Made by a program: the position numbers and the translations under genes
Notes under the pieces: generated by a model
Seen by the model: the letters and a program-made list of their open reading frames with translations, nothing else
Databases searched by the model: none
Told to the model about the DNA's origin: nothing
Shown: positions 1-64,000 of the stretch, piece by piece
Layout of the letters: each line of letters opens with the position of its first letter
How positions within the stretch are numbered: position 1 is the stretch's first letter
NCBI RefSeq assembly: GCF_014876185.1
Contig: NZ_JADALJ010000001.1
Coordinates: 4,217,001 to 4,281,000, forward strand
Length of the DNA stretch: 64,000 bases
Reading direction: 5' to 3'
Source of the DNA: Rufibacter sp. LB8
GTDB lineage: Bacteria > Bacteroidota > Bacteroidia > Cytophagales > Hymenobacteraceae

Positions 1-917
1 CCGTCACGGCCCTGGCCCAGTCTGTTGCCGTCATAAGAGAACCAAGAACCTGATTTCTGCACCACGCCCAGTTCTACGCCCAGATCCAGAATCTCACCTA
101 CTTTGGAGATACCTTCGCCATACATGATATCAAACTCCACTACTTTGAACGGAGGCGCCACCTTGTTTTTTACCACTTTCACCTTGGTGCGGTTACCGGT
201 AATGTTGTCTGGGCCTTCTTTGATCTGGCCAATTCTTCTGATGTCCAAACGTACAGAGGCGTAGAATTTAAGGGCGTTACCACCGGTGGTTGTCTCCGGG
301 TTCCCGAACATCACGCCAATCTTCTCCCGCAACTGGTTAATGAAGATACAGCAGCAACCGGTTTTGTTGATGGTACCGGTCAACTTACGAAGCGCCTGCG
401 ACATCAAACGTGCCTGAAGACCCATTTTGCTGTCACCCATGTCGCCTTCCAGTTCGCCTTTAGGCACCAGCGCGGCCACGGAGTCAATCACAATAATATC
501 AATAGCGCCGGAGGAGATCAAATGATCGGCAATCTCCAGTGCTTGCTCGCCGTTGTCTGGCTGCGCAATTAAAAGGTTCTCTGTGTCAATGCCCAGTTTC
601 TCGGCGTAGGCTTTGTCAAAGGCGTGCTCGGCGTCAATGAACGCGGCAATACCACCTTTTTTCTGCGCCTCGGCAATACAGTGCATAGTGAGCGTAGTTT
701 TACCGGAAGATTCTGGTCCGTAAATTTCTATCACCCGTCCGCGTGGAAGACCACCAATGCCCAGGGCAATGTCAAGCCCCAGGGAGCCGGTGGAAATGGC
801 GGGAACGTCAACTACCTGGGTATCGTTCAGCTTCATGACCGTTCCTTTTCCGTAGGTCTTGTCTAGCTTATCAATGGTAAGTTGGAGCGCTTTTAATTTT
901 TCGGTGTTTACACTCAT
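1..917 (-). CDS. recA: RecA recombinase, 3' part cut by window edge
   Basis: The reverse strand reads from ATG at 917 as a clear RecA that runs off the left edge, giving about 305 of the usual 340-350 residues. It is the ATP-dependent strand-exchange protein of homologous recombination. Visible signatures are the Walker A GPESSGKT at residues 67-74, the IDAEHAFD segment, the [11 protein letters not shown]alker B region, the LMSQALRKL segment and the INQLREKIG loop followed by ETTTGG. The missing part is the C-terminal tail. The next feature upstream is an IS1 element about 280 bp away. The 918-1200 gap holds no gene; a TTG-N20-TAATTTCA sequence in it only weakly resembles the Bacteroidetes promoter. 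Confidence 0.97.
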
Positions 918-1200
918 GTCTGTGTTTTTTCTTTGCTTTGTTTAGATGAAATTACTACTTCCTACGTCAATCTGCAAACGCTTGCCGCGGCGTTTCAGCT
1001 GCTTCCCAGACGCATGCCGGAGGTGTATAAAAGAAACACCCAAAGTACCGAAATTGTGCCATCATTTACTATTTTATTTAGCTTTATTTTTGGCTGACTT
1101 ACAGCGAAATGCTAATTAAAATAGCAAGGCGGTTTTTTGGTAAAGAATTAAAGTTTTGGTTGGGTTGAGTCTCTAGTATGCAACACCCTTCAGCCGTTTT

Positions 1201-1224
1201 GGTAGTGGTTTACAATGTATGATG
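1201..1224. repeat. IS1 left terminal inverted repeat
   Basis: GGTAGTGGTTTACAATGTAT plus GATG. It matches the reverse complement of 1964-1987 at 22 of 24 positions. The stop codon region of the transposase lies just inside it. Confidence 0.92.
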
Positions 1225-1926
1225 CTTTGATTTTTGGTTGTTTCGGTAGTTGAACATTAGGTTTAAGCTCGCATCATGGTTCTCCTTTTTCTTGGAGAAG
1301 CAGGTCGTTTTCCTGACCAGCCTCCTGTTCCTGGCCCTGAGGCAGGTATTTACCCCTTCTATATTTTTTGTGTAAGCCTTGCCCACCTTGTGTTTCTCTG
1401 TAGGTATCACCTGGGCGAAGGCTCTCCAATGGTCGGTGCAGTATTCTCCAATGTGTGCTTTCTCCAGCTTCTTGAGCAGCTTCCTCACAGTTGCTGCGCT
1501 CCTGGGGCCGCAACTGTAAGCCAAAACCTCATCCGTCTCGGGGCAGTAGGCATACAAAAGCCAGTACTTCCCTTTCCTGCGCCTGCCCACGTAGCTCCAG
1601 ACCTCGTCTATCTGCACCGACTCGTAGCAGCGCCGCGCCGGTGCGATGCTGAGTCGGCTGCCTTGCCGGCACAGGTTGTCCAGTATGCACTTGCGGCTCA
1701 CCCCCAGCAGCGCCTCTATGTCGCGGATGCCGTTGTTGCGCTCCAAAAGCCGCACCATTAGCTGCTTTGTGGCCGGATCGGCGCCTTTGTACTGGTACGT
1801 GGCCTGGAACTGCTTTCTGCAGCTGTGGCATAGCAGGTTCTGGGCACCGTTCTTTTTCTTTCCGTTTTTTACTACCTTACTGCTCTGGCAGTGGGGACAG
1901 TTTATTTTGATGAGGACTTCGAACAT
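1210..1926 (-). CDS. IS1-family transposase, single-frame
   Basis: This 238-residue transposase carries out cut or copy transposition of the surrounding IS. The N-terminus has a zinc-ribbon-like region (CPHCQSSKVV, then CHSC about 20 residues later) matching InsA, followed by a helix-turn-helix region (RDIEALLGVSRKCI). The C-terminal part resembles InsB: IDEVWSYVG, a TDHWRAF segment, and the NIEGVN...LRARNRRLVRKT region that provides the last acidic residue. Classical IS1 makes this protein by frameshifting between insA and insB; here both parts lie in one continuous frame, as in several non-enterobacterial IS1 members. The start at 1926 is close inside the right inverted repeat. Confidence 0.92.
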   Translation of the reverse strand: MFEVLIKINCPHCQSSKVVKNGKKKNGAQNLLCHSCRKQFQATYQYKGADPATKQLMVRLLERNNGIRDIEALLGVSRKCILDNLCRQGSRLSIAPARRCYESVQIDEVWSYVGRRRKGKYWLLYAYCPETDEVLAYSCGPRSAATVRKLLKKLEKAHIGEYCTDHWRAFAQVIPTEKHKVGKAYTKNIEGVNTCLRARNRRLVRKTTCFSKKKENHDASLNLMFNYRNNQKSKHHTL

Positions 1927-1963
1927 TCCATCATCTTAAACAACTCACTGTCAGCTTTTATCC

Positions 1964-1987
1964 CATCATACTTTCTAAACCACTACC
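1964..1987. repeat. IS1 right terminal inverted repeat
   Basis: The mate of 1201-1224. The direct repeat GCCGTTTT follows immediately at 1988-1995 and also precedes the left end at 1193-1200. Confidence 0.92.
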
Positions 1988-2085
1988 GCCGTTTTTAGTT
2001 ACGTGGCGCGCAGAAATTTTGGCTTTAACGCTGTAGAAATTAAGCCTTTTGGCTTACCATACTTTACCGGAAAGGCAGGCACAGG

Positions 2086-2114
2086 TTGGGGCGTCACAAT
2101 TCTGATTATCTTTA
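2086..2114 (+). promoter_or_regulatory. Candidate Bacteroidetes-type promoter for the barrel gene
   Basis: TTG at 2086-2088, an 18-bp spacer and TATCTTTA at 2107-2114 resemble the TTG-N19-TAnnTTTG consensus of the Bacteroidetes primary sigma factor. It lies 83 bp before the ATG at 2197. Sequence match only. Confidence 0.4.
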
Positions 2115-2196
2115 ACGTTCAACTAGCTTTTTGATTGGCCTGGCAGGCAGCCCCTTGTAGTCTGTCTTGGACCTTTTCTGCACGTGATTCTGCTGT

Positions 2197-3366
2197 ATGT
2201 CAACTAAACACCTTTTACTGGCTCTGGGAGCCTTTTTTGTCTGTGGCCAGGCCGTGGCGCAGCTAGACAACCGGGCGCTGGAAGCCAAACAACCCGTAAA
2301 ACCTGCGCAAGCGGGGGAGTTGCAGTTGGGCCTGAGCGCGCTGGGCTACCAGAAAAACAACGAGTACTTCAATGACATTGCGGAAGGCTACACGCTGTTT
2401 GGCTACCACCTCAACCCTCGCCTCACGTATTTCGCGTCTGAGCATGTACGGGTAGACGCCGGCGTGCAGGTGCAGAAGGACTTTGGCTCCAAGCGGTATT
2501 CGCTCATGCAGCCCACCTTCACCATCAGGTATGAGAAAGACGACATAGCGCTGATTTTTGGGACGCTGCAGGGCAACGTGCACCACGGCTACATTGAGCC
2601 GCTGTATGACTTTGAGCGCCTCATGACCAACCGCCTGGAGAACGGCCTGCAAGTGCTCATCAACAAGCCCAACGCCAAGGTAGACATCTGGCTTGACTGG
2701 CAGCGCTATCTGCAGCGGTTTGACCCGTTCCAGGAAGAAGTGGCCGGCGGTGTTTCAGCGGAGCTGGGTTTGTACCGCACGCCAGTTTCGCTCTCATTTC
2801 CGGAACAGAAGCCAAAAACGGAAACCTACATTGGCCTGCCCTTGCAATTCACGGCCCAGCACCGCGGCGGGCAGATAGACATGACCGAATTACCGCTGGT
2901 GACCCTAGCCAACGTGGCCGCTGGTCTGGTGATCAGGAAAACCTATGATAGAAAAGTGTTGAAAGCGCTGCATTTTCAGCCGTACGTGGTGGGCTGGAAG
3001 GATTTCTCCAACGTAACGGAATTCCCTTTTCAGCAGGGCGGCGGTATTTACCTGAACGCGGGCATTGATACCAAATACCAGAACGTGATGCTGAGTTACT
3101 GGCGCGGCAGCGGGTATTACGCAGAGTTGGGCGGCAAACTGTTTTCTTCGGTGTCCAACAATTTCAAGACGCCTGCCTTTACAGACAAAACCCGCCAACT
3201 CCTGATTTTACGCTTTCTGCACGACCTGAACCTCATGGACGGCCTCACGCTCACCATGCGCCTGGAGCCTTACCTAGACCTGGACCGGCCCGAACTGGAA
3301 TTCGCTAACAGCCTCTACCTGAACTTTAACACCGATATTTTCCTGGCGCGGCTCAAGAAAAGATAA
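2197..3366 (+). CDS. Predicted outer-membrane beta-barrel protein, function unknown
   Basis: A 389-residue protein with a clear Sec signal peptide (about 1-21, ending GQAVAQ). The mature part is rich in alternating polar/hydrophobic stretches and aromatic residues (SYWRGSGYYAELGGKLF, YIGLPLQF), typical of outer-membrane barrels, and ends with strand-like segments before ARLKKR. I do not recognise a named family and cannot assign a substrate. It stands alone, with IS1 upstream and a convergent GNAT gene downstream. A dispersed palindrome begins one base after the stop codon. Confidence 0.72.
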   Translation: MSTKHLLLALGAFFVCGQAVAQLDNRALEAKQPVKPAQAGELQLGLSALGYQKNNEYFNDIAEGYTLFGYHLNPRLTYFASEHVRVDAGVQVQKDFGSKRYSLMQPTFTIRYEKDDIALIFGTLQGNVHHGYIEPLYDFERLMTNRLENGLQVLINKPNAKVDIWLDWQRYLQRFDPFQEEVAGGVSAELGLYRTPVSLSFPEQKPKTETYIGLPLQFTAQHRGGQIDMTELPLVTLANVAAGLVIRKTYDRKVLKALHFQPYVVGWKDFSNVTEFPFQQGGGIYLNAGIDTKYQNVMLSYWRGSGYYAELGGKLFSSVSNNFKTPAFTDKTRQLLILRFLHDLNLMDGLTLTMRLEPYLDLDRPELEFANSLYLNFNTDIFLARLKKR

Positions 3367-3367
3367 G

Positions 3368-3407
3368 CCGTTTTCGGACTCATTTCCAGAAATGAGCCCG
3401 AAAACGG
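3368..3407. repeat. Dispersed palindrome copy 1 (A/A')
   Basis: A near-perfect 40-bp palindrome starting CCGTTTTCGG and ending CCCGAAAACGG. It starts one base after the barrel gene's stop codon, between convergent genes, where it could serve as a two-way terminator. Confidence 0.9.
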
Positions 3408-3433
3408 AAGGCGTTACTTGCGTGAAAGGAAAA

Positions 3434-4033
3434 TTACCGGTCTAGTGATTCCACCAGGTATTCATTGCGGTACAGCGTGTAGCAGTACACGTGGCGTTTC
3501 TCGCCGTTGCTGGTTTCATGGGCGGTGGGGGCCAGCATCTTGCGCTGGCTGAAACCGCTGCGCTCTGCTACGCGCTGGCTTTTGGTGTTTTCCTGGGCGC
3601 AGCGCACGTTAATGCTCGTCATCCGGAGTTCCTGAAACCCAAAGCGCAAGATTTCCTTCAGGGCCTCTGTGGCAAAGCCCTGGCCTTCCTGGCTGGCGTG
3701 CAGGTAATACCCCACTTCGGCGAACAGTTTTCCACGGGCCAGTCTTCTTAAAGAAATATCGCCAATATAGTCGCCGTTGTCTTTGCGCCAAAGCCCAAAA
3801 CCGTACAGATCGCCGCGCCGCCGCTGGGTGGTGAGCACATTGATGCGCTCCTGGGCGTCTTCCACGGTTTTCACGGCGCTGGTGCGGTCCGGGAAATCGG
3901 CTTTTAACCGGTCCAGGTTTTCCTGCAGCAGCTGGCAGAAAACCGCCGCCATCTCGGGCTTGTACGGCCGAAGCCACAGCCGCTCTGTTTCTAACTCAGT
4001 AACAAGAATAAAGGAAACAGGCGATGAGTGCAT
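3434..4033 (-). CDS. GNAT-family N-acetyltransferase (RimJ/RimL-like)
   Basis: A 199-residue acetyl-CoA-dependent acyltransferase of the RimJ/RimL type. It has the start motif ETERLWLRPY, a central GDYIGDISLRRL strand pair, the acetyl-CoA loop ASQEGQGFATEAL, the following LRFGFQELRMTSINVRC segment and the NTKSQRVAERSGF motif. I chose the ATG at 4033 (MHSSPVSF). A frame open to 4240 would add 69 residues with no resemblance to the family. The acceptor (protein N-terminus or small molecule) cannot be told. Convergent with the barrel gene; the 265 bp upstream hold no gene. Confidence 0.85.
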   Translation of the reverse strand: MHSSPVSFILVTELETERLWLRPYKPEMAAVFCQLLQENLDRLKADFPDRTSAVKTVEDAQERINVLTTQRRRGDLYGFGLWRKDNGDYIGDISLRRLARGKLFAEVGYYLHASQEGQGFATEALKEILRFGFQELRMTSINVRCAQENTKSQRVAERSGFSQRKMLAPTAHETSNGEKRHVYCYTLYRNEYLVESLDR

Positions 4034-4298
4034 ATGAAAGCCGCTGGTTTTTCTCCTTCTCTCTACGCATCTACCTATGCCTGGATAACGAGCCATGGCC
4101 GGTTTCTGCAAAATAATTTTTACCGGAGAAGCACGTGAAACCAAGGCGCAGAAAGTACTGATTGCAATTCCTTGACCCTCAGCGGCTAGAAAAACTACTA
4201 TTGGTATAAATACGTAGAAGCATTTTCTTACCCCGCACACCTAATCCCGGCAGTTTGGCAGCATCTTTTCTCCACCTGGCTTCGGCTTTTCTATTTAC

Positions 4299-5216
4299 AT
4301 GACCACCAAAAAGTACGTTCGCTCTCTGCAGGAATACGGCCGTGGCATTATAGGCGGGCTGTTGTTCAGTTTGCCCATGCTCTACACCATGGAGGTCTGG
4401 TGGACCAGCTTTGACGTGAAACCGTACCAATTGCTGCTGTACCTGCTGGTGACCTATGTGCTGCTGCTGGCTTATAATACCTATGCCGGGCTTCGGGCCA
4501 CCGCCTCCTGGAAAGAGATTGCCATTGACTCTGTGGAAGAGATGGGGCTGGGGCTGGTCTTGTCTTTTGTTTTTCTGTGGCTGTTGGGGCAGTTTAACCC
4601 AGAGGCCATGTCGTTTGAGCGCTTGGTGTACCTCACAGTGGTGGAGGCCATGCCCATTGCCATTGGCGTATCTGTGGGCACGGCGCAGTTAGGTGCCTCT
4701 GCCCAGGACGAGGAAGAAGACCAGGAAGATGCCCCAGAAGCCGAACCCAACGCGCCGTCCCCAGACCGGGAAAGCCTGCTGGAGCAGATTATGCTGGCCA
4801 CCTGCGCTGGCATGCTGTTCGGCGCCAACATAGCCCCAACTGATGAAGTGCTGGAGATTGGCCTGAGCGCCACGCCTTTCCAGTTGCTGCTGTTGGTGTT
4901 GGTATCTTTGGTATTGAGCGCCAGCGTACTGTTTTACATAGAATTCAAAGGAACCGCCAAGTCCAAATCGCAACCACGGCCTGGGTTTATTGACGTGGCC
5001 AGCGGCCTGAGCGTGACTTACGCAGTGGCCTTTTTGGTGTCTGCCGGGGTGCTGTGGTTTTTTGGCCGGTTTGAAGGAGGCAGTTGGGAAACTGGGATAA
5101 AAGTAACCATTGTGCTCACCGTGGTGACCTCTTTGGGGGCTTCGGCGGGCAGGTTCCTGCTGGACCAGGAATTTATGGACAATGAAGACGAAGAACATGA
5201 AAAAGAGCCTTCTTGA
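4299..5216 (+). CDS. TIGR02587-type integral membrane protein
   Basis: A 305-residue protein with about seven or eight hydrophobic segments. An acidic cytoplasmic loop (about 134-155: QDEEEDQEDAPEAEPNAPSP) splits it into two membrane halves, and the C-terminus is acidic (DNEDEEHEKE). The pattern, and the partner gene that follows and overlaps, match the paired families TIGR02587/TIGR02588 of unknown function. The gene overlaps its neighbour by up to 35 bp, which implies translational coupling. No catalytic motif is visible. Family assignment is from memory of the pair, not from a search. Confidence 0.75.
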   Translation: MTTKKYVRSLQEYGRGIIGGLLFSLPMLYTMEVWWTSFDVKPYQLLLYLLVTYVLLLAYNTYAGLRATASWKEIAIDSVEEMGLGLVLSFVFLWLLGQFNPEAMSFERLVYLTVVEAMPIAIGVSVGTAQLGASAQDEEEDQEDAPEAEPNAPSPDRESLLEQIMLATCAGMLFGANIAPTDEVLEIGLSATPFQLLLLVLVSLVLSASVLFYIEFKGTAKSKSQPRPGFIDVASGLSVTYAVAFLVSAGVLWFFGRFEGGSWETGIKVTIVLTVVTSLGASAGRFLLDQEFMDNEDEEHEKEPS

Positions 5217-5574
5217 GTGGGTGGTGTTTGGTGTCAGCACCGCGCTGATCCTCGCCTTGATTGCCTACCTCAGCGTGAAAACCTACCATTACCAAGACAC
5301 GCCGCCAGACTTGCAGGTGCGCCTTATTCCAGAACAAGGAAAACAGGACCAGAACATTTACCGCGTGGAACTGGAAAACCTGGGCGAGCAGGTAGCGGAG
5401 AATGTGGCCGTGGAAGTGATGTTAGAGCAGAACGGCCAGGAACTGGAGACCACCCAGACCGCCTTTCCCATGGCGCCCAACGGCAGCGTAAAGCAAGCCT
5501 GGGTTACTTTCAGGACCACGCGCGCACCCGGGCAATCTACCAAGGTCCATATTTTAGGCTACAACAAACCCTAG
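5182..5574 (+). CDS. TIGR02588-type single-pass membrane protein
   Basis: A 130-residue protein with one N-terminal membrane segment (about 10-32) and an extracytoplasmic beta-rich domain (QNIYRVELENLGEQVAENVAVEV) that looks like an immunoglobulin-like or DUF11-like fold. It is the second member of the TIGR02587/TIGR02588 pair. Starts at 5182 and 5197 are both possible and both lie inside the preceding gene. A strong intrinsic terminator at 5611-5666 ends the two-gene operon. Function unknown. Confidence 0.75.
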   Translation: MKTKNMKKSLLEWVVFGVSTALILALIAYLSVKTYHYQDTPPDLQVRLIPEQGKQDQNIYRVELENLGEQVAENVAVEVMLEQNGQELETTQTAFPMAPNGSVKQAWVTFRTTRAPGQSTKVHILGYNKP

Positions 5575-5610
5575 GGCCACCTTATATTCAGCCTTTTCCT
5601 TGGGGAAAAC

Positions 5611-5666
5611 AAAAAATCCGGCCAGAGAAAACCTGTATCAATAGGATTCTCTGGCCGGATTTTTTT
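5611..5666. terminator. Strong bidirectional terminator
   Basis: A perfect 19-bp inverted repeat (5611-5629 with 5648-5666), AAAAAATCCGGCCAGAGAA, whose outer ends are A-rich on one side and T-rich on the other. It separates the convergent TIGR02588 gene and the gene at 5695-6123. Confidence 0.92.
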
Positions 5667-5694
5667 CTTCGGCAGAAGCCGCCACTACAAGATT

Positions 5695-6123
5695 TTATTT
5701 ATTGAGGAACGGGTAGTTGTACTGCAGCGGGCTGCCTAATTGCTGAAGACGGGCAATCACTTCCATGGAATGGGCAATCTCGTTGAAATACTCCAACCGT
5801 CTGATTAGTTGTTCTTTCAGGAGCACCGTGCCTTCGGGGGTGCGCAGGTAGGCGCGTTTGTCTTCCAAAATCTGGTGCATGGCCTCATACACGCGCTTGC
5901 TGTCTTTCATGAACAGGTCATGGAACTCAGAAAGGGCGTCAAAACCGTCTTTGGTCACTGTAAAGTCAAAGCCTTTGTGGTTGAGCACGTCGCAGAGCAG
6001 GTTCACCTCCAGGGGCATAGTGATGTGGTAGGGCGTGGTGCGCACGTCCAGCCCTTTTTTTATGTACCCGAAGATGATGTCCAGGTTGTTCTCAAAGCGT
6101 TCGTAGAGCGCGGCTGCTTCCAT
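5695..6123 (-). CDS. Hypothetical helical protein
   Basis: A 142-residue soluble protein, predicted mostly alpha-helical from its composition (ALYERFENNLDIIFGYIKK, RRLEYFNEIAHSMEVIARLQ), without signal peptide or membrane segment. No family recognised. It is followed by the strong terminator at 5611-5666 and lies 72 bp downstream of the FAD-binding enzyme gene on the same strand. The two may be co-transcribed, but nothing links their functions. Confidence 0.65.
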   Translation of the reverse strand: MEAAALYERFENNLDIIFGYIKKGLDVRTTPYHITMPLEVNLLCDVLNHKGFDFTVTKDGFDALSEFHDLFMKDSKRVYEAMHQILEDKRAYLRTPEGTVLLKEQLIRRLEYFNEIAHSMEVIARLQQLGSPLQYNYPFLNK

Positions 6124-6195
6124 GGTGTGGGTTGGTGGTTACGGTAATTAAACAAAAGTACGCAAGGTTCTTCTCTTTTTCACCCCGGCGGGGCA

Positions 6196-7614
6196 TTAAG
6201 ATGACAGGGCCTGGGGCGTTTTTGGCTCCGTTTCCAGAAATGAGCCCGAAAACAGAAGTTCCCGCGCCAAGGCTTGGGCCTGTTGCCTGAGTTCTGGTAC
6301 GGCGTTGGACTCCCACAGTTCGCCGCGCATGGTGGCCCCCAGCGTGAACAACCCGGGCACCGGTTTGCCGGCCCGGTCCAGCAACTGCCCGTGGGCGGTG
6401 GCGTTCACCCCAATGCCCAACGGGTGCGGCTGCAGCAAGCCCTGTGTTTTGAGGGAAGAAATAAGCGGGTCTGTAAGGTGTTGGTAGTTCTGCTGCGGCC
6501 CGGTGCACGTCACCAGTCGGCTCACGTCTAGCTCCCAAAGTCCGGTTTTTGATTGAATGGCCAACTGAAGGCCCTGCGCCCCAGTGGAGACCGCCTGCAA
6601 CCGGCCTGCTGTAATCTGCAACTGCCCGCGCGTAATGGCCTCCTGCACTACCTGGTGCACCTGCGGCGGTAACCTATGGCGCGCCACCGCCCACAAGGAG
6701 CCGAAGCGCCGCATGAATCTTTTTTTGTCTGGCAAAGAAAAACGGCGCCACAACTGTTGGGTGTGCGGCCTGATGCCGTTGACCAAGCGCTCCCAACTGT
6801 GTTTGCCGTGCTGCCGGCGGGCTTGGTTAAACAGGTTGAGCACTTCGGGCAAGGAAGAAGCTTTCTCTACCTTTTGGCTAAAAACTGAGTCTGATTCGGC
6901 GGTCTGGTAGGGGCGGGGCAGCAGGCCGTTGCTGGAGATGGCATGAATCTTCCCTTGAAAGCCAGTTTCCAGCAAGCCCATGATAATGTCAATGCTGGTG
7001 AGGCCGGTGCCCAACAGCGCAATGGTGTCTTGGTCGGTAAGGCCGTGCCAGGCCTGAGGCACCCAAGGGTCTGGGAAAAAATGGGAGTTCACCGCCTCCT
7101 GCGGAATCTGGCAGCGCAGCGCGGCCGGCAAGAAATTCCCGGTGGCCAGCACCACCTGCTGCGCTTTCAGGGTCTGGCCATTGGTCAAGGTAAGCGCGTA
7201 TTGACCATCAGGCGTTGCTTTGCAGCCGTTAGCCTTGGTAGAAAGAACTTCTATTTTATGAAATCCGCTGGCAGCCTGTATGGTTTCCTTCAGAATTTCC
7301 TCCAGGTACAAACCATATTGGCGGCGGGGCATGAAAGACGTTTCCAGTTCTGCCGCAGGTACGTTCGCAAACGCAGGCTGCCGCTGAAGCCAGTCCACGA
7401 AATGATGGGGTTGGTCTGGGAAAGCGCTCATGCGGCCGGCGTGCACATTCAACAGAAACACATCTGAGGCCGCCGAATACGCAATACCCTTGCCCGTGGG
7501 GTAGCCGTCATTGACCAGGCAGAGGTGGAGCGCCGTTTCTTGTTGCCGAAGCAATTGCACGGCCACCATGGTCCCGCTGAAACCTCCTCCTACTATGGCT
7601 ATGACTGTTTGCAT
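6196..7614 (-). CDS. FAD/NAD(P)-binding oxidoreductase (COG4529-like)
   Basis: A 472-residue flavoprotein. It opens with a dinucleotide-binding GxGxxG-type motif (IAIVGGGFSGTMVA, 5-18), then GKGIAYS and the NVHAGRMSAFPDQP segment typical of the NAD_binding_9 / HpxO-like group. A second nucleotide-binding motif, LLGTGLTSIDIIM, lies near residue 200, with VTCTGPQQNY further on. Substrate unknown. The last 19 or so residues (FSGSFLETEPKTPQALSS) are encoded by and just after a copy of the dispersed palindrome (6217-6256), so the natural C-terminus has probably been replaced or extended by that repeat. Start ATG at 7614 directly precedes the motif. Confidence 0.82.
   Translation of the reverse strand: MQTVIAIVGGGFSGTMVAVQLLRQQETALHLCLVNDGYPTGKGIAYSAASDVFLLNVHAGRMSAFPDQPHHFVDWLQRQPAFANVPAAELETSFMPRRQYGLYLEEILKETIQAASGFHKIEVLSTKANGCKATPDGQYALTLTNGQTLKAQQVVLATGNFLPAALRCQIPQEAVNSHFFPDPWVPQAWHGLTDQDTIALLGTGLTSIDIIMGLLETGFQGKIHAISSNGLLPRPYQTAESDSVFSQKVEKASSLPEVLNLFNQARRQHGKHSWERLVNGIRPHTQQLWRRFSLPDKKRFMRRFGSLWAVARHRLPPQVHQVVQEAITRGQLQITAGRLQAVSTGAQGLQLAIQSKTGLWELDVSRLVTCTGPQQNYQHLTDPLISSLKTQGLLQPHPLGIGVNATAHGQLLDRAGKPVPGLFTLGATMRGELWESNAVPELRQQAQALARELLFSGSFLETEPKTPQALSS
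6217..6256. repeat. Dispersed palindrome copy 2 (B/A'), inside a coding region
   Basis: Left arm of the TTTTTGGCTCCGTTT version, right arm AAATGAGCCCGAAAACAG. It lies wholly within the FAD enzyme's reading frame and supplies its penultimate codons (FSGSFLETEPKT). Confidence 0.88.
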
Positions 7615-7813
7615 ACAACTGGCTGATACCTATTAAAACCTTGGAATTCCCTGGCCTCCACCTAGCCTTACAGCTTAATCACTGCAGGATAATGGGTGTA
7701 GGCACGCGCCAATATACACCTTAAAACAGAATTGAAATGTAGGTTAGCAGGCGCGAATGCCTGTCAAACTCCAAAAGAAGAAAAAAGGTTGGGGCAAATT
7801 AGGGACGGAAAAG

Positions 7814-7853
7814 CCGTTTTCGGGCTCATTATCAGAAATGAGCCCAAAAACGG
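7814..7853. repeat. Dispersed palindrome copy 3 (A/A')
   Basis: CCGTTTTCGGGCTCATT on the left and AAATGAGCCCAAAAACGG on the right, with a loop around ATCAG. It lies about 200 bp before the FAD gene start, away from any stop codon. Confidence 0.9.
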
Positions 7854-8010
7854 AAGAAGTGTTGTGTCCATAGCCAGTACCAACGTGGCCCTATGAAAAA
7901 GGAACGTCTCTATTAGCAAAGGCCTGTTTTCAAGGCAAAATTGCGCAAAAAGGGAAACGGTTTTTACTGTCTAGAACCACGTAGCTTACAGGGTACTGAC
8001 TGGCCTTCTC

Positions 8011-8050
8011 TGTTTTTGGCTTCGTTTTCAGAAATGAGCCCGAAAACGGA
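8011..8050. repeat. Dispersed palindrome copy 4 (B/A')
   Basis: Left arm TGTTTTTGGCTTCGTTTT, right arm GAAATGAGCCCGAAAACGGA. It ends two bases from the moxR stop codon, so it would form the 3' end of that transcript. Confidence 0.9.
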
Positions 8051-8052
8051 AA

Positions 8053-9018
8053 TTACAGCAAGCCTTGGATGATCTGCTCTACCGTGATGCCTTCGGCCTC
8101 AGCTTTGAAATTACGCACCAGGCGGTGGCGCAAGATGGGCACCGCCACCGCTTTCACGTCTTCAATGTCTGGCGAATATTTGCCGTTGATGAGTGCGTTG
8201 CATTTGGCGCCCATGATCAGGTGCTGCGACGCTCGGGGACCTGCGCCCCACTCCAGGTATTGGTTTGTCTGGGCACCGGCCAATTCTGTGTTGGGTCTGG
8301 TTTTGTGCACCAGTTTCACGGCATATTCCACCACATTATCCGTCACGGGCACGCGGCGCACCAGTTGCTGGAAGGCTACAATCTCCTCGGCCTGCAGCAC
8401 CACCTTGGGTTCATGTTTTCGGTCACCGGTGGTGTTTTTGACAATCTGGAGTTCAGCGGCATAACTGGGGTAGGAGAGGGCCACGTGGAACATGAAACGG
8501 TCCAGCTGCGCCTCTGGCAAGGGATAGGTACCTTCCTGCTCAATGGGGTTTTGGGTGGCCAGCACAAAGAACGGGCGCGGCAGATTGTAATGGTGCCCCG
8601 CCACGGTCACGCTGTATTCCTGCATGGCTTCCAGCAAAGCGGCCTGGGTTTTAGGCGGCGTGCGGTTAATTTCATCGGCCAGCACAATATTGGCGAACAC
8701 CGGGCCTTTCACAAAGTGGAACTGCCGGTTCTGATCAAGCGTCTCAGAACCCAGAATGTCTGAGGGCATTAAGTCTGGCGTGAACTGCACCCGGTTAAAA
8801 GACAGATCCAGGGAGTTGGAAATAGTCTGAATGAGCAAGGTTTTGGCTAGGCCAGGCACGCCCACCAAAAGACAATGCCCCTGACAGAAAACGGCCGTGA
8901 GCACTAGTTTCACCACTTCCTCCTGACCAATTATGGTTTGGGAGATTTCGGTGGTCAGGCGTTGGTAGGCCTGGTGCAGCGCATCGGCGGCTTCTTTGTC
9001 AGAGGCAAATGAAGGCAT
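8053..9018 (-). CDS. MoxR-type AAA+ ATPase
   Basis: A 321-residue AAA_3 ATPase thought to act as a chaperone in maturation of partner proteins. Walker A is GVPGLAKT at 53-60, Walker B VLADE at 112-116, followed by INRTPPKTQAALLEAMQE and the sensor LATQNPIEQEGTYPLPEAQLDRF. The usual partner genes (DUF58, von Willebrand A proteins) are absent; instead the gene lies 10 bp downstream of a SurA-like isomerase on the same strand, suggesting an operon serving envelope protein biogenesis. Confidence 0.93.
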   Translation of the reverse strand: MPSFASDKEAADALHQAYQRLTTEISQTIIGQEEVVKLVLTAVFCQGHCLLVGVPGLAKTLLIQTISNSLDLSFNRVQFTPDLMPSDILGSETLDQNRQFHFVKGPVFANIVLADEINRTPPKTQAALLEAMQEYSVTVAGHHYNLPRPFFVLATQNPIEQEGTYPLPEAQLDRFMFHVALSYPSYAAELQIVKNTTGDRKHEPKVVLQAEEIVAFQQLVRRVPVTDNVVEYAVKLVHKTRPNTELAGAQTNQYLEWGAGPRASQHLIMGAKCNALINGKYSPDIEDVKAVAVPILRHRLVRNFKAEAEGITVEQIIQGLL

Positions 9019-9028
9019 AAGGGAGAAT

Positions 9029-10378
9029 TTAATTTTCTAGGTTGCAGGCCTGGAACTCTTGCACTACATCTACAAACACCGTGTCTTTGTTTTTCTCAAA
9101 CCAGGCAGCAATGGCTTTGTTGCGTTTGTTGTTCAGCGCCGCGGCGGCAATTTTCTGGTAGTCATCTTTGAGGTTGGCCTGGTGGGGCGGGTTTTTAGAC
9201 TTGAGGTAAAGAATACGCAATGCCTCTTTGCCGTCCTCGGTGCGGTAGGGCAGCGGCTTGCTGATAGAACCAACCTGCAGGGTGTCCAGCACGAAGAAGA
9301 TTGAAGGATCCAGCTTGTCTACCGGAATGTAGGTGGTTGGCGAGTTGGGCAAGGTGATCATGCCGCCGTTGCCTTTGGTAGAACGGTCATCAGAGAAATC
9401 CTTGGCCGCCTTGGCGAACGTGAGGGTGTCTTTCATGATCAATGTTCTGATGCTGTCCAGTTGCTGGGTGGTCAACGCCACGTCTGCCTGGCCGGTGGCG
9501 GGCTTGATGAGGATGTGGCGGGAGTTGAATTCCTCGCCGCGCTTCTCAATAAGCTGAATGATGTGGTACCCGTACATAGACTCAATCACCGGCGAAATCT
9601 CTCCGGGCTTGAGTTTAAAGGCAGCTGCCACATACTCTGGAATCAGGTCGGTTTTCTTGAGCATGCCCAGTTCGCCGCCGGCAGCCCCAGAACCCGGGTC
9701 CTGTGAATACTGCATGGCCAGTTTCGCGAAATCTTCGCCGGCTACAATTCTTCTTCTAATCTCTTCCAGCTGCTCACGGGCGGCCTGTTTCTGGGCGTTG
9801 CCAATCTGGGAAATTTTCACAATCTGGCCTACTTCCACCTCAGTGGAATAATAGGGCAAGCTGTCTTTGGGAATGGAGTTGAAATAGGTCTGTACTTCTT
9901 TGGGCGTTACGGCAATTTTACCGGCAATTTCACGCTCCATGCGTTGTAGGGTCATCTGTTCTTTGATGCTGCGCCGCAAATCTGACCGTATCTCATTCAT
10001 GGGCTTGTTGAAGTATTCCTCCAACCGCTCTTCGCTGCCAATCTGTGATATAAAGGTGCTGAGCCTGTTTTCCAGTTCACCGGTGACCATGGATTCCTCC
10101 ACAATCACAGAGTCCATCTCGGCGCGCGCCAACAGCAATTTGTTCTGCACCAAAGACTTGAGAATGTCACAACGCAGCTGCGGCGACTGGTAGCCTTGGG
10201 AAAGGGCGTTGCTGTGCTGGAACTCCAGCTCTGAGCGCAAGATAATATGGCTGCCAACTTTGGCTACAATATTATCAATAAGCGTAGGCTGCTGCGCCTG
10301 GGCGCTAAACCCAAGGCAAAGGAAACTGAAAGAAAAAATACCTTTAACTAAGAAGGAAAAAGAAAAGTGGGCTCTCAT
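9029..10378 (-). CDS. SurA-like periplasmic peptidyl-prolyl isomerase/chaperone
   Basis: A 449-residue secreted parvulin. A signal peptide occupies about 1-29 (ending FSAQAQQ), followed by the SurA N-terminal chaperone region (DNIVAKVGSHIILRSELEF) and two PPIC domains (about 180-285, with AKLAMQYSQDPGSGAAGGELGM; about 290-400, starting SRHILIKP). It probably escorts outer-membrane proteins. I chose ATG 10378 because it directly precedes the signal peptide; the frame is open to 10459. It sits between moxR and another PPIC protein on the same strand. Confidence 0.93.
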   Translation of the reverse strand: MRAHFSFSFLVKGIFSFSFLCLGFSAQAQQPTLIDNIVAKVGSHIILRSELEFQHSNALSQGYQSPQLRCDILKSLVQNKLLLARAEMDSVIVEESMVTGELENRLSTFISQIGSEERLEEYFNKPMNEIRSDLRRSIKEQMTLQRMEREIAGKIAVTPKEVQTYFNSIPKDSLPYYSTEVEVGQIVKISQIGNAQKQAAREQLEEIRRRIVAGEDFAKLAMQYSQDPGSGAAGGELGMLKKTDLIPEYVAAAFKLKPGEISPVIESMYGYHIIQLIEKRGEEFNSRHILIKPATGQADVALTTQQLDSIRTLIMKDTLTFAKAAKDFSDDRSTKGNGGMITLPNSPTTYIPVDKLDPSIFFVLDTLQVGSISKPLPYRTEDGKEALRILYLKSKNPPHQANLKDDYQKIAAAALNNKRNKAIAAWFEKNKDTVFVDVVQEFQACNLEN

Positions 10379-10490
10379 GTTGGTGTTTAAAGCTAACGCC
10401 CCAAAGGCGCCGCTATCTTGCAAAATAATAATGTGTCTTAAACAGACAAAGCTAGGCAAAGTGGTTCACTTTAAGAAACTTCAGGTGTGC

Positions 10491-12782
10491 TTACTTTTTA
10501 AGCAGGCGCTGTACTTCTGTCTGGTTTACACTCACCGGGTATTTCTGTTTTAACTCTTTGATCCATTCTTTCTCCAGGTGGTTCTGGTAATCTGAGATCA
10601 CCTGGCCTCTGGTTTCATTCAAGGCTTTGGGGGCCGGGGCCTCCACCTGGTCAATCTTAATCCAGACGGTTCTGCCGTCTACGGTGGCAGTGTAAGTGCC
10701 CGGGGCCCAATTCACCGCGTCTAGCGCCTTGTTCTCCCCCCGCTGAAATTTCTTAGACTGCACCTGCAGCGCCAAGGCATTGTTTTGGTTTAGCTGGTCG
10801 GCCAGGGTCTGGATATCTGTGGAATAAACCTTCACGCCTACTGCCCGGCCATTCTTGCCAGTGACAGCGGCCACCTGCAGGCTTTCTGCGCCTACGCCCT
10901 TCTGCTGCAAATAATTTCTCACTGCCGTGGCCCGGCGCTGGGCCAATGAGCTGTTGGTTCTGTTACCGGCTTCACGGGCATCAACGGCTGCATTTAACTC
11001 AACCATTAAGGTAGAATCTGCCTGTAAAGCCGCCGCCAGTTTGTCTAGTTCAGCAGTAGCTGTTTTAGAAAGAACGTCTGAGTTGGCATCAAATTTCAGT
11101 TCGGGTACTTTATGGCGCACTGAAAGGTACTTGCCTTGCGGTAATTGTTCCTGCGCCTGGGCCAGCACCGTGGGGTTGGCAGCGCTCAGAATGGTAGCCT
11201 TGGCGCGGGTGCCCCACATGTATTTGTCGCGGTTCTGTTCAAAGAAGGCTTTCAGGCCCACCGTGTCTTCCACGGCTTTGGCCCACACTTTCTCCTCCAT
11301 GAGTTGGAACAGCAGAATACCGTCATGGTACTCGTTCACCAGCATTTTGTAGTCTTTGTGTTTTTCCTCCAGGTGGTCGCGCTCATAGTTCAGCAGGCTG
11401 GTTTCCACGAAACGGTCATACAGTAGGTTCATGGCGTGCGTAGCCGAAGCGTTCTGGCGCGGGCGTTGGTTGGTTTCAATAAACGTGGCAAAAGCCCCCA
11501 CGGTGTAAGGTTGGTCTTTGATGGTGAACAGCGTGGCCGAAGGCAGATTTTTAGGCTCAGCCGGTACGTTGAATTTCCAGGTGCCAGTAATTAAGGAAGA
11601 GTCTGCCAATTGTAGCGTGGCTGCTTTAATGGCGGGTACTTCCTTGAACTGGTTTTCGGTTTTGATTCTTCTGATGAAAGCGGTTTTATTTAGTTCTGAG
11701 CGTGAGTCTTTGGCAATGCGGTTGCGTAGCGAAGTCTCCATCTCCTCATAAGAAGGTAGTTCTTTGCGTTCCAGCAGTTTAATGATGTGCCAGCCGTAGG
11801 CCGTCTGCACCGGCGGAGAAATAGCCCCAGGTTTGTCTAAGGCAAAGGCAGCTTCCTCAAATGAAGGAATCATGCGGCCCGTCCCGAACAAGGGTAATTC
11901 ACCGCCTTGGTCCGCGGAGGCAGCGTCTTCAGAGAACTGTGAAGCCAGCATGTTCCAGTCCTCTTTGCGTTGCACGCGCTTGTAGAGTTCGTCAATTTTC
12001 TTTTTGGCCACCAATGAATCGGCCTTGGGCAGGCCTTGCTGGGCGCGCACCATGATGTGGGCCACTTTAATCTCGCCCTGGGCCGGACGTACCTCGTTTA
12101 CTTTTACCAGGTGGTAGCCAAAGCGCGTTCTCACCGGCTGCGAAATTTGCCCGGCAGGGGTGGTGAAAGCTGCGTTCTCAAACGGGTATACCATTTGTAA
12201 GGCCGTAAAGTATCCTAAACTGCCGTTGTTCTCACGCGCCGATGGATCTTGGGAATGCTGCTTAGCCAGAGTCTCAAACGGGGTGCCGCTCAAGGCCTGC
12301 TGGCGTAAATCCGTTATTTTTTGAAAAGCAGCTAAGGTGTCTTTGGGATCAGCCTCCTGGTCAACGGTGATGAGGATGTGCGCTGCGTTTACTTCTTTCT
12401 TCAGGCGCTCATAGGCTTCCCGCACCAGTTGGTCGGTCACGCTTTTCTCTGTAAGATACGGCTGGGCCAATTGCTCTTTGTAACCGCTCAGTTCTTTCAC
12501 AAAAGATTGCGTGGTGTCTAACCCACGGGCCTTTGCTTCAGCTACCTTCAGTTTGAAATTGGTGTACAGGTCCAGGTATTCTGTGATGCTGGCTGCGGAA
12601 TAGGCGCTGTCTGCGTTGCCGTTGTTCTTTTCATAGACATAGGCAAATTCTGCCGCAGGAATGGTTTCTGCGCCAATAGTAAGCAGGACAGGCTCAGTAG
12701 TCTGCTTGGGAGAAGTACACTGGGTGAGGAGCAGGGCGCCAAGGCCCAGGTAAAGGTTTGAAACGCGCATAGTAATTGGCAA
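10491..12782 (-). CDS. Large PPIC-domain lipoprotein with OmpA-like segment
   Basis: A 763-residue predicted lipoprotein with lipobox LLLTQC (Cys 22; a start at 12770 would shorten the N-terminus by 4). Two parvulin repeats follow: AAHILITVDQEAD...SQDPSARENNGSLGYF near 135-230 and VAHIMVRAQQG...SEDAASADQGGELPLF near 240-345. Towards the C-terminus (about 565-660) a stretch with KFDANSDVLS, then NSSLAQRRATAVRNYLQQKG, resembles the OmpA-C peptidoglycan-binding fold. It is likely an envelope foldase anchored in a membrane. It is first in the cluster with surA and moxR; 112 bp separate it from surA. Confidence 0.88.
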   Translation of the reverse strand: MPITMRVSNLYLGLGALLLTQCTSPKQTTEPVLLTIGAETIPAAEFAYVYEKNNGNADSAYSAASITEYLDLYTNFKLKVAEAKARGLDTTQSFVKELSGYKEQLAQPYLTEKSVTDQLVREAYERLKKEVNAAHILITVDQEADPKDTLAAFQKITDLRQQALSGTPFETLAKQHSQDPSARENNGSLGYFTALQMVYPFENAAFTTPAGQISQPVRTRFGYHLVKVNEVRPAQGEIKVAHIMVRAQQGLPKADSLVAKKKIDELYKRVQRKEDWNMLASQFSEDAASADQGGELPLFGTGRMIPSFEEAAFALDKPGAISPPVQTAYGWHIIKLLERKELPSYEEMETSLRNRIAKDSRSELNKTAFIRRIKTENQFKEVPAIKAATLQLADSSLITGTWKFNVPAEPKNLPSATLFTIKDQPYTVGAFATFIETNQRPRQNASATHAMNLLYDRFVETSLLNYERDHLEEKHKDYKMLVNEYHDGILLFQLMEEKVWAKAVEDTVGLKAFFEQNRDKYMWGTRAKATILSAANPTVLAQAQEQLPQGKYLSVRHKVPELKFDANSDVLSKTATAELDKLAAALQADSTLMVELNAAVDAREAGNRTNSSLAQRRATAVRNYLQQKGVGAESLQVAAVTGKNGRAVGVKVYSTDIQTLADQLNQNNALALQVQSKKFQRGENKALDAVNWAPGTYTATVDGRTVWIKIDQVEAPAPKALNETRGQVISDYQNHLEKEWIKELKQKYPVSVNQTEVQRLLKK

Positions 12783-12883
12783 AATGCTTGCCGCCCAAGC
12801 CCGCTAGGCCTGAACGTTATGCAATTTTACTCATTTTTTTGGACAGAAACGGGTATTTTAAAAAACATACGCCAAAGAAAGAA

Positions 12884-12902
12884 CCCAGGGCGAAACCCTG
12901 GG
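12884..12902 (-). terminator. Hairpin, likely terminator of the partner-switch operon
   Basis: CCCAGGG and CCCTGGG pair around a 5-nt loop. Read on the minus strand the hairpin is followed by TTCTTTCTTT. It lies about 75 bp after the stop of the anti-sigma kinase gene. Confidence 0.65.
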
Positions 12903-12978
12903 ACTAACGTGACCTTTTGGTGAAAACTGGCAGTATGCTGTATTTATTGTGCCCACGTGCGAAAATGTGGGCTGGAGA

Positions 12979-13389
12979 TTAGTTGACGTGCTTTTGCATG
13001 ATGCAAATATTGGTGCCTGCCTCGGCAAAATATTCCACTTTGTCCATGATTCGGTTCACCAGGGCCACGCCCACGCCGCCTTTTTTACCCTGCCGTATGT
13101 TCTCCTGGATGTTGGGCTCCCGGTAGTTGGCCTGCTCAAATGCTTTGCCCTGGTCCAGGAGTTTGAACACCAGCTGCCGCTTGTCATACTCAATGGTGAG
13201 TGTGAGGAATTGGTTGCTGTCTTCTTTGTTGGCGTGAATGATGAGGTTGGCACATATCTCATCCACGGCCAGAATAATCTGGTTGAGCGTGATCTCAGAC
13301 AGATGAATGGGCGCCAGAGTCTCCGTCACAAACGTGCGGATGACTCTCAGGTTTTTCCTGTCACAGCTAACCCTAATTGTGTTAGTCAT
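12979..13389 (-). CDS. RsbW-like anti-sigma regulatory kinase
   Basis: A 136-residue GHKL-fold serine kinase of the RsbW/SpoIIAB type. The N-box is AVDEICANLIIHA (about 42-54) and the ATP-lid/G-box is KKGGVGVALVNRIMD. Members bind either a sigma or effector partner or a STAS antagonist and phosphorylate the latter. The gene overlaps the upstream STAS gene by 8 bp and is the last of a three-gene partner-switching operon. No sigma-B-type factor is visible nearby, so the output target is unknown. Confidence 0.9.
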   Translation of the reverse strand: MTNTIRVSCDRKNLRVIRTFVTETLAPIHLSEITLNQIILAVDEICANLIIHANKEDSNQFLTLTIEYDKRQLVFKLLDQGKAFEQANYREPNIQENIRQGKKGGVGVALVNRIMDKVEYFAEAGTNICIMQKHVN

Positions 13390-13720
13390 TTGCGATGGTC
13401 ACGGCTTCTTCATAGGAAGAGACAATCGTCATGAGCAGGTCAAGCCCCAGGATCTCAAATACATTGCGTACTTTTTCCTGCATGTTGAAGAAAATAAGCT
13501 TGATCTGTGCATCTTCAAACCGTTGCAGGTGCGAGATGAACACGCCAAGGCCGGCAGAAGAAATGTAATTGAGGTTCTTGCAGTCCACAAGAATCTTGCT
13601 GAACATCATAATGCTGGGGTTGGAAAGCTCTTCATCCAGCATGACAGATGAGCTGGCGTCCAATTCACCGTCTAAGCTGATGGTGATGGTGTTGTCGGAA
13701 ATAGTGTGTTTAATTTTCAT
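13382..13720 (-). CDS. STAS-domain anti-anti-sigma factor
   Basis: A 112-residue STAS protein (SpoIIAA/RsbV-like): SLDGELDASSSVMLDEEL, then LVDCKNLNYISSAGLGVF. The SSAGLG motif contains the serine normally phosphorylated by the kinase encoded next door (one of two adjacent serines, about 57-58). It is located between the phosphatase gene (19-bp gap) and the kinase gene (8-bp overlap), as expected for a partner-switching unit. Confidence 0.92.
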   Translation of the reverse strand: MKIKHTISDNTITISLDGELDASSSVMLDEELSNPSIMMFSKILVDCKNLNYISSAGLGVFISHLQRFEDAQIKLIFFNMQEKVRNVFEILGLDLLMTIVSSYEEAVTIAND

Positions 13721-13739
13721 CGTCCTTCTTTACGAAACA

Positions 13740-15818
13740 TCAATTATTAGGTTGACGCTGTTTGAATTTGATCACTAACAAGGTTTGGTCATCATGCAAG
13801 GTGTCATTGGTAAAGTCTGTGACGTCATTGATGATGGCACTCTTAATGTCCTCTGCTTCTAAATGGTACGTTTGGGAGAGCATGTATTTCAGTCTGTCCT
13901 CGCCGTACTCGTCCTGGTCTTCGCTGCGGGCCTCCACAATACCATCTGTGTAAATCACCATCACGTCACCGGGGTTGTAGTCATAGTGCAGGCGGTGGAT
14001 GCGCTTGGCATATGACGCGTCACGCATGATGCCCAGGCCCAGGCCCTCTGTCTGGAAGTAAAACGTATCTTCCATCATGGAGTTGTAGTACAGCGTGTGG
14101 CAATGGCCTGCCCGGGCAAAAGAAACCCCCTGCATTTTGTAGTCAATGATGTAGAGCGCCGAAGTAATAAACGACGTACGTTCCAAACACCGGCTAAGCG
14201 CGCTGTTGGCCTGCACCATGAACTCGTCTGGAAGTAAATCCTGCTGCATGAGGCCATGGAAAATGCCTTTCATCTGGGCCATGTGAAACGCCGCCGAAAT
14301 CCCTTTTCCAGACACATCACCAATGATAATGGCAATACGTGACTCGCTCAGCTGCAGGAAGTCATAAAAGTCACCGCCCACTTCTTTGGCCGCCTGGGAG
14401 TAGGTACTAATCTCAAACCAGGTATCAGTGGGGAATGTTTTAGGAATGAGCCGGTCCTGTACCAAGCTGGCAATCTTGAGCTCTTCTTTGTAGCGTTCGT
14501 TCTGCAGAGATTCCTGCACCAGCCGCAGGTTCTCAATGGTAAGCACGGTCTGGTTGGTGAAGGACTGCACCACGTCAATGGTATCCTGGTCAAAGCCTTG
14601 CTCTACTTCACGCAGCAGGTATAAATGGCCATATTTTCGTTTGGTAGATACCAGCGGCATTACCAGCAAGGAGTAGAAGGGCAAGTCTGCGCCCACAAAT
14701 GCCGGGTTGTGCCGCAAATCGCCTTCCAAAAAGATAGAATCCTGGTGAAGGGTGCCTCGTTCTTTGTGTGCCCGGGTCAGGCCGCTTTTGATGTGGTCCA
14801 TCAAGGCTTGTTCCGCACCTTCGTTATGGGCGGGCGGAATGCCTGAGCGGCCTTCTTCTCCAGTTTCCAGCCAGGCAGAGTCGGCCCCGGAGGCTTTGAT
14901 GGCGCTGTCAAATAGAATGGAATAGACTTCTTCCTCGCTCTGGCCTTGTTGAATGGTCTGGCTCAGGCGCTGGAAATTGCGGAGGTCGGCGTTTTTCTGC
15001 TCAAACACCTTGGAGGTAGGCAAACTGAACACCGCCACCAAAAAAGAAGACAAGGTGTAGGTGAACACAAACGCCAGCGTGAGCAAGATGAACGGGTTGT
15101 CTGTGTAGTCAATGACCAGCTCTGGGGAATCTGAGTACTGGAACAGGAAATTACCGAAGAGAACCACACTGGCCAGAATGGCGGTCAACAGGAAAATACT
15201 GCCCCATTTTCGGTCTAGGCTAAGAAAGGCCACCCAGCGCAAATGCACGCTCATGTACACGCTGTACGCCAGCAGCAAGGCCAGGTCCAGCATGAGGAAG
15301 ATGAACTTCATGTACTCCACGTTGAGCAAAGGCACCAGCAACGAGACGTACAACAAAATCTCAAACCACTTCCACTGGGTCTGCAGGTCTTTGGTTTTCT
15401 GGTACAGAATGAACTGCCGCCACGTATAGAACGCCTTGCCCAGGAAATACACCAAAAACCCGAAGAGTATCTGGTAAAAAATGTCAAGCAGGTAAGGATT
15501 GGCCCAATACAGATTGAGGTTGGGGTAGCCCACGTTTAAGAGTAGGCAGACATAAGCGCCCAGGCCGCCCTTCACAAACAGGTGCCAGAGCGGTTTGGTG
15601 AACCCGGCGGTGGCGTGCGGCTCCAGCCTGAAACGCTGGAACGTGAACACTGACAAGATGAACACCACCGAGAACAAATTGCTCAGGTAGTCTTGCCCCA
15701 GGGTTTCTTCGCCGGTATGCCGCTGGTAGGCCAGCAACAGCACGTTCACCAAAAGCAGCACCCAGCTGACGCTTGCGGTAAAGAAGGACAAACGCTTGAT
15801 TCTGTCTTTTTGGGGCAT
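13740..15818 (-). CDS. Membrane-bound GAF-SpoIIE phosphatase (RsbU-like)
   Basis: A 692-residue protein phosphatase. About 250 N-terminal residues carry seven or so hydrophobic segments. A GAF-like domain follows (about 275-440; NLRNFQRLSQTIQ to FTNQTVLTIENLRLVQE), then a PP2C/SpoIIE domain (about 460-690) with GGDFYDF, IIIGDVSGKGISAAFH, VIYTDGIVEAR and HDDQTLLVIKF, which supply the metal-binding aspartates. It probably dephosphorylates the STAS protein encoded downstream in response to a membrane or ligand signal. It heads the operon; guaB upstream is 89 bp away. Confidence 0.93.
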   Translation of the reverse strand: MPQKDRIKRLSFFTASVSWVLLLVNVLLLAYQRHTGEETLGQDYLSNLFSVVFILSVFTFQRFRLEPHATAGFTKPLWHLFVKGGLGAYVCLLLNVGYPNLNLYWANPYLLDIFYQILFGFLVYFLGKAFYTWRQFILYQKTKDLQTQWKWFEILLYVSLLVPLLNVEYMKFIFLMLDLALLLAYSVYMSVHLRWVAFLSLDRKWGSIFLLTAILASVVLFGNFLFQYSDSPELVIDYTDNPFILLTLAFVFTYTLSSFLVAVFSLPTSKVFEQKNADLRNFQRLSQTIQQGQSEEEVYSILFDSAIKASGADSAWLETGEEGRSGIPPAHNEGAEQALMDHIKSGLTRAHKERGTLHQDSIFLEGDLRHNPAFVGADLPFYSLLVMPLVSTKRKYGHLYLLREVEQGFDQDTIDVVQSFTNQTVLTIENLRLVQESLQNERYKEELKIASLVQDRLIPKTFPTDTWFEISTYSQAAKEVGGDFYDFLQLSESRIAIIIGDVSGKGISAAFHMAQMKGIFHGLMQQDLLPDEFMVQANSALSRCLERTSFITSALYIIDYKMQGVSFARAGHCHTLYYNSMMEDTFYFQTEGLGLGIMRDASYAKRIHRLHYDYNPGDVMVIYTDGIVEARSEDQDEYGEDRLKYMLSQTYHLEAEDIKSAIINDVTDFTNDTLHDDQTLLVIKFKQRQPNN

Positions 15819-15907
15819 TGGTTGGGTTGCCTGGGCTGGGGTGATTTTAGAGTTAATCAGGGTGAATACGTGAATTCTCTAAAAATAACTAAAAAAAATT
15901 CAGGATA

Positions 15908-17389
<1,482 letters not shown>

Positions 17390-17524
17390 TTATGGTACTT
17401 GCCACGTAAAATTAAGGGAAAAGTTGAGTAAACTAGATTTTTACGGAAATCTTTCTGTGATAAGACAGATAGGTGATTGCCTGAATTCCAGCGGAATTGG
17501 ATAATGTAGGGAGGAAAGGATTTT

Positions 17525-17564
17525 CCGTTTTCGGGCTCATTTTGGGAAATGAGAGCAAAAATGG
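17525..17564. repeat. Dispersed palindrome copy 5, right arm degenerate
   Basis: The left arm CCGTTTTCGGGCTCATTT is intact; the right arm reads GAAATGAGAGCAAAAATGG. It lies 64 bp beyond the stop of the DUF5615 gene. Confidence 0.85.
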
Positions 17565-17628
17565 AAATGTTGTTTGGTCTCTGCCGCAAGTTTAGCGGCA
17601 GCGTAACTTGCGAGAGGAAGAGATTTTC

Positions 17629-17982
17629 TCAGTATTTCCGTTGCCTTACAAAATTATTGTCAACTACTGTTAAATGCCTGTCGAAGTCAAATTTTTGGGA
17701 GAGAATTAACTTGTGGACTATTTCAGCAGGTTCTGCAGGGGCAAAAGTGTTAAATCGTAAGTAGATAATTCCTTTTGTCGGTTTAAAACCCTTTTTAAAA
17801 ACCAATTCTCCATAGTCCCTGTCAAAGGTTACTATGAGTCGTTCTTCTTTAAGGGCAATATTAATTACTTCGTCATCCTGAATGCTAGGATTATCTTCCC
17901 CAATTGACAAAACATCATAACCATGCTTTCTTAGAGCAAGAACAGAAGCTTTAGGGAAATTTTCATTTGCTAGAAGCTTCAT
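17629..17982 (-). CDS. DUF5615-family PIN-like protein, probable toxin
   Basis: A 117-residue protein of the DUF5615 PIN-like group: MKLLANENFPKASVLALRKHG with the early acidic Glu/Asn, SIQDDEVI with paired aspartates, and VTFDRDYGELVF. These acidic residues match a PIN-type metal site, implying ribonuclease activity. It overlaps the DUF433 gene by one base, the usual antitoxin-toxin order. AT-richer than its neighbours, consistent with horizontal gain. Confidence 0.87.
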   Translation of the reverse strand: MKLLANENFPKASVLALRKHGYDVLSIGEDNPSIQDDEVINIALKEERLIVTFDRDYGELVFKKGFKPTKGIIYLRFNTFAPAEPAEIVHKLILSQKFDFDRHLTVVDNNFVRQRKY

Positions 17983-18218
17983 TAATCAACATTTGTTCTT
18001 TTATACATCAATCCATCCCGAAAACAGTCCTGTACATACAAAAACATGGCCTGAAGGTGCTCTTTCTGAAGGCGCGGATAATTCTCAAGTATTTGTGCTT
18101 CTGACCAACCTTGGGCTAAAAGGCCAACCAGAAATTCTACTGAAAGTCTGGTGCCTTTGATAGTGGGTTTACCAACTAAAATATTTTCGTCTTCTATAAT
18201 GTGTTGCTGCCAATTCAT
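17982..18218 (-). CDS. DUF433 antitoxin-like protein
   Basis: A 78-residue DUF433 protein (ILVGKPTIKGTRLSVEFLVGLLAQGWS, then ILENYPRLQKEHLQA), a winged-helix type DNA-binding family that partners DUF5615. It lies directly upstream of, and overlaps by one base, the DUF5615 gene. It likely neutralises the toxin and represses the operon. Confidence 0.9.
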   Translation of the reverse strand: MNWQQHIIEDENILVGKPTIKGTRLSVEFLVGLLAQGWSEAQILENYPRLQKEHLQAMFLYVQDCFRDGLMYKRTNVD

Positions 18219-18279
18219 ACTTCAATATACGCTTTATTTTAAGTTTTATTGAATCACTCTTTCCGCCATAATGCTAAAC

Positions 18280-18600
18280 CTAATACACCGGAAACGCCGG
18301 GTCCACTTCCAGCGCCCAGGCATGTACGCCGCCTTTCAGATTCAACAGATTGGTAAACCCGTGGCGCTGCTGCAAAAACAGTAAGGCTTGCGCACTCCTG
18401 AACCCGTGGTGGCAGATTAAAACGGTGGTGGCGTTTTTGTCCAGCTCGGCGGCTTTCTTGGGAAGGTCTGCCAGGGGAATCAAGGTGCCGCCTAGGTTGC
18501 AGATGGCCCATTCCTTGGGTTCGCGCACGTCAATGAGTTGCAGGTTTTCCTGGTTGTCTAGGCGGGTTTTTAGCTGTTGGGGCGTGATTTCTGGAAGCAT
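18280..18600 (-). CDS. Rhodanese-like domain protein
   Basis: A 106-residue single rhodanese domain: LQLIDVREPKEWAICNLGGTLIPL, then TTVLICHHGFRSAQALLFLQQ. The active-site loop begins with a Cys (CHHGFRS), so sulfurtransferase activity is possible. Cytoplasmic, no signal. The gene is monocistronic, running away from pnuC, with about 140 bp between the two starts. Confidence 0.92.
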   Translation of the reverse strand: MLPEITPQQLKTRLDNQENLQLIDVREPKEWAICNLGGTLIPLADLPKKAAELDKNATTVLICHHGFRSAQALLFLQQRHGFTNLLNLKGGVHAWALEVDPAFPVY

Positions 18601-18667
18601 GGCGCAAAATACGCGAAATTTATGAGGTCATAGGCCGTTACAAAAGGGCAGACTTGGCAGAAGCTGC

Positions 18668-18675
18668 TATTTTTG
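18668..18675 (+). promoter_or_regulatory. Candidate -7 box for pnuC
   Basis: TATTTTTG matches TAnnTTTG and lies 66 bp upstream of the pnuC ATG. No TTG at the proper spacing, so this is a weak call. Confidence 0.3.
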
Positions 18676-18699
18676 TGCGCCTGCCGTGGCCAGGGGTTT

Positions 18700-18737
18700 C
18701 GTTTTGGGGCTCATTTGTGGAAACGGGGCCAAAAACG
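18700..18737. repeat. Dispersed palindrome copy 6 (degenerate) just before pnuC
   Basis: CGTTTTGGGGCTCATTTGTG followed by GAAACGGGGCCAAAAACGCC. It ends three bases before the ATG at 18741 and so would sit in the 5' leader at the translation start. Confidence 0.8.
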
Positions 18738-18740
18738 CCT

Positions 18741-19340
18741 ATGGAGTATTTTTCTGAGTGGGGCATTTATAAGATAAGCGAGTGGGTGGGCTTTGTGACC
18801 GGCCTGCTGTGCGTGTGGCTGGCGGCCCGGCAAAACGTCTGGACCTTTCCCATCGCGCTTATAAGTGCGGCTTTTTACGTGGCCGTGTTCTTTGACGCGC
18901 TGCTGTTCGCCGACATGGGCTTGCAGGTCATGTTCGGGGTGTTGAATATCTACGGCTGGTACCTGTGGCTTTTCAAAAACGGCGAGCGGGTGGAAAGACC
19001 CGTGACCAACACCACCAAAACGCAATGGCTATGGCTGCTGGTACTCACGCCGGCGTTCGGGTTTGGGTTGGGCCGGTATTTAGACGTGACCACTTCGGCA
19101 GACATACCGTATTGGGATGCCGGCACCACCGCCGTGAGTTTGGCCGCACAGTGGCTCATGAGCCGAAAAAAACTAGAGAACTGGCTTATTTGGCTTGTAG
19201 TAGATATCATCTATGTGCCGCTGTACCTGTACAAAGAACTCTACCTCACGGCCGTGCTGTACGCCATTTTTGTGCCGCTGGCCTGGTACGGGTACCGCGA
19301 TTGGAAGAAGACGCAGCTAGGAAAAACCACCGCGGCGTAA
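18741..19340 (+). CDS. pnuC: Nicotinamide riboside transporter PnuC
   Basis: A 199-residue inner-membrane transporter of the PnuC family with about seven transmembrane segments. Typical features are WVGFVTGLLCVWLAARQNVWTFPIALIS near the start, the FGVLNIYGWYLW motif and a late WLVVDIIYVPLYLYKELYLTAVLYAIF region. I chose ATG 18741 (MEYFSEWG); the open frame continues upstream to 18654 but that stretch is encoded by the palindrome. It supplies substrate to the NadR-like kinase encoded two genes downstream. Confidence 0.92.
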   Translation: MEYFSEWGIYKISEWVGFVTGLLCVWLAARQNVWTFPIALISAAFYVAVFFDALLFADMGLQVMFGVLNIYGWYLWLFKNGERVERPVTNTTKTQWLWLLVLTPAFGFGLGRYLDVTTSADIPYWDAGTTAVSLAAQWLMSRKKLENWLIWLVVDIIYVPLYLYKELYLTAVLYAIFVPLAWYGYRDWKKTQLGKTTAA

Positions 19341-19351
19341 CCACCAAAATT

Positions 19352-19390
19352 CCGTTTTCGGGCTCATTTTCAGAAACGGGGCCTAAAACA
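19352..19390. repeat. Dispersed palindrome copy 7 (A/B')
   Basis: CCGTTTTCGGGCTCATTTT then CAGAAACGGGGCCTAAAACA. It starts 11 bp after the pnuC stop. Confidence 0.88.
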
Positions 19391-19459
19391 GCTGCGTATG
19401 TATTTATGAAGTCTTAAATTTTTACAACATCGCCAACCAAACACCTGCGGCTGTTACCC

Positions 19460-20215
19460 ATGAAGAAATTTTTATTCCTTGCCCTCACTTTTTGCCTTTT
19501 TACGCTTACAGAAGCCTTCGCCCAGAACAACCGCCGGCATGACACCAATTACAACGGCTGGTACATGTTTTCGGGTACGCATAAATTAACCGATAAAGTG
19601 GGCCTGCACACCGAGTTCCAGTGGCGCCGCTACCAGATCATCAAGGCCAACCAACAGTACATGCCGCGCGTGGCGCTCACCTACAACCTCTCAGACAAGG
19701 CCTCAGTGGCGGCGGGCTACGCCTACGTGCATACTTATCCGTACGGCGACAACCCGGCTAGTGAAGAATTTCCGGAGCAGCGCACGTATCAGCAATTGCA
19801 GCTCAAAGACCAGCAGGGCATTTTTGGGTTACAGCACCGGTTCAGGCTGGAGCAGCGCTGGATCAAGTTTGCCGGCACAGACACGTATGCTTACCTCAAC
19901 CGCGTGCGCTACCAGTTCAAAGCCACGTTGCCGCTGCAAGGCCCCACGGTAGAGGACAAGGAGTTTTACCTGAGTTTTTATGACGAAGTGTTTGTGAATT
20001 TTGGGCCGAAGGTGACCAACAACATCTTTGACCAGAACCGCGCGTCTGCCGTGGTGGGCTACCGCTTTCACAAAGACGCCAACCTAGAAGTGGGCTACCT
20101 GCACCAGCACGTGGCCCAGCGCAACGGCATCTGGTTTGAGAACAACCACACACTGCAGGTGGGCGTGACCTATAACCTGGACTTCCGGAAGAAAGAAACC
20201 ACGCCTGTGCCGTAG
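19460..20215 (+). CDS. DUF2490-family outer-membrane barrel
   Basis: A 251-residue secreted protein with signal peptide about 1-21 (ending EAFAQ). The body shows the DUF2490 pattern: NGWYMFSGTHKLTDKVGLHTEFQWRR near the start, LSDKASVAAGYAYVHTYPYG, LQHRFRLEQRW, and the final ENNHTLQVGVTYNLDF strand. Predicted to be a small outer-membrane beta-barrel. Its position between pnuC and the NadR-like gene raises the possibility that it passes NAD precursors, but this is inference from context alone. Confidence 0.8.
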   Translation: MKKFLFLALTFCLFTLTEAFAQNNRRHDTNYNGWYMFSGTHKLTDKVGLHTEFQWRRYQIIKANQQYMPRVALTYNLSDKASVAAGYAYVHTYPYGDNPASEEFPEQRTYQQLQLKDQQGIFGLQHRFRLEQRWIKFAGTDTYAYLNRVRYQFKATLPLQGPTVEDKEFYLSFYDEVFVNFGPKVTNNIFDQNRASAVVGYRFHKDANLEVGYLHQHVAQRNGIWFENNHTLQVGVTYNLDFRKKETTPVP

Positions 20216-20251
20216 CCGCCGCCCGCCAGAAATTTGTTACTTGCAGAAATT

Positions 20252-20290
20252 CCGTTTTTGGCCTCATTTCCGGAAATGAGCCCCAAAACG
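20252..20290. repeat. Dispersed palindrome copy 8
   Basis: CCGTTTTTGGCCTCATTTC then CGGAAATGAGCCCCAAAACG. It lies between the barrel stop and the TTG start of the kinase gene. Confidence 0.88.
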
Positions 20291-20312
20291 TCATCCTTTC
20301 AACCGTACGCCC

Positions 20313-20849
20313 TTGCTCACCATCGCCATTACCGGACCAGAAAGCACCGGCAAGTCCACGCTGGCAGCCCAGTTAGCCCACCATTACCACGCAGACTGGG
20401 TGCCCGAATACGCGCGCGAATACCTGCATCAGTTGGGCCGTCCGTACGAGGCCTCTGACCTGGAGCAGATTGCCCGCGGCCAGAAAGAGCGTTGGGCGCA
20501 GGCCGCTGCGCAAACCCCCAGACTGCTTTTTCTGGACACCGAGATGCTGGTGCTCAAAATCTGGTCTGAACACGCCTACGGCATTTGCCCGGGGTATATT
20601 GTGGACGAACTCAGGCAGCAGAAGGCAGATTTGTACCTGCTCCTGAACGTGGATTTGCCCTGGGAACCAGACCCGCAGCGCGAGCATCCGCACCTTCGGC
20701 CTTTCTTTTACAGCTGGTACAAGCGCGAACTGGAAACCATGGGCGTGCCGTACGTGGAGATTTCGGGGTCTGCGCAGGAACGATTGCTCAACGCCGTGCA
20801 GGCCGTGGACCACTTGCTTTCAGACCAAACCAGCGCCCCACTTTTGTAA
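20313..20849 (+). CDS. NadR-like nicotinamide riboside kinase
   Basis: A 178-residue P-loop kinase of the AAA_28/NadR C-terminal type: Walker A GPESTGKST at 8-16, DWVPEYAREYL, LLFLDTEMLVLKIWSE, and LLLNVDLPWEPDPQREHP containing the lid arginines. It should phosphorylate nicotinamide riboside to NMN, trapping what PnuC imports. The adenylyltransferase and HTH domains of enterobacterial NadR are absent. TTG start; no in-frame ATG lies upstream. It is coupled to the next gene with a 2-bp gap. Confidence 0.88.
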   Translation: MLTIAITGPESTGKSTLAAQLAHHYHADWVPEYAREYLHQLGRPYEASDLEQIARGQKERWAQAAAQTPRLLFLDTEMLVLKIWSEHAYGICPGYIVDELRQQKADLYLLLNVDLPWEPDPQREHPHLRPFFYSWYKRELETMGVPYVEISGSAQERLLNAVQAVDHLLSDQTSAPLL

Positions 20850-20851
20850 TC

Positions 20852-21754
20852 ATGTCATCTCAAATCACTATGCCGCAGACCACCTACCTTGAGAATGAAT
20901 TTGTGCGCTTGGGCGTGCACCACCACGGCGCCGAACTTTGCTCGCTGGTGAAGAAAGACACGGGCGTGGAGTATCTGTGGCAAGCCGATGCTGCTTTCTG
21001 GAACCGTCATGCCCCGGTGCTGTTCCCCACGGTGGGCCGGTTGCCGCAAAACCAATACCTGCACCAAGGCAACACCTACAGCCTGCCACAGCACGGCTTT
21101 GCGCGGGATTTGCCGTTTGATTTGGTAGAGGAAAGCGCGCAACAATTGGTTTTTGAACTGAAGGCCACCCCAGAAACCAAAGCCGTGTACCCGTTTGATT
21201 TCGTGCTTCGAATTCTGTACATCTTAGAAGGCCACACCGTGCGCGTGACCTGGCAGGTGCACCACGCCGGCGAAGGGGAGATGCTTTTTTCCATTGGCGC
21301 GCACCCGGGCTTTAACGTGCCGCTGCTGCCCGGCGCCGGCTTTGAAGACTACTACCTGAAATTCTCCCAACCAGAAACCCTCTCGCGCTACCTGCTGGAC
21401 CAAGCCACCGGCCTGTTCAACGGCCAAACCGAACCCGTGCTGGACAACATGGCGCTGCTGCCGCTTCGGTACCGTTTGTTTGAGAAAGACGCCCTGGTGT
21501 TCAAAGATTTCAAGTCTGCCCGCGTGACCTTAAAATGCGACCAGCACCCGCACTTTGTGCAGATGGAGTTCAGCGGGTTTCCGTACCTGGGCATCTGGAC
21601 CAAATGCGCGGGTGCGCCGTTTCTGTGCCTGGAGCCCTGGCACGGCCTGGCTGGCAGCGTGGGCCAGCCCCTGGAGTTAAGCGAGAAAGAAGGCATTCAT
21701 TCAATTGGCGCGAAGGAAACTTTTGAAGCCCATTACGCCATCACCATCGGGTAG
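20852..21754 (+). CDS. Aldose 1-epimerase family protein
   Basis: A 300-residue galactose-mutarotase-like beta-sandwich protein. Expected features are HHGAELCSLVKKDTGVEYLW at the start, LFPTVGRLPQNQY, LPQHGFARDLPF with the first catalytic-type histidine, IGAHPGFNVPL with the second, and FLCLEPWHGLAG with the glutamate. Substrate unknown. I chose ATG 20852, two bases after the kinase stop; an upstream open stretch to 20585 lies inside the kinase gene in another frame and is rejected. A palindrome begins immediately after the stop. Confidence 0.88.
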   Translation: MSSQITMPQTTYLENEFVRLGVHHHGAELCSLVKKDTGVEYLWQADAAFWNRHAPVLFPTVGRLPQNQYLHQGNTYSLPQHGFARDLPFDLVEESAQQLVFELKATPETKAVYPFDFVLRILYILEGHTVRVTWQVHHAGEGEMLFSIGAHPGFNVPLLPGAGFEDYYLKFSQPETLSRYLLDQATGLFNGQTEPVLDNMALLPLRYRLFEKDALVFKDFKSARVTLKCDQHPHFVQMEFSGFPYLGIWTKCAGAPFLCLEPWHGLAGSVGQPLELSEKEGIHSIGAKETFEAHYAITIG

Positions 21755-21794
21755 CCGTTTTCGGCTTCATTTCCAGAAATGAGCCCGAAAACGG
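21755..21794. repeat. Dispersed palindrome copy 9
   Basis: CCGTTTTCGGCTTCATTTCC then AGAAATGAGCCCGAAAACGG. It directly abuts the stop codon of the epimerase gene and closes the pnuC cluster. Confidence 0.9.
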
Positions 21795-22023
21795 GAGTTG
21801 GGTGGCGAGGGTAGCATCAATTTTATTTCGGCGTGCCGTTTCTTCCAAAACATTCTGGTGCCCGCAGGGTTTGTGTGCTGGAGGTACAGGCAAATCGTAT
21901 TTTTTTCCGGCTATTTTCCTGGCGTAGACGGGGTCTTCAGGCTGCAGATACGCTGAGGCAGAAGCTGGGAGAAAATCTGGGTTGCACCGCCGTTCAACAG
22001 TGTACCTTTTGCTGAAATTCCTG

Positions 22024-22031
22024 TATCTTTA
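22024..22031 (+). promoter_or_regulatory. Candidate -7 box
   Basis: TATCTTTA resembles TAnnTTTG, 37 bp before the ATG at 22068. Another near match, TACCTTTT, lies at 22003-22010. Upstream 21795-22000 shows nothing recognisable. Confidence 0.35.
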
Positions 22032-22067
22032 CAAGGGTCCTTTTTCTACATCACACATGCCTAATAT

Positions 22068-22517
22068 ATGCGCTTAGAAGCGGTTAACTCTTTTGATAGA
22101 ACCTTTTATGTGGTAGAGCATAAGCAGGATTTGGATATTATTGACACGCTGTGGTACGGCTACGCCTCGCAGCAAGACTTGAAAAACGCCTGTTCTGCGG
22201 GTCTGGAGATTTTGGAGAAAACCGGGTGTGCCTACAAGCTCAATGACAACAGCCAGTTGACCGGCCCCTGGAGCGATGCCGTGGAATGGTTGGAGAAGGA
22301 ATGGTTGCCCAAAGCCATGGCGGCGGGCCTGCGCTACCTGGCGCACGTGGCCAACCCGCATTCCTACGGTGAAGTAGCCGGCGAAGTCATGAAATTCAGC
22401 AAGATTGGCCAGAACCTGGAGTATTGCATGTTTTACACCAAAAAAGAAGCCTTAACCTGGCTGAAACAATGCCAGGCCAAAGAAAACCAGCTTTCAAGGG
22501 CTTATTCACAGAACTAA
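22068..22517 (+). CDS. Hypothetical protein, possibly SpoIIAA/STAS-like
   Basis: A 149-residue soluble protein. The arrangement of a beta start (TFYVVEHKQDLDIIDTLWYG), helix, LEILEKTGCAYKLNDNSQL and a later WLPKAMAAGLRYLAHVANP resembles STAS/SpoIIAA-like proteins common in Cytophagales, but I cannot name a family. No signal peptide or membrane segment. Monocistronic, ended by a strong terminator at 22537. Confidence 0.6.
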   Translation: MRLEAVNSFDRTFYVVEHKQDLDIIDTLWYGYASQQDLKNACSAGLEILEKTGCAYKLNDNSQLTGPWSDAVEWLEKEWLPKAMAAGLRYLAHVANPHSYGEVAGEVMKFSKIGQNLEYCMFYTKKEALTWLKQCQAKENQLSRAYSQN

Positions 22518-22536
22518 GCTTTCTGCTTATTCCTAT

Positions 22537-22582
22537 AAAAGCCAATGGGCCCGCAGACGTATTTGCGGGCCCATTGGCTTTT
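22537..22582. terminator. Strong bidirectional terminator
   Basis: A perfect 19-bp inverted repeat, AAAAGCCAATGGGCCCGCA with its complement at 22564-22582, loop GACGTATT. It separates convergent genes at 22517 and 22603. Confidence 0.93.
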
Positions 22583-22602
22583 CTGGTGTATGGTTGGTGG
22601 TT

Positions 22603-23006
22603 TTACGGTTGCGCCTCTGTGTGTTTTTTGAAATTGTCCAGAATGGCTTGCCAGCCGGAGCGCTGCATGTCCAGGGTGTTCAGGTCTTCTACTTCAAAAG
22701 TTTCGGTGAGGTGGTTGCGGGGCCCTGGCTGTCAAAGGTGACGGTGACTTGGCGGTTGTCATCTAAGCGGGCCACTATTTTCTGGTGCATCATAATTTCT
22801 TCATAGGTGCCGGCGTAGTCAAAACCCATGCTCTGGTCTTTGGCTTCCATGCGCCAGGAAAAGCGGCCGCCGGGTTGCAGATCATTCACGGCGCTGGGGC
22901 ACTGCCACGTATCTGCCGCGAAGTTCCACTGCATAATGTGCTCCGGCGCAGTCCAACACTGCCAGACTTTTTCCAGGGGTTGCTGCACGGTGGTTTGTAC
23001 GGTCAC
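22603..23006 (-). pseudogene. SRPBCC/AHSA1-family gene with a 1-nt frameshift
   Basis: The open frame from a GTG at 23006 encodes 105 residues matching the N-terminal two-thirds of AHSA1-type START-like proteins (TTVQQPLEKVWQCWTAPEHIMQWNFA, PGGRFSWRMEAKD, GFDYAGTYEEI), then stops. Shifting frame near 22710 restores the expected family C-terminus (TETFEVEDLNTLDMQRSGW, AILDNFKKH) down to a stop at 22603-22605. A single base missing between the ACC codons and TCACC explains it. This is either a recent inactivating mutation or a sequencing or assembly error. Intact members are about 135-140 residues and bind lipids or small ligands. Confidence 0.85.
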
Positions 23007-23202
23007 GGTGGGTTTGGTTTGTGTTTGAATGGAAGGGTATTTGGTTGGTCAATGGGTGTGAACGGACTAGTATAAACAACGAGCAAGGCCGTCGGCCGTA
23101 GCTTGATGTTTATACAGTGTTGGCAGAAGTAGTTTTTTAGTTTTGCTTTGATTTAAGAAAAACAGGCTAAAAACGTATTTTTCATTAAATCATGAATCAA
23201 TA

Positions 23203-23565
23203 TTAGAACTCAACGCCATCTTTATAACGGATAGCGTCAATGATTTCTTTGTCCGATTGGGCCGTCCTACTAACCCATATAGTTTCTTTATGCCGAGGGA
23301 ATTCCCAAGTAATAACCTGAACTATCGAATCGAGAAGTAATTCTTTTTTGTACATAATTCCGTAATGGAATTCGTATAAGCCTTTGTTGATGTTGATATC
23401 ATATTTCTCGTCAGGTTCTTTTCCAAAGTATTTCTTACGTGCGAATTCATAATCTTGACCTTCAAGCTCTTTTATAGATTCTACTGGCTTATGGAATGGG
23501 TCAAGATACCAAGTCAAGCCTATCGCTACAGAAATGACAACGGAAATCGCAATGACTTTTTTCAT
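23203..23565 (-). CDS. Hypothetical membrane-anchored or secreted small protein
   Basis: A 120-residue protein starting MKKVIAISVVISVAIGLTWY, one N-terminal hydrophobic segment that is either an anchor or a signal peptide, then a charged soluble domain (YDININKGLYEFHYG). No family recognised. Markedly AT-rich compared with its surroundings, which suggests transfer. The start at 23565 is preferred over 23586, which only adds MLAEIDK. Confidence 0.65.
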   Translation of the reverse strand: MKKVIAISVVISVAIGLTWYLDPFHKPVESIKELEGQDYEFARKKYFGKEPDEKYDININKGLYEFHYGIMYKKELLLDSIVQVITWEFPRHKETIWVSRTAQSDKEIIDAIRYKDGVEF

Positions 23566-23899
23566 TTTATCTATTTCTGCCAACACCTGGATAATTACAC
23601 CAGTACAGTTATTGGGTATACAAATTGAAAGGAATAGGTATATTTATCTGCTGTTTTCAATAGATAACTTTACCTTTTACGTCCATATTCCTATTGCCTA
23701 AGCAAGAATAAAAAGTATAAAAAAGGAAAAGGCCATCTCCGTTTTCGGCCCCATTTCCCGAAATAAGCCCCAAAACGCTACAAATTAGTATGCTAGCGGA
23801 AGCTTTTCTGCTGACTTTTAATTGACCTAATACTGCAGACGGCTTCCAAAGCCAAGTGCGAAACACTTTCCTTCGCTTGCCCAGGAAACGCACCAGTGC
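23566..23899. other. Intergenic region with one palindrome
   Basis: 334 bp between two minus-strand genes. Apart from the palindrome at 23739-23778 I see an AT-rich stretch and no convincing gene. Confidence 0.6.
23739..23778. repeat. Dispersed palindrome copy 10, mildly degenerate
   Basis: CCGTTTTCGGCCCCATTTCC then CGAAATAAGCCCCAAAACGC. Compared with the consensus both arms carry substitutions. Confidence 0.82.
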
Positions 23900-24121
23900 T
23901 TACCTACTATTTCTATCTGGGTACCCAGAATTTTTGTTCAGCGGGGCGAAGAGCAAGAAAAAAATCCAGGCGAACCAGGAAATGAAAACCACCGCCAACA
24001 ACCAGCCGAGTTTTTCAAGCCCAGACGTTTTGCTGGAAAAGCCTATCACCAAAAAAGGCAGGAGCCATACAAACCCAATAAACGCGATGATAGAAAGGAT
24101 AGAACCAGTTACAATGTCCAT
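23900..24121 (-). CDS. Small two-helix membrane protein
   Basis: A 73-residue protein with two hydrophobic helices (about 4-27 and 38-60) joined by SSKTSGLEKLGWLLAV. The second helix region, with the LGWLL motif, faintly resembles PLDc_N-type membrane anchors. It lies 4 bp after the stop of the SUMF1-domain gene and is probably co-transcribed. Function unknown. Confidence 0.6.
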   Translation of the reverse strand: MDIVTGSILSIIAFIGFVWLLPFLVIGFSSKTSGLEKLGWLLAVVFISWFAWIFFLLFAPLNKNSGYPDRNSR

Positions 24122-24125
24122 GATA

Positions 24126-24821
24126 TTAATTTATTTGGTTACGGGCAATTCTAAAGCCCAGGTCATCAATTTTAAACTTGGAAGGGTGGCTTCGGCGGCG
24201 GGTGGTGGCCATCACGCTGCGTTCTTCATCGCACCAGCCGCCACCCCTGAAGATGCGGTAGGAACCATACGTGGTTTGGTCATAAATGTCTGAACACCAT
24301 TCCCAGACGTTCCCCAGCATGTCATACAGTCCCCAGGCGTTGGGCGATTTTTGCCCTACGGGCTGGGTGCTTCTACCAGAGTTCCCTTTAAACCAGGCCA
24401 CGTCTTCTAGAAGTCCATACCTAGCGCCGGCAGTGCCTGCCTTGCAGGCATATTCCCACTCGGCCTCGGTGGGTAATCTATAGCCGTTGGCCGTCACATT
24501 TACCTGTATTTCTTCTGTAGTAGCATTTAGCGCATAGCACGGCTGCAGCCCAGCCATCTGTGACAAAGCGTTGCAAAAAAGGACGGCGTCTTCCCACGTC
24601 ACGTTCTCCACGGGGTGGTTTCTGCCTTTGAACAGACTGGGTGCTTCCTGGGTAACGTCAAAATACAGTTCCTGGGTAACAGGATATTTTCCTAGCCAGA
24701 AAGGCTTAACGACTGCCGTCCATTTTTGCTTGGTTCTGTCATCACGTAATTCTACCTGGCCAGCCGGAATTTCTACCAGTTGTTCTAAAATGGAGGAAAC
24801 GTTCACATTGGTAGGTGGCAA
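24126..24821 (-). CDS. SUMF1/FGE-sulfatase domain protein
   Basis: A 231-residue protein of the formylglycine-generating-enzyme fold: LVEIPAGQVELRDD, KYPVTQELYFDV, NHPVENVTWEDAVLFCNAL, YRLPTEAEWEYACKAG, GLYDMLGNVWEWCSD, and the end motif FRGGGWCDEE...DDLGFRIAR. True formylglycine-generating enzymes need two active cysteines near the C-terminus; only the single WCDEE cysteine is present there, so it is more likely a structural or ergothioneine-type relative than a sulfatase activator. No signal peptide. Confidence 0.85.
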   Translation of the reverse strand: MPPTNVNVSSILEQLVEIPAGQVELRDDRTKQKWTAVVKPFWLGKYPVTQELYFDVTQEAPSLFKGRNHPVENVTWEDAVLFCNALSQMAGLQPCYALNATTEEIQVNVTANGYRLPTEAEWEYACKAGTAGARYGLLEDVAWFKGNSGRSTQPVGQKSPNAWGLYDMLGNVWEWCSDIYDQTTYGSYRIFRGGGWCDEERSVMATTRRRSHPSKFKIDDLGFRIARNQIN

Positions 24822-24854
24822 AGGAAATGTGTAGGTAAACGGAGTATTTTACGG

Positions 24855-25370
24855 CTAACGTCTGGTTTTGGCGGCCTCGGCGGCTTTGAGGTCACAGTTT
24901 TCCTTGCGGCGCGTGTCTGCAATGGCGAAGATTTTCCAGCCGTCTTTGCTGCGGTGCAGTTGAAACGCATCTACCCCGCAATGGCTGAAATTTTCGCCTA
25001 CGTACAGGGCATACTCGCACCAGAGCGTGGCCAGGTCGCCGTCAATCTGCACGCGCACGTCCCAGATGCGCTCGTCCACCACCTTGGGCTGGGGCGTGCC
25101 AATCATCTCCAGAAACTTCTGCATGGGCGTCTCGCGCAGCTGCACCACACCGTCTTTGCCCTTGCCCACTGAGAGCAACCGCGCCTGCGGGGCCAACACT
25201 GACCGAGCCATGGTGCTGTCGCCGGCGCGCATGCCGTCAAAGAATTTGACTACGGCTGCTTCCACGGCTTTGGCTTCGAGGTTCAAGGCGAGCGCGGCGG
25301 CTTTTTTGGTTTGGGCTTCCGCCGAAAAACTAAGGGCAGCAAAGGCCAGCAATAGGAAGAAGGAACGCAT
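24855..25370 (-). CDS. Secreted NTF2/SnoaL-like protein
   Basis: A 171-residue protein with a signal peptide (MRSFFLLLAFAALSFSAEAQ), then a cone-shaped NTF2-like domain: VEAAVVKFFDGMRAGDSTMA, IWDVRVQIDGDLATLWCEYAL, CGVDAFQLHRSKDGWKIFAI. The HRSKDGWKI ending is typical of the DUF4440-like nuclear transport factor 2 group. Ligand or activity unknown. ATG 25370 chosen because it begins the signal peptide; a frame to 25442 exists. Confidence 0.82.
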   Translation of the reverse strand: MRSFFLLLAFAALSFSAEAQTKKAAALALNLEAKAVEAAVVKFFDGMRAGDSTMARSVLAPQARLLSVGKGKDGVVQLRETPMQKFLEMIGTPQPKVVDERIWDVRVQIDGDLATLWCEYALYVGENFSHCGVDAFQLHRSKDGWKIFAIADTRRKENCDLKAAEAAKTRR

Positions 25371-25438
25371 GGTCTTCAAGTAGTTAGGGTTTAGTGGCCG
25401 GAAGGTAAATAGTTTCCGGCATATTCTGAAACAGCGGC

Positions 25439-26038
25439 TCAAATCAGCACCAACCGGTCTTGCAGCAGCGCCCTGAGCTCCGGCGGCAACCCGAAGTGCG
25501 TGTCCATGAAATCATCCAGAATCTGGCGGGTGTGCGGCGAAATCAGTTCCTGAATCTGGGACATGGCCTGTTCGCTGAGCACGTAGGGCATGTACCCGTA
25601 GAGCAAATCTGGGCCATCGCACTGCGCGAAAATCTGGTATTCAGTGCATTTGTTTACTGGTTCGCCGGTCACCAGACAGTTCGCCAGCCAATTGTCCAGC
25701 AAAAACGGGTCAGGCAAAGAAACCAGGGCTTCGCGGCGCGCTGCCAAGTCTACGTTTTTGGCCATGTAGGCGTCAATGCGCGTTTTTGACTCCACAGACA
25801 GTTCCTGGCGCAGTTGTTCGGCGCAGCCCAGGCACATGGCGTACTCCAGCAGAATATCATGCACGCCGGTACCCGGGTAATTCCGGACGGCTTTTTCCAC
25901 CAGATAGGGCGTTCCGTCTTGCAGCAGCGCTTTGTTGCAAGTAACGCAATGGGTAAAGCACTGGCCGGTGGCCGTGGAATGAAACAGCTTGGGAATGGGC
26001 TCAAACTCGTGGGAAAGGCGAAGCGATGGCAGGTCCAT
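25439..26038 (-). CDS. Hypothetical protein with paired cysteines
   Basis: A 199-residue soluble protein of unknown family. Residues around 27-36 (CFTHCVTCNK) and 68-72 (CLGC) form CxxxC, CxxC-type pairs that could bind zinc, and a third pair of cysteines lies later (CLVTGEPVNKC). The remainder looks helical (SEQAMSQIQELISPHTRQILDDFM). It lies just upstream of the NTF2-like gene on the same strand. Confidence 0.65.
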   Translation of the reverse strand: MDLPSLRLSHEFEPIPKLFHSTATGQCFTHCVTCNKALLQDGTPYLVEKAVRNYPGTGVHDILLEYAMCLGCAEQLRQELSVESKTRIDAYMAKNVDLAARREALVSLPDPFLLDNWLANCLVTGEPVNKCTEYQIFAQCDGPDLLYGYMPYVLSEQAMSQIQELISPHTRQILDDFMDTHFGLPPELRALLQDRLVLI

Positions 26039-26204
26039 GGGCAGGTGGGCAACGTTTTAAACCTCAAGTTATCAAATTCTGGCTGTTTTAAATAACAACC
26101 TGGCCGCCGGAAGCCCTATTTCAAGGAGTTCGTAAAAATTATTAGCAAGCGTGGTTTCCGGCTCCAGATAATTGAACATCTTTGGCTCTTCTAAGCCCCA
26201 TGCC

Positions 26205-27188
26205 ATGAAATTCCCTGCCTTCCGCCTGCTGTTCAGTTTGTCTTTGCTCTTGCTCACCGGAGCCTGCACCCTACACCCGTACTTGGCTACCAACAAAGTC
26301 TATAAAAAACAGGTCAAACGCATGGCCAAAACCCTGCGCGCCACGCCCGTCACCAACCCCGGCGAAGACAGCCTGCACCAAGGCGATTACTGGGTAGGCA
26401 CCACTAATTTCAGCATGCGCAAACCTAATTATGTGGTGATCCACCACACGGCGCAAAACTCCACCGAGCAAACGCTCAAGACCTTCACCACGCCTAAGAC
26501 GCAGGTGAGCGCGCACTACGTCATCGGCCGCGACGGCAAGGTCTACCACATGCTCCATGATTACCTGCGCGCCTGGCACGGCGGCAACGCCCGCTGGGGC
26601 ACCACCACCGACCTCAATTCCACCTCCATTGGCATTGAGCTGGACAACAACGGGTTTGAGCCGTTCCCCGAGGAGATGGTGCAAAGTTTGTTGCAGGTGC
26701 TGGCCATTCTCAAGAAAACGCACGGCATACCGGCCGCCAATTTCATAGGCCACTCAGACATTGCCCCCAGCCGCAAGGTAGACCCTAACCCCACCTTCCC
26801 CTGGAAGCGCCTGGCAGAAGCCGGTTTTGGCATTTGGTACGATGAAGCCGCCGTGAACCGCCTGGTGCTGGAAAGCCAATTGCCTAAAGAGTCAGTGGCT
26901 ATTGCAGTTTCAGATTCCACGGCAAGAACTGGAAATGAACCAGGAATGCATAATCCAATACCAGTTTATTATAAGGATTTCAGCAAAGAAACTCCGGCTG
27001 CGCTCACAGACACCATTCCGGCCAGTTTCAACCCAAAAGACGCGCTGCGCATCATCGGGTTTGACACGCGGAATATGGCCGCTGCGGTGAAAGCGTTTAA
27101 GCTGCATTTTATTCAGTCTGAAGTGAACGCCATTTTAACCGAGCGTGACCTGAAGATTCTGTATGACTTGTACCGAAAGAGTTTGTAG
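26205..27188 (+). CDS. N-acetylmuramoyl-L-alanine amidase lipoprotein (AmpD-type)
   Basis: A 327-residue predicted lipoprotein (MKFPAFRLLF..., lipobox LLTGAC) with an Amidase_2 domain. The zinc ligands are in VVIHHTAQNS, the DYLRAWHGGNARWG segment and IGHSDIAPSRKVDPNPTFPW. It should cleave the amide between N-acetylmuramic acid and L-alanine in the periplasm. The C-terminal region (about 245-327) looks like a helical peptidoglycan-binding domain (DALRIIGFDTRN, VKAFKLHFIQ). ATG 26205 chosen because it starts the signal; the frame opens at 26172. Confidence 0.9.
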   Translation: MKFPAFRLLFSLSLLLLTGACTLHPYLATNKVYKKQVKRMAKTLRATPVTNPGEDSLHQGDYWVGTTNFSMRKPNYVVIHHTAQNSTEQTLKTFTTPKTQVSAHYVIGRDGKVYHMLHDYLRAWHGGNARWGTTTDLNSTSIGIELDNNGFEPFPEEMVQSLLQVLAILKKTHGIPAANFIGHSDIAPSRKVDPNPTFPWKRLAEAGFGIWYDEAAVNRLVLESQLPKESVAIAVSDSTARTGNEPGMHNPIPVYYKDFSKETPAALTDTIPASFNPKDALRIIGFDTRNMAAAVKAFKLHFIQSEVNAILTERDLKILYDLYRKSL

Positions 27189-27230
27189 CAGTCAGATTAG
27201 ACAGAAATAATTTTCTGTTGTTTGTATCTC

Positions 27231-27269
27231 ACGTTTTCGGGCCCTGAAATAGAAATGGGGCGAAAACCA
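27231..27269. repeat. Dispersed palindrome copy 11 (degenerate)
   Basis: ACGTTTTCGGGCCCTGAAAT then AGAAATGGGGCGAAAACC. First member of composite unit A. Confidence 0.72.
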
Positions 27270-27311
27270 GCAACTGTAGAGACTAGGCACCGCCTTGTCT
27301 CTACAGTTGCT
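27269..27311. repeat. GTAGAGAC hairpin
   Basis: 15-bp perfect arms around TAGGCACCGCCTT. A homologous hairpin is at 63802-63830. Confidence 0.8.
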
Positions 27312-27331
27312 GCCATGGACAACACCGCCTG

Positions 27332-27374
27332 CTCAAAGACTCGAAGTATGCGCAGCTCCTACGAGGTCTTTGCC
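27332..27374. repeat. GACTCGAAG/CTACGAGGTC imperfect hairpin
   Basis: Corresponds, inverted, to 63731-63777, where the pairing arms AAGACGCTCGTAG and CTACGAGCGTCTT are better preserved. Confidence 0.72.
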
Positions 27375-27468
27375 AATTACGCCAATCAGGAGATTGGCTG
27401 TCCGGCAAGTCCGAAGAGCGCTCCGCTAACTCTTCGCACAACCATGTAGTAGGCAACGACAAATTTTG

Positions 27469-27505
27469 CGTTTTCGGGCTCTAAACTGGAAATGAAGCCG
27501 AATCC
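27469..27505. repeat. Dispersed palindrome copy 12 (degenerate)
   Basis: GCGTTTTCGGGCTCTAAACT then GGAAATGAAGCCGAATCCGC. It closes composite unit A and is itself followed by a fragment of the GTAGAGAC hairpin. Confidence 0.72.
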
Positions 27506-27584
27506 GCAGACGGTAGAGATAGGTCGCTTCTTCGTGTTTGGATACCACGGCCATAACAATCAACAACGAACAATTAACAATTTC

Positions 27585-27624
27585 CTGTTTTCAGCTTCGT
27601 TTCTGAAAATGAGCCCGAAAATAG
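27585..27624. repeat. Dispersed palindrome copy 13
   Basis: CTGTTTTCAGCTTCGTTTCT then GAAAATGAGCCCGAAAATAG. It lies about 35 bp before the candidate PBP1a promoter box; an AACAATCAACAAC-type AT repeat precedes it (27555-27580). Confidence 0.85.
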
Positions 27625-27657
27625 AAGTCTAACCACGGGAAACCCAACACTTTCGCG

Positions 27658-27665
27658 TAACTTTG
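27658..27665 (+). promoter_or_regulatory. Candidate -7 box of the PBP1a gene
   Basis: TAACTTTG matches TAnnTTTG exactly, 42 bp before the chosen ATG at 27708. No clear TTG at -33. Confidence 0.5.
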
Positions 27666-27707
27666 TACGTTTTTGAGAGAGCGGGCCGCCGCCCGTGCCA
27701 TACCCGC

Positions 27708-30038
27708 ATGTCAGAAGAAGAATTTAAGCAAAAGCCCCCGCGTACCAAAATCAACAAATGGATTAGAAACCTCTGGAAGCTGTTCGCGGTCGGGGTGCTG
27801 TTCACGGTGGGGTACTTTTTTGCCGTAGATGTGAATTTGTTCTACCTTTTCGGGGCCTCGCCGGGGCTGGACGAACTGGAGAACCCGCGCAACAACCTGC
27901 CTTCGCAGATTTTCTCCGCCGATGGTGTGTTGCTAGGACGCTACTTCAGGGAAAACCGCGACCCGGTTCCCTTTGACAGCATTTCGCCGGTGATGGTGAA
28001 GGCGCTGGTAGCCACTGAGGACGAACGTTTCTATGAACACCAGGGCATTGACCCTATCTCCGTGTTAGCCGCTGTGCGTGACAACCTGAAAGGCGAGAAT
28101 CGCGGTGGGTCCACGCTCACGCAGCAGCTGGCCAAGAACCTCTACAAACTCAGAACCAAGAACACCAAAGGGCCGCTGGGCTACGTGCCGGGCATTTCTA
28201 CGCTGGTGGCCAAAACCAAGGAGTGGAACACGTCCATCAAACTGGAGCAGCGCTACACCAAAGACGAAATTCTGGGCATGTACCTGAACACGGTTGACTT
28301 CGGGAGCAACGCCTTCGGGATTAAAGTGGCGGCCAAAACGTTTTTCAGCACCACGCCAGACAGCCTGAAACCCGAGCAGGCTGCCATGTTGGTGGGCGTG
28401 CTCAAAGCACCTACTACCTACAACCCGCGCTTCAATCCTAAAAATGCGCTGGCGCGAAGAAACGTGGTCTTGCAGCAGATGGCCCGCAACAAGGTCATCA
28501 CGCCCGCGCAGGCAGATTCATTGAGCCAGATTCCCATAGAACTCAAATATCAGGTAGAACAGCACTTAGACGGCGTGCCGGCTTATTACCGCCAGGCCGT
28601 GAACGAGATTGTGCGCAAATGGGCCGAAACCAAGGAACTGGACATGTATTCTGAGGGCCTCAAGATTTACCTCACCATTGATTCGCGCATGCAGCGGTTA
28701 GCTGAGGAGGCGATGAAGGAGAAGATGAAGAGCCTGCAGAACCGGTTTGAGAACCACTGGCGCGGCAAGAACCCTTGGGTAGATGACCAGGACAAGGAGA
28801 TTCCGGGCTTTATTGAGAATGCCATCAAGCGCACCGGCGTGTATCAATCCCTGAAAGCCAAGTACGGTTCTGACACGGCCGCTATTAATTTGGCACTCAA
28901 CACACCCAAGAAAATGACGGTTTTCAGCTGGAAAGGGCCCAAGGAGATGACCATGAGTTCCATGGATTCTTTGCGGTACTATAAGCGGTTTATGCGCGCT
29001 GGCATGATGACCATGGACCCCAAAACCGGGTTCATCAAAGCCTGGGTGGGCGGTATTGACTACGAGAACTTCAAATATGACCACGTAAAACAGGCCAAGC
29101 GCCAGCCGGGCTCTACGTTCAAGCCATTTGTGTACGGCGCCGCCATTGACCAAGGCTATTCGCCCTGCGACAAGATTCAGGACAAGCGCGTGACCATTAA
29201 ATACGTGGAGAACGGCAAACCCATGGAATGGACCCCGCACAACGCCGACTATTCCATCTCGGGCCGCCAGATGACCTTGCGCCACGCCATGGGCCGCTCC
29301 ATCAACACCGTCACCGCGCAGTTAACTGAGGCCATTGGCTGGGACACGGTTCGCAAATTCGCGCGTAAGTTGGGCATCACCAGTCCGCTGGAGGCCGTGC
29401 CGTCTATTGGCTTGGGTTCCTCAGATGTGAGCATTTATGAACTGGTGAACGCCTACAGCACCTTCCTGAACAACGGTTTTTTAAATAAACCCATGCTGGT
29501 GATGCGCATTGAAGATCGCAACGGCAACCTGATTGAGCAGTTCAACCCCCAGCAGAAACGGGTAATCACCGAGGAAACCGCCTTCTTGATGGTACATATG
29601 CTCAAAGGCACCATGGAAGAACCCGGCGGAACGTCTCAAGCACTCTGGGAATATGACCTCTGGAAGAAAGGCAACCAGATTGGCGGCAAAACCGGAACCA
29701 CCTCTAACCACTCAGACGGCTGGTACGTGGGCGTGACCAAAGACCTGGTGACCGGCGTGTGGGTGGGCGGCGAAGACAGAAGCATCCACTTCCGGACCTC
29801 GGCCATGGGCGAAGGCTCCAAGACGGCCTTGCCTATCTTCGGGCGGTTCATGGAGAAAGTGTACCAAGACCCAGACCTCGGCATTAAGTTAGGCGTGTTC
29901 CCCAAGGCGAAAGTCAAAATCAACAAGCCCTACAACTGCGTAACCCCGGCCCCGCCGCGCAAACCTAAAGTAGAAGACTCTACCGCCGTAGACACCATGC
30001 TGGAACAAATGAACGACAGCATCTCGTCGCAGTTCTAA
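27708..30038 (+). CDS. Penicillin-binding protein 1A-type transglycosylase/transpeptidase
   Basis: A 776-residue bifunctional class A PBP building peptidoglycan. An N-terminal membrane anchor (about 25-45, FAVGVLFTVGYFFAV) precedes the GT51 domain with EDERFYEHQGIDPISV and NRGGSTLTQQLAKN. The transpeptidase domain has the nucleophile in GSTFKPF (Ser 469), the SxN motif in GRSINTVTAQ and the KTG box in GGKTGTTSNHSDGW. The insert between the domains is normal for Bacteroidetes PBP1A. ATG 27708 is preferred over the open stretch from 27663, which would lie over the promoter box. It follows the amidase gene, and both act on peptidoglycan. Confidence 0.95.
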   Translation: MSEEEFKQKPPRTKINKWIRNLWKLFAVGVLFTVGYFFAVDVNLFYLFGASPGLDELENPRNNLPSQIFSADGVLLGRYFRENRDPVPFDSISPVMVKALVATEDERFYEHQGIDPISVLAAVRDNLKGENRGGSTLTQQLAKNLYKLRTKNTKGPLGYVPGISTLVAKTKEWNTSIKLEQRYTKDEILGMYLNTVDFGSNAFGIKVAAKTFFSTTPDSLKPEQAAMLVGVLKAPTTYNPRFNPKNALARRNVVLQQMARNKVITPAQADSLSQIPIELKYQVEQHLDGVPAYYRQAVNEIVRKWAETKELDMYSEGLKIYLTIDSRMQRLAEEAMKEKMKSLQNRFENHWRGKNPWVDDQDKEIPGFIENAIKRTGVYQSLKAKYGSDTAAINLALNTPKKMTVFSWKGPKEMTMSSMDSLRYYKRFMRAGMMTMDPKTGFIKAWVGGIDYENFKYDHVKQAKRQPGSTFKPFVYGAAIDQGYSPCDKIQDKRVTIKYVENGKPMEWTPHNADYSISGRQMTLRHAMGRSINTVTAQLTEAIGWDTVRKFARKLGITSPLEAVPSIGLGSSDVSIYELVNAYSTFLNNGFLNKPMLVMRIEDRNGNLIEQFNPQQKRVITEETAFLMVHMLKGTMEEPGGTSQALWEYDLWKKGNQIGGKTGTTSNHSDGWYVGVTKDLVTGVWVGGEDRSIHFRTSAMGEGSKTALPIFGRFMEKVYQDPDLGIKLGVFPKAKVKINKPYNCVTPAPPRKPKVEDSTAVDTMLEQMNDSISSQF

Positions 30039-30041
30039 ATC

Positions 30042-30080
30042 CCGTTTTCGGGCTCATTTCTGGAAACGGAGCCAAAAACA
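30042..30080. repeat. Dispersed palindrome copy 14 (A/B')
   Basis: CCGTTTTCGGGCTCATTTCT then GGAAACGGAGCCAAAAACA. It begins 3 bp after the PBP1a stop, and its right end overlaps a separate terminator stem. Confidence 0.9.
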
Positions 30081-30118
30081 GAAAGGCCAACCCTAACAAG
30101 GTTGGCCTTTCTGTTTTT
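30074..30118. terminator. Strong bidirectional terminator
   Basis: A perfect 19-bp inverted repeat, AAAAACAGAAAGGCCAACC with its complement at 30100-30118, flanked by A- and T-runs. It separates PBP1a from the convergent ParE gene and shares its first seven bases with palindrome copy 14. Confidence 0.93.
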
Positions 30119-30130
30119 AAAAATGTCGTT

Positions 30131-30421
30131 TTAAATAGGTGGCAATTGCCTGGCGCTATGATGTACGGTTAAAACTTGAACTTGCCCTTGAGGCGTAATC
30201 TGGTAAATAATTCTATAATTTCCTTCCAGCAATTCCCTGATAGAAGGATTATTCAGTTCAGGCACCACTCTCCCAGAATTTGGGAGCGTTTCTAACATAG
30301 CGGCTTTGCTGAAGAATTTTTGGACAGTGATAGCTGCGTACTTGGGTGAATCTGCCGCAATGTACTCGGCAATGGCATTTATGTCTTCCAAGGCTTGCGC
30401 TGTCCAGATTACTGCAGCCAT
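30131..30421 (-). CDS. RelE/ParE-family toxin
   Basis: A 96-residue ParE-like protein: AAVIWTAQALEDINAIAEYIAAD, RVVPELNNPSIRELLEGNYRIIYQI, then VLTVHHSARQLPP. The YRIIYQI and late basic HHSARQ segments are typical. Members inhibit gyrase or cut mRNA; which applies here cannot be told. It overlaps the upstream antitoxin gene by 13 bp. Confidence 0.92.
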   Translation of the reverse strand: MAAVIWTAQALEDINAIAEYIAADSPKYAAITVQKFFSKAAMLETLPNSGRVVPELNNPSIRELLEGNYRIIYQITPQGQVQVLTVHHSARQLPPI

Positions 30422-30591
30422 TTTCCTAGCTTATCTTTCGCTTCTTGCGTGGTAAAAACTTTTCCGGCTAGGGCCTGGCGCTGTCCTTCTTCAATTTTCT
30501 GCACCACAATCAATCGCTCCACTAAATCATCAATGGAGAAATGCTCTGGAAGGGCTTGCAAAGATTCTAATACACTTGCTTTTGAAACCAT
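30409..30591 (-). CDS. Antitoxin of the ParE pair
   Basis: A 60-residue protein: LPEHFSIDDLVERLIVVQKIEEGQRQALAGKVFTTQEAKDKLGKWL. The IDDLVERLIVVQKIEEG and TTQEAKDKL segments match small antitoxins found with RelE/ParE toxins in Bacteroidetes and cyanobacteria. It precedes and overlaps the toxin gene, the standard order. Confidence 0.85.
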   Translation of the reverse strand: MVSKASVLESLQALPEHFSIDDLVERLIVVQKIEEGQRQALAGKVFTTQEAKDKLGKWLQ

Positions 30592-30646
30592 GGTGAACGA
30601 AGCTAAACAAATCTAATATACACTATTTAGTGGGAAGTGCCTTCTC

Positions 30647-31561
30647 TCAACTATCCTTGTCATACAAAGACTCCAGCGCTTCTTTTAATTGGCTGTGTTC
30701 AAAGGTGAAGCCGGTCTGTAGCACTTTGTTGGCGCTCACGCGGGAACCGCCCAGAATAATCTCGCTCATTTCGCCCATCATCAACTTTAACCCGAAGGCC
30801 GGCACGTTGGGAAACACCATGGGCTTGTGCATGACCTTGGCCAGCGTTTTGGTCAGTTCCTCATTGGTGGCGGGGTTGGGAGAAACAGCGTTATAGACTC
30901 CCGTGAACTGCGGCTCTTCAATGGCTTTGATGAACAGGCGGCACAAGTCGTCAATGTGAATCCAGGACATGACTTGTTTGCCAGAGCCCAAGGGCGCGCC
31001 GGCCATCATTTTCACAGGCTTGGCAATCTGGGGCAAGGCGCCGCCTTTGTTGCTGAGCACAATGCCAATTCTGAAGATGACGGTTCTTATGCCCTGGCGG
31101 TGGATTTCCCAGGAGGCATGTTCCCACTGTTTGCAGACCTCGGCCAGAAAATCTGAACCGTAGCTGCTTTCCTCCAAGACCAGTTTGTCACCGGAGTTGC
31201 CGTAAATGCCCACCGCCGATGACGCCAGAAAGCCTTTCACATGGTGGGTGGTTTTCTCCAGGTATTCGCAGAGCAGGTTGGTGCTCTGCACGCGGCTGTT
31301 GAGAATTTCCTTTTTGCGGGCGGCCGTCCATTTATCGCCAGACACGCTGGTGCCCGCCAGATTGATGATGTAATCTGCGTATTTGATGGCGTTCTCGTCA
31401 ATGTGGCCTTTGGCTACATCCCATTTAAAGGTTTTGTAGCGGGCGTATTTGTCGGGGGTGCGGCTCAGGTGCGCCACTTCATAGCCGCTGTCAATCAGCA
31501 TCTCTGACAGGCGCGTGCCCACTAAACCGGTACCTCCGGCAATCAATATCTTTTCTGACAT
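30647..31561 (-). CDS. TIGR01777-family SDR-like epimerase (YfcH-like)
   Basis: A 304-residue nucleotide-sugar-epimerase-like protein. The Rossmann motif is ILIAGGTGLVGTRLSEML (5-22), followed by INLAGTSVSGDKWTAARKKEILNSR, GFLASSAVGIYGNSGDK and the DUF1731 C-terminal end (FPNVPAFGLKLMMGEMSEIILGGSRVSANKV). Homologous to E. coli YfcH and plant SULA/GC1-type proteins; substrate unknown. Monocistronic, 142 bp from folE. Confidence 0.93.
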   Translation of the reverse strand: MSEKILIAGGTGLVGTRLSEMLIDSGYEVAHLSRTPDKYARYKTFKWDVAKGHIDENAIKYADYIINLAGTSVSGDKWTAARKKEILNSRVQSTNLLCEYLEKTTHHVKGFLASSAVGIYGNSGDKLVLEESSYGSDFLAEVCKQWEHASWEIHRQGIRTVIFRIGIVLSNKGGALPQIAKPVKMMAGAPLGSGKQVMSWIHIDDLCRLFIKAIEEPQFTGVYNAVSPNPATNEELTKTLAKVMHKPMVFPNVPAFGLKLMMGEMSEIILGGSRVSANKVLQTGFTFEHSQLKEALESLYDKDS

Positions 31562-31703
31562 GTTGCGTTCTCTACAAACTGCCCTAGCTCTGGATATACG
31601 GTAAATATCCGGGCTCGGGCAGGAAGCTTTCTGATTAGAAAATAGTAGTGAAAGATGAAACGCAGGCTGCGTCTGAAAAATTCATGTAAAGCACGTTCTG
31701 AAA

Positions 31704-32375
31704 CTATTTATTATGGCGCACAGATTGCAGAAACTCCAAGCGGTAGCCTTCCTGCTCAAATAACCCGGAATATTCTGAGGTAATGGTGCTGCTGCTTACG
31801 TCATTCACGCCGCGGCTCATCACGCACAGGTGGTCAGCTTCTATCAACACAGCCACGTTTTCGGTTTTGAGCACGTCACGTAGTTCCTGGGCAATCTGGC
31901 GGGTGAGGCGTTCCTGTACCTGGGGCCGCCGGCCGAAATACTGCACAATGCGGTTCAATTTAGACAGGCCAATCACGTGTTCATTGGGAATATACGCCAC
32001 ATGCGCCTTGCCAATAATGGGCACGAAGTGGTGCTCACAGCTGGAGTACAGGGTAATATCACGCTCCACCAGCATCTGGCGGTAGCCGTACTTGTTCTCA
32101 AACAGGCGGGCCACCGGACGGTTCTCGGGCTTGAGGCCGTCAAAGATTTCGTTCACGTACATTTTGGCCACGCGGCGCGGCGTTCCTTTCAGGCTATCGT
32201 CTTCCAGGTCAAGGCCCAGCAGGTGCATGATTTGGGTGAAGTGCTGGGTGATGCCTTCAATCTTCTCTTCGTCAGAAAGCACGAAGGCGTCTGGCCGCAT
32301 GGGCGTGTCCAAAGCGCCGCTTAGGTGGTCTTCCTCCTCGGCGGAATTCTCTTCGTTCCAAGCCCTTCTATCCAT
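31704..32375 (-). CDS. folE: GTP cyclohydrolase I
   Basis: A 223-residue GTP cyclohydrolase I converting GTP to dihydroneopterin triphosphate. The zinc ligands lie in SSCEHHFVPIIGKAHVAY and EADHLCVMSRGVND, with GLSKLNRIVQYFGRRPQVQERLT between. I chose ATG 32375 (MDRRAWNEEN); a start at 32405 is possible and would overlap the upstream gene by 38 rather than 8 bp. Overlap with the PTPS gene means the two make a coupled pterin pathway. Confidence 0.95.
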   Translation of the reverse strand: MDRRAWNEENSAEEEDHLSGALDTPMRPDAFVLSDEEKIEGITQHFTQIMHLLGLDLEDDSLKGTPRRVAKMYVNEIFDGLKPENRPVARLFENKYGYRQMLVERDITLYSSCEHHFVPIIGKAHVAYIPNEHVIGLSKLNRIVQYFGRRPQVQERLTRQIAQELRDVLKTENVAVLIEADHLCVMSRGVNDVSSSTITSEYSGLFEQEGYRLEFLQSVRHNK

Positions 32376-32775
32376 GGTATTCAACAAAATTTCGTTCGGT
32401 TTCAAATAAAGTAACGGACAAAGCGAGGGTAGGGGCCAGGTGGGGGCGAAGGCGCTGCCAAATCACAACAGCTATGTTTTCAGCGGAAGGGTTCAGGGTT
32501 TTAAATTCCTCGGTGTCCAGGTTCAGGTTTCGATGGTCAAATTTATCTAAAATTTCGGCTTTTATCAGCAGACTCAGCTTTTTCATGTCATAGACATAGC
32601 CGGTTTCCTCGTCAACGGGCCCGGTGAGCTTGACAATCAAGTCATAGTTGTGCCCGTGGTAGTTGGCATTGTTGCAGGACCCAAACACGGCCTGGTTCTG
32701 CTCAGCCGACCAATTGGGGTTGTGCAGCCGGTGCGCGGCGTTGAAATTCTCTTTTCTACAGACGGTGACGTTCAT
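32368..32775 (-). CDS. 6-pyruvoyl-tetrahydropterin synthase family protein
   Basis: A 135-residue PTPS/QueD family protein. Zinc ligands are His 15 (NAAHRLH) and the HGH at 40-42. The catalytic Cys 34 stands in FGSCNNANYHGHNY, with five residues between Cys and HGH as in the eukaryotic tetrahydrobiopterin enzyme (FGKCNNPNGHGHNY), not three as in E. coli QueD. The LDKFDHRNLNLD catalytic segment follows. With folE coupled behind it, I infer a tetrahydrobiopterin-type pathway; annotation as 6-carboxytetrahydropterin synthase is the alternative. Confidence 0.88.
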   Translation of the reverse strand: MNVTVCRKENFNAAHRLHNPNWSAEQNQAVFGSCNNANYHGHNYDLIVKLTGPVDEETGYVYDMKKLSLLIKAEILDKFDHRNLNLDTEEFKTLNPSAENIAVVIWQRLRPHLAPTLALSVTLFETERNFVEYHG

Positions 32776-32919
32776 AGGCGTTGAAACAGGAAACGGGGCA
32801 ATTTAGTTTTGGAAGCTGAGTTTTCCGCCTGTTGCTTTGGGTTAAAAAATTACGGCCCCGCGTGAAGATTCTAAAAATTAGCGGTAATTTCAGGGTGAAT
32901 TTTTTAGAATACCAGTTTT

Positions 32920-33723
32920 ATGAAGAGTACACGTACCTATGCCCTAGTCGCTTTTTTGCTGCTCACCGGCGGAATATCCACCCAGTCTTTGGCCCAGGCC
33001 CCGGCCGTGAAAGAAACAGAAGTGGCCGTGAAGAGCACCGCGCCCCGCTCCGTGGTAGAAGAAACCGAAGTAGAGATCAACGGCATCACCCGCAAGGGCC
33101 AGCGCATTTTGATTCAGCTGGACAGCAAACTGGTGGAGAAAGCCTGGTCTGGCTATTTGAAAGACAAATCTGGCGGCACCGTGAAAGGTCCGTCTTTGCT
33201 GCCCACGCCCAAAGGCCAGGCCACTAAAGGCATTTACACCGTGGAGAAAGCCAAGATAGACACCATCACGGCCAACCCCATGCGCATTATGTCTAAAGTG
33301 GAAGGCACCCAAGACGGCACCGTGGTCTGGTGGACCATGGACATGGGCAACGCTTATTTGAGCAAGAAAGAAACCAGGAAAGAATGGGAGCGCGGCGAGG
33401 CCATGCTACAGCAGTTTGCGCGGCAGGTGTACAAGCAAGACGTGAACCAGCAGATTGCAGACGCCGAGAAAGTGTTGGTGAACTCCCAATCAGAAGCCGA
33501 CCGCGTGGTGCGCCAAGCTGACGAAATCAAAAACAAGATTGCCAAAAACCAGCAGAAGAAACTGGAACTAGAAGCCGCCTTGGTAGCCAACGCCCAGGAA
33601 CTGGAACAACTCAACCGCGACGTGGAAACCAACCTCAAGCAGCAGGAAGCCGCCAAGCAGGAAGTGGAAAACATGCGCCGCGCCGTAGAGATTGTGAAAG
33701 GCAAAATGGATAAAATCAACTAA
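32920..33723 (+). CDS. Secreted coiled-coil protein, function unknown
   Basis: A 267-residue protein with a signal peptide (about 1-25, ending TQSLAQ) and two parts: a globular, probably beta region (about 45-150; VEEINGITRKGQRILIQLDSK type pattern, GTVVWWTMDMGNAYL) and a C-terminal coiled coil from about 165 to the end (IADAEKVLVNSQSEADRVV, LEQLNRDVETNLKQQEAA). No family recognised. It may act in the periplasm. A strong terminator follows at 33734. Confidence 0.7.
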   Translation: MKSTRTYALVAFLLLTGGISTQSLAQAPAVKETEVAVKSTAPRSVVEETEVEINGITRKGQRILIQLDSKLVEKAWSGYLKDKSGGTVKGPSLLPTPKGQATKGIYTVEKAKIDTITANPMRIMSKVEGTQDGTVVWWTMDMGNAYLSKKETRKEWERGEAMLQQFARQVYKQDVNQQIADAEKVLVNSQSEADRVVRQADEIKNKIAKNQQKKLELEAALVANAQELEQLNRDVETNLKQQEAAKQEVENMRRAVEIVKGKMDKIN

Positions 33724-33733
33724 AACTCAACAC

Positions 33734-33787
33734 TTATACAATAAGAAAGCCCGCTGTTGCAAAACGGCGGGCTTTCTTATTGTATAA
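33734..33787. terminator. Strong bidirectional terminator
   Basis: A perfect 21-bp inverted repeat (33734-33754 with 33767-33787), core AAGAAAGCCCGC. It separates convergent genes; a palindrome copy follows 30 bp later. Confidence 0.93.
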
Positions 33788-33817
33788 TGTTATGATTTCT
33801 CTGCGAGCAATTGCGTT

Positions 33818-33857
33818 CCGTTTTTGCCTTCATTTCCAGAAATGAGCCCGAAAACGG
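33818..33857. repeat. Dispersed palindrome copy 15
   Basis: CCGTTTTTGCCTTCATTTCC then AGAAATGAGCCCGAAAACGG. It lies 10 bp beyond the stop of the gene at 33868. Confidence 0.9.
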
Positions 33858-33867
33858 AAGAAGGTCC

Positions 33868-34143
33868 TTATATTTTCTCCAGCATTTTCTTTTTAGCGTG
33901 GCGCTTGGAGTGCGGCGGCTCTGGCACCACCTTGATCCCATAGATTCCCCGGCTAATCATATACAGGCCAAAGATAAACGGTATCACCATCCCGAAGGCG
34001 GCAATCAGGATCATCTGCTCTGTAATGAGTTGCGTGTAAGCAAAACTGAACCCGTTAGCATACAGATACCCCGCCGTAAACCCAATCACCAGAAAGGCTC
34101 CCAGCAGCACCACCAATTCTATGCTTCTGAACCTGATTTTCAT
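33868..34143 (-). CDS. Small two-pass membrane protein
   Basis: A 91-residue protein with two hydrophobic helices (about 9-30 and 43-65) and a strongly basic C-terminal tail (HSKRHAKKKMLEKI), probably facing the cytoplasm. No family recognised. Monocistronic. Confidence 0.7.
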   Translation of the reverse strand: MKIRFRSIELVVLLGAFLVIGFTAGYLYANGFSFAYTQLITEQMILIAAFGMVIPFIFGLYMISRGIYGIKVVPEPPHSKRHAKKKMLEKI

Positions 34144-34297
34144 GGGGCCAAGCGTTTAGGTTTATGGAAGTGATTCTGTGGTGGTTTACACCATGTGTAG
34201 AACCTATGCTAAATGTAAGTATATATTTTTCATATACAACAGATAATCAACAGTTTATTGATTTAAGAAGAAGCTGGCAGTATCTGAAATGGAAATT

Positions 34298-34337
34298 CCG
34301 TTTTCGGGCTCATTTCTGAAAATGAGCCCGAAAACGG
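34298..34337. repeat. Dispersed palindrome copy 16, perfect consensus
   Basis: CCGTTTTCGGGCTCATTT, loop CTGA, AAATGAGCCCGAAAACGG: perfect 18-bp arms. It lies 35 bp beyond the pirin stop. The rest of 34144-34372 is AT-rich without a gene. Confidence 0.95.
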
Positions 34338-34372
34338 AATTTGCCACTTTAAACTATGCGTGTTGCGGACGG

Positions 34373-35227
34373 CTAGTGCTGCCAGCTCCCGAACTTGCCC
34401 TGCTGGTAATCTTGGTAGGCCTGGTAAATTTCTTCCTGGGTGTTCATCACAAACGGCCCTTGCGCCACCACCGGCTCTTTAAACGGCATGGCGTGGCCCA
34501 GCAACAGAATGCTGTCTTCTGAAGCGGTCACTTCCAAGGCCTCCTGGTCATTGTTGAACTCCACCAGATTTCTAAACGCCACCTGCTGCCCGTTCACCGT
34601 GAGCGCGCCTTTGATGATGTAGAAGAAAACGTTGCGCTCCGCCGGAATGGTCAGGCTCAGTTTTCCGCCCGGCTGAAAATACACGGTGCTCAGCATTATG
34701 TCTGACAATGTTTCAAAAGCGCCTTTCTGGCCGTTATATTCACCCGAGATAAGGTTGACCGTGACCTTGCCTTCGTCTATTGTAACGGACGGGATGTCTT
34801 CTTTCTGCAGGCCTTCATAACGGGGCCTGGTCATTTTGTGCTTGGCTGGCAGGTTCACCCAGAGTTGCAGAATCTCCAGCGGGCCGCCGGTTTTTTTGAA
34901 CTGGTCTGAGGAAACTTCGGCATGAATCAAGCCACTGCCGGCGGTCATCCATTGCACGCCACCCGCGGTGATTACGCTCTCATGGCCGCCGCTGTCTTTG
35001 TGCATAATATCGCCTGCTAGAATGAACGTGACGGTTTCCATGCCCCGGTGCGGGTGCGGCCCGAACGGCAAGCCGCGGTTGTTGGATTTGTATTCTTGGT
35101 AACCGTGGTGGTTCAGAAACAGGAACGGGTCAATCTGCTGCAGGCTTCTGGAAGGTAACGGCGAATACGTGATTAAATCTGCGATGGGCGCATACTCAGC
35201 GTTATGGATTTTCTTGATGGATTTCAT
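34373..35227 (-). CDS. Pirin-family protein
   Basis: A 284-residue bicupin. The metal ligands are in PFGPHPHRGMETVTFI and the histidines of GSGLIHAEVS, followed by LQLWVNLPAKHKMTRPRYEG, all classical pirin signatures. The C-terminal pirin_C cupin ends with GHAMPFKEPVVAQGPFVMNTQEE. Some members have quercetinase activity; here the role is unknown. Monocistronic, cytoplasmic. Confidence 0.95.
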   Translation of the reverse strand: MKSIKKIHNAEYAPIADLITYSPLPSRSLQQIDPFLFLNHHGYQEYKSNNRGLPFGPHPHRGMETVTFILAGDIMHKDSGGHESVITAGGVQWMTAGSGLIHAEVSSDQFKKTGGPLEILQLWVNLPAKHKMTRPRYEGLQKEDIPSVTIDEGKVTVNLISGEYNGQKGAFETLSDIMLSTVYFQPGGKLSLTIPAERNVFFYIIKGALTVNGQQVAFRNLVEFNNDQEALEVTASEDSILLLGHAMPFKEPVVAQGPFVMNTQEEIYQAYQDYQQGKFGSWQH

Positions 35228-35328
35228 GGAATGGGGAATGTTGTTTCTTTTCTAAACCTGGTTTTTGCCAGAAAGTTTCTCTGGTGGGAAGCTCTGGATT
35301 TAGCCGAAAAGCAAGTAATTCTGCCAAT

Positions 35329-36045
35329 CTACGGCTTGATCTCATACTCAGACACCACCATGCGCTTGAACTCCAACACTTCCGGTGAAATCTTGAACCC
35401 GCTTCCGCCAAAACCTTTTGCTTCCGCGTTCATTTCCTGACGCATTACGCTGGTTGCCCCTGAACCAGAACTGGAAGGGTCAGAAGTGTTGGAAAGATAT
35501 AACATTCGGCCTAAGGTTACGTTGGCGCGTTTGGTGAGTTTGTTCGCAGATTTGAACGCATCATCATATGCCAGCAAATCGGCTTCCCTGAAAAGGCTGT
35601 CGGCCTGGGTGTGCCCGAACTGCAGCTGTGAGATACTGCTGATTTTGGTCTGCAATAACTTAGCCGTCAGTTCTGTGAATTTAGTGATGTCGTTGAGCAC
35701 GAAATCTATGGACTGCGACGCTTGGTACCCCACAAACACCGACCTGCCCGTATTATAGGAATATTCTTTGTTCGCCGATACGCTGCTGGTTTTCAGGTCT
35801 TTCCCCAGGTTGCCAAACTGCCCCAAAATACTAACCACCGAATCTACTGTCTGCTGCGTCTGCCGCACCGCGTCGGCCATTCTGGGTTGCGTGAAAGCCA
35901 CCTGTAGCGTAATGATCAGCATGTTGGGCTTTACCCTGATTTTCCCTTCGCCGCTCACGCGTATTCTTTCCTGGTTCTGGGTTTTTTCTTGGGTGCAAGA
36001 CGTGAAGGCCAGCAATAGGCTTAAAAGCAGTAGGGCGTTTTTCAT
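35329..36045 (-). CDS. SIMPL-domain (DUF541) lipoprotein
   Basis: A 238-residue predicted lipoprotein (lipobox LAFTSC) with a SIMPL domain: RIRVSGEGKIRVKPNMLIITLQV at the start of the domain, SVSANKEYSY, VGYQASQSIDFVLNDITKFTELTAKLL, then DAFKSANKLTKRANVTLGRMLYL. The family forms oligomeric periplasmic barrels of unclear function. ATG 36045 starts the signal; the frame is open to 36111. Confidence 0.92.
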   Translation of the reverse strand: MKNALLLLSLLLAFTSCTQEKTQNQERIRVSGEGKIRVKPNMLIITLQVAFTQPRMADAVRQTQQTVDSVVSILGQFGNLGKDLKTSSVSANKEYSYNTGRSVFVGYQASQSIDFVLNDITKFTELTAKLLQTKISSISQLQFGHTQADSLFREADLLAYDDAFKSANKLTKRANVTLGRMLYLSNTSDPSSSGSGATSVMRQEMNAEAKGFGGSGFKISPEVLEFKRMVVSEYEIKP

Positions 36046-36133
36046 TGGAGAAACTTTAGGTTTTATGGCTGAGGTAACGATCACAGCTGGATTTTTAGTA
36101 CTACCGCTCAAATGAAGAATAGAGTTTAGCTGT

Positions 36134-36856
36134 TCAGTTCCATCTAAGCCGCTCTGCCCATTCTATTTCCTCAGGTAATTCTATGTTTGAAAACTCAATG
36201 TGTATCACTCGTCTTTTTGAGTGATTAGTTGTTCTGCCTGAACTGTGTAATAATAGAGGTTTCATAAGCATTACGCCACCTTTTGGAACTTGGCACACTG
36301 TTTCAGTTTCAGCTGTCCAATCAATGGTTTCTGGTCTGTAAATTCCTTTTAAATGCGATTTTTCTATCACTTTCAATGCTCCGTTATTTTCATCTGTATC
36401 GTCTAAATGAATACGAACGGTATATATGTTCTCTAAAATGTTTATTGGTGGCTGAACAGCAAATTGATTTTGCTTTGTGGTCCAAGGGCCATAATTAGCA
36501 AGATCAAGTTTTTTGTCAACCGAAATGGTCAAGTCTTGGTGATAGGGAACATACCAATTAGAAGTTTCAGGTTTGTCAAAATAAATACTCTTGACCACAA
36601 AACAGGTATCGCCGAAGATTTGTGTTATTACTGATTTCAACTTAGAGTTAAATATCAGGTCAGCCATTTCGGGGATTTCCTTTAAGAACTGTCTAATAGC
36701 AAAAAGTTCTGTCGATCTTCTGAAAGTGGCCTTTGCCTTGTCCGCCTTATCAATCATAGCTGCCATCTGCTCCACTTGGTCTGCAGAATAGATATTTGTA
36801 ATGGTTGTAAAACCAACTTCCGAAAGTTTGATTTTGTGTTCCTCAATTTCTATCAT
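36134..36856 (-). CDS. Phytanoyl-CoA dioxygenase-like (PhyH) oxygenase
   Basis: A 240-residue Fe(II)/2-oxoglutarate-dependent oxygenase. The iron triad appears as HQD in YHQDLTISVD, the distal His in LLLHSSG, and the 2-oxoglutarate Arg in SKRRVIHIEF. The N-terminal GFTTITNIYSADQVEQM matches PhyH proteins. Substrate unknown. Its base composition is clearly more AT-rich than the pgi and SIMPL genes beside it, suggesting horizontal acquisition. ATG 36856 preferred over 36892. Confidence 0.88.
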   Translation of the reverse strand: MIEIEEHKIKLSEVGFTTITNIYSADQVEQMAAMIDKADKAKATFRRSTELFAIRQFLKEIPEMADLIFNSKLKSVITQIFGDTCFVVKSIYFDKPETSNWYVPYHQDLTISVDKKLDLANYGPWTTKQNQFAVQPPINILENIYTVRIHLDDTDENNGALKVIEKSHLKGIYRPETIDWTAETETVCQVPKGGVMLMKPLLLHSSGRTTNHSKRRVIHIEFSNIELPEEIEWAERLRWN

Positions 36857-36955
36857 CGCTGTATCTAGTCTTGTTTTGAGAAAAGCAACCAACTGCCAAC
36901 CAGAATTTTATTTGGCGTATCTAAAAAATTCAATAAATACGCCGTACGATTCTCA

Positions 36956-38704
<1,749 letters not shown>

Positions 38705-38737
38705 TTAAGTAAAGTTTAATTTTCCATTGCAGTATTA

Positions 38738-38840
38738 CCCACCCCTAGCCCCTCCGAGGAGGGGAGTTATCAGCACGAGTATGAATCCTCTTTAATTACT
38801 TAACAGATTTATTCCCCTCCTCGGAGGGGCTAGGGGTGGG
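38738..38840. repeat. Long perfect inverted repeat, 28-bp arms
   Basis: Arms at 38738-38765 and 38813-38840 are exact reverse complements (core AGCCCCTCCGAGGAGGGG) and are separated by 47 AT-rich bases. It fills much of the 300-bp gap between pgi and the pyrophosphatase-like gene. A half copy of the same sequence is at 63903-63935. Confidence 0.92.
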
Positions 38841-38861
38841 TTATAGCATCAGGGTGTAATT

Positions 38862-38900
38862 CCGTTTTCTGCCTCATTTCTGAAAACGAGGCCGAAAACA
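38862..38900. repeat. Dispersed palindrome copy 17 (A/B'-like)
   Basis: CCGTTTTCTGCCTCATTTCT then GAAAACGAGGCCGAAAACA. It lies 8 bp beyond the stop of the pyrophosphatase-like gene. Confidence 0.88.
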
Positions 38901-38908
38901 GCCAGCGG

Positions 38909-39526
38909 TTACTTCACCCATTGCTGCAGCAAGCGCTCCGCGAACTGCTCGTCTTTCCAGCCCATGAGGCGGGTGGGGAGGCGCGGGTTTTCTGAGAGGT
39001 ACCATTGCTCCAGAATCTTCTTCACCGCGGGGTAACGGGCACTGAAATCACTGTAGGAGTTGGGCGAGATGGTTTGCTCGCTGGGGCGGGCGGGCACGGC
39101 CACCAGCAAATGATACAACTCACTGTCACGCTCCAGCACCAGCACACCTACGGGCAGAATCTCCAGCACGGTGCCGGGTTCCTTGGTGTTGCAGAGCACC
39201 AGCACCGGCAAGGGCGCGGCGGGCCTGCCCTGCACAGAATCTACCAGCGTGGACGGAATAAAGCCCTCGTTGCCCGGGTAAGGCAGGAACTCCAGTTTGC
39301 GGGGTTGTCCGGCTTCTATCTGCGGAAGAAAGTCGTTGTTGAGGGCATCATACTTCTGGGGCAGCGTGGAACCGGCGGGGGTGACCACCACGGCCTGCCA
39401 ATGCTTGGTCTCAGTAAAGGCCGGCAGTTCCTGCAGGTTTTTCTTGCAGCCCATGAGCAGGAGAACACAACATAGTGAGACCAGCGGCAAGGGCCACCGC
39501 AATCGGGTAAAAAACGTCATCTGCAA
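38909..39526 (-). CDS. Pyrophosphatase-fold lipoprotein, catalytic aspartates missing
   Basis: A 205-residue predicted lipoprotein (signal with lipobox VLLLMGC). The body aligns by eye with soluble inorganic pyrophosphatase: LEFLPYPGNEGFIPSTLVDSV corresponds to YPCNYGYINHTL, then PVLVL, PGTVLEILPVGVLVL and LLVAVP. However the GDPxD metal site reads GRPAAPLP, and the acidic residues before LVAVP are replaced by ELYH, so hydrolysis by the usual mechanism is unlikely. A binding or regulatory role in the periplasm is possible. Confidence 0.75.
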   Translation of the reverse strand: MQMTFFTRLRWPLPLVSLCCVLLLMGCKKNLQELPAFTETKHWQAVVVTPAGSTLPQKYDALNNDFLPQIEAGQPRKLEFLPYPGNEGFIPSTLVDSVQGRPAAPLPVLVLCNTKEPGTVLEILPVGVLVLERDSELYHLLVAVPARPSEQTISPNSYSDFSARYPAVKKILEQWYLSENPRLPTRLMGWKDEQFAERLLQQWVK

Positions 39527-39587
39527 TTGGGTTTTGGTAATGTAAGCGCCAGGGGCCGATAAGGTAACGAAACCGTTTAAAAAAATT

Positions 39588-39627
39588 GCGTTTTCGGGCT
39601 CATTTCCAGAAATGAGCCCGAAAACGC
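39588..39627. repeat. Dispersed palindrome copy 18, perfect
   Basis: GCGTTTTCGGGCTCATTTCC then AGAAATGAGCCCGAAAACGC; the outermost base pair has changed on both sides compared with CCG...CGG, keeping the palindrome. It lies 35 bp beyond the M1 peptidase stop. Confidence 0.95.
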
Positions 39628-39662
39628 AAACTCTATGCGCTACTAATGATTTCGCAGGGTTA

Positions 39663-42614
39663 TTACTGCAGTTCGTCTATCAGTTTGAACGGGTGCAGCA
39701 TGTTTACGTGGAGCGAGTACCTGATGCTTTTGGCGAATTCCTTGGGGCTCTGCGGCACGCTCTTCTCAAAGTTGCTGCCGGCCACCGGCAAGTACAGTTT
39801 AAAGGCTTTGTTCAAGATGGCCAATTCCAGGCCAGCCCCATAAAAGGTTTTGTCCAGTTCCTGAATTCGGCCCAAATCTAGGTAAGCGGTAAAGGGCGTG
39901 ACCGGTAAATCTACTGAAAGGTTGAGCGCGGCCAGCCACTCACGGCTGTAGAGCGAGAGCGGGTTCCGGAAACCTCCGTCCTGGCGGTCTGTCTGCCGGA
40001 TGGCGCCTGGGCCCTGGGTGTTCAAGTCAGCGCGGTTAAGGAAGGGCGTCTGTTTCAGGTAATCTGGGCTGCCAGCCATGCTCAGCACCACGGGGCCGTT
40101 GATTTGTTCATCGGTTCCTAGAAATCCTATAAACGCGCGGGCCCTCACCTGTTTGTCTGGTCTGTAATGGTGCCAGTTGTCAATGGAAAGCCGGAAGCGC
40201 GTGGGCCCCACCACAGTTTTTTTAGAGGAAGACCACGTGGCGTCGCCGTTAGGTGAAAGGAGCAGGAGCGGCGTCTCTACTTCTTGCCTGAACTGCGTGG
40301 CGTCTACCTCCACGCGGCTGCCGGCAATGGCGTTTTTGACTTCCATGGAATATGCAATGCGCGGCGCGTGCAGCGTGTAAAGGTTTTTCTCTTTCACATA
40401 ATGCCAGGCCAGGGAAAGCTGTTGCCGGGGCGTGGCCGCGGTGTTGAGCCGGTTATGGAACGTGAGGCTGGGCACCACGGTGTGGTAATCGGCAAACCGT
40501 TGGGCATGCGCGCCTAGTATGATTTTGCGCACGGCGCCTTCGGTCCTGAATTTAAGATAGAGGTCGGCCAAACCCGTTACCTGCCCACTTTTGAACCCGT
40601 ACATAGGCATGACCAGGAAATTGACTTTGCGTTCAGTGACCAGGCTGTTGTAGAACACGGCGCCCAGTTGCAGGCCGTCTACGGTGTTGAAACCGCCGCT
40701 GGGCAGCCAGAACAGTTGCTTGCGGTCAATGCGGTTCACGCTGGCCAGGAATTTCAGGTGCAGGGGCTCGGCCTTCGGGAAGGTGGCGTTGAAACGGTAT
40801 TGGTTGTCTCGGCGGTCCTGCTCCATGAAATAATAGTGGGGGTCCAGCACCACGCGGTCAGCGGCGGCATGGGTGGGCAGGGTCACGGTTTGGTCAAAGG
40901 TACCGGGCTTGGTCCAGACGGAGGACAAGATGCCGCCTTTGGCATCCAGCACGGCCACTTCCACGGGCAGCGCCAGTTTGCCCGTCTGTTTCACCTGCAC
41001 CGTAATTTGGTCAATGGTTTTGGTAACATTGACCAGTTTCGCGTCTGGAATAGCCCTGGAAGGCAGCAAATCTTTAAAAAACCAGTCCAGCTTCTCCCCG
41101 GTGGAGGCCTCCAGCTCGCGCTGCAGATCATCAGGATAAGGGTGCCGGAACTTCCATTTCTGGTAATAGGCTTGCATGGCGCGGTCAAAGCGGTCTGTGC
41201 CCAGGTATTTTTCCAGGTACTGAAACAGGTAGCTGGTTTTGAGGTACACGCCAAAACCGTAGTTGATGTACCGGAACTGCTGAGACGGCAAAGAAACGGC
41301 TTGATCCAACCCGCGGCTGGACCCAGATAGAAAACCTTCTGCGTCAACGGCGGCGGCGGGCACTTCCTTCAAGCCCAGCAGTTCGCGCAGCGAAGGATCT
41401 TCCACCTGGTTTGACATCATGCCGGCGTACGGAATGCGGCGCAGCTTTATGCGGGTTTCGTAATACGTGTTAATGCCTTCGTCCATCCAGGGGAATTCCC
41501 GTTCATTGCTAGCCAGAATGCCGTAAAACCAGTTGTGACCCACTTCATGGATAATGGCGTCTGGGTCTGTGACCGTGACCATGGGGTATTCCATGCCGGC
41601 CCCCGCGCTCAAGGCGCCGTCTACGGCGGTGGCGTGCGCATACCGGTAATCTCCTAACCACAGCGAGTAATAATACACCGCGTCATTGATGTCCTGCAGG
41701 CTGTTCACCCAGGTGGCCGCGTCTGTGTTGGTGAACAGCAGCCAGGTGGTGACGGTGCGTTTAGAGGCCGGAAGCGTGACCTGGCCCTTCAAGACGTTGA
41801 ACCGCTTGTCTGCGAACCACGCAAAGTCATGGATTCTGTCTTGTTTGTAATGCAGGGTCTTGGTTTGCCTGGCCGAGGCCGGGAATTCCAGATCATCCGG
41901 CGGAAACGTGGAGATGGCTTTCGTGACCTGGGCCAGGCTGTCCATGCGGGCTACTTCTGAGGCGGTCTGCAGTACGCCGGTGGCGCCCACGGTGTAATTG
42001 GCCGGCAAGGTGATTTTCACGTCAAACGTCCCGAACTCCGAGTAGAATTCGCCTTGGTCCAGGTAGGGCATGGGGTGCCAGCCGTTTTTGTCATACACCG
42101 CCGGTTTAGGGTACCACTGCGTGATTTGGTACGATTGATCCACATGCCCCAGCCGCGAGAAAGACTCCGGTAATTGCACTTTGAACGGCGTGGTGATGGT
42201 AATGCGGCTGCCCGGGGCCAGCGGTTGGTTTAAGGTCAGTTTGGCGATGTCTGGGTGCTTGGCGTCTAGTTCCCATTTCACCTTTTGCCCGTTCACCTTA
42301 AAATCAAGGCTGTCAATAAAACCCCGCTCATACTTCCTTGAAAAGTGGAATTCGGGCTCCTGGTTGAGCAACTGCTGCTTCGCGAAGGCTGTTTTGCGGT
42401 TTTGGTAAGCGTTGGGCCACAGGTGGAAATACAGGAACGTAAGCGTCTGAGGCGAATTGTTGACATACTCAATCTCCTGGCTGGCGTGTAAGAGGTGCTC
42501 TTCGTCATTGAGGGTGACCGCCATTTTATAATTGACCTCCTGCTGCCAATAGGCTTGGCCCGCGGCCGAAAGGGAAAGTAGAAAAAGTAAAAAGGTAAAA
42601 AATCTTTGAGCCAT
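39663..42614 (-). CDS. Secreted M1-family metallopeptidase
   Basis: A 983-residue secreted gluzincin aminopeptidase-like protein with a signal peptide (about 1-20, ending LSAAGQA). The zinc motif is HEVGH at 356-360, followed 18 residues after the second His by the third ligand Glu 379 (WMDEGINTYYE). The exopeptidase motif appears as GAGMEYPMVT. N-terminal domain QEIEYVNNSPQTLTFLYFHLWPNAY is typical of Bacteroidetes M1 members. The last 350 residues look like a beta-rich, possibly barrel-like region. Monocistronic. Confidence 0.94.
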   Translation of the reverse strand: MAQRFFTFLLFLLSLSAAGQAYWQQEVNYKMAVTLNDEEHLLHASQEIEYVNNSPQTLTFLYFHLWPNAYQNRKTAFAKQQLLNQEPEFHFSRKYERGFIDSLDFKVNGQKVKWELDAKHPDIAKLTLNQPLAPGSRITITTPFKVQLPESFSRLGHVDQSYQITQWYPKPAVYDKNGWHPMPYLDQGEFYSEFGTFDVKITLPANYTVGATGVLQTASEVARMDSLAQVTKAISTFPPDDLEFPASARQTKTLHYKQDRIHDFAWFADKRFNVLKGQVTLPASKRTVTTWLLFTNTDAATWVNSLQDINDAVYYYSLWLGDYRYAHATAVDGALSAGAGMEYPMVTVTDPDAIIHEVGHNWFYGILASNEREFPWMDEGINTYYETRIKLRRIPYAGMMSNQVEDPSLRELLGLKEVPAAAVDAEGFLSGSSRGLDQAVSLPSQQFRYINYGFGVYLKTSYLFQYLEKYLGTDRFDRAMQAYYQKWKFRHPYPDDLQRELEASTGEKLDWFFKDLLPSRAIPDAKLVNVTKTIDQITVQVKQTGKLALPVEVAVLDAKGGILSSVWTKPGTFDQTVTLPTHAAADRVVLDPHYYFMEQDRRDNQYRFNATFPKAEPLHLKFLASVNRIDRKQLFWLPSGGFNTVDGLQLGAVFYNSLVTERKVNFLVMPMYGFKSGQVTGLADLYLKFRTEGAVRKIILGAHAQRFADYHTVVPSLTFHNRLNTAATPRQQLSLAWHYVKEKNLYTLHAPRIAYSMEVKNAIAGSRVEVDATQFRQEVETPLLLLSPNGDATWSSSKKTVVGPTRFRLSIDNWHHYRPDKQVRARAFIGFLGTDEQINGPVVLSMAGSPDYLKQTPFLNRADLNTQGPGAIRQTDRQDGGFRNPLSLYSREWLAALNLSVDLPVTPFTAYLDLGRIQELDKTFYGAGLELAILNKAFKLYLPVAGSNFEKSVPQSPKEFAKSIRYSLHVNMLHPFKLIDELQ

Positions 42615-42686
42615 AGAAACGGTGAGAATTCGGCATAAAATTAAGTCAAAGTCTTTGAAGCAGCCCCTCTTTTTGCCGGAAAGGTT

Positions 42687-42727
42687 CTGTTTTCTTGCTC
42701 ATTTCTTGAAACATAGCCAAAAACAGG
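42687..42727. repeat. Dispersed palindrome copy 19 (degenerate)
   Basis: CTGTTTTCTTGCTCATTTCT then TGAAACATAGCCAAAAACAGG. Confidence 0.78.
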
Positions 42728-42956
42728 AAGGCGGGCGCCAAAAAACGTAGCGCACCAGGGCGCAACACCTACTCAACGGCAAGATCTTCTCAAACTGTAT
42801 TTCGGCCGTTTACATTCCTTTTGAATAATAACTTGGGGAAGGAGGAAATTTCCAGATTGGAAGGGCTTTCCCGTTTTCTTGGCTTGTCCCCGGCAAGCCA
42901 AGGCCTGTATTTCTGGTTTCTGCGTTCATCTTCCGGCCTGTTATGAAGATGGATTG

Positions 42957-42996
42957 CCGTTTTCGGGCTCATTTATGAAAACGAAGCCAAAAACGG
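42957..42996. repeat. Dispersed palindrome copy 20 (A/B')
   Basis: CCGTTTTCGGGCTCATTTAT then GAAAACGAAGCCAAAAACGG. Confidence 0.9.
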
Positions 42997-43045
42997 AAAG
43001 GCAAAACTAGATTATGCTTTCTGCGCGCCAGCCTGTATTTTAGAT

Positions 43046-43085
43046 GCGTTTCTGGGCTCATTTCTGAAAACGAAGCCAAAAACGG
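43046..43085. repeat. Dispersed palindrome copy 21 (A/B')
   Basis: GCGTTTCTGGGCTCATTTCT then GAAAACGAAGCCAAAAACGG. It lies 47 bp before the ATG of the first M20 gene and 49 bp from copy 20: a close tandem pair. Confidence 0.87.
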
Positions 43086-43132
43086 AATTCTTTGCTGTAA
43101 CGTCCTCGCACCAACCTAACCAAACAACACCC

Positions 43133-44449
43133 ATGTTCTCGCCCAAAAAATGCGCCTTGGCGCTCTTCACGCTGGCTTCTGTTGCTTCGGCGCACGCCCA
43201 GAAAAGTAACCTGCACAGCCAGATTGACCAACTCGCCGACAAGCTGGAACCCAAAGTCATCCAGTGGCGCCGCGATTTCCACCAGTTCCCCGAACTGAGC
43301 AACCGCGAGGTGAAGACCGCAGAGAAAATTGCCGCCCATCTAAAATCTTTGGGCCTGGAAGTGCAGACCGGAGTAGCCAAAACCGGCGTAGTGGCCATCT
43401 TAAAAGGCGGTCAGCCTGGCCCCGTAGTCGCCCTGCGCGCCGATATGGATGCCCTGCCCGTGACCGAGCGCAACAGCCTGCCGTTTGCTTCTAAAGTGCG
43501 CACCACGTTCAACAACCAGGAAGTGGACGTGATGCACGCTTGCGGCCATGACACGCACGTGGCCATGCTCATGGGCGCCGCCGAAATCCTGGTGCAGCAC
43601 AAAAAAGACATCAAAGGCACCATCAAGTTTATTTTTCAGCCCGCTGAAGAAGGAGCCCCAGCCGGCGAGGAAGGCGGCGCTGACCTCATGGTACGCCAAG
43701 GCGTGCTGAGCAACCCCACCGTTGACGCCATCTTCGGGATTCATATCAACGCCGCCACTGAGGTAGGCACCATGAAATACCGGCCCATGGGCACCATGGC
43801 CAGCTCAGACAATTTCAAGATCAAGGTGAAGGGCAGACAGGCGCACGGTGCGTATCCCTGGTCCAGTATTGACCCCATTGTGGTGTCGGCGCAGATTATC
43901 AACGGCATTCAGACCATTGTGAGCCGGCAGATGGAACTCACCTCAGACGCGGCCGTGATTACGGTGGGCGCTATCCATGGCGGCGTGCGTTCCAACATTA
44001 TTCCGGAGGAAGTGGAGATGATCGGCACCATCCGATCCCTGGACGCTACCATGCAACAGCAACTCCACGAGAAACTGAAACGCACCGCCGAGCTCATTGC
44101 CGCCAGCGCCGGGGCCACCGCCGAAGTGACCATCACCAAACAGACGCCCGTCACCTACAACCACGTTGCCCTCACCGCGCACATGCTGCCCACCCTGGAG
44201 CGCGTAGCAGGCAAACCCAACGTACACCTCACCAAAGCCGTGACCGGGGCCGAGGACTTCGCGTTTTTCCAGGAGAAAGTGCCGGGCGTGTACCTGTTTG
44301 TAGGCGGTATGCCCAAAGGTCAGGACCCGTCCAAAGCGCCTTCGCACCACACCCCAGATTTTTTCATAGACGAAAGCGGGATGAAGCTGGGCATGCGCAC
44401 GCTGGCGTACATGGCCGTAGATTATTTGAATAACCCGATGAAGAAGTAG
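43133..44449 (+). CDS. Secreted M20-family amidohydrolase, copy 1
   Basis: A 438-residue M20 peptidase/amidohydrolase with a signal peptide (about 1-22, SVASAHAQ). Metal-site and catalytic motifs: VALRADMDALPV, MHACGHDTHVAMLMG, FIFQPAEEGAPAGEEGG, FGIHINAATEVG and the late GAEDFAFFQEKVPGVYLFVGG. Related to N-acyl-amino-acid and hippurate hydrolases. It is closely similar along its whole length to the gene at 45279-46601; the two form a duplication with an AT-rich orphan between them. Confidence 0.93.
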   Translation: MFSPKKCALALFTLASVASAHAQKSNLHSQIDQLADKLEPKVIQWRRDFHQFPELSNREVKTAEKIAAHLKSLGLEVQTGVAKTGVVAILKGGQPGPVVALRADMDALPVTERNSLPFASKVRTTFNNQEVDVMHACGHDTHVAMLMGAAEILVQHKKDIKGTIKFIFQPAEEGAPAGEEGGADLMVRQGVLSNPTVDAIFGIHINAATEVGTMKYRPMGTMASSDNFKIKVKGRQAHGAYPWSSIDPIVVSAQIINGIQTIVSRQMELTSDAAVITVGAIHGGVRSNIIPEEVEMIGTIRSLDATMQQQLHEKLKRTAELIAASAGATAEVTITKQTPVTYNHVALTAHMLPTLERVAGKPNVHLTKAVTGAEDFAFFQEKVPGVYLFVGGMPKGQDPSKAPSHHTPDFFIDESGMKLGMRTLAYMAVDYLNNPMKK

Positions 44450-44464
44450 GAAAGTAATTTTAAC

Positions 44465-45133
44465 ATGATGGATTTAAACTTATTTATCAAGTCTAATAAT
44501 TTGGAAGAAAAGGATTCTGGAGAAGTTTCTTACTTCATCTGGGACAATTCATCTAGTTTATCTATTACTGATAAGATTAATTTATCATTCCAGTTTTTTG
44601 AAGAAAATCCATCATATGGAAGTGCGCTTCACTGGGCTGTGCATTACAAGGAATTTTCTAGTCTAAACAAAAGCATATTTTGGAGTAAATATAAATTCTA
44701 CCTAAACTCTAACATGTTATGCCATAAAGAACAAATTGAGTACTCCTTATGGGTAGATTTCTTTGGAAGTTCTGATACTGGTGATGAAGCTTGGGAGGAA
44801 TTAATAAACAATAGTTCTAATGAAAAAATAATTGAAGCTGTTCTACCAATATCTGGCCCAGTTCCATATTTTAAGAAAGAAGAACTTTATTTTAAGTTAA
44901 TAGCTGATAAGAAATGGCACGAACTTATTCTTTTGAGTCTAGCAAGCAGTTTCTTTGATGTATATGGAAGCATAGATGTTATTAATGCAAGAAAAATTCT
45001 TGTGGCATTAGAAATTAATCAAGGGGGCGAAACTTATAAGATTTTTAATGAATATATATTTAAATATAATTCGAAAGAAGATTATCAGGAACATGTTTTA
45101 AGTCAGATTAAGCACTCAAAGAGATTTAACTAG
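44465..45133 (+). CDS. AT-rich orphan, function unknown
   Basis: A 222-residue soluble protein without signal peptide, rich in Phe, Tyr, Trp, Ser and Asn (FFEENPSYGSALHWAVHYKEF, YSLWVDFFGSSDTGDEAWEELI). I recognise no family. It lies 15 bp after the first M20 stop. Its base composition is strikingly AT-rich, unlike the amidohydrolases on both sides, so it is likely a recent arrival. Small AT-rich solitary proteins of this style are sometimes immunity or polymorphic-toxin relatives, but nothing here proves that. Confidence 0.7.
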   Translation: MMDLNLFIKSNNLEEKDSGEVSYFIWDNSSSLSITDKINLSFQFFEENPSYGSALHWAVHYKEFSSLNKSIFWSKYKFYLNSNMLCHKEQIEYSLWVDFFGSSDTGDEAWEELINNSSNEKIIEAVLPISGPVPYFKKEELYFKLIADKKWHELILLSLASSFFDVYGSIDVINARKILVALEINQGGETYKIFNEYIFKYNSKEDYQEHVLSQIKHSKRFN

Positions 45134-45224
45134 ATTCTCTAGAAATGTAAATGAATTCGCTAGCCTTCCCTATTTCCTTCACTCTATAACCCCACCCAAA
45201 ATTCCTTTTCCCACCTCCACCGCG

Positions 45225-45232
45225 TACCTTTG
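45225..45232 (+). promoter_or_regulatory. Candidate -7 box of second M20 gene
   Basis: TACCTTTG fits TAnnTTTG; it merges into the left arm of the palindrome at 45231 and lies 47 bp before the ATG. Confidence 0.45.
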
Positions 45233-45269
45233 TTTTCGGGCCCGTTTCTGAAATGGAGCCCGAAAACGG
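45231..45269. repeat. Dispersed palindrome copy 22, in the 5' leader
   Basis: TGTTTTCGGGCCCGTTTCTG then AAATGGAGCCCGAAAACGG. It lies 9 bp before the ATG of the second M20 gene, so it would form a hairpin in the leader of that mRNA. Confidence 0.87.
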
Positions 45270-45278
45270 AAACTCGCT

Positions 45279-46601
45279 ATGTCTCTCCAGAAACTTCTCC
45301 AGATAATATTCGCGCTGGCTTTAATCAATTTTCCTGCTTTGGCTCAGGCGCAGGACTTACAGGCCCAGATTGCCCAGCTCGCAGACAAGATTGAGCCCAA
45401 GGTCATTCAGTGGCGCCGCGAACTGCACCAAAATCCCGAGTTGGGAAACTTCGAAGTCAAGACCGCTGAGAAAATCGCCAAGCACCTCAAAGCCCTGGGC
45501 CTGGACGTGCAGACCGGCGTCGCCAGAACCGGCGTGGTGGCAATCTTAAAAGGCGGAAAGCCCGGCCCTGTAGTCGCGCTGCGCGCCGATATGGATGCGC
45601 TGCCAGTGACCGAGAACAATACGCATAACCTGCCGTTCACGTCAAAAGTGAAGACCACCTTTGAGGGCCAACAAGTGGGCGTGATGCATGCCTGTGGCCA
45701 TGACGCCCACGTGGCCATGCTCATGGGCGTGGCCGAAGTGCTCAGCAGCCTCAAGAAAGACCTGAAAGGCACCGTGAAATTCGTGTTTCAGCCCGCCGAA
45801 GAAGGTTCCGCGCCCGGACAAGTAGGCGGTGCGAAACTGATGGTGCAGGAAGGAGTGCTCCAAAACCCGAAAGTGGACGCCATTTTCGGGCTGCACATAC
45901 GCTCAGACGTGGAGGTGGGCACCATCGCGTACCGTCCGCAAGGCATGATGGCCAGCTCAGACAACTTCAAAATCACCGTGAAAGGCCAGCAGGCCCACGG
46001 CGGCACCCCTTGGATGGGCGTGGACCCAGTGGTGACCTCGGCGTACATTATCACCGCCCTGCAGACCATTGTGAGCCGAAGCCTGGACGTGACCAATGCC
46101 GCAGCTATCTTAACGGTGGGTGCCATCAATGGCGGGGTGCGCGCCAACATTGTGCCCAGCCAGGTGGAGATGATTGGCACCATCCGGGCGCTGGACGTGC
46201 CCATGCAGCAAAAGATTCATGAACGCTTACGGCAAACAGTCAACGGTATTGCCACCGGCGCGGGCGCCACGGCGGAGGTTTCCATTCAGGAGATGACGCC
46301 CGTGACCTATAACCACGAAGCGCTCACCGCCCACATGCTGTCTGCCCTGCAACGCGCCGCCGGGTCTGCCAACGTGAAACTGACCAAACCCGTGACCATT
46401 GCCGAGGACTTCGCTTATTTCCAGCAACAAATTCCGGGTCTGTATCTCTTTTTAGGCGGTATGCCGAAAGGTCAGCATCCTGCAACGGCTCCCTCGCACC
46501 ATACGCCAGATTTTTTCATAGACGAAAGCGGCATGAAGTTGGGTGTGAAAGCCTTGGCCACACTAGCCGTGGAATACCTGGCCAATCCATTGAAAAAATA
46601 A
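45279..46601 (+). CDS. Secreted M20-family amidohydrolase, copy 2
   Basis: A 440-residue paralogue of the gene at 43133, with signal peptide (about 1-25, LAQAQ) and the same motifs: VALRADMDALPV, MHACGHDAHVAMLMG, FVFQPAEEGSAPGQVGG, FGLHIRSDVEVG and IAEDFAYFQQQIPGLYLFLGG. The shared RWRRE/DFHQ start and HHTPDFFIDESGMKLG end are nearly identical. Differences cluster around the substrate-side loops (for example GTPWMGVDPV against GAYPWSSIDPI), so substrate preference may differ. Confidence 0.93.
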   Translation: MSLQKLLQIIFALALINFPALAQAQDLQAQIAQLADKIEPKVIQWRRELHQNPELGNFEVKTAEKIAKHLKALGLDVQTGVARTGVVAILKGGKPGPVVALRADMDALPVTENNTHNLPFTSKVKTTFEGQQVGVMHACGHDAHVAMLMGVAEVLSSLKKDLKGTVKFVFQPAEEGSAPGQVGGAKLMVQEGVLQNPKVDAIFGLHIRSDVEVGTIAYRPQGMMASSDNFKITVKGQQAHGGTPWMGVDPVVTSAYIITALQTIVSRSLDVTNAAAILTVGAINGGVRANIVPSQVEMIGTIRALDVPMQQKIHERLRQTVNGIATGAGATAEVSIQEMTPVTYNHEALTAHMLSALQRAAGSANVKLTKPVTIAEDFAYFQQQIPGLYLFLGGMPKGQHPATAPSHHTPDFFIDESGMKLGVKALATLAVEYLANPLKK

Positions 46602-46641
46602 CCGTTTTCGGGCTCATTTTCAGAAACGGAGCCAAAAACGG
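46602..46641. repeat. Dispersed palindrome copy 23 (A/B')
   Basis: CCGTTTTCGGGCTCATTTTC then AGAAACGGAGCCAAAAACGG. It begins at the first base after the M20 stop codon. Confidence 0.92.
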
Positions 46642-46676
46642 AAACCCATAAAAAAACTTCTAACCCTTTCTTTGCT

Positions 46677-47552
46677 TTGAAACTAGCCTTAGTTACCTAT
46701 TCTGAAATTCACAGCTACGGTTCGGTGAGCAGCGCAGAAGACGGCGTGCTCACCAGTTACCTCACCTCCAAAGGCCTTGACATCACCCCCGAGGTCTGGG
46801 ATGACCCCAACGTGAACTGGCAGCAATATGATCTGGCTCTTTTTAAATCGCCGTGGGATTATTTTGACAAGTTTGACCAATTCCAGGCGTGGCTAGAGAA
46901 GATGGAAAACGTGGGCCTTCGCACGCTCAACCCCATCTCCACCGTGAAATGGAACGCCGACAAACATTACCTGCTGGAAATCCAGGAATCGGGTTTGCCC
47001 ATTGTGCCCACCGCGTTGCTCAAGCGCGGACAAGTCGTGGACTTAGAGCAGTTTTACACGAAATTCAACACAGACAAAATCATCATCAAACCCACGGTAA
47101 GCGGTGGCGCTAAAAACACTTTTATAGTGAAGCATGCCCAGCAGCAAGAAGTGTTGACGAAGTTGCAGGAACTGTTGGTTTCTGAAGATTACCTGGCCCA
47201 GCCGTTCATGCCGCAGATTCAGGAAGAAGGGGAGTGGTCGTTCTTATTTTTCAACGGCAATTATAGCCACACTGTGCTAAAGTCTGCCAAGGCCGGCGAT
47301 TTCAGGGTGCAGCATTTCTTCGGGGGCACCATCCATCCGCAGGAAGCTCCTGTGCATCTATTGCCCCAAGCCCAGAAACTGATAGACCTGTTTGCCCAAG
47401 GCTGCCTGTACGCCCGCGTAGACGGCATTGACGTGGACGGAGAATTGCAACTGATGGAACTGGAATTAATTGAGCCGTTCCTATTCCTGCACACCCATGA
47501 ACCCGCACTTGAGAATTATTACCAGGCGTTGGTGACGTTGATGCAGAAGTGA
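46677..47552 (+). CDS. ATP-grasp ligase, RimK/glutathione-synthetase-like
   Basis: A 291-residue ATP-grasp protein. The substrate-side start is VTYSEIHSYGSVSSAEDGV, followed by DLALFKSPWDYFDKFDQF, NADKHYLLEIQESGLPIVP, the ATP-binding IIKPTVSGGAKNTFIV and the metal-binding end YARVDGIDVDGELQLMELELIEP. It probably forms a carboxylate-amine or carboxylate-thiol bond; substrate unknown. TTG start at 46677, as no in-frame ATG precedes the conserved first strand. Confidence 0.85.
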   Translation: MKLALVTYSEIHSYGSVSSAEDGVLTSYLTSKGLDITPEVWDDPNVNWQQYDLALFKSPWDYFDKFDQFQAWLEKMENVGLRTLNPISTVKWNADKHYLLEIQESGLPIVPTALLKRGQVVDLEQFYTKFNTDKIIIKPTVSGGAKNTFIVKHAQQQEVLTKLQELLVSEDYLAQPFMPQIQEEGEWSFLFFNGNYSHTVLKSAKAGDFRVQHFFGGTIHPQEAPVHLLPQAQKLIDLFAQGCLYARVDGIDVDGELQLMELELIEPFLFLHTHEPALENYYQALVTLMQK

Positions 47553-47669
47553 ATTTCTGGACAGTTAAATCACCACACAAGATTCATTCCTTTTGTCATT
47601 CTGAAGGAATCTTGTGAGCGAACTAAAAAATTCTTGCTCGCCTCTTTTTCTAGCACACATTCCAAAAAT

Positions 47670-47767
47670 CCCCTCTCCCTCTGGGAGAGGGCTAGGGTGA
47701 GGGTTTATTCTTCAAAATCAGTTTATTGAATCTCCCTCATCCTAACCTTCTCCCAGAGGGAGAAGGG
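47670..47767. repeat. Long imperfect inverted repeat, about 34-bp arms
   Basis: CCCCTCTCCCTCTGGGAGAG plus GGCTAGGGTGAGGG at 47670-47703 pairs with 47734-47767; the spacer is AT-rich. Arms of this type are very common intergenic repeats in many bacteria. Confidence 0.85.
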
Positions 47768-47830
47768 ATGGCGCAAAGTAGGCTTTTCAGGGAGTCTTCT
47801 TTTCTGGCAACTTTGATGTTTAGCTAAAAA

Positions 47831-47872
47831 CCCGTTTTCGGGCTCATTTCTTGAAACGAGCCCGAAAACGGG
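47831..47872. repeat. Dispersed palindrome copy 24
   Basis: CCCGTTTTCGGGCTCATTTC then TTGAAACGAGCCCGAAAACGGG: arms extended by one base pair. It lies between convergent genes, 41 bp beyond the SDR stop. Confidence 0.92.
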
Positions 47873-47913
47873 TTTTGCTTTTTCTTCCTGAAATATCCCA
47901 GGAAACAAATCGC

Positions 47914-48690
47914 TTACTCAGAAAACAAATTCACACTAAAGCCACCGTCTACCGCCAGGCATTGGCCGGTAATGTACGCAGCGGCGGGCATGCACAAAAA
48001 CGCCACGGCAGCCGCCACATCCTCGGGGTTGCCAATGCTCTTGAGCGGGGTGCGGTCCAGCACGCTTTTCAGGAATTCTGGGTTCTGCAGCACGGTTTCG
48101 GCCAAGGGTGTTCTGATGTACCAGGGCGCCACGCAGTTCACCCTAATCTTGTCTGCGGCCCATTCCACGGCCAGGTTTTTGGAGAGCTGCACCAGCGCCG
48201 CCTTGGTCATGCCGTAGATAGCGCCCGTGCGCAAATGTCCCAACCCCGCCACCGACGACACATTGATTACATTGCCCTGTTCTGACCCCTGCAGCAAGGG
48301 ATAGGACAAGCGGCACAGCTCAAACGCTGAGGTCAGGTTGGTCTGCAGCAGAAAGTTGTATTCCTCTGGGCTGTATTCCTTTACTTTCTTGCGCACGTTG
48401 GTACCCACGTTGTTCACCAGAATGTCCAGCCGGCCCCACGTATTTTCTATCAGTTGAATCAGGTTGTGGCGATCGGCGGGCAGGCTTACGTCGGCTACCA
48501 TGCCAGAGGCGTTCAGGCCCCGGCTGCGCCAGCTGGTCACGGCCTGGTTCACGTCCAGTTCCTTGCGGGCCACAATCAAGACTTCGGCTCCCAACGTCAA
48601 TAATTCTTCAGCAATGGCGGCGCCTATTCCTTTGGTACCACCCGTGACCAGGGCCCGGCGGCCTTCTAAATTCCAACGGTTCTGTTGCAT
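47914..48690 (-). CDS. SDR-family oxidoreductase
   Basis: A 258-residue classical short-chain dehydrogenase/reductase, tropinone-reductase-like. The cofactor motif is VTGGTKGIGAAIAEEL (15-30), followed by DILVNNVGTNVRKK, the catalytic Ser in VSSVAGLGHLRTGAIYGMTKAAL with the YxxxK pair Tyr and Lys, and the C-terminal YITGQCLAVDGGFSVNLFSE. NADP(H) preference and substrate cannot be read. Monocistronic. Confidence 0.94.
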   Translation of the reverse strand: MQQNRWNLEGRRALVTGGTKGIGAAIAEELLTLGAEVLIVARKELDVNQAVTSWRSRGLNASGMVADVSLPADRHNLIQLIENTWGRLDILVNNVGTNVRKKVKEYSPEEYNFLLQTNLTSAFELCRLSYPLLQGSEQGNVINVSSVAGLGHLRTGAIYGMTKAALVQLSKNLAVEWAADKIRVNCVAPWYIRTPLAETVLQNPEFLKSVLDRTPLKSIGNPEDVAAAVAFLCMPAAAYITGQCLAVDGGFSVNLFSE

Positions 48691-48738
48691 GTTCTTCGGT
48701 TCGTGTCAAAAAACAAGTCTACGTAGAAATCTTTAATT

Positions 48739-48904
48739 GTTGGTTGTTTACGGCTGATTGTTCAAAATGCGTTTTGGGGCTCATTTCTGGAAACGAAGCC
48801 AAAAACACATGAGTGGGTGCCAACGAATCTGGAAACCTAAACCAGCGAAAAGAAGGGGAGAACTCGCTGCACCAGACTTTAAAAACAATCAGCAATCAAC
48901 AACA
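48739..48904. repeat. AACAATCAAC-type AT repeat arms around a palindrome
   Basis: AATTGTTGGTTGTTTACGGC at 48739 and ACAATCAGCAATCAACAAC near 48886-48904 are roughly reverse complements, with palindrome copy 25 between them. Similar sequence is at 27555-27580 and 55977-56045. Confidence 0.6.
48769..48807. repeat. Dispersed palindrome copy 25 (A/B')
   Basis: GCGTTTTGGGGCTCATTTCT then GGAAACGAAGCCAAAAACAC. Confidence 0.85.
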
Positions 48905-48906
48905 AA

Positions 48907-48934
48907 AAAAGCCGGTCTGTTGAGACCGGCTTTT
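48907..48934. terminator. Terminator of the rpsP-rimM-trmD-rplS operon
   Basis: 12-bp arms AAAAGCCGGTCT and AGACCGGCTTTT with loop GTTG, flanked by an A-run that is a T-run on the minus strand. It lies 40 bp after the rplS stop. Confidence 0.9.
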
Positions 48935-48973
48935 CTGAAACTAAAACTAGGGAAATCTAGGGGAAGGGAAGTC

Positions 48974-49330
48974 CTATCCTCTTCTTTCTTTGATACGGGC
49001 AGCCTTACCAGACAGACCTCTCAAGTAGAACAGACGGGCTCTTCTCACTTTACCGCGGCGGATTACCTCAATTTTCTCAATGTTAGGAGAAAGAACCGGG
49101 AAAATACGCTCAGTACCGATTTGGTTAGACACTTTTCTAACGGTGAACGTCTCACCAGTAGAGCCTGCATTTCTGCGTTGCAGCACCACGCCTTGGAATT
49201 GCTGGATACGCTCTTTGTTACCTTCACGTATTTTCACGTGGATGTTCACGGTGTCGCCAGCAGCAAAAGAAGGGATAGACGCGCGCTTCTCAGCGTATTC
49301 CTGCTGTACTAATTTGATTAATTCGCTCAT
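48974..49330 (-). CDS. rplS: 50S ribosomal protein L19
   Basis: A 118-residue L19 located at the subunit interface. Visible family pattern: [32 protein letters not shown], then [48 protein letters not shown] (read in pieces). It is the last gene of the classical operon, 89 bp after trmD, and may also have its own promoter in that gap. Confidence 0.98.
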
Positions 49331-49372
49331 GACTATGGTATAGTGTCTATTTTATCTGCAAAATTCGGATTG

Positions 49373-49380
49373 CAAAGATA
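49373..49380 (-). promoter_or_regulatory. Candidate -7 box upstream of rplS
   Basis: On the minus strand TATCTTTG matches TAnnTTTG, 43 bp before the rplS ATG. A TTG lies 24 bp further, too far for the consensus spacing. Confidence 0.5.
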
Positions 49381-49419
49381 GAATTTATTTTTTTAAATGT
49401 AAATCAAGAACCACTTTTT

Positions 49420-50103
49420 TTATAAAGGGTTCAGCAAATCAGGACGTAAGGCCTGCGTTCTGGCCACGGCCTGCTCAAAGCGCCACTCCTCTACTTTGGG
49501 CGTATTGCCAGACAAAAGAATCTCCGGTACGCCGTGTCCCTCAAAATCTGCGGGGCGGCTGTATACCGGCGGCGCCAGCAAATTGTCCTGGAAAGAGTCT
49601 GAGAGCGCACTGCTTTCGTCATTCAACACGCCTGGCAGAATTCTGATGATGGAGTCTGCCAAGACCGCCGCGGCTAGTTCTCCACCCGACAACACGTAGT
49701 CCCCAATGCTGATTTCATGGGTCACAAACAGGTCGCGCACGCGTTGGTCCACGCCTTTGTAATGGCCGCACAGAATGATGATGTTCTGCAGCAGTGACAA
49801 CCGGTTGGCCATGGGCTGGTTCAGCGTCTGGCCGTCTGGGGTCATGTAAATCACCGCGTCATAGGGGCGCTGGGCTTGTAGTTCCCGTATGCACTTGGCA
49901 ATGGGTTCCACCATCAAGACCATGCCGGCTCCTCCGCCGAAGGCGTAATCATCTATCTGCCCGTGCTTGTTGATGGCGTATTGCCGAAGGTCGTGCAGCT
50001 GCACTTCCACCAGGCCTTTGTCCTGGGCACGTTTTAAGATAGAATGACTGAAGGGGCCGTCCAGTAAATGGGGTTGGCAGGTAATGATATCAAACCGTGT
50101 CAT
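49420..50103 (-). CDS. trmD: tRNA (guanine-N1)-methyltransferase
   Basis: A 227-residue SPOUT enzyme methylating G37 of tRNAs. Knot motifs: [27 protein letters not shown] and [28 protein letters not shown]. The C-terminal domain ends [35 protein letters not shown] 50103 ([14 protein letters not shown]) fits the family start and overlaps rimM by 14 bp; the open frame reaches 50127. Confidence 0.97.
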
Positions 50104-50683
50104 CGTCCTCGTCTTCCTCGCCGTCAATAGGCGGTTCCTCTAACTGGCGGTTAGAAGGTTGGGTGTAGACCTCCAGAAGTCCCTCGGGTAGGTTCACGTA
50201 AATTTTACGTTCTTCCTTGTTCGTGCGGAGCACAATCTCGTCCTGCACCGGAATCAAGACTTCGTGGCCCTGGTAGTCCATGGCCAGCAAATCTTGGTTG
50301 GGCAAGTCAAAGAACGTCTGTACCACGCCCAGCTCGCCTAAGGTTTCATCTACCACGGTGTAACCAATCACCTCATGGAAGTAGAATTGATCATCTTCCA
50401 GTTCAGGCAGTTGGTTCAGGGGCAGGTAAATGGCGGTGCCTTTGAGTTTCTCGGCCTCTTGTACGGACTTCACATCTTCAAACCTGATGATGCTGCGGCC
50501 GCGGTCCTGGGGGTTGAGGGCCTCAATGAAAAAAGGAACCAGCTTTCCGTTGATCAACAGAAAAACTGATTCCAATTCATCGTATTCCTCGGGGAAGTCC
50601 ACGTCAAAAAACGCGACTACCTGGCCTTTGGTGCCATGCGTCTTCATGATGTACCCTAGCTGGAAGCAGGCATCTAAGTTCAT
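50090..50683 (-). CDS. rimM: Ribosome maturation factor RimM
   Basis: A 197-residue RimM, a 16S processing factor that binds S19: [58 protein letters not shown] and, in the PRC-barrel domain, [42 protein letters not shown] (read in pieces). The C-terminus is acidic ([12 protein letters not shown]). Located 12 bp after rpsP and overlapping trmD. Confidence 0.96.
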
Positions 50684-50695
50684 GGCAAGGTAGAA

Positions 50696-51265
50696 TTAAG
50701 CTTGTGCTTCTTCAGTTGCGTCAGCAGCAGGAGCGTCAGCGGCACCTTCGGTGGCTTCGCCTTCAGCTTCAGCGGCAGGAGCTTCTTCAGCTACCGGCTC
50801 TGGTGCAGGTGTGTTTTTCTTTTGGATAGCTTCAGCGCGGGCAGCGTTTACTTTTGCCTCAGCGTCAAGAGCAGCTTGTCTCTTAGCAGCTTTATCTGAA
50901 CCTAATTTCTCTACTTTGCCAGAGATTTTAGCGTCTTTGGCGTCTTTCCACTCCTGGTAACGGGCATCTGCCGCCTCCTGCGTTACAGCACCTTTCAACA
51001 CACCAATCTGTAAGTGTTTTCTGAACATAACACCGGTGTAAGAAAGCATGGCTTTTACGGTGTCAGTAGGCTGCGCGCCTTTCAATACCCACTCCAGCGC
51101 CTTGTCTTCATTGAAGTTGATTGTGGCGGGGTTGGTTAAGGGGTTGTACGTACCCAGTTTCTCAATGAAACGACCATCACGTGGTGAACGGGCATCTGCA
51201 ACTACAATGTCATACATTGCAGCTTTTTTGCGGCCTCTGCGGGCCAGTCTGATTTTAACAGCCAT
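50696..51265 (-). CDS. rpsP: 30S ribosomal protein S16 with long Ala/Glu tail
   Basis: A 189-residue S16. The conserved core is residues 1-80 ([54 protein letters not shown]). The rest is a lysine-rich then Ala/Glu-rich low-complexity extension ([20 protein letters not shown]) about 100 residues long, far beyond the roughly 80-90 residues of enterobacterial S16; long tails are usual in Bacteroidetes. It heads the operon. Confidence 0.97.
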
Positions 51266-51308
51266 AGCTAATTAGTTAAGTCGCCGGAACCCGTCCGGCA
51301 TTGGGGTG

Positions 51309-51316
51309 CAAATGTA
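51309..51316 (-). promoter_or_regulatory. Candidate promoter of the rpsP operon
   Basis: On the minus strand TACATTTG matches TAnnTTTG, 44 bp before the rpsP ATG, with a TTG 22 bp further upstream (51341-51339). Confidence 0.55.
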
Positions 51317-51386
51317 CGAAGATAATTTGATTCTTCCGCAAGTGCTTGGGAGATAGTTGGTAGGTGACTAGGTAGTTTTCAGATTT

Positions 51387-51426
51387 CCGTTTTTGGGCTC
51401 ATTTCTGGAAATGAAGCCGAAAACGG
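51387..51426. repeat. Dispersed palindrome copy 26
   Basis: CCGTTTTTGGGCTCATTTCT then GGAAATGAAGCCGAAAACGG. It lies 8 bp beyond the stop of the gene at 51435. Confidence 0.91.
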
Positions 51427-51434
51427 GATTTATT

Positions 51435-53093
51435 TCAATTTGCCTTTGAAGGATAAAACGGAATCAAGGAATGCGGCCCGCGGCCGAAGATATCACCCGC
51501 TAAAAACACGTTTGCCCCAGATGTGGAAGGCAAAGTGTCTAACAGCGACGGTCCGTAATTTTTACGCACCCAGCTTGGCGCATAGCCCTGCAACTGCAGC
51601 AGACTGGGGAAAATATGCGCGTGGCTGAAAACAGTTCTTGCTATCAAAGCCTTGGATGCGGTAGAAGGTGCCAATTGGGCGGGGTCCCAAATCCAAAGCG
51701 GGACGGCCGCCTCCTGAGGAGAGGTTTCATGCACCGAGGCATGCGTAAGGCTGATGCCGGCTTGGGAAAGATTCTGACCGTGGTCTGAGGTGTAGACAAT
51801 CACCGTGCTGTCTTGGGGGGAAATGCCTTGCGTTACTTTTCGCCAGAATTCATCAACGGTCCAGCGCAGGGCGTTGTGGTAGGTGTTCAAGGTGCGTTCC
51901 GGGTCTTTGTAGAAGCTCCGTGATGCCAAAGCAGGCATGAAAAAAGTGGAATCAGTTGGATAAGTCTGTCCATAGGGCCAATGGGCGCCCGCTTTCACCA
52001 CGTAGGCAAAAACCTTGCTTGGGTGCTTGGCTAACTGCGTAAGTCGTTCGGCCACCAATATGTCGCGCTGGTAATAAGGCGCATTGGGGTGCGCGCCGGC
52101 GGGACGTTCTACATGGTCAATGTATTTCAAATCTTCCGGACTCATGAAGTTCTGCAGGCCGTCATTGAGTTGCGCATCTATGTAATACGTGGTGTAACCC
52201 GCTTTTTTGGCGAACTGGAAAATGGTGCTTCGTGATAGCAGAGAAAACGCTTTGTCGGGCAAATCAGAAAGCTGCGCGCCACTGTATAACGCTAGGTTAC
52301 TGCCTCCGCTCTGGTTGGTAAAGGCCCTTGAAATCCCGAAATCCTTTAACTGCTCCTGTATGGAAGCCAGAAAGGGCGTGGTGGCTAAACCCGGATTGTA
52401 AAGCGTCAGCTCGGTGGCCGTGATGCTTTCGTCCACAATAAGAAATAGATGGGGCACGCCCTCGGCAATTGGCTGAATTGTGACTTGCTCCCGCTGCGGT
52501 TGTGGCACTCGGTCAGAAACGGCCACCGCCAAGGTCAACGGTACCCGGTACATAGCCGGAAAATCATCCACTACGCCGGTGCTGGTTTTTATAAAAGCGA
52601 AGGCCCCCAAAGCAGAAAGAAAGAAAATGAAGGCGGTAGAGGGTGCAGATCGCCACTTTACGTGGTTTCGGACTTTTAATAAGATAAAAACAATGAAAGC
52701 GGCGCCCGCCAAAGCAAGGAAAAGGGAACTGCTGTAATTTAGTACCGCTGTACTGGCCAGGGCCAAGTTGTTCCAGGCCAACACCGCATCTGAATACATG
52801 AAATTATAACCGGTGACTAACCGATAGGCAAAACTGATGGTGAGGCTAGGGATTAGAAGGGCTAAGAAACCGATAAATAATTTCCGGCTTTGGTTGAACC
52901 ACAGCAAAAGCAGGCTGCCAATTGATACCGCGAAGGTGAGCAGGTAAAGGAGGAGGCTTGTCAGACTATCCTGGAACAGCAGGTAATTGAGCAGAAAGTA
53001 GAGCCGGCCCGGGCGCATTTCTACCGTGGCTACGTAAAGGGCCAGCGCCCCTAGCAGAAATAACGGAATCCAGGGAGAGAAGCGCTGCCGCAT
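51435..53093 (-). CDS. Phosphoethanolamine-transferase-like inner-membrane sulfatase-fold protein
   Basis: A 552-residue protein with five N-terminal membrane segments (about 1-170) and a periplasmic alkaline-phosphatase-fold domain. Catalytic pattern: HLFLIVDESITATELTLYNP with the acidic ligand and threonine nucleophile, KAGAHWPYGQTYP, and VIVYTSDHGQNLSQ with the Asp-His metal ligands. This is the EptA/CptA/LtaS-like layout; it probably transfers a phospho-head group to lipid A or glycans. ATG 53093 is chosen; the frame opens at 53126. Divergent from the DUF418 gene with about 40 bp between starts. Confidence 0.85.
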   Translation of the reverse strand: MRQRFSPWIPLFLLGALALYVATVEMRPGRLYFLLNYLLFQDSLTSLLLYLLTFAVSIGSLLLLWFNQSRKLFIGFLALLIPSLTISFAYRLVTGYNFMYSDAVLAWNNLALASTAVLNYSSSLFLALAGAAFIVFILLKVRNHVKWRSAPSTAFIFFLSALGAFAFIKTSTGVVDDFPAMYRVPLTLAVAVSDRVPQPQREQVTIQPIAEGVPHLFLIVDESITATELTLYNPGLATTPFLASIQEQLKDFGISRAFTNQSGGSNLALYSGAQLSDLPDKAFSLLSRSTIFQFAKKAGYTTYYIDAQLNDGLQNFMSPEDLKYIDHVERPAGAHPNAPYYQRDILVAERLTQLAKHPSKVFAYVVKAGAHWPYGQTYPTDSTFFMPALASRSFYKDPERTLNTYHNALRWTVDEFWRKVTQGISPQDSTVIVYTSDHGQNLSQAGISLTHASVHETSPQEAAVPLWIWDPAQLAPSTASKALIARTVFSHAHIFPSLLQLQGYAPSWVRKNYGPSLLDTLPSTSGANVFLAGDIFGRGPHSLIPFYPSKAN

Positions 53094-53134
53094 AGATTTA
53101 TGTAACTTGGGCTCAATTAGAAGCAACGAAGGTA

Positions 53135-54250
53135 ATGGAACCGTCTCACACTGCCAATCAACTGCCCCAAACGGGTAGCCGTCTGCCCCAGGTGGACATG
53201 CTGCGCGGGTTTGCGTTGCTGGGCATCGGCCTTGAAAATATATTTACTATCCATTCCCCCAATGAAGTCTTCGCGCAATATGCTACCCAATATCCAGAAG
53301 GACTCAACCATTATTTGATCACAGGTTTGATGCTGCTGGTACGGGGCAAATTTTACCCCATTTTTTCACTGGTCTTCGGGATTGCCTTCGCGTTCAGTTT
53401 AGCCAAAGACGGGCCGTTGTATTTTACTAAAAGATTAGGCGTTTTTCTGGCATTAGGCCTATTGCAGGTGCTTTTTGTTTGGACCGGCGATGTGTTGCTA
53501 CAATACGCTGCCATGGGCTTGCTGCTGGTTTTCTGCCGAAACTTGTCTGTCAGGGTGCTGCTAACCTTAAGTGCCTTGCTCTTAGCCTTTAGTTTTTTAG
53601 GCGCTGGCCTTTTCCCATCCACAACCGTGCAGCTCATGCCACCCGCCATTTACCAGACAGGCAGTTTTTGGGAAATTTCCAACGCAAGAATAACTGACTA
53701 TTGTCAAAGTGTATTTACGTGGAACGCTCTTCTGTTTTACGCCAAGATTTTCGCCTTTATGGTGCTGGGGTACGCCGTGGCTAAAAGCGGATTCTTGCAG
53801 AAACTGCAACGGCCTTCAATCGCCCTTAAAACATTGGCAGTGCAAGCCGGGGTGGTGCTTGTCATGGTGCTGTTATTTCATGTCATGAGTTGGCGCGGGC
53901 AAGAGAACCCTGCCCAAAGCTGGCTTAAGAATGGTTTTCTGGCGGTTTACTTCTACGGGTTTGTGGCGAGTTATTCTTTGCTGCCCTTCGCGCTGCCTCA
54001 GATTCTTTCGCCCTTGCAAAAGCTGGGTCAGTTTACGCTTACGCATTATCTGCTGCAAAATTTAGTCTTCAGCTTGTTGCTATACGGCTATGGTTTTGGT
54101 TTGATGGGCACGTTGTCGCCGGGGCAATTGATGCTGGTGTATGTAATGCTTTTGGCGTGTCAGGTAGTAGCAACAGCTGTCTATGCAGCCTACTTTAAGC
54201 TAGGGCCCATGGAGTACCTGGTCAGAAAACTGGCCGGCTGGAAAGAATAA
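53135..54250 (+). CDS. DUF418-family multi-pass membrane protein
   Basis: A 371-residue membrane protein with about nine helices. It opens with the family motif RLPQVDMLRGFALLGIGLENIF, has KFYPIFSLVFGIAFA and ends with the DUF418 region (LQKLGQFTLTHYLLQNLVFSLLLYGYGFGLMG), then LGPMEYLVRKLAGWKE. Distantly related to acyltransferase_3 proteins; function unknown. Divergent from the sulfatase-fold gene, with which it may share a control region of about 40 bp. Confidence 0.9.
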   Translation: MEPSHTANQLPQTGSRLPQVDMLRGFALLGIGLENIFTIHSPNEVFAQYATQYPEGLNHYLITGLMLLVRGKFYPIFSLVFGIAFAFSLAKDGPLYFTKRLGVFLALGLLQVLFVWTGDVLLQYAAMGLLLVFCRNLSVRVLLTLSALLLAFSFLGAGLFPSTTVQLMPPAIYQTGSFWEISNARITDYCQSVFTWNALLFYAKIFAFMVLGYAVAKSGFLQKLQRPSIALKTLAVQAGVVLVMVLLFHVMSWRGQENPAQSWLKNGFLAVYFYGFVASYSLLPFALPQILSPLQKLGQFTLTHYLLQNLVFSLLLYGYGFGLMGTLSPGQLMLVYVMLLACQVVATAVYAAYFKLGPMEYLVRKLAGWKE

Positions 54251-54268
54251 AGCCCGCCTGAAAAAAGA

Positions 54269-54296
54269 AAAAGCCCCGGCGTTGGCCGAGGCTTTT
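54269..54296. terminator. Bidirectional terminator
   Basis: AAAAGCCCCGGC pairs with GCCGAGGCTTTT (one mismatch) around GTTG. It lies between the convergent DUF418 and desaturase genes. Confidence 0.85.
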
Positions 54297-54320
54297 CTTA
54301 TTTTTTTCAAGTAGCAGAGA

Positions 54321-55055
54321 TTACGCTCTGGCCTTCTTCAGTTTAATGATGCCAATTTTATCTAATGTCCAGATAACCGGATAGGTAGGGTCTACTTCCC
54401 ACCATTTCACCCCGAAGTTCACGCGGTTAGGCAGTTTGTGGTGGTTGTTCTGGAAAAGCTCGCCGCCGGTCAGGAAGTCAAAGAACAGGGAGTTACGGGA
54501 CTTGTCATTATTGTCGAAATTCTGGTAGCCGTATTTGTGGCCGCTCCAGTTCACAATGGCGCCGTGCAATGGGCCCATCAAAAAGTGGAAAGGCAGGAGC
54601 AGGTACATCCACCAGAACTCAGCATAATTAATATAAATCAAAACGTAAATCACGCCCCAGGCCAAACGGGAACCCCAGTGGTCGCCAATGTTTTCCAGAA
54701 AGCGCCAGGTAGGGTAGTTGCCGTCAAAACGTTGCTCGGGCGCGGTGCGGTTGTTCAAAAAGTCATTGTAGATGTTCTTAGTCTTCCACATCATAGAGAA
54801 GGCGTTGCTGCTGAAATGCGGCGAATGCGGGTCACGCTCCGTGTCTGAGAACGCGTGGTGCATGCGGTGCATGATGGCATACGCCCTGGGCGACAGATAA
54901 GAAGAACCTTGGCTCACGTAGGTGAGCAGGAAGAAGAATTTTTCCCAGAATATGTTCATGGTGAACATTTTATGGGCGGCGTAGCGGTGCAGGTAAAAGG
55001 TCTGAACAAACAGGGACAAGTACCAATGGGCTACAAAGAAAAGAATGATAATCAT
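54321..55055 (-). CDS. Membrane fatty-acid desaturase
   Basis: A 244-residue acyl-CoA/acyl-lipid desaturase that introduces a double bond into membrane fatty acids. Three histidine clusters for the di-iron site: HRYAAH (23-28), HRMHH (63-67) and NNHHKLPN near 200. Four hydrophobic segments. Shorter than the plant and cyanobacterial delta-9 enzymes but like the stearoyl-CoA-9-desaturase-type proteins of Bacteroidetes. Monocistronic. Confidence 0.93.
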   Translation of the reverse strand: MIIILFFVAHWYLSLFVQTFYLHRYAAHKMFTMNIFWEKFFFLLTYVSQGSSYLSPRAYAIMHRMHHAFSDTERDPHSPHFSSNAFSMMWKTKNIYNDFLNNRTAPEQRFDGNYPTWRFLENIGDHWGSRLAWGVIYVLIYINYAEFWWMYLLLPFHFLMGPLHGAIVNWSGHKYGYQNFDNNDKSRNSLFFDFLTGGELFQNNHHKLPNRVNFGVKWWEVDPTYPVIWTLDKIGIIKLKKARA

Positions 55056-55255
55056 GGTGCGATGGGCAATGTAAAATGGTAGAACCGGATAGGCTGCTTG
55101 CAGAGTAAAACAGCCGCCCCGTAAATAAGTTCACAAAACTACAACGCATTCCGCCAACCCCGCAATGCCCTTTTGCTAAAATTCCCCTAAACTGATATAT
55201 ATCATCCTTTTGCTATGTAAGCCGTGATTTTCAGCCGAATGGAAATTGGTTGCTT

Positions 55256-55295
55256 CCGTTTTCGGGCTCATTTCTGAAAATGAGCCCGAAAACGG
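55256..55295. repeat. Dispersed palindrome copy 27, perfect consensus
   Basis: Identical in both arms and loop to copy 16 (34298). It lies 5 bp beyond the pseudouridine-synthase stop. Confidence 0.95.
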
Positions 55296-55300
55296 AATGC

Positions 55301-56029
55301 CTAGGGTTGGAAAGGTTGCCAGATGGGCAGAGATGGGGGCGGGGCTTGTACGGTGATCCAGGTCTTGAGCACGGGATGTTCAAAACCCAGTTCGCGGGCG
55401 TGCAGGCAAATGCTTTTGTTGGGCATGGGTTCCGGCGCGCCGTATTTGAGGTCGCCCCAGATGGGGCATTTGAGCGAAGCCAGCTGCACCCGTATCTGGT
55501 GCGGCCGACCGGTGATGGGTATGACTTCAATCAGATGTTTGCCTGCGTGCGAGGTGAGAAGTTGGTAGCTGAGTTCGGCACGTTGGCTGCCTGGTTTTTC
55601 CTGGGTGAGTGCTTTGGTCACGTTGCGGGCGGCGTCTTTGATAAGCCAATGCACCAGGGTGCCAGCTTCTGGCTGTGGCGCGCGTTGCGTGAGGGCCCAG
55701 TAGGTTTTCTGCGTCTTGCGCGAGCTAAATTGCTCGTTTAAGCGGCTGAGCGCTTTGGAGGTCTTCGCCAACAACACCACGCCGCTTACCGGTCGGTCTA
55801 AGCGGTGCACCACGCCTACAAACACGTTGCCGGGCTTCTGGTATTTCTCCTTCAGGTATTCTTTGGCGAGTTCAGAAAGCGGCACATCACCGGTTTCATC
55901 GCCCTGCACCAACATTCCACTGGGTTTGTTTACCACTAGCAAGTGGTTGTCTTCCAGAAGGATGTCTAGCTTGCTCAATTGTTGATTGTTTATGGTTGAT
56001 TGTTTATTGCTGATAAAAACAATCAACAA
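55301..56029 (-). CDS. RluA-family pseudouridine synthase
   Basis: A 242-residue (long start) pseudouridine synthase. Motifs: ILLEDNHLLVVNKPSGMLVQG, then VGVVHRLDRPVSGVVLLAKTS with the catalytic Asp, and ELSYQLL...ITGRPHQIRVQLA. No S4 domain, so it is RluA/TruC-like; the target uridine is unknown. The first 17 codons of the long frame lie in an AT-rich repeat (55977-56045), giving SNKQSTINNQQ. A TTG at 55978 (LSKLDILLEDNH) is the more likely original start. Confidence 0.92.
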   Translation of the reverse strand: MLIVFISNKQSTINNQQLSKLDILLEDNHLLVVNKPSGMLVQGDETGDVPLSELAKEYLKEKYQKPGNVFVGVVHRLDRPVSGVVLLAKTSKALSRLNEQFSSRKTQKTYWALTQRAPQPEAGTLVHWLIKDAARNVTKALTQEKPGSQRAELSYQLLTSHAGKHLIEVIPITGRPHQIRVQLASLKCPIWGDLKYGAPEPMPNKSICLHARELGFEHPVLKTWITVQAPPPSLPIWQPFQP

Positions 56030-56045
56030 TGGGCAATCAACAATT
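55977..56045. repeat. AT-rich inverted repeat with 29-bp imperfect arms
   Basis: AATTGTTGATTGTTTATGGT plus TGATTGTTT pairs with 56017-56045; only a few positions differ. It overlaps the 5' end of the pseudouridine-synthase frame and the end of panB upstream space. Related sequence is at 27555 and 48739. Confidence 0.8.
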
Positions 56046-56048
56046 AAA

Positions 56049-56867
56049 TTAATAGGCTTCCTCAGCCGTAGGGAAGTCCTGTGCTTTTACGTCTTTGATG
56101 TAGCTGGTAACGGCGTTGGTGATGGTCTCGTGGAGTTCGGCGTAGCGGCGCAGGAAACGGGGCTTGAATTCTTTGGTGATGCCCAGCAAATCATGGATCA
56201 CCAGCACCTGCCCGTCTACGTGCGGACCGGCGCCAATGCCAATGATGGGGATTTCCAGTTCCTCGGCCACGCGCTTGGCCAACGTTGACGGTATTTTCTC
56301 CAGCACAATGGCAAAGCAACCCAATTCCTGGAGCACGCGGGCATCGGCTAAAAGTTTTTCGGCTTCCTCTTCTTCCTTGGCGCGCACAGAATACGTCCCG
56401 AATTTATAGATAGACTGTGGGGTCAAGCCCAAGTGGCCCATCACTGGAACGCCAGCGCTCAAGATACGAGTGACAGAGTCTTTGATTTCCACGCCGCCTT
56501 CCAGTTTCACGCCGTGCGCCCCGGATTCTTTCATGATCCTGATGGCGGAGCGCAACGCTTCAGACGAATTCCCCTGGTAAGAACCGAAGGGCAAATCCAC
56601 CACCACAAACGCGCGTTTTACGCCGCGCACCACGCTGGAGGCATGGTAGATCATCTGGTCCAGGGTAATGGGCAAGGTAGTTTCGTGGCCGGCCATCACG
56701 TTAGAGGCGGAGTCGCCTACCAAGAGCACATCGGTGCCGGCGGCGTCCAGGAGGGTAGCCATGGAGAAGTCATAGGCGGTGAGCATGGAGATTTTCTCGC
56801 CGCGCACTTTCATGCTCTGCAATTGGTGGGTGGTGACAATCTTGACCTCGCGTTTTTGAACCGACAT
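56049..56867 (-). CDS. panB: 3-methyl-2-oxobutanoate hydroxymethyltransferase
   Basis: A 272-residue ketopantoate hydroxymethyltransferase, first step of pantothenate synthesis. Signatures: [88 protein letters not shown] and [22 protein letters not shown]. Full length. Same strand as the pseudouridine synthase 20 bp downstream; the two are probably co-transcribed. Confidence 0.97.
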
Positions 56868-56893
56868 ACAAATGGGTTTGCGTTTGACTGCGG

Positions 56894-56901
56894 TAAAGGT
56901 A
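56894..56901 (-). promoter_or_regulatory. Candidate -7 box of panB
   Basis: Minus-strand TACCTTTA resembles TAnnTTTG, 27 bp before the panB ATG. Confidence 0.4.
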
Positions 56902-57029
56902 AGAAGCGCACCGTTAAGAACGATGGTTAGGAAATGAAGATTTTTGCTGGGCTCCGGCTAAGGTTACATTGCGAGGATCATGGCACATGCATCAGCAGAA
57001 ACAAGTTAAAGAAACCTGTAAAAGCAAAA

Positions 57030-57071
57030 CCCGTTTTCGGGCTCATTTCCAGAAATGAGCCCGAAAACGGG
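57030..57071. repeat. Dispersed palindrome copy 28, perfect
   Basis: CCCGTTTTCGGGCTCATTTC then CAGAAATGAGCCCGAAAACGGG plus one more paired base. It lies 31 bp beyond the lptD stop. Confidence 0.95.
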
Positions 57072-57102
57072 TTTAAGAAGTAGTTGGGGCAGACCTTGAG
57101 AC

Positions 57103-59802
57103 TTATCTTCCCCAGGGACGGCCGGTAGAATATTCGCTACGAGAGATCTTAAGGTCGCGCAGCATAGAGGACTTGGCACTGATGTTAATAGAGTAGCTTT
57201 GGTAAGCGCCAATGGGTACCCAGTTAATGCTCATCTGCCAGCAGTGCAGGTCACGGGTGATGGCCAGGTTGGTGAAACTCAAGAGTTTGTTCTTGAAGTC
57301 ATACCCGGTGGTGTAGTTGAACGCCCATTTCTCTGTGAGTGTGACAGAACCGTTCAAGTCAAGCGAGGTGGCATTATTGACCAGTTTGTCTAGCCGCGGA
57401 TCTCTGGTGAAGTTAGACGTGAAGCCTACATTCAGGGTCCAGGGAATGTTGAAGTCCATGTAGTCAGCGGCAGAAGGACCGCGCTGCAAAATAGGAGAGG
57501 TGGTGGGCGGTGGCATGCCAGATTTTTCCTGCTGTTCCCGCGCTTTGGGGCTGGCCTCAAAGCTGAAGTTAGCGTTAATGTTGGTGAGGCGCGCCAACCG
57601 GAAACCACCGTCTTCAATCAAAAACCGGTTCACGGGTAGGCCGTTCACATAGGCATATGGGTCAAAAATGGCGCTGGAGGTAAAGCTAAACGTGTTGAAC
57701 AGCCGGGTGCTCAGGTTCACGTTAATGTTAGACAGGTTAAAGGAGTCGGCGGCCATGTTGTAGGCTCCCTGAATAGAGAACAGATCAATCAGGCTCACTT
57801 TCTTGAACACCCCGGCGCTGTCTGTCTTCACCTTCATCTCCACGTTGTTCTGAATGCCAAAACTGATGCTGCTGTTCAAACCCGAACCCGGTAAATTAGT
57901 GCCTAGAGGAAACCTGGAGGTTAACCGGCTGTTTCCGGTACTGTCTACCTGCACACGCTGGTAGAACCCAAACTCTGGCCTGCTGAAGTCTGGCGTGTAG
58001 CTGTAGCTGATGTTGGGCGTGATGGTGTGCCTGATGGCCTGCACTTTTTTGCCGTTAATCTGGGCGATGCCGTAGAGGTTGGTGGTCAAAGACATGCCTC
58101 CGCTGTATTGGTACACCCGGTGCAAGCCGCTGGCCGTGTCCACTTTAATAAGGTTGGAGTCTGGTATTCTGCTATAGGTGAATTTTTTGGTTGTCCAGCT
58201 TTCACGGTAATTCACGCTGGGGGTCAGCTTGAAATGCTTGAACAGGTTGATGGTTCCTAGGGTGAGGGGTATGTCATGGTTAATGGTGAGCGGCGCGTTT
58301 TTGAAAATGGTAGACAGGTTTTTGCTGTTGATGGCCAAAATGGTGTCTGTGCGTGCGGCGGTGGTGAACGGGAACCCTATGCCGCTGCTCCGGTTAATGG
58401 CGTTGGTGACGTCTTGCCGAAGGTTCAGGTTATAGCCCAGGCGTATGCCTTCAATCCAGCGGCCCGTTAAAGTACCCCCAAACCACTCAATGGGGCTCTG
58501 GCTGGCCACCCCAAATGACATGTCTGGCAAGGTAATACTCATGCGCTGCACCTCTTCTTGAATGGTCTGGTCTTTGCCTTCCTTATCTTTGTACCTATAG
58601 ACATTGGTGCCTACAGACTGATTTTGAGTAATAGAGACCCGGTAAGAGAAGGGGGAGTTGGGGCTGCTCTTTCCGTAAGAGATGCTGGAGGTGAAGTTGG
58701 TGGAAAGTGCCTGTTGGGGCGTTGTGAAATTTCGTTGGTTGGCAAAACGGCTACCAGCGTTCACACTGGCTGAGAACTGACCCTTGCCCGGCAGAGTAAC
58801 CGGTGAGTGCGCCCATTGAATCCAGATGTCCCGGCTATCTGTGTTGTTAAACCGGTAGGCTTCCCGCACGGTGGCACCGGCCCTAAAATTGTTGGGGTCT
58901 TTGTTGTAGTTGTGCCTAACAGAAAAGTTGCCTCTGTACTTGTACCGTTTGGTGTAGTTAGACTGCACGCTCACGCCGTAGCCACCCAAAGAGAAAATAT
59001 CGCCGGTCAGGCGCAGGTCCATATACTCATTCAATGCCCAGTAGAACCCGCCGTCGCGTAGGTAGAAGCCCTGCTGCATGGACTCCCCAAACGTGGGGAT
59101 CAACACCCCGGAACCCCTGGTTTTAGGCGAAGGGAAAAACCCGAAAGGAAACCCAAACGGCGTGGGCACATCAGCGAAGACCAGGTGGAACGGCCCCGCT
59201 ACCACGCGGTCACCGGGCATCACTTTCATTTTGGTAGCTTTGATGTAGAAGTGCGGGTGCTCTAAATTACAGGTGGTATAGCGGGCGTGCTGGCCGTAAA
59301 TTTCGTTCTGGTCGTTTTTCTTGATGGTCTCGGCGTGAATAAAGCCTTCGCCCTGCGTGGTGACAGCACCCAGTACCCGGCCCTTTTTGGTCTTGAAATT
59401 GTAGGCCATGGTCTCAGCCTGATAGGTTTCCTCACCACTTTTGAAAAGGGGTTTGCCCTGCAGTGTGCCGGTTGAGTCGCGGGTGCCGCGGGCGTCTATA
59501 ATGTTGGTTTTCCAGTTAATCTGAATGAAGTCAGCGTCCAAAGAAACCTCCCCATAGTCAATGTGCGCGGTGCCGTACAGATACATGATCTGGTTCACGG
59601 CGTCATAGAGAATAGAATCTTTGGCCTTATAATTGATAGTGGTCTCAATGTCACCTCGGCGCACAGAATCTGCCGCAACGGTGACTTTGACAGAATCAGT
59701 GCTGGCAGGACGCGTCTGCGCGTTTCCCTCCGTGGCGGACAAGAAGGCCACCCAGAAAAAGAGGGGAATAGCCAAAAACTGGAGGGGTCTCTTCGGAATC
59801 AA
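57103..59802 (-). CDS. lptD: LptD-like lipopolysaccharide assembly outer-membrane protein
   Basis: An 899-residue outer-membrane protein that would insert LPS at the cell surface. A signal peptide (about 1-30, ending TEGNAQ) is followed by an OstA/LptA-like beta-jellyroll (about 55-200; IDYGEVSLDADFIQINW, KSGEETYQAETMAYNFKTKKG, HARYTTCNLEHPHFYIKA), then a large beta-barrel. The family in Bacteroidetes is annotated putative LPS assembly protein LptD. Two cysteine-poor regions mean the disulfide switch of E. coli LptD is probably absent. It is divergent from an amidase and an MlaD-like gene. Confidence 0.88.
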   Translation of the reverse strand: MIPKRPLQFLAIPLFFWVAFLSATEGNAQTRPASTDSVKVTVAADSVRRGDIETTINYKAKDSILYDAVNQIMYLYGTAHIDYGEVSLDADFIQINWKTNIIDARGTRDSTGTLQGKPLFKSGEETYQAETMAYNFKTKKGRVLGAVTTQGEGFIHAETIKKNDQNEIYGQHARYTTCNLEHPHFYIKATKMKVMPGDRVVAGPFHLVFADVPTPFGFPFGFFPSPKTRGSGVLIPTFGESMQQGFYLRDGGFYWALNEYMDLRLTGDIFSLGGYGVSVQSNYTKRYKYRGNFSVRHNYNKDPNNFRAGATVREAYRFNNTDSRDIWIQWAHSPVTLPGKGQFSASVNAGSRFANQRNFTTPQQALSTNFTSSISYGKSSPNSPFSYRVSITQNQSVGTNVYRYKDKEGKDQTIQEEVQRMSITLPDMSFGVASQSPIEWFGGTLTGRWIEGIRLGYNLNLRQDVTNAINRSSGIGFPFTTAARTDTILAINSKNLSTIFKNAPLTINHDIPLTLGTINLFKHFKLTPSVNYRESWTTKKFTYSRIPDSNLIKVDTASGLHRVYQYSGGMSLTTNLYGIAQINGKKVQAIRHTITPNISYSYTPDFSRPEFGFYQRVQVDSTGNSRLTSRFPLGTNLPGSGLNSSISFGIQNNVEMKVKTDSAGVFKKVSLIDLFSIQGAYNMAADSFNLSNINVNLSTRLFNTFSFTSSAIFDPYAYVNGLPVNRFLIEDGGFRLARLTNINANFSFEASPKAREQQEKSGMPPPTTSPILQRGPSAADYMDFNIPWTLNVGFTSNFTRDPRLDKLVNNATSLDLNGSVTLTEKWAFNYTTGYDFKNKLLSFTNLAITRDLHCWQMSINWVPIGAYQSYSINISAKSSMLRDLKISRSEYSTGRPWGR

Positions 59803-59925
59803 GTAAAATTTGTGTTATTTTGTTACTGAGAACGCGTTAAAAATCTGGCTTTGTATGTTAAAGTCAATTGCAAGCACACTCTCAGATGCAAAGTTATCAA
59901 CAATAGCTTTTAACTAACGCATACC

Positions 59926-60702
59926 GTGAAAAATATTGTCTCTCTCACCCTGCTCGTCTTTTTTTTCCTCAGTTCTTTCACCACCCTGGAGCGGAAGGAG
60001 ATAAAAATACGCACGGTGGTGATTGACGCCGGCCACGGCGGCAAAGACGGCGGCTGCCACGGCAGTTCGGCCAAAGAGAAGGAAGTAGCCCTCAAAGTAG
60101 CCCTGGAGCTGGGCAAGCAGATAGAAGAAAACCTCCCCGACGTGAAGGTGATCTACACCCGCAAGACAGACACGTTTGTGGAGTTGATTGACCGTGCCGG
60201 CATCGCCAACAAGCACCACGCAGACTTTTTTATCTCCATCCATTGCAACGCCGGCCCTCCGGCGGCGTACGGCACAGAGACCTACACCATGGGGCTGCAC
60301 ACGTCTAACGGCAACCTGGCGGTGGCCAAGCGGGAGAACTCGGTTATTTTGCAGGAAGACAACTATGAGAAGAAGTACAACGGCTTCAACCCTAACTCGC
60401 CCCAGAGCCACATCTTGTTCAGCCTCTATCAAAGCGCGTACCTGGACAACAGCCTAAGGTTTGCCCAGAAGGTGGAACAGCAATTCAAATCAAAGATTGG
60501 TCGTTCCAGCAGAGGCGTGAAGCAGGCGGGCTTTCTGGTGCTCTGGAAATCTGCCATGCCCAGCGCCCTGATTGAGATAGGATTCCTGACCAACCCCAAG
60601 GAAGAAGCCTTCCTCAACGATAAAACGAACCAAACGTATATGGCTTCAGGCATCTACCGTGCTTTCAAAGAGTACAAGCAAGAGCTGGAGGCCATGAATT
60701 AA
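59926..60702 (+). CDS. N-acetylmuramoyl-L-alanine amidase (Amidase_3)
   Basis: A 258-residue secreted zinc amidase of the AmiA/B/C type. N-terminal signal (about 1-22), then VVIDAGHGGKDGGCHG with the first His, KEKEVALKVALELGKQI with the Glu, DFFISIHCNAGP with the second His, and the final VLWKSAMPSALIEIGFLTNPKEE with the catalytic Glu. It cleaves septal peptidoglycan. GTG start at 59926. The next gene follows 13 bp later, so an operon is likely. Confidence 0.93.
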   Translation: MKNIVSLTLLVFFFLSSFTTLERKEIKIRTVVIDAGHGGKDGGCHGSSAKEKEVALKVALELGKQIEENLPDVKVIYTRKTDTFVELIDRAGIANKHHADFFISIHCNAGPPAAYGTETYTMGLHTSNGNLAVAKRENSVILQEDNYEKKYNGFNPNSPQSHILFSLYQSAYLDNSLRFAQKVEQQFKSKIGRSSRGVKQAGFLVLWKSAMPSALIEIGFLTNPKEEAFLNDKTNQTYMASGIYRAFKEYKQELEAMN

Positions 60703-60715
60703 CTACTCCCAAACT

Positions 60716-61729
60716 GTGAAATTTTCCAAAGAACTCAAGGTGGCGTTGCTAGGTATTGTGGCCGTTGCAGCGCTCTACGTGGGCTTTCTATTCCTTAAAG
60801 GAACCAACGTCTTTTCCTCTACCCGTACGTTTTACGTGAATTATGAAAGTGTGCAGGGCTTGGCCGTGTCCAGCCCGGTGGTGGTCAACGGCTTTAGGGT
60901 AGGCCTGGTGAAGGAAATGAACCTGCAGGCTGAAAAAGGCAACAAGATTCTGGTAGCCCTTGACATTGAGAAAGATATTGACATTGGGGACTCCACCGTG
61001 GCCATGCTGGTAAGCCAGGACCTGCTGGGCGGCAAGTCCATTGAACTGTACATGGGCCGCAACACCAAACGCTTCAAAGGCGGCGAATACCTGATTCCGT
61101 TCACCCGCGAGAGCATCACCGAAGTGTTCACCAAGCGCGCCATGCCCGTGCTGGAAACCGTGGACTCCACCTTGATCCGGCTTAACTCGTTCCTGGACAA
61201 AGACGCCAAACGCAGCATTCAGGCCATTTTATTAAACGCCGAGGCAACCTCCGAAGCGCTTAGAACCATTGCCATGGCCAACCAGGGCAACATCAACCAG
61301 ATCACCAGCAACCTGGCGGGCCTTACCGCGTCTCTAAGACAAACCGAGGCCAAGTTCAGCCGTCTGGCAACCAATCTGAACACGCTGTCTGACACCTTGG
61401 ATGTAGCCGCCATGAACAGCGCCATCAGAGGCCTGGACAGCACCGTGGCGCAGGCCCAGCTCACCATGCGCAGGCTCAATGAGAACAACGGCAGTTTGGG
61501 GAAACTCATGAGCGATGACTCCTTGTACCGCAACCTCAACGCCAGCAGTGAAAGTCTTGATGCCTTGCTGAAAGACCTGAAGGCCAACCCTAAGCGCTAC
61601 GTGCATTTCTCATTGCTGCAGATTGGCGGCGGCACCAAGGTTGACAAAGCCAGCAACGTGAAAGAAGCAGATAAAGTGAAAAATGCGGGCACCGTTGAAA
61701 AGGCCGGCACGGTGCAAGAGAAGAAGTAA
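60716..61729 (+). CDS. MlaD/MCE-domain lipid-transport protein
   Basis: A 337-residue protein with one N-terminal membrane anchor (about 7-27) and an MCE domain (about 35-115: FYVNYESVQGLAVSSPVVVNGFRVG, then SQDLLGGKSIELYMG). A long helical region follows (about 150-290; LNAEATSEALRTIAMANQGN), ending in a charged repetitive tail (VKEADKVKNAGTVEKAGTVQE). Probably the substrate-binding part of a phospholipid transporter to or from the outer membrane; the ATPase and permease are not in the window. GTG start, 13 bp after the amidase. Confidence 0.9.
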   Translation: MKFSKELKVALLGIVAVAALYVGFLFLKGTNVFSSTRTFYVNYESVQGLAVSSPVVVNGFRVGLVKEMNLQAEKGNKILVALDIEKDIDIGDSTVAMLVSQDLLGGKSIELYMGRNTKRFKGGEYLIPFTRESITEVFTKRAMPVLETVDSTLIRLNSFLDKDAKRSIQAILLNAEATSEALRTIAMANQGNINQITSNLAGLTASLRQTEAKFSRLATNLNTLSDTLDVAAMNSAIRGLDSTVAQAQLTMRRLNENNGSLGKLMSDDSLYRNLNASSESLDALLKDLKANPKRYVHFSLLQIGGGTKVDKASNVKEADKVKNAGTVEKAGTVQEKK

Positions 61730-61751
61730 TCAAATTTAATAATAGGGAGAA

Positions 61752-61792
61752 AGCGTTTTCGGGCTCATTTTCAGAAATGAGCCCGAAAACGC
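61752..61792 (+). terminator. Dispersed palindrome copy 29 acting as probable terminator
   Basis: AGCGTTTTCGGGCTCATTTT then CAGAAATGAGCCCGAAAACGCT, directly followed by TTTTTT. It lies 22 bp after the mlaD stop, and its outer pairs are changed to GCG/CGC so the stem runs into the T-run: the clearest case of a palindrome that fits an intrinsic terminator. Confidence 0.85.
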
Positions 61793-61858
61793 TTTTTTGT
61801 TGTAGCCGTATGCCTGTAAACTAGTGCCTAACAGGTGTTAGCTTTTCCAGAAAATTTC

Positions 61859-61866
61859 TATATTTG
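61859..61866 (+). promoter_or_regulatory. Candidate -7 box of the carboxylase gene
   Basis: TATATTTG matches TAnnTTTG exactly, 50 bp before the ATG at 61916. A TTA at 61838 lies where TTG would be expected. Confidence 0.55.
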
Positions 61867-61915
61867 TACAGCCTGCCTAGGGCTTACACGCAAAACCTCA
61901 CGCATCAGCAGAACT

Positions 61916-63544
61916 ATGGATATTGAATTCAACAAGAACGAAGACGCGCTCAAACAACTCTCATTCCAGTTAAAGTCGAAATTGGCCAAAGTGGCGCTGG
62001 GCGGCGGCGAGAAAGCCATTGCCAAGCAGCACGAGAAAGGCAAACTCACCGCCCGTGAGCGCATTCAATATTTAGTAGATGAGGGTTCTGAGTTTCTGGA
62101 GATAGCCGCCTTCGCCGGCGAGGGCATGTACCTTGAGTACGGTGGTTGCCCGGGTGGCGGCGTGGTGGCGGGCATTGGCTACGTGAAAGGCCGGCAGTGC
62201 ATGATTGTCGCCAATGACGCCACCGTGAAAGCGGGCGCCTGGTTCCCCATCACGGCCAAGAAAAACCTGCGGGCCCAGGAAATTGCTATGGAAAACCGAC
62301 TGCCGGTAATCTATCTGGTAGACAGCGCCGGCGTGTTTCTTCCCATGCAAGACGAGATTTTCCCCGACAAAGAGCACTTCGGGCGCATGTTCCGGAACAA
62401 CGCCATTATGAGTTCTGAGGGCATCGTGCAGATTTCGGCCATCATGGGTTCCTGCGTGGCTGGTGGCGCGTATCTGCCCATCATGAGCGACGAAGCCATG
62501 ATTGTGGAAGGCACCGGTTCCATCTTCTTGGCCGGTTCTTACCTGGTGAAAGCCGCCATCGGCGAAACCATTGACAATGAAACCCTGGGCGGCGCGTCCA
62601 CCCATTCAGAGATTTCCGGCGTCACCGATTATAAATTTGAGACTGACCAGGAATGCCTGGACCACATCCGGAACATCTTTGATAAAATGGGTGATACGCC
62701 CAAAGCCGGTTTCAGCCGCATATCATCGGCGCAGCCCAAACTAGACCCCAAAGAAATCTACGGAATTCTGCCCCAGGACCGCGTGAAGCCCTATGATATG
62801 ATGGACATCATTCATCGGCTGGTAGATAATTCGGAATTTGAGCCTTACAAAGATTTGTACGGTCAGAGCCTGATCTGCGGCCTGGCGCGCATTGACGGTT
62901 GGGCCGTGGGCATTGTGGCCAACCAACGCAAGATTGTGAAAAGCAAGAAAGGCGAAATGCAGATGGGCGGCGTGATCTATTCAGACTCCGCAGACAAAGC
63001 CGCGCGCTTCATCATGAACTGCAACCAAAAGAAAATTCCCTTGGTGTTTTTGCAAGACGTATCTGGGTTCATGGTAGGCAGCAAAGCCGAACACGGCGGC
63101 ATTATCAAAGACGGCGCCAAGCTGGTGAACGCCATGAGTAATTCTGTAGTACCCAAGTTTACCATTTTGATTGGCAACAGCTACGGAGCGGGCAATTATG
63201 CGCTCTGCGGCAAAGCCTATGACCCCCGCCTGATCTATGCCTGGCCCACCGCGCAATTGGCGGTTATGTCTGGTGCCTCGGCGGCCAAAACCTTGCTGCA
63301 GATTCAGGTGGCCTCGCTCAAAGCCAAAGGCGAAGTCATCACCCCCGAAGCCGAGAAAGAACTCCTGGACAAAATCACAGCCCGTTACAATGAGCAATTG
63401 AGCCCCTATTATGCGGCGGCCCGGCTTTGGGTAGACGGCATCATTGATCCGCTGGAAACTAGAAAAGTTATTTCCATGGGCATTGAAGCCGCCAACAACG
63501 TGCCCATCACCAAACCCTTCAACGTGGGCGTGATACAGACCTAA
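61916..63544 (+). CDS. Acyl-CoA carboxylase beta (carboxyltransferase) subunit, MccB-like
   Basis: A 542-residue carboxyltransferase. Crotonase-like fold with GGGEKAIAKQHEKGKLTARERI at the N-terminus, LEYGGCPGGGVVAGIGYVKG, MGSCVAGGAYLPIMSDEAMIVEGTGSIFLAG (read in pieces), LGGASTHSEISGVTDY, FLQDVSGFMVGSKAEHGG, GNSYGAGNYALCGKAYDPR and the end WPTAQLAVMSGASAAKTL. The GGAYLPIMSDEA loop resembles methylcrotonyl-CoA more than propionyl-CoA carboxylases, pointing to leucine breakdown. The biotin-bearing alpha subunit is not in the window. ATG 61916 is chosen; the frame is open from 61835 across the promoter box. Confidence 0.93.
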   Translation: MDIEFNKNEDALKQLSFQLKSKLAKVALGGGEKAIAKQHEKGKLTARERIQYLVDEGSEFLEIAAFAGEGMYLEYGGCPGGGVVAGIGYVKGRQCMIVANDATVKAGAWFPITAKKNLRAQEIAMENRLPVIYLVDSAGVFLPMQDEIFPDKEHFGRMFRNNAIMSSEGIVQISAIMGSCVAGGAYLPIMSDEAMIVEGTGSIFLAGSYLVKAAIGETIDNETLGGASTHSEISGVTDYKFETDQECLDHIRNIFDKMGDTPKAGFSRISSAQPKLDPKEIYGILPQDRVKPYDMMDIIHRLVDNSEFEPYKDLYGQSLICGLARIDGWAVGIVANQRKIVKSKKGEMQMGGVIYSDSADKAARFIMNCNQKKIPLVFLQDVSGFMVGSKAEHGGIIKDGAKLVNAMSNSVVPKFTILIGNSYGAGNYALCGKAYDPRLIYAWPTAQLAVMSGASAAKTLLQIQVASLKAKGEVITPEAEKELLDKITARYNEQLSPYYAAARLWVDGIIDPLETRKVISMGIEAANNVPITKPFNVGVIQT

Positions 63545-63611
63545 TTAAGAATTGGGAATTAGGAATTAAGAATTGAAGGCGATGAATTAGAAATTCGTCA
63601 GCCTCTGCAAA

Positions 63612-63654
63612 ACCCGTTTTCGGGCTCATTTCTGAAAATGGGCCCGAAAACGGG
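63612..63654. repeat. Dispersed palindrome copy 30
   Basis: ACCCGTTTTCGGGCTCATTT, CTGA, AAATGGGCCCGAAAACGGGT: 20-bp arms with one mismatch. It lies 67 bp after the carboxylase stop. Confidence 0.93.
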
Positions 63655-63684
63655 TTTTGCATTTTTAGGCTGGTAAAAGTTTCA

Positions 63685-63719
63685 CTGTTTGGAGTCTTCC
63701 GAAGGGTGCCTCCAAACAG
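63685..63719. repeat. CTGTTTGGAG hairpin
   Basis: Perfect 10-bp arms at 63685-63694 and 63710-63719. Confidence 0.75.
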
Positions 63720-63730
63720 GAAGGTTTTTT

Positions 63731-63777
63731 GGCGAAGACGCTCGTAGGAGTTGCGCACACTACGAGCGTCTTTTGAG
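63731..63777. repeat. AAGACGCTCGTAG hairpin
   Basis: AAGACGCTCGTAG pairs with CTACGAGCGTCTT; homologous, inverted, to 27332-27374. Confidence 0.8.
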
Positions 63778-63801
63778 TAACCTTCTGTCGGTTCCTCCAC
63801 C

Positions 63802-63830
63802 GTAGAGACAAGGCAGTGCCTGGTCTCTAC
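63802..63830. repeat. GTAGAGAC hairpin
   Basis: GTAGAGAC and GTCTCTAC arms around AAGGCAGTGCCTG; homologous to 27269-27311. Confidence 0.8.
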
Positions 63831-63847
63831 AACCTGATACCGAATTC

Positions 63848-63888
63848 CAGTTTCGCTTCCATTTCCAATTCAGAGCCCGAAAACGCAA
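63848..63888. repeat. Dispersed palindrome copy 31 (degenerate)
   Basis: CAGTTTCGCTTCCATTTCCA then ATTCAGAGCCCGAAAACGC. Outer member of composite unit B. Confidence 0.7.
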
Positions 63889-63902
63889 CTTAAACAAAAG
63901 CT

Positions 63903-63935
63903 CCCCTCCTGTTTTAGGAGGGGCTGGGGGTGGTC
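63903..63935. repeat. Half copy of the AGCCCCTCC/GGAGGGG inverted repeat
   Basis: CCCCTCCTGTTTTAGGAGGG followed by GCTGGGGGTGG; matches the right arm of the repeat at 38813-38840 with the centre altered. Confidence 0.65.
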
Positions 63936-64000
63936 ACCATTTCCAGCCTTTCCATCGAGCGCCTAAGCAGGTTCCGTCGCCGGCAGGCGGGTGCCGAAGG

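Follow-up and report, generated by a model that had tools for sequence, protein, structure and literature searches.

A dense 40-bp palindrome family at gene borders throughout the genus Rufibacter

The window, a 64,000-nucleotide stretch of Rufibacter sp. LB8 (contig NZ_JADALJ010000001.1, positions 4,217,001 to 4,281,000), contains many copies of a 40-bp palindrome in which two 18-base half-sites flank a 4-base YYRR centre. The most conserved columns were GTTT, TTT, AAA, and AAAC. An ungapped 40-mer scan recovered 28 copies when at least 27 of 36 consensus matches were required and 32 places when the threshold was lowered to 24, bracketing the 31 copies reported by the first-pass annotation, and single arms with up to three mismatches were matched 42 times, against 0.08 expected from shuffling. 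Two of the 28 copies (beginning at 2782 and 6216) were inside genes called by a simple in-house caller. The 27 copies described below, all without an assigned strand, omit that at 2782.

Many of these copies had a counterpart at the same place in relatives carrying the corresponding gap. Specifically, the copy at 3368..3407, located 1 bp from a stop codon in a convergent gap, and that at 8010..8049, 3 bp from the stop of the minus-strand gene 8053-9018, were each present at the same place in 4/4 relatives, as was the copy at 38862..38901, while 18699..18738, in a divergent gap, was matched in 10/10 and 20252..20291 in 10/13. A gene encoding a PBP1a-like protein was bordered on both sides: 27585..27624 (same place in 13/14 relatives) was upstream of the promoter-like stretch preceding the gene, and 30042..30081 (2/3) began 3 bp past its stop, with its last 8 bases overlapped by a canonical terminator hairpin at 30074-30118. 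Additionally, the same place was occupied for 46602..46641, whose first base directly follows a stop codon (3/5), 51387..51426 (2/2), the perfect palindrome at 57031..57070 (2/3), and 61753..61792 (2/3). The latter and 39588..39627 carry the paired GCG/CGC outer changes recognized in the first-pass annotation, which are real, the second copy starting at 61753 rather than 61752. At 39588..39627 the gap was occupied in 5/6 relatives and the same place in none, a pattern also seen at 7814..7853 (gap 4/4, this place 0), 17525..17564 (gap 8/8, same place under an 8-bp rule 0), 47832..47871 (gap 2/3, same place 0), and the perfect copy at 55256..55295 (gap 3/5, same place 0). The single relative available for each of 33818..33857, the perfect copy at 34298..34337, and 48769..48808 also had its copy at another place in the gap. 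The gaps containing 19352..19391 (0/1 relative), 42957..42996 (0/3), and 43046..43085 (0/3) were empty in relatives. The remaining copies were 6216..6255, near the end of the called gene that contains it, 21755..21794, whose first base directly follows a stop codon, and 23739..23778, 45230..45269, and 63614..63653 from the ungapped scan.

The copy-free stretch first placed at 8.05-17.4 kb was recovered, with no copy between 8,050 and 17,524 in the ungapped scan. This absence may partly be a local loss in the host, because the gap at 12,771-12,978 carries a copy in 7/7 relatives that have it; two other gaps of the stretch were occupied in 0/7 and 1/8 relatives.

The high copy number extends beyond the window. 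At the 27/36 level, 464 kb of the host genome yielded 197 copies, which extrapolates to about 2,000 per genome, and the whole genome held 682 places with at most three mismatches (reversed control, 0). Density in the host chromosome was about one per 2 kb. Copies were mostly intergenic and often immediately past a stop codon, in keeping with the stop-codon proximity noted initially: of the 148 copies in the 464-kb sample that had a stop to one side, 43 were within 10 bp of it and 100 within 70 bp. They preferred 3′ sides and convergent gaps, and divergent gaps held 81 of 640 copies. A gap usually contained at most one, such that gaps with two or more numbered 11 in the host versus 26.7 (sd 2.8) under random placement, and 18 versus 62.9 (sd 4.6) in relatives. 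Among gaps 80-400 bp long, roughly half were without a copy, 107/182 being occupied in the host and 296/621 in relatives. Of 172 copy sides facing a gene start, 17% had the motif TAnnTTTG in the interval up to the gene, within 100 bp, compared to 3% on the other strand; we therefore place the promoter downstream of the element, and rejected a promoter within the palindrome. Asymmetric copies had no clear orientation pattern relative to the replication strand.

The family is Rufibacter-wide; other genomes that were searched had at most a few weak matches. A covariance-model search of related genomes, proposed at the outset, covered 60 genomes of the bacterial family and matched all 14/14 from the Rufibacter genus, each with at least 78-110 matches among the best 110 candidates scored, while two of the other 46 had two weak matches each. 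A pair-model scan (threshold 14) found 1.7-5.8 copies per 10 kb in each of 16 Rufibacter-genus sets, and none in shuffles or in the 222,650 bp scanned from other genera. The same 40-bp palindrome layout recurred in all scanned Rufibacter sets, frequently with a spelling peculiar to the lineage, which was found at old, shared sites too. No Rfam family reached its gathering score in the window, and our literature searches listed no paper describing the element, leaving the element as nameless as it had been on first sight.

Copies are old and under selection, and many have kept their place, since places are shared between species and two close species pairs retain copies far above neutral decay. 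In gap-by-species comparisons, which count species as separate although they are not independent, 80 comparisons had a copy in both, 14 in the host only, 25 in the relative only, and 86 in neither (odds ratio 19.7). Thus, relatives were occupied in 80/94 cases where the host was, and in 25/111 where it was empty. The distance was the same within 8 bp in 56/84 cases (null 27.7, sd 3.9, maximum 40). Among aligned sites, 56 strong and 3 weak counterparts were found in D00344 for 68 covered hautae copies, and 53 strong and 8 weak in hautae for 69 covered D00344 copies; simulated neutral decay would retain 29% of hautae copies at a divergence of 0.15 and 16% at 0.20. For the second pair, 17 G017 copies had 15 strong counterparts and 1 weak one in G022, and 15/15 were found in the reverse direction, amid flanks 35-78% identical; neutral decay would leave 22% of the G022 copies in place at a divergence of 0.25, and 1-3% at 0.35-0.40. 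Identity over 34 hautae/D00344 pairs was 94.5% in conserved columns, 79.4% in variable columns, and 81.9% in flanks (reverse direction, 40 pairs: 93.6, 78.5, and 81.0%), where picking copies by score in one species in itself raises conserved-column identity. A by-eye impression that the palindrome evolves faster than its flanks was contradicted by this counting. Constraint was also present in genomes with non-homogenized copies. The description of the element as host-domesticated is borne out by this retention at orthologous sites and by the constrained columns.

Not every copy is shared. Near-perfect host copies (at least 34/36) were at a shared place in 8/25 cases, as compared to 48/59 for other host copies, and because near-perfect ones are less often at shared places, part of the host set may be newer insertions. 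About three copies per direction of the hautae/D00344 pair faced unrelated sequence when judged by eye. The non-autonomous element first proposed may plausibly have been the origin. An aligned gap of at least 30 bases opposite a copy, as expected of the empty site of a MITE with target-site duplication, was found in 0 of 169 covered comparisons.

The nearest known kind of element is the REP/REPIN. PMC3733652 describes REPs as 20-40-bp intergenic palindromes of very high copy number near 3′ ends, mostly in convergent or tandem gaps, and the Rufibacter palindrome is likewise short, high-copy, intergenic, near 3′ ends, and mostly in such gaps, in genomes that have RAYT (TnpA_REP)-like genes (15/16 genus genomes, 58 matches in all). 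Unlike REPs, it is without a GTAG or CGTC tag: in the 8 nt beyond host copy ends, GTAG, GGAG, GTGG, and CGTC were present on 3, 1, 3, and 3 of 404 sides, and on 5, 5, 4, and 4 of 404 in a control 20 nt further out. Furthermore, copies are usually singlets rather than the inverted pairs of REPINs and BIMEs, many places are shared across the genus, and the RAYT loci counted were not enriched in palindromes. By hand count of 20 of the 58 matches, palindromes were within 300 bp on both sides in 3/20 and on at least one side in 9/20, and control genes flanked on both sides amounted to a fraction of 0.11-0.19, which RAYT genes did not exceed. A tree of 40 RAYT-like fragments had no clade fitting the genomes with sharp copies, and G017, in which no RAYT was found, still had the palindrome family. 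RAYT as the only cause finds no support in the flanking counts, the clade comparison, or G017. A RAYT (TnpA_REP) of subclass 2.6-like type is a plausible candidate source of the palindrome. PMC6006769 reports Bacteroidetes TnpA_Y1 subclass 2.6 genes flanked by untagged, atypical REP-like structures, termed weaker structures, that recur at other sites of the same genome. The NH[LIV]H, WQ, and YIH[QN]NP signature was complete in 8/40 Rufibacter fragments, with two of the three parts in 20/40, a partial likeness to subclass 2.6 in which the structures are compared by description.

These data bear on whether the family is purely selfish, a REP/REPIN-like replicator that RAYT mobilizes and that accumulates where least harmful, with no host role. 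The REP-like 3′-side and convergent preference, the RAYT-like genes in 15/16 genomes, and the lesser sharing of near-perfect host copies would all fit, as would R. ruber locus L237, where eight copies, some weak, are within 2.4 kb around one RAYT. Orthologous copies were also more decayed in G017, where no RAYT was found, than in G022: eight pairs had 9 deviations on the G017 side and 1 on the G022 side, and a Wilcoxon test over 15 pairs gave p 0.015. Even so, we regard a selfish replicator as improbable given the genus-wide conservation of places, retention far exceeding neutral decay, the one-per-gap spacing, the missing REP tag, and the lack of any gap of at least 30 bases opposite a copy in the 169 comparisons.

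The first-pass annotation took the element to be used as a 3′ hairpin, and this did not hold. Conventional bidirectional intrinsic terminators are palindromes between convergent genes. Unlike them, the Rufibacter palindrome has no G-U bias and coexists with canonical terminators, which were present in gaps both with and without it. In transcript sense, 369 tandem copies had 454 G-U pairs versus 479 A-C mismatches, and among the 222 lying no more than 70 bp from a stop the counts were 251 versus 270; copies show no RNA-strand bias. An RNA 3′ hairpin, acting as terminator or mRNA stabilizer, would explain the peak of copies directly past stop codons, and perhaps also the fewer canonical terminators in relatives' convergent gaps having a copy (35/75) than in those without (33/49, p 0.028). 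With the palindrome interior masked, the association in tandem gaps was weak (host p 0.082, relatives 0.049). However, separate terminators stood before or after the palindrome in tandem gaps, 81/640 copies were in divergent gaps, and asymmetric copies had no clear orientation. We rejected this role as very improbable on the missing G-U excess in transcript sense and the coexistence with terminators.

The claim that pairing is being kept fared better between species than within the host. Pairs covary in a 53-copy alignment, although 31 of its copies came from relatives and were chosen by the GTTT/TTT/AAA/AAAC pattern plus a pairing filter, so that their invariance is partly built in. Strong hairpin selection was thus rejected as a reading of this covariation, given the selection artefact and the little coupling within the host genome, where half-site pairing was 0.783 versus 0.776 expected from column composition. 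Pairing beyond composition within the host is therefore weak, with outer pairs 1, 2, 7, and 8 covarying. For copies selected by sequence only, pairing above column composition had z values of 4.4 in G012, 3.7 in G006, 3.2 in D00344, and 2.3 in hautae, compared to 1.7 in the host.

Half-sites that are nearly independent matches to one consensus (the host values of 0.783 and 0.776) are what a host regulatory dyad would have if bound by a Rufibacter DNA-binding protein dedicated to it and with no relation to RAYT, the dialects reflecting how roughly 2,000 sites co-evolved with the protein. Such a dyad would also agree with the lack of RAYT enrichment at palindromes, the palindromes of G017, and the constraint in genomes without homogenized copies. 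We nonetheless consider it unlikely, if worth keeping in mind: the candidate protein is hypothetical, the host outer pairs do covary and four other genomes exceed expectation, and the distribution relative to genes resembles the one that PMC3733652 gives for REPs.

Species dialects also recall the DNA uptake sequences (DUS) of Neisseriaceae, for which PMC3630211 describes many dispersed sites, species dialects, and inverted pairs near gene ends. A DUS-like uptake signal homogenized by biased transformation would accommodate dialects at an extrapolated 2,000 or so copies per genome, and recent exchange between species was found at one locus. In contrast to DUS, of which intragenic examples are described there as common, the Rufibacter element is a full 40-bp dyad, mostly intergenic, with lone arms (at least 16/18 bases) in 0/236 and arms in coding DNA in 5/236, and we find an uptake signal hardly credible.

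The explanation that we favour, at somewhat better than an even chance, is that a REP-like extragenic palindrome has been exapted and now serves transcription-unit borders as a DNA site with strand symmetry. A symmetric protein would bind the double-stranded 40-bp dyad, and the bound dyad might then act as a border, whether as a roadblock, an insulator, or a supercoil/topoisomerase site. In some lineages a RAYT-type TnpA_REP (subclass 2.6-like) could renew the sequence version genome-wide, while elsewhere copies would persist through purifying selection. A bolder version, which we offer tentatively and think has the balance against it, is genome-wide punctuation: a putative protein-bound dyad, present no more than once per transcription-unit border and numbering some 2,000 per genome by extrapolation, serving as a two-way roadblock or insulator, with a dialect that drifts and is rewritten in place across a lineage's sites.

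Extragenic palindromes are usually regarded as mobile clutter that now and then takes on an RNA role. In Rufibacter, many places are kept across the genus amid scrambled flanks, with roughly one copy or fewer per gene border and no RNA-strand bias, and the long-standing question of a host role of such palindromes thereby becomes directly testable at the DNA level. The close species pair of G022, which has RAYT, and G017, where none was found, lends itself to comparison, and in-place renewal of very many sites would be a clean case for bacterial concerted evolution. Because relatives keep the palindrome at many of the same places in their own spelling, the family points to a previously unrecognized role at gene boundaries that is exerted at the DNA level rather than as an RNA hairpin.

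The palindrome, a 40-bp element whose two 18-base arms flank a 4-base centre, was scored over its 36 arm bases and was present in the window in 28 copies at ≥27/36 consensus matches and in 32 at ≥24/36. Across the whole 4.75-Mb genome of Rufibacter sp. LB8 (two contigs), the 36-base pattern with up to three mismatches was found at 682 places, and its reversed control at none. A 464-kb sample, made up of the window and 20 stretches of 20 kb each, contained 197 copies, no stretch having fewer than three, and its base-shuffled control had zero at ≥27/36; by extrapolation, the genome would hold about 2,000 in total. The second contig (G000:C2, loci L200-L207, 155 kb) had nine copies, that is, 0.58 per 10 kb versus 4.4 per 10 kb in the chromosome sample, making this second replicon 7-8 times poorer in palindromes per kb.

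These 197 copies were distributed over tandem (99), convergent (49), and divergent (31) gaps, with nine within called genes and nine at stretch edges. The median distance to a facing stop codon was 35 bp (148 copies, 43 of them within 10 bp), and in tandem gaps the stop was closer than the start for 70 of 99 copies, where random placement gave 49.4 (sd 5.1). Gaps of 80-400 bp had a copy in 107 of 182 cases in LB8 and in 296 of 621 in its relatives, while two copies in one such gap were rare in both (11 vs 26.7 expected, sd 2.8, and 18 vs 62.9, sd 4.6, respectively).

The palindrome proved to be a feature of the genus. The PBP1a-like protein of the window had its named relatives at 83-88% identity in Rufibacter and Sabulibacter species, and the gap preceding this gene also had a 21-bp inverted repeat (CAGCAACTGTAGAGACTAGGC...; 27268-27312) that does not belong to the palindrome family. 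The LB8 consensus itself, at up to three mismatches, was present in four of 100 family genomes, namely LB8 and three of the same genus, with one place in each of the three. The layout common to the genus is CYGTTT(T/A), eight variable bases, TTT, the 4-base centre, and the mirror image; as a strict pattern it matched 10 of 11 named Rufibacter and Sabulibacter loci, some with few copies, and had zero matches at the glacialis locus. An ungapped pair model trained on 22 LB8 copies and 31 from relatives found the palindrome in all 16 genus sets, glacialis among them, at 1.7-5.8 copies per 10 kb; a total of 222,650 bp from Hymenobacter, Mucilaginibacter, Pedobacter, and Pontibacter yielded none. 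Among 60 family genomes, a covariance model (R1) built from the same copies had matches in all 14 from the genus and in two of the 46 others, with two weak matches each. In 148 genomes drawn from the order a strong match was found in LB8 only, with one to three marginal matches in four others; because both genome searches scored a capped number of candidates, they are evidence of presence rather than of copy number.

Many copies were also conserved in place. In 205 gap-by-species comparisons anchored on genes, a copy was present in both genomes in 80, in LB8 only in 14, in the relative only in 25, and in neither in 86 (66, 19, 24, and 71 in a smaller data set), with a Fisher p of 5e-20 that is overstated because the species are not independent. 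Of the 84 occupied comparisons, 56 had distances that differed by no more than 8 bp, where the null gave 27.7 (sd 3.9). Specifically, all 10 relatives compared had the 18699 copy at the same place, as did 13 of 14 for the copy at 27585 and 10 of 13 for that at 20252; for others, for example those at 7814, 39588, and 55256, no relative did. Since a shared place was less frequent among near-perfect LB8 copies (8 of 25) than among the remaining ones (48 of 59), part of the LB8 copies are likely newer insertions beside old shared copies. The gap at 12771-12978 had a palindrome in seven of seven relatives and none in LB8, an apparent loss.

Sequence versions differed among lineages. At 11 variable positions of the arms, identity between copies of one genome was 0.62-0.74 in LB8, ruber, roseus, immobilis, and the genus genomes G012, G017, and G022; it was 0.43-0.49, the between-species level, in hautae, latericius, glacialis, sediminis, D00344, and G006, and intermediate in psychrotolerans, Sabulibacter, and XAAS, in a comparison in which seven sets contained only 5-13 copies. 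Of 203 LB8 copies, 94 had both arms ending in CATTT and 68 combined a CATTT with a CGTTT arm, and the CGTTT pair was outside the 12 commonest classes. Copies at shared places had the LB8 version in LB8 (10 copies listed) and other versions in relatives, which means that the version has changed in place.

Retention was pursued in two species pairs. When R. hautae was aligned with Rufibacter sp. D00344, alignable DNA covered 68 of 99 hautae copies, for which the D00344 site was a strong palindrome in 56, weak in three, and below zero in score in nine; by eye, several of these nine were visibly decayed palindromes and about three were unrelated sequence. In the reverse direction, 53 of 69 were strong, eight weak, and eight below zero, with about three facing unrelated sequence. 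From G017 to G022, 15 of 17 copies were strong, one weak, and one absent (15 of 15 in reverse), and the flanks were merely 35-78% identical. When neutral decay was simulated with uniform substitutions, the share of hautae copies retained was 29% at a divergence of 0.15 and 16% at 0.20; for G022 copies it was 22% at 0.25 and 1-3% at 0.35-0.40. Among the 34 ungapped hautae pairs whose flanks reached 60% identity or more, identity was 79.4% in variable columns, 81.9% in flanks, and 94.5% in conserved columns, the last being partly expected because copies were picked by score in one species. Ectopic conversion is no easy explanation of the hautae/D00344 retention, since copies there are not homogenised.

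Were RNA pairing the basis, G-U pairs should be favoured, yet in transcript sense they did not exceed A-C mismatches, either in 369 tandem copies (454 vs 479) or in the 222 of these near stops (251 vs 270), and we rejected this candidate. The orientation of asymmetric copies had no clear relation to genes. Across species the pairs covaried (87.7% of cells paired vs 77.0% shuffled), with relatives' copies preselected by a pairing filter. Under sequence-only selection, pairing in LB8 was 0.783 vs 0.776 from column composition (z 1.7), a small excess, with pairs 1, 2, 7, and 8 covarying; the excess was larger in G012 (z 4.4), G006 (3.7), D00344 (3.2), and hautae (2.3). With pairing this close to column composition, the LB8 palindrome resembles a pair of half-sites, both fitting a single consensus, more than a stem with coupled sides. 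Canonical terminators were counted after masking the interior of the palindrome. Among LB8 tandem gaps, 16 of 67 that had a copy and 9 of 73 that lacked one contained a terminator; the corresponding counts for convergent gaps were 20 of 35 vs 6 of 11. In relatives, the tandem counts were 64 of 218 vs 63 of 294, and the convergent ones 35 of 75 vs 33 of 49.

A candidate mover of such elements is RAYT, the TnpA_REP enzyme of Y1_Tnp type. LB8 had six Y1_Tnp matches, the best being an IS200-like TnpA of 146 aa about 26 kb past the window end (L034:1414-1854). A RAYT-like protein from LB8 had 58 matches in 15 of the 16 genus genomes searched and zero in G017, and Y1_Tnp genes were also present in genomes of other genera that lack the palindrome. 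By hand count, 20 of these RAYT-like loci had copies within 300 bp on both sides in three cases and on at least one side in nine, and were not richer than control genes (both sides in 0.11-0.19). One R. ruber locus (L237:230-2617) was unusually dense: its RAYT-like gene is surrounded by eight palindromes, of which two are weak. Orthologous copies scored lower in G017 than in G022 (41.6 vs 49.3; Wilcoxon p 0.015, 15 pairs), with nine vs one deviations in eight ungapped pairs; this greater decay in G017, where no RAYT was found, is one contrast and suggestive only. Around one RAYT locus, LB8 (L220:658-1369 and 2171-2920) and G022 (L222:1311-2022 and 2053-2802) were 98.7% and 96.3% identical, far above the 79% of their PBP1a-like genes, which points to recent interspecies exchange that took in a palindrome of the LB8 version in G022. 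Near this RAYT, some 90-120 bp of noncoding sequence (L220, ~2192-2281), 83-95% conserved between LB8 and roseus, sediminis, immobilis, and glacialis, may be a structured RNA or leader.

A motif check placed parts of the TnpA_Y1 subclass 2.6 signature in many of the genus RAYT-like fragments. PMC6006769 describes this subclass as mostly from Bacteroidetes, its genes bordered by structures that lack a tag and recur at other places in the genome. We found no published description of the palindrome family in the literature searched, which covered few subscription journals. It is like REPs in size, number, and place, but differs in lacking the REP tag and in its seldom paired copies; its link to RAYT is tentative, and we file it as a variant of REP-like elements. 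A host role at the DNA level is most likely: the palindrome works like a border mark, where a protein would bind and some mechanism would act, and an agent may renew its version in place.
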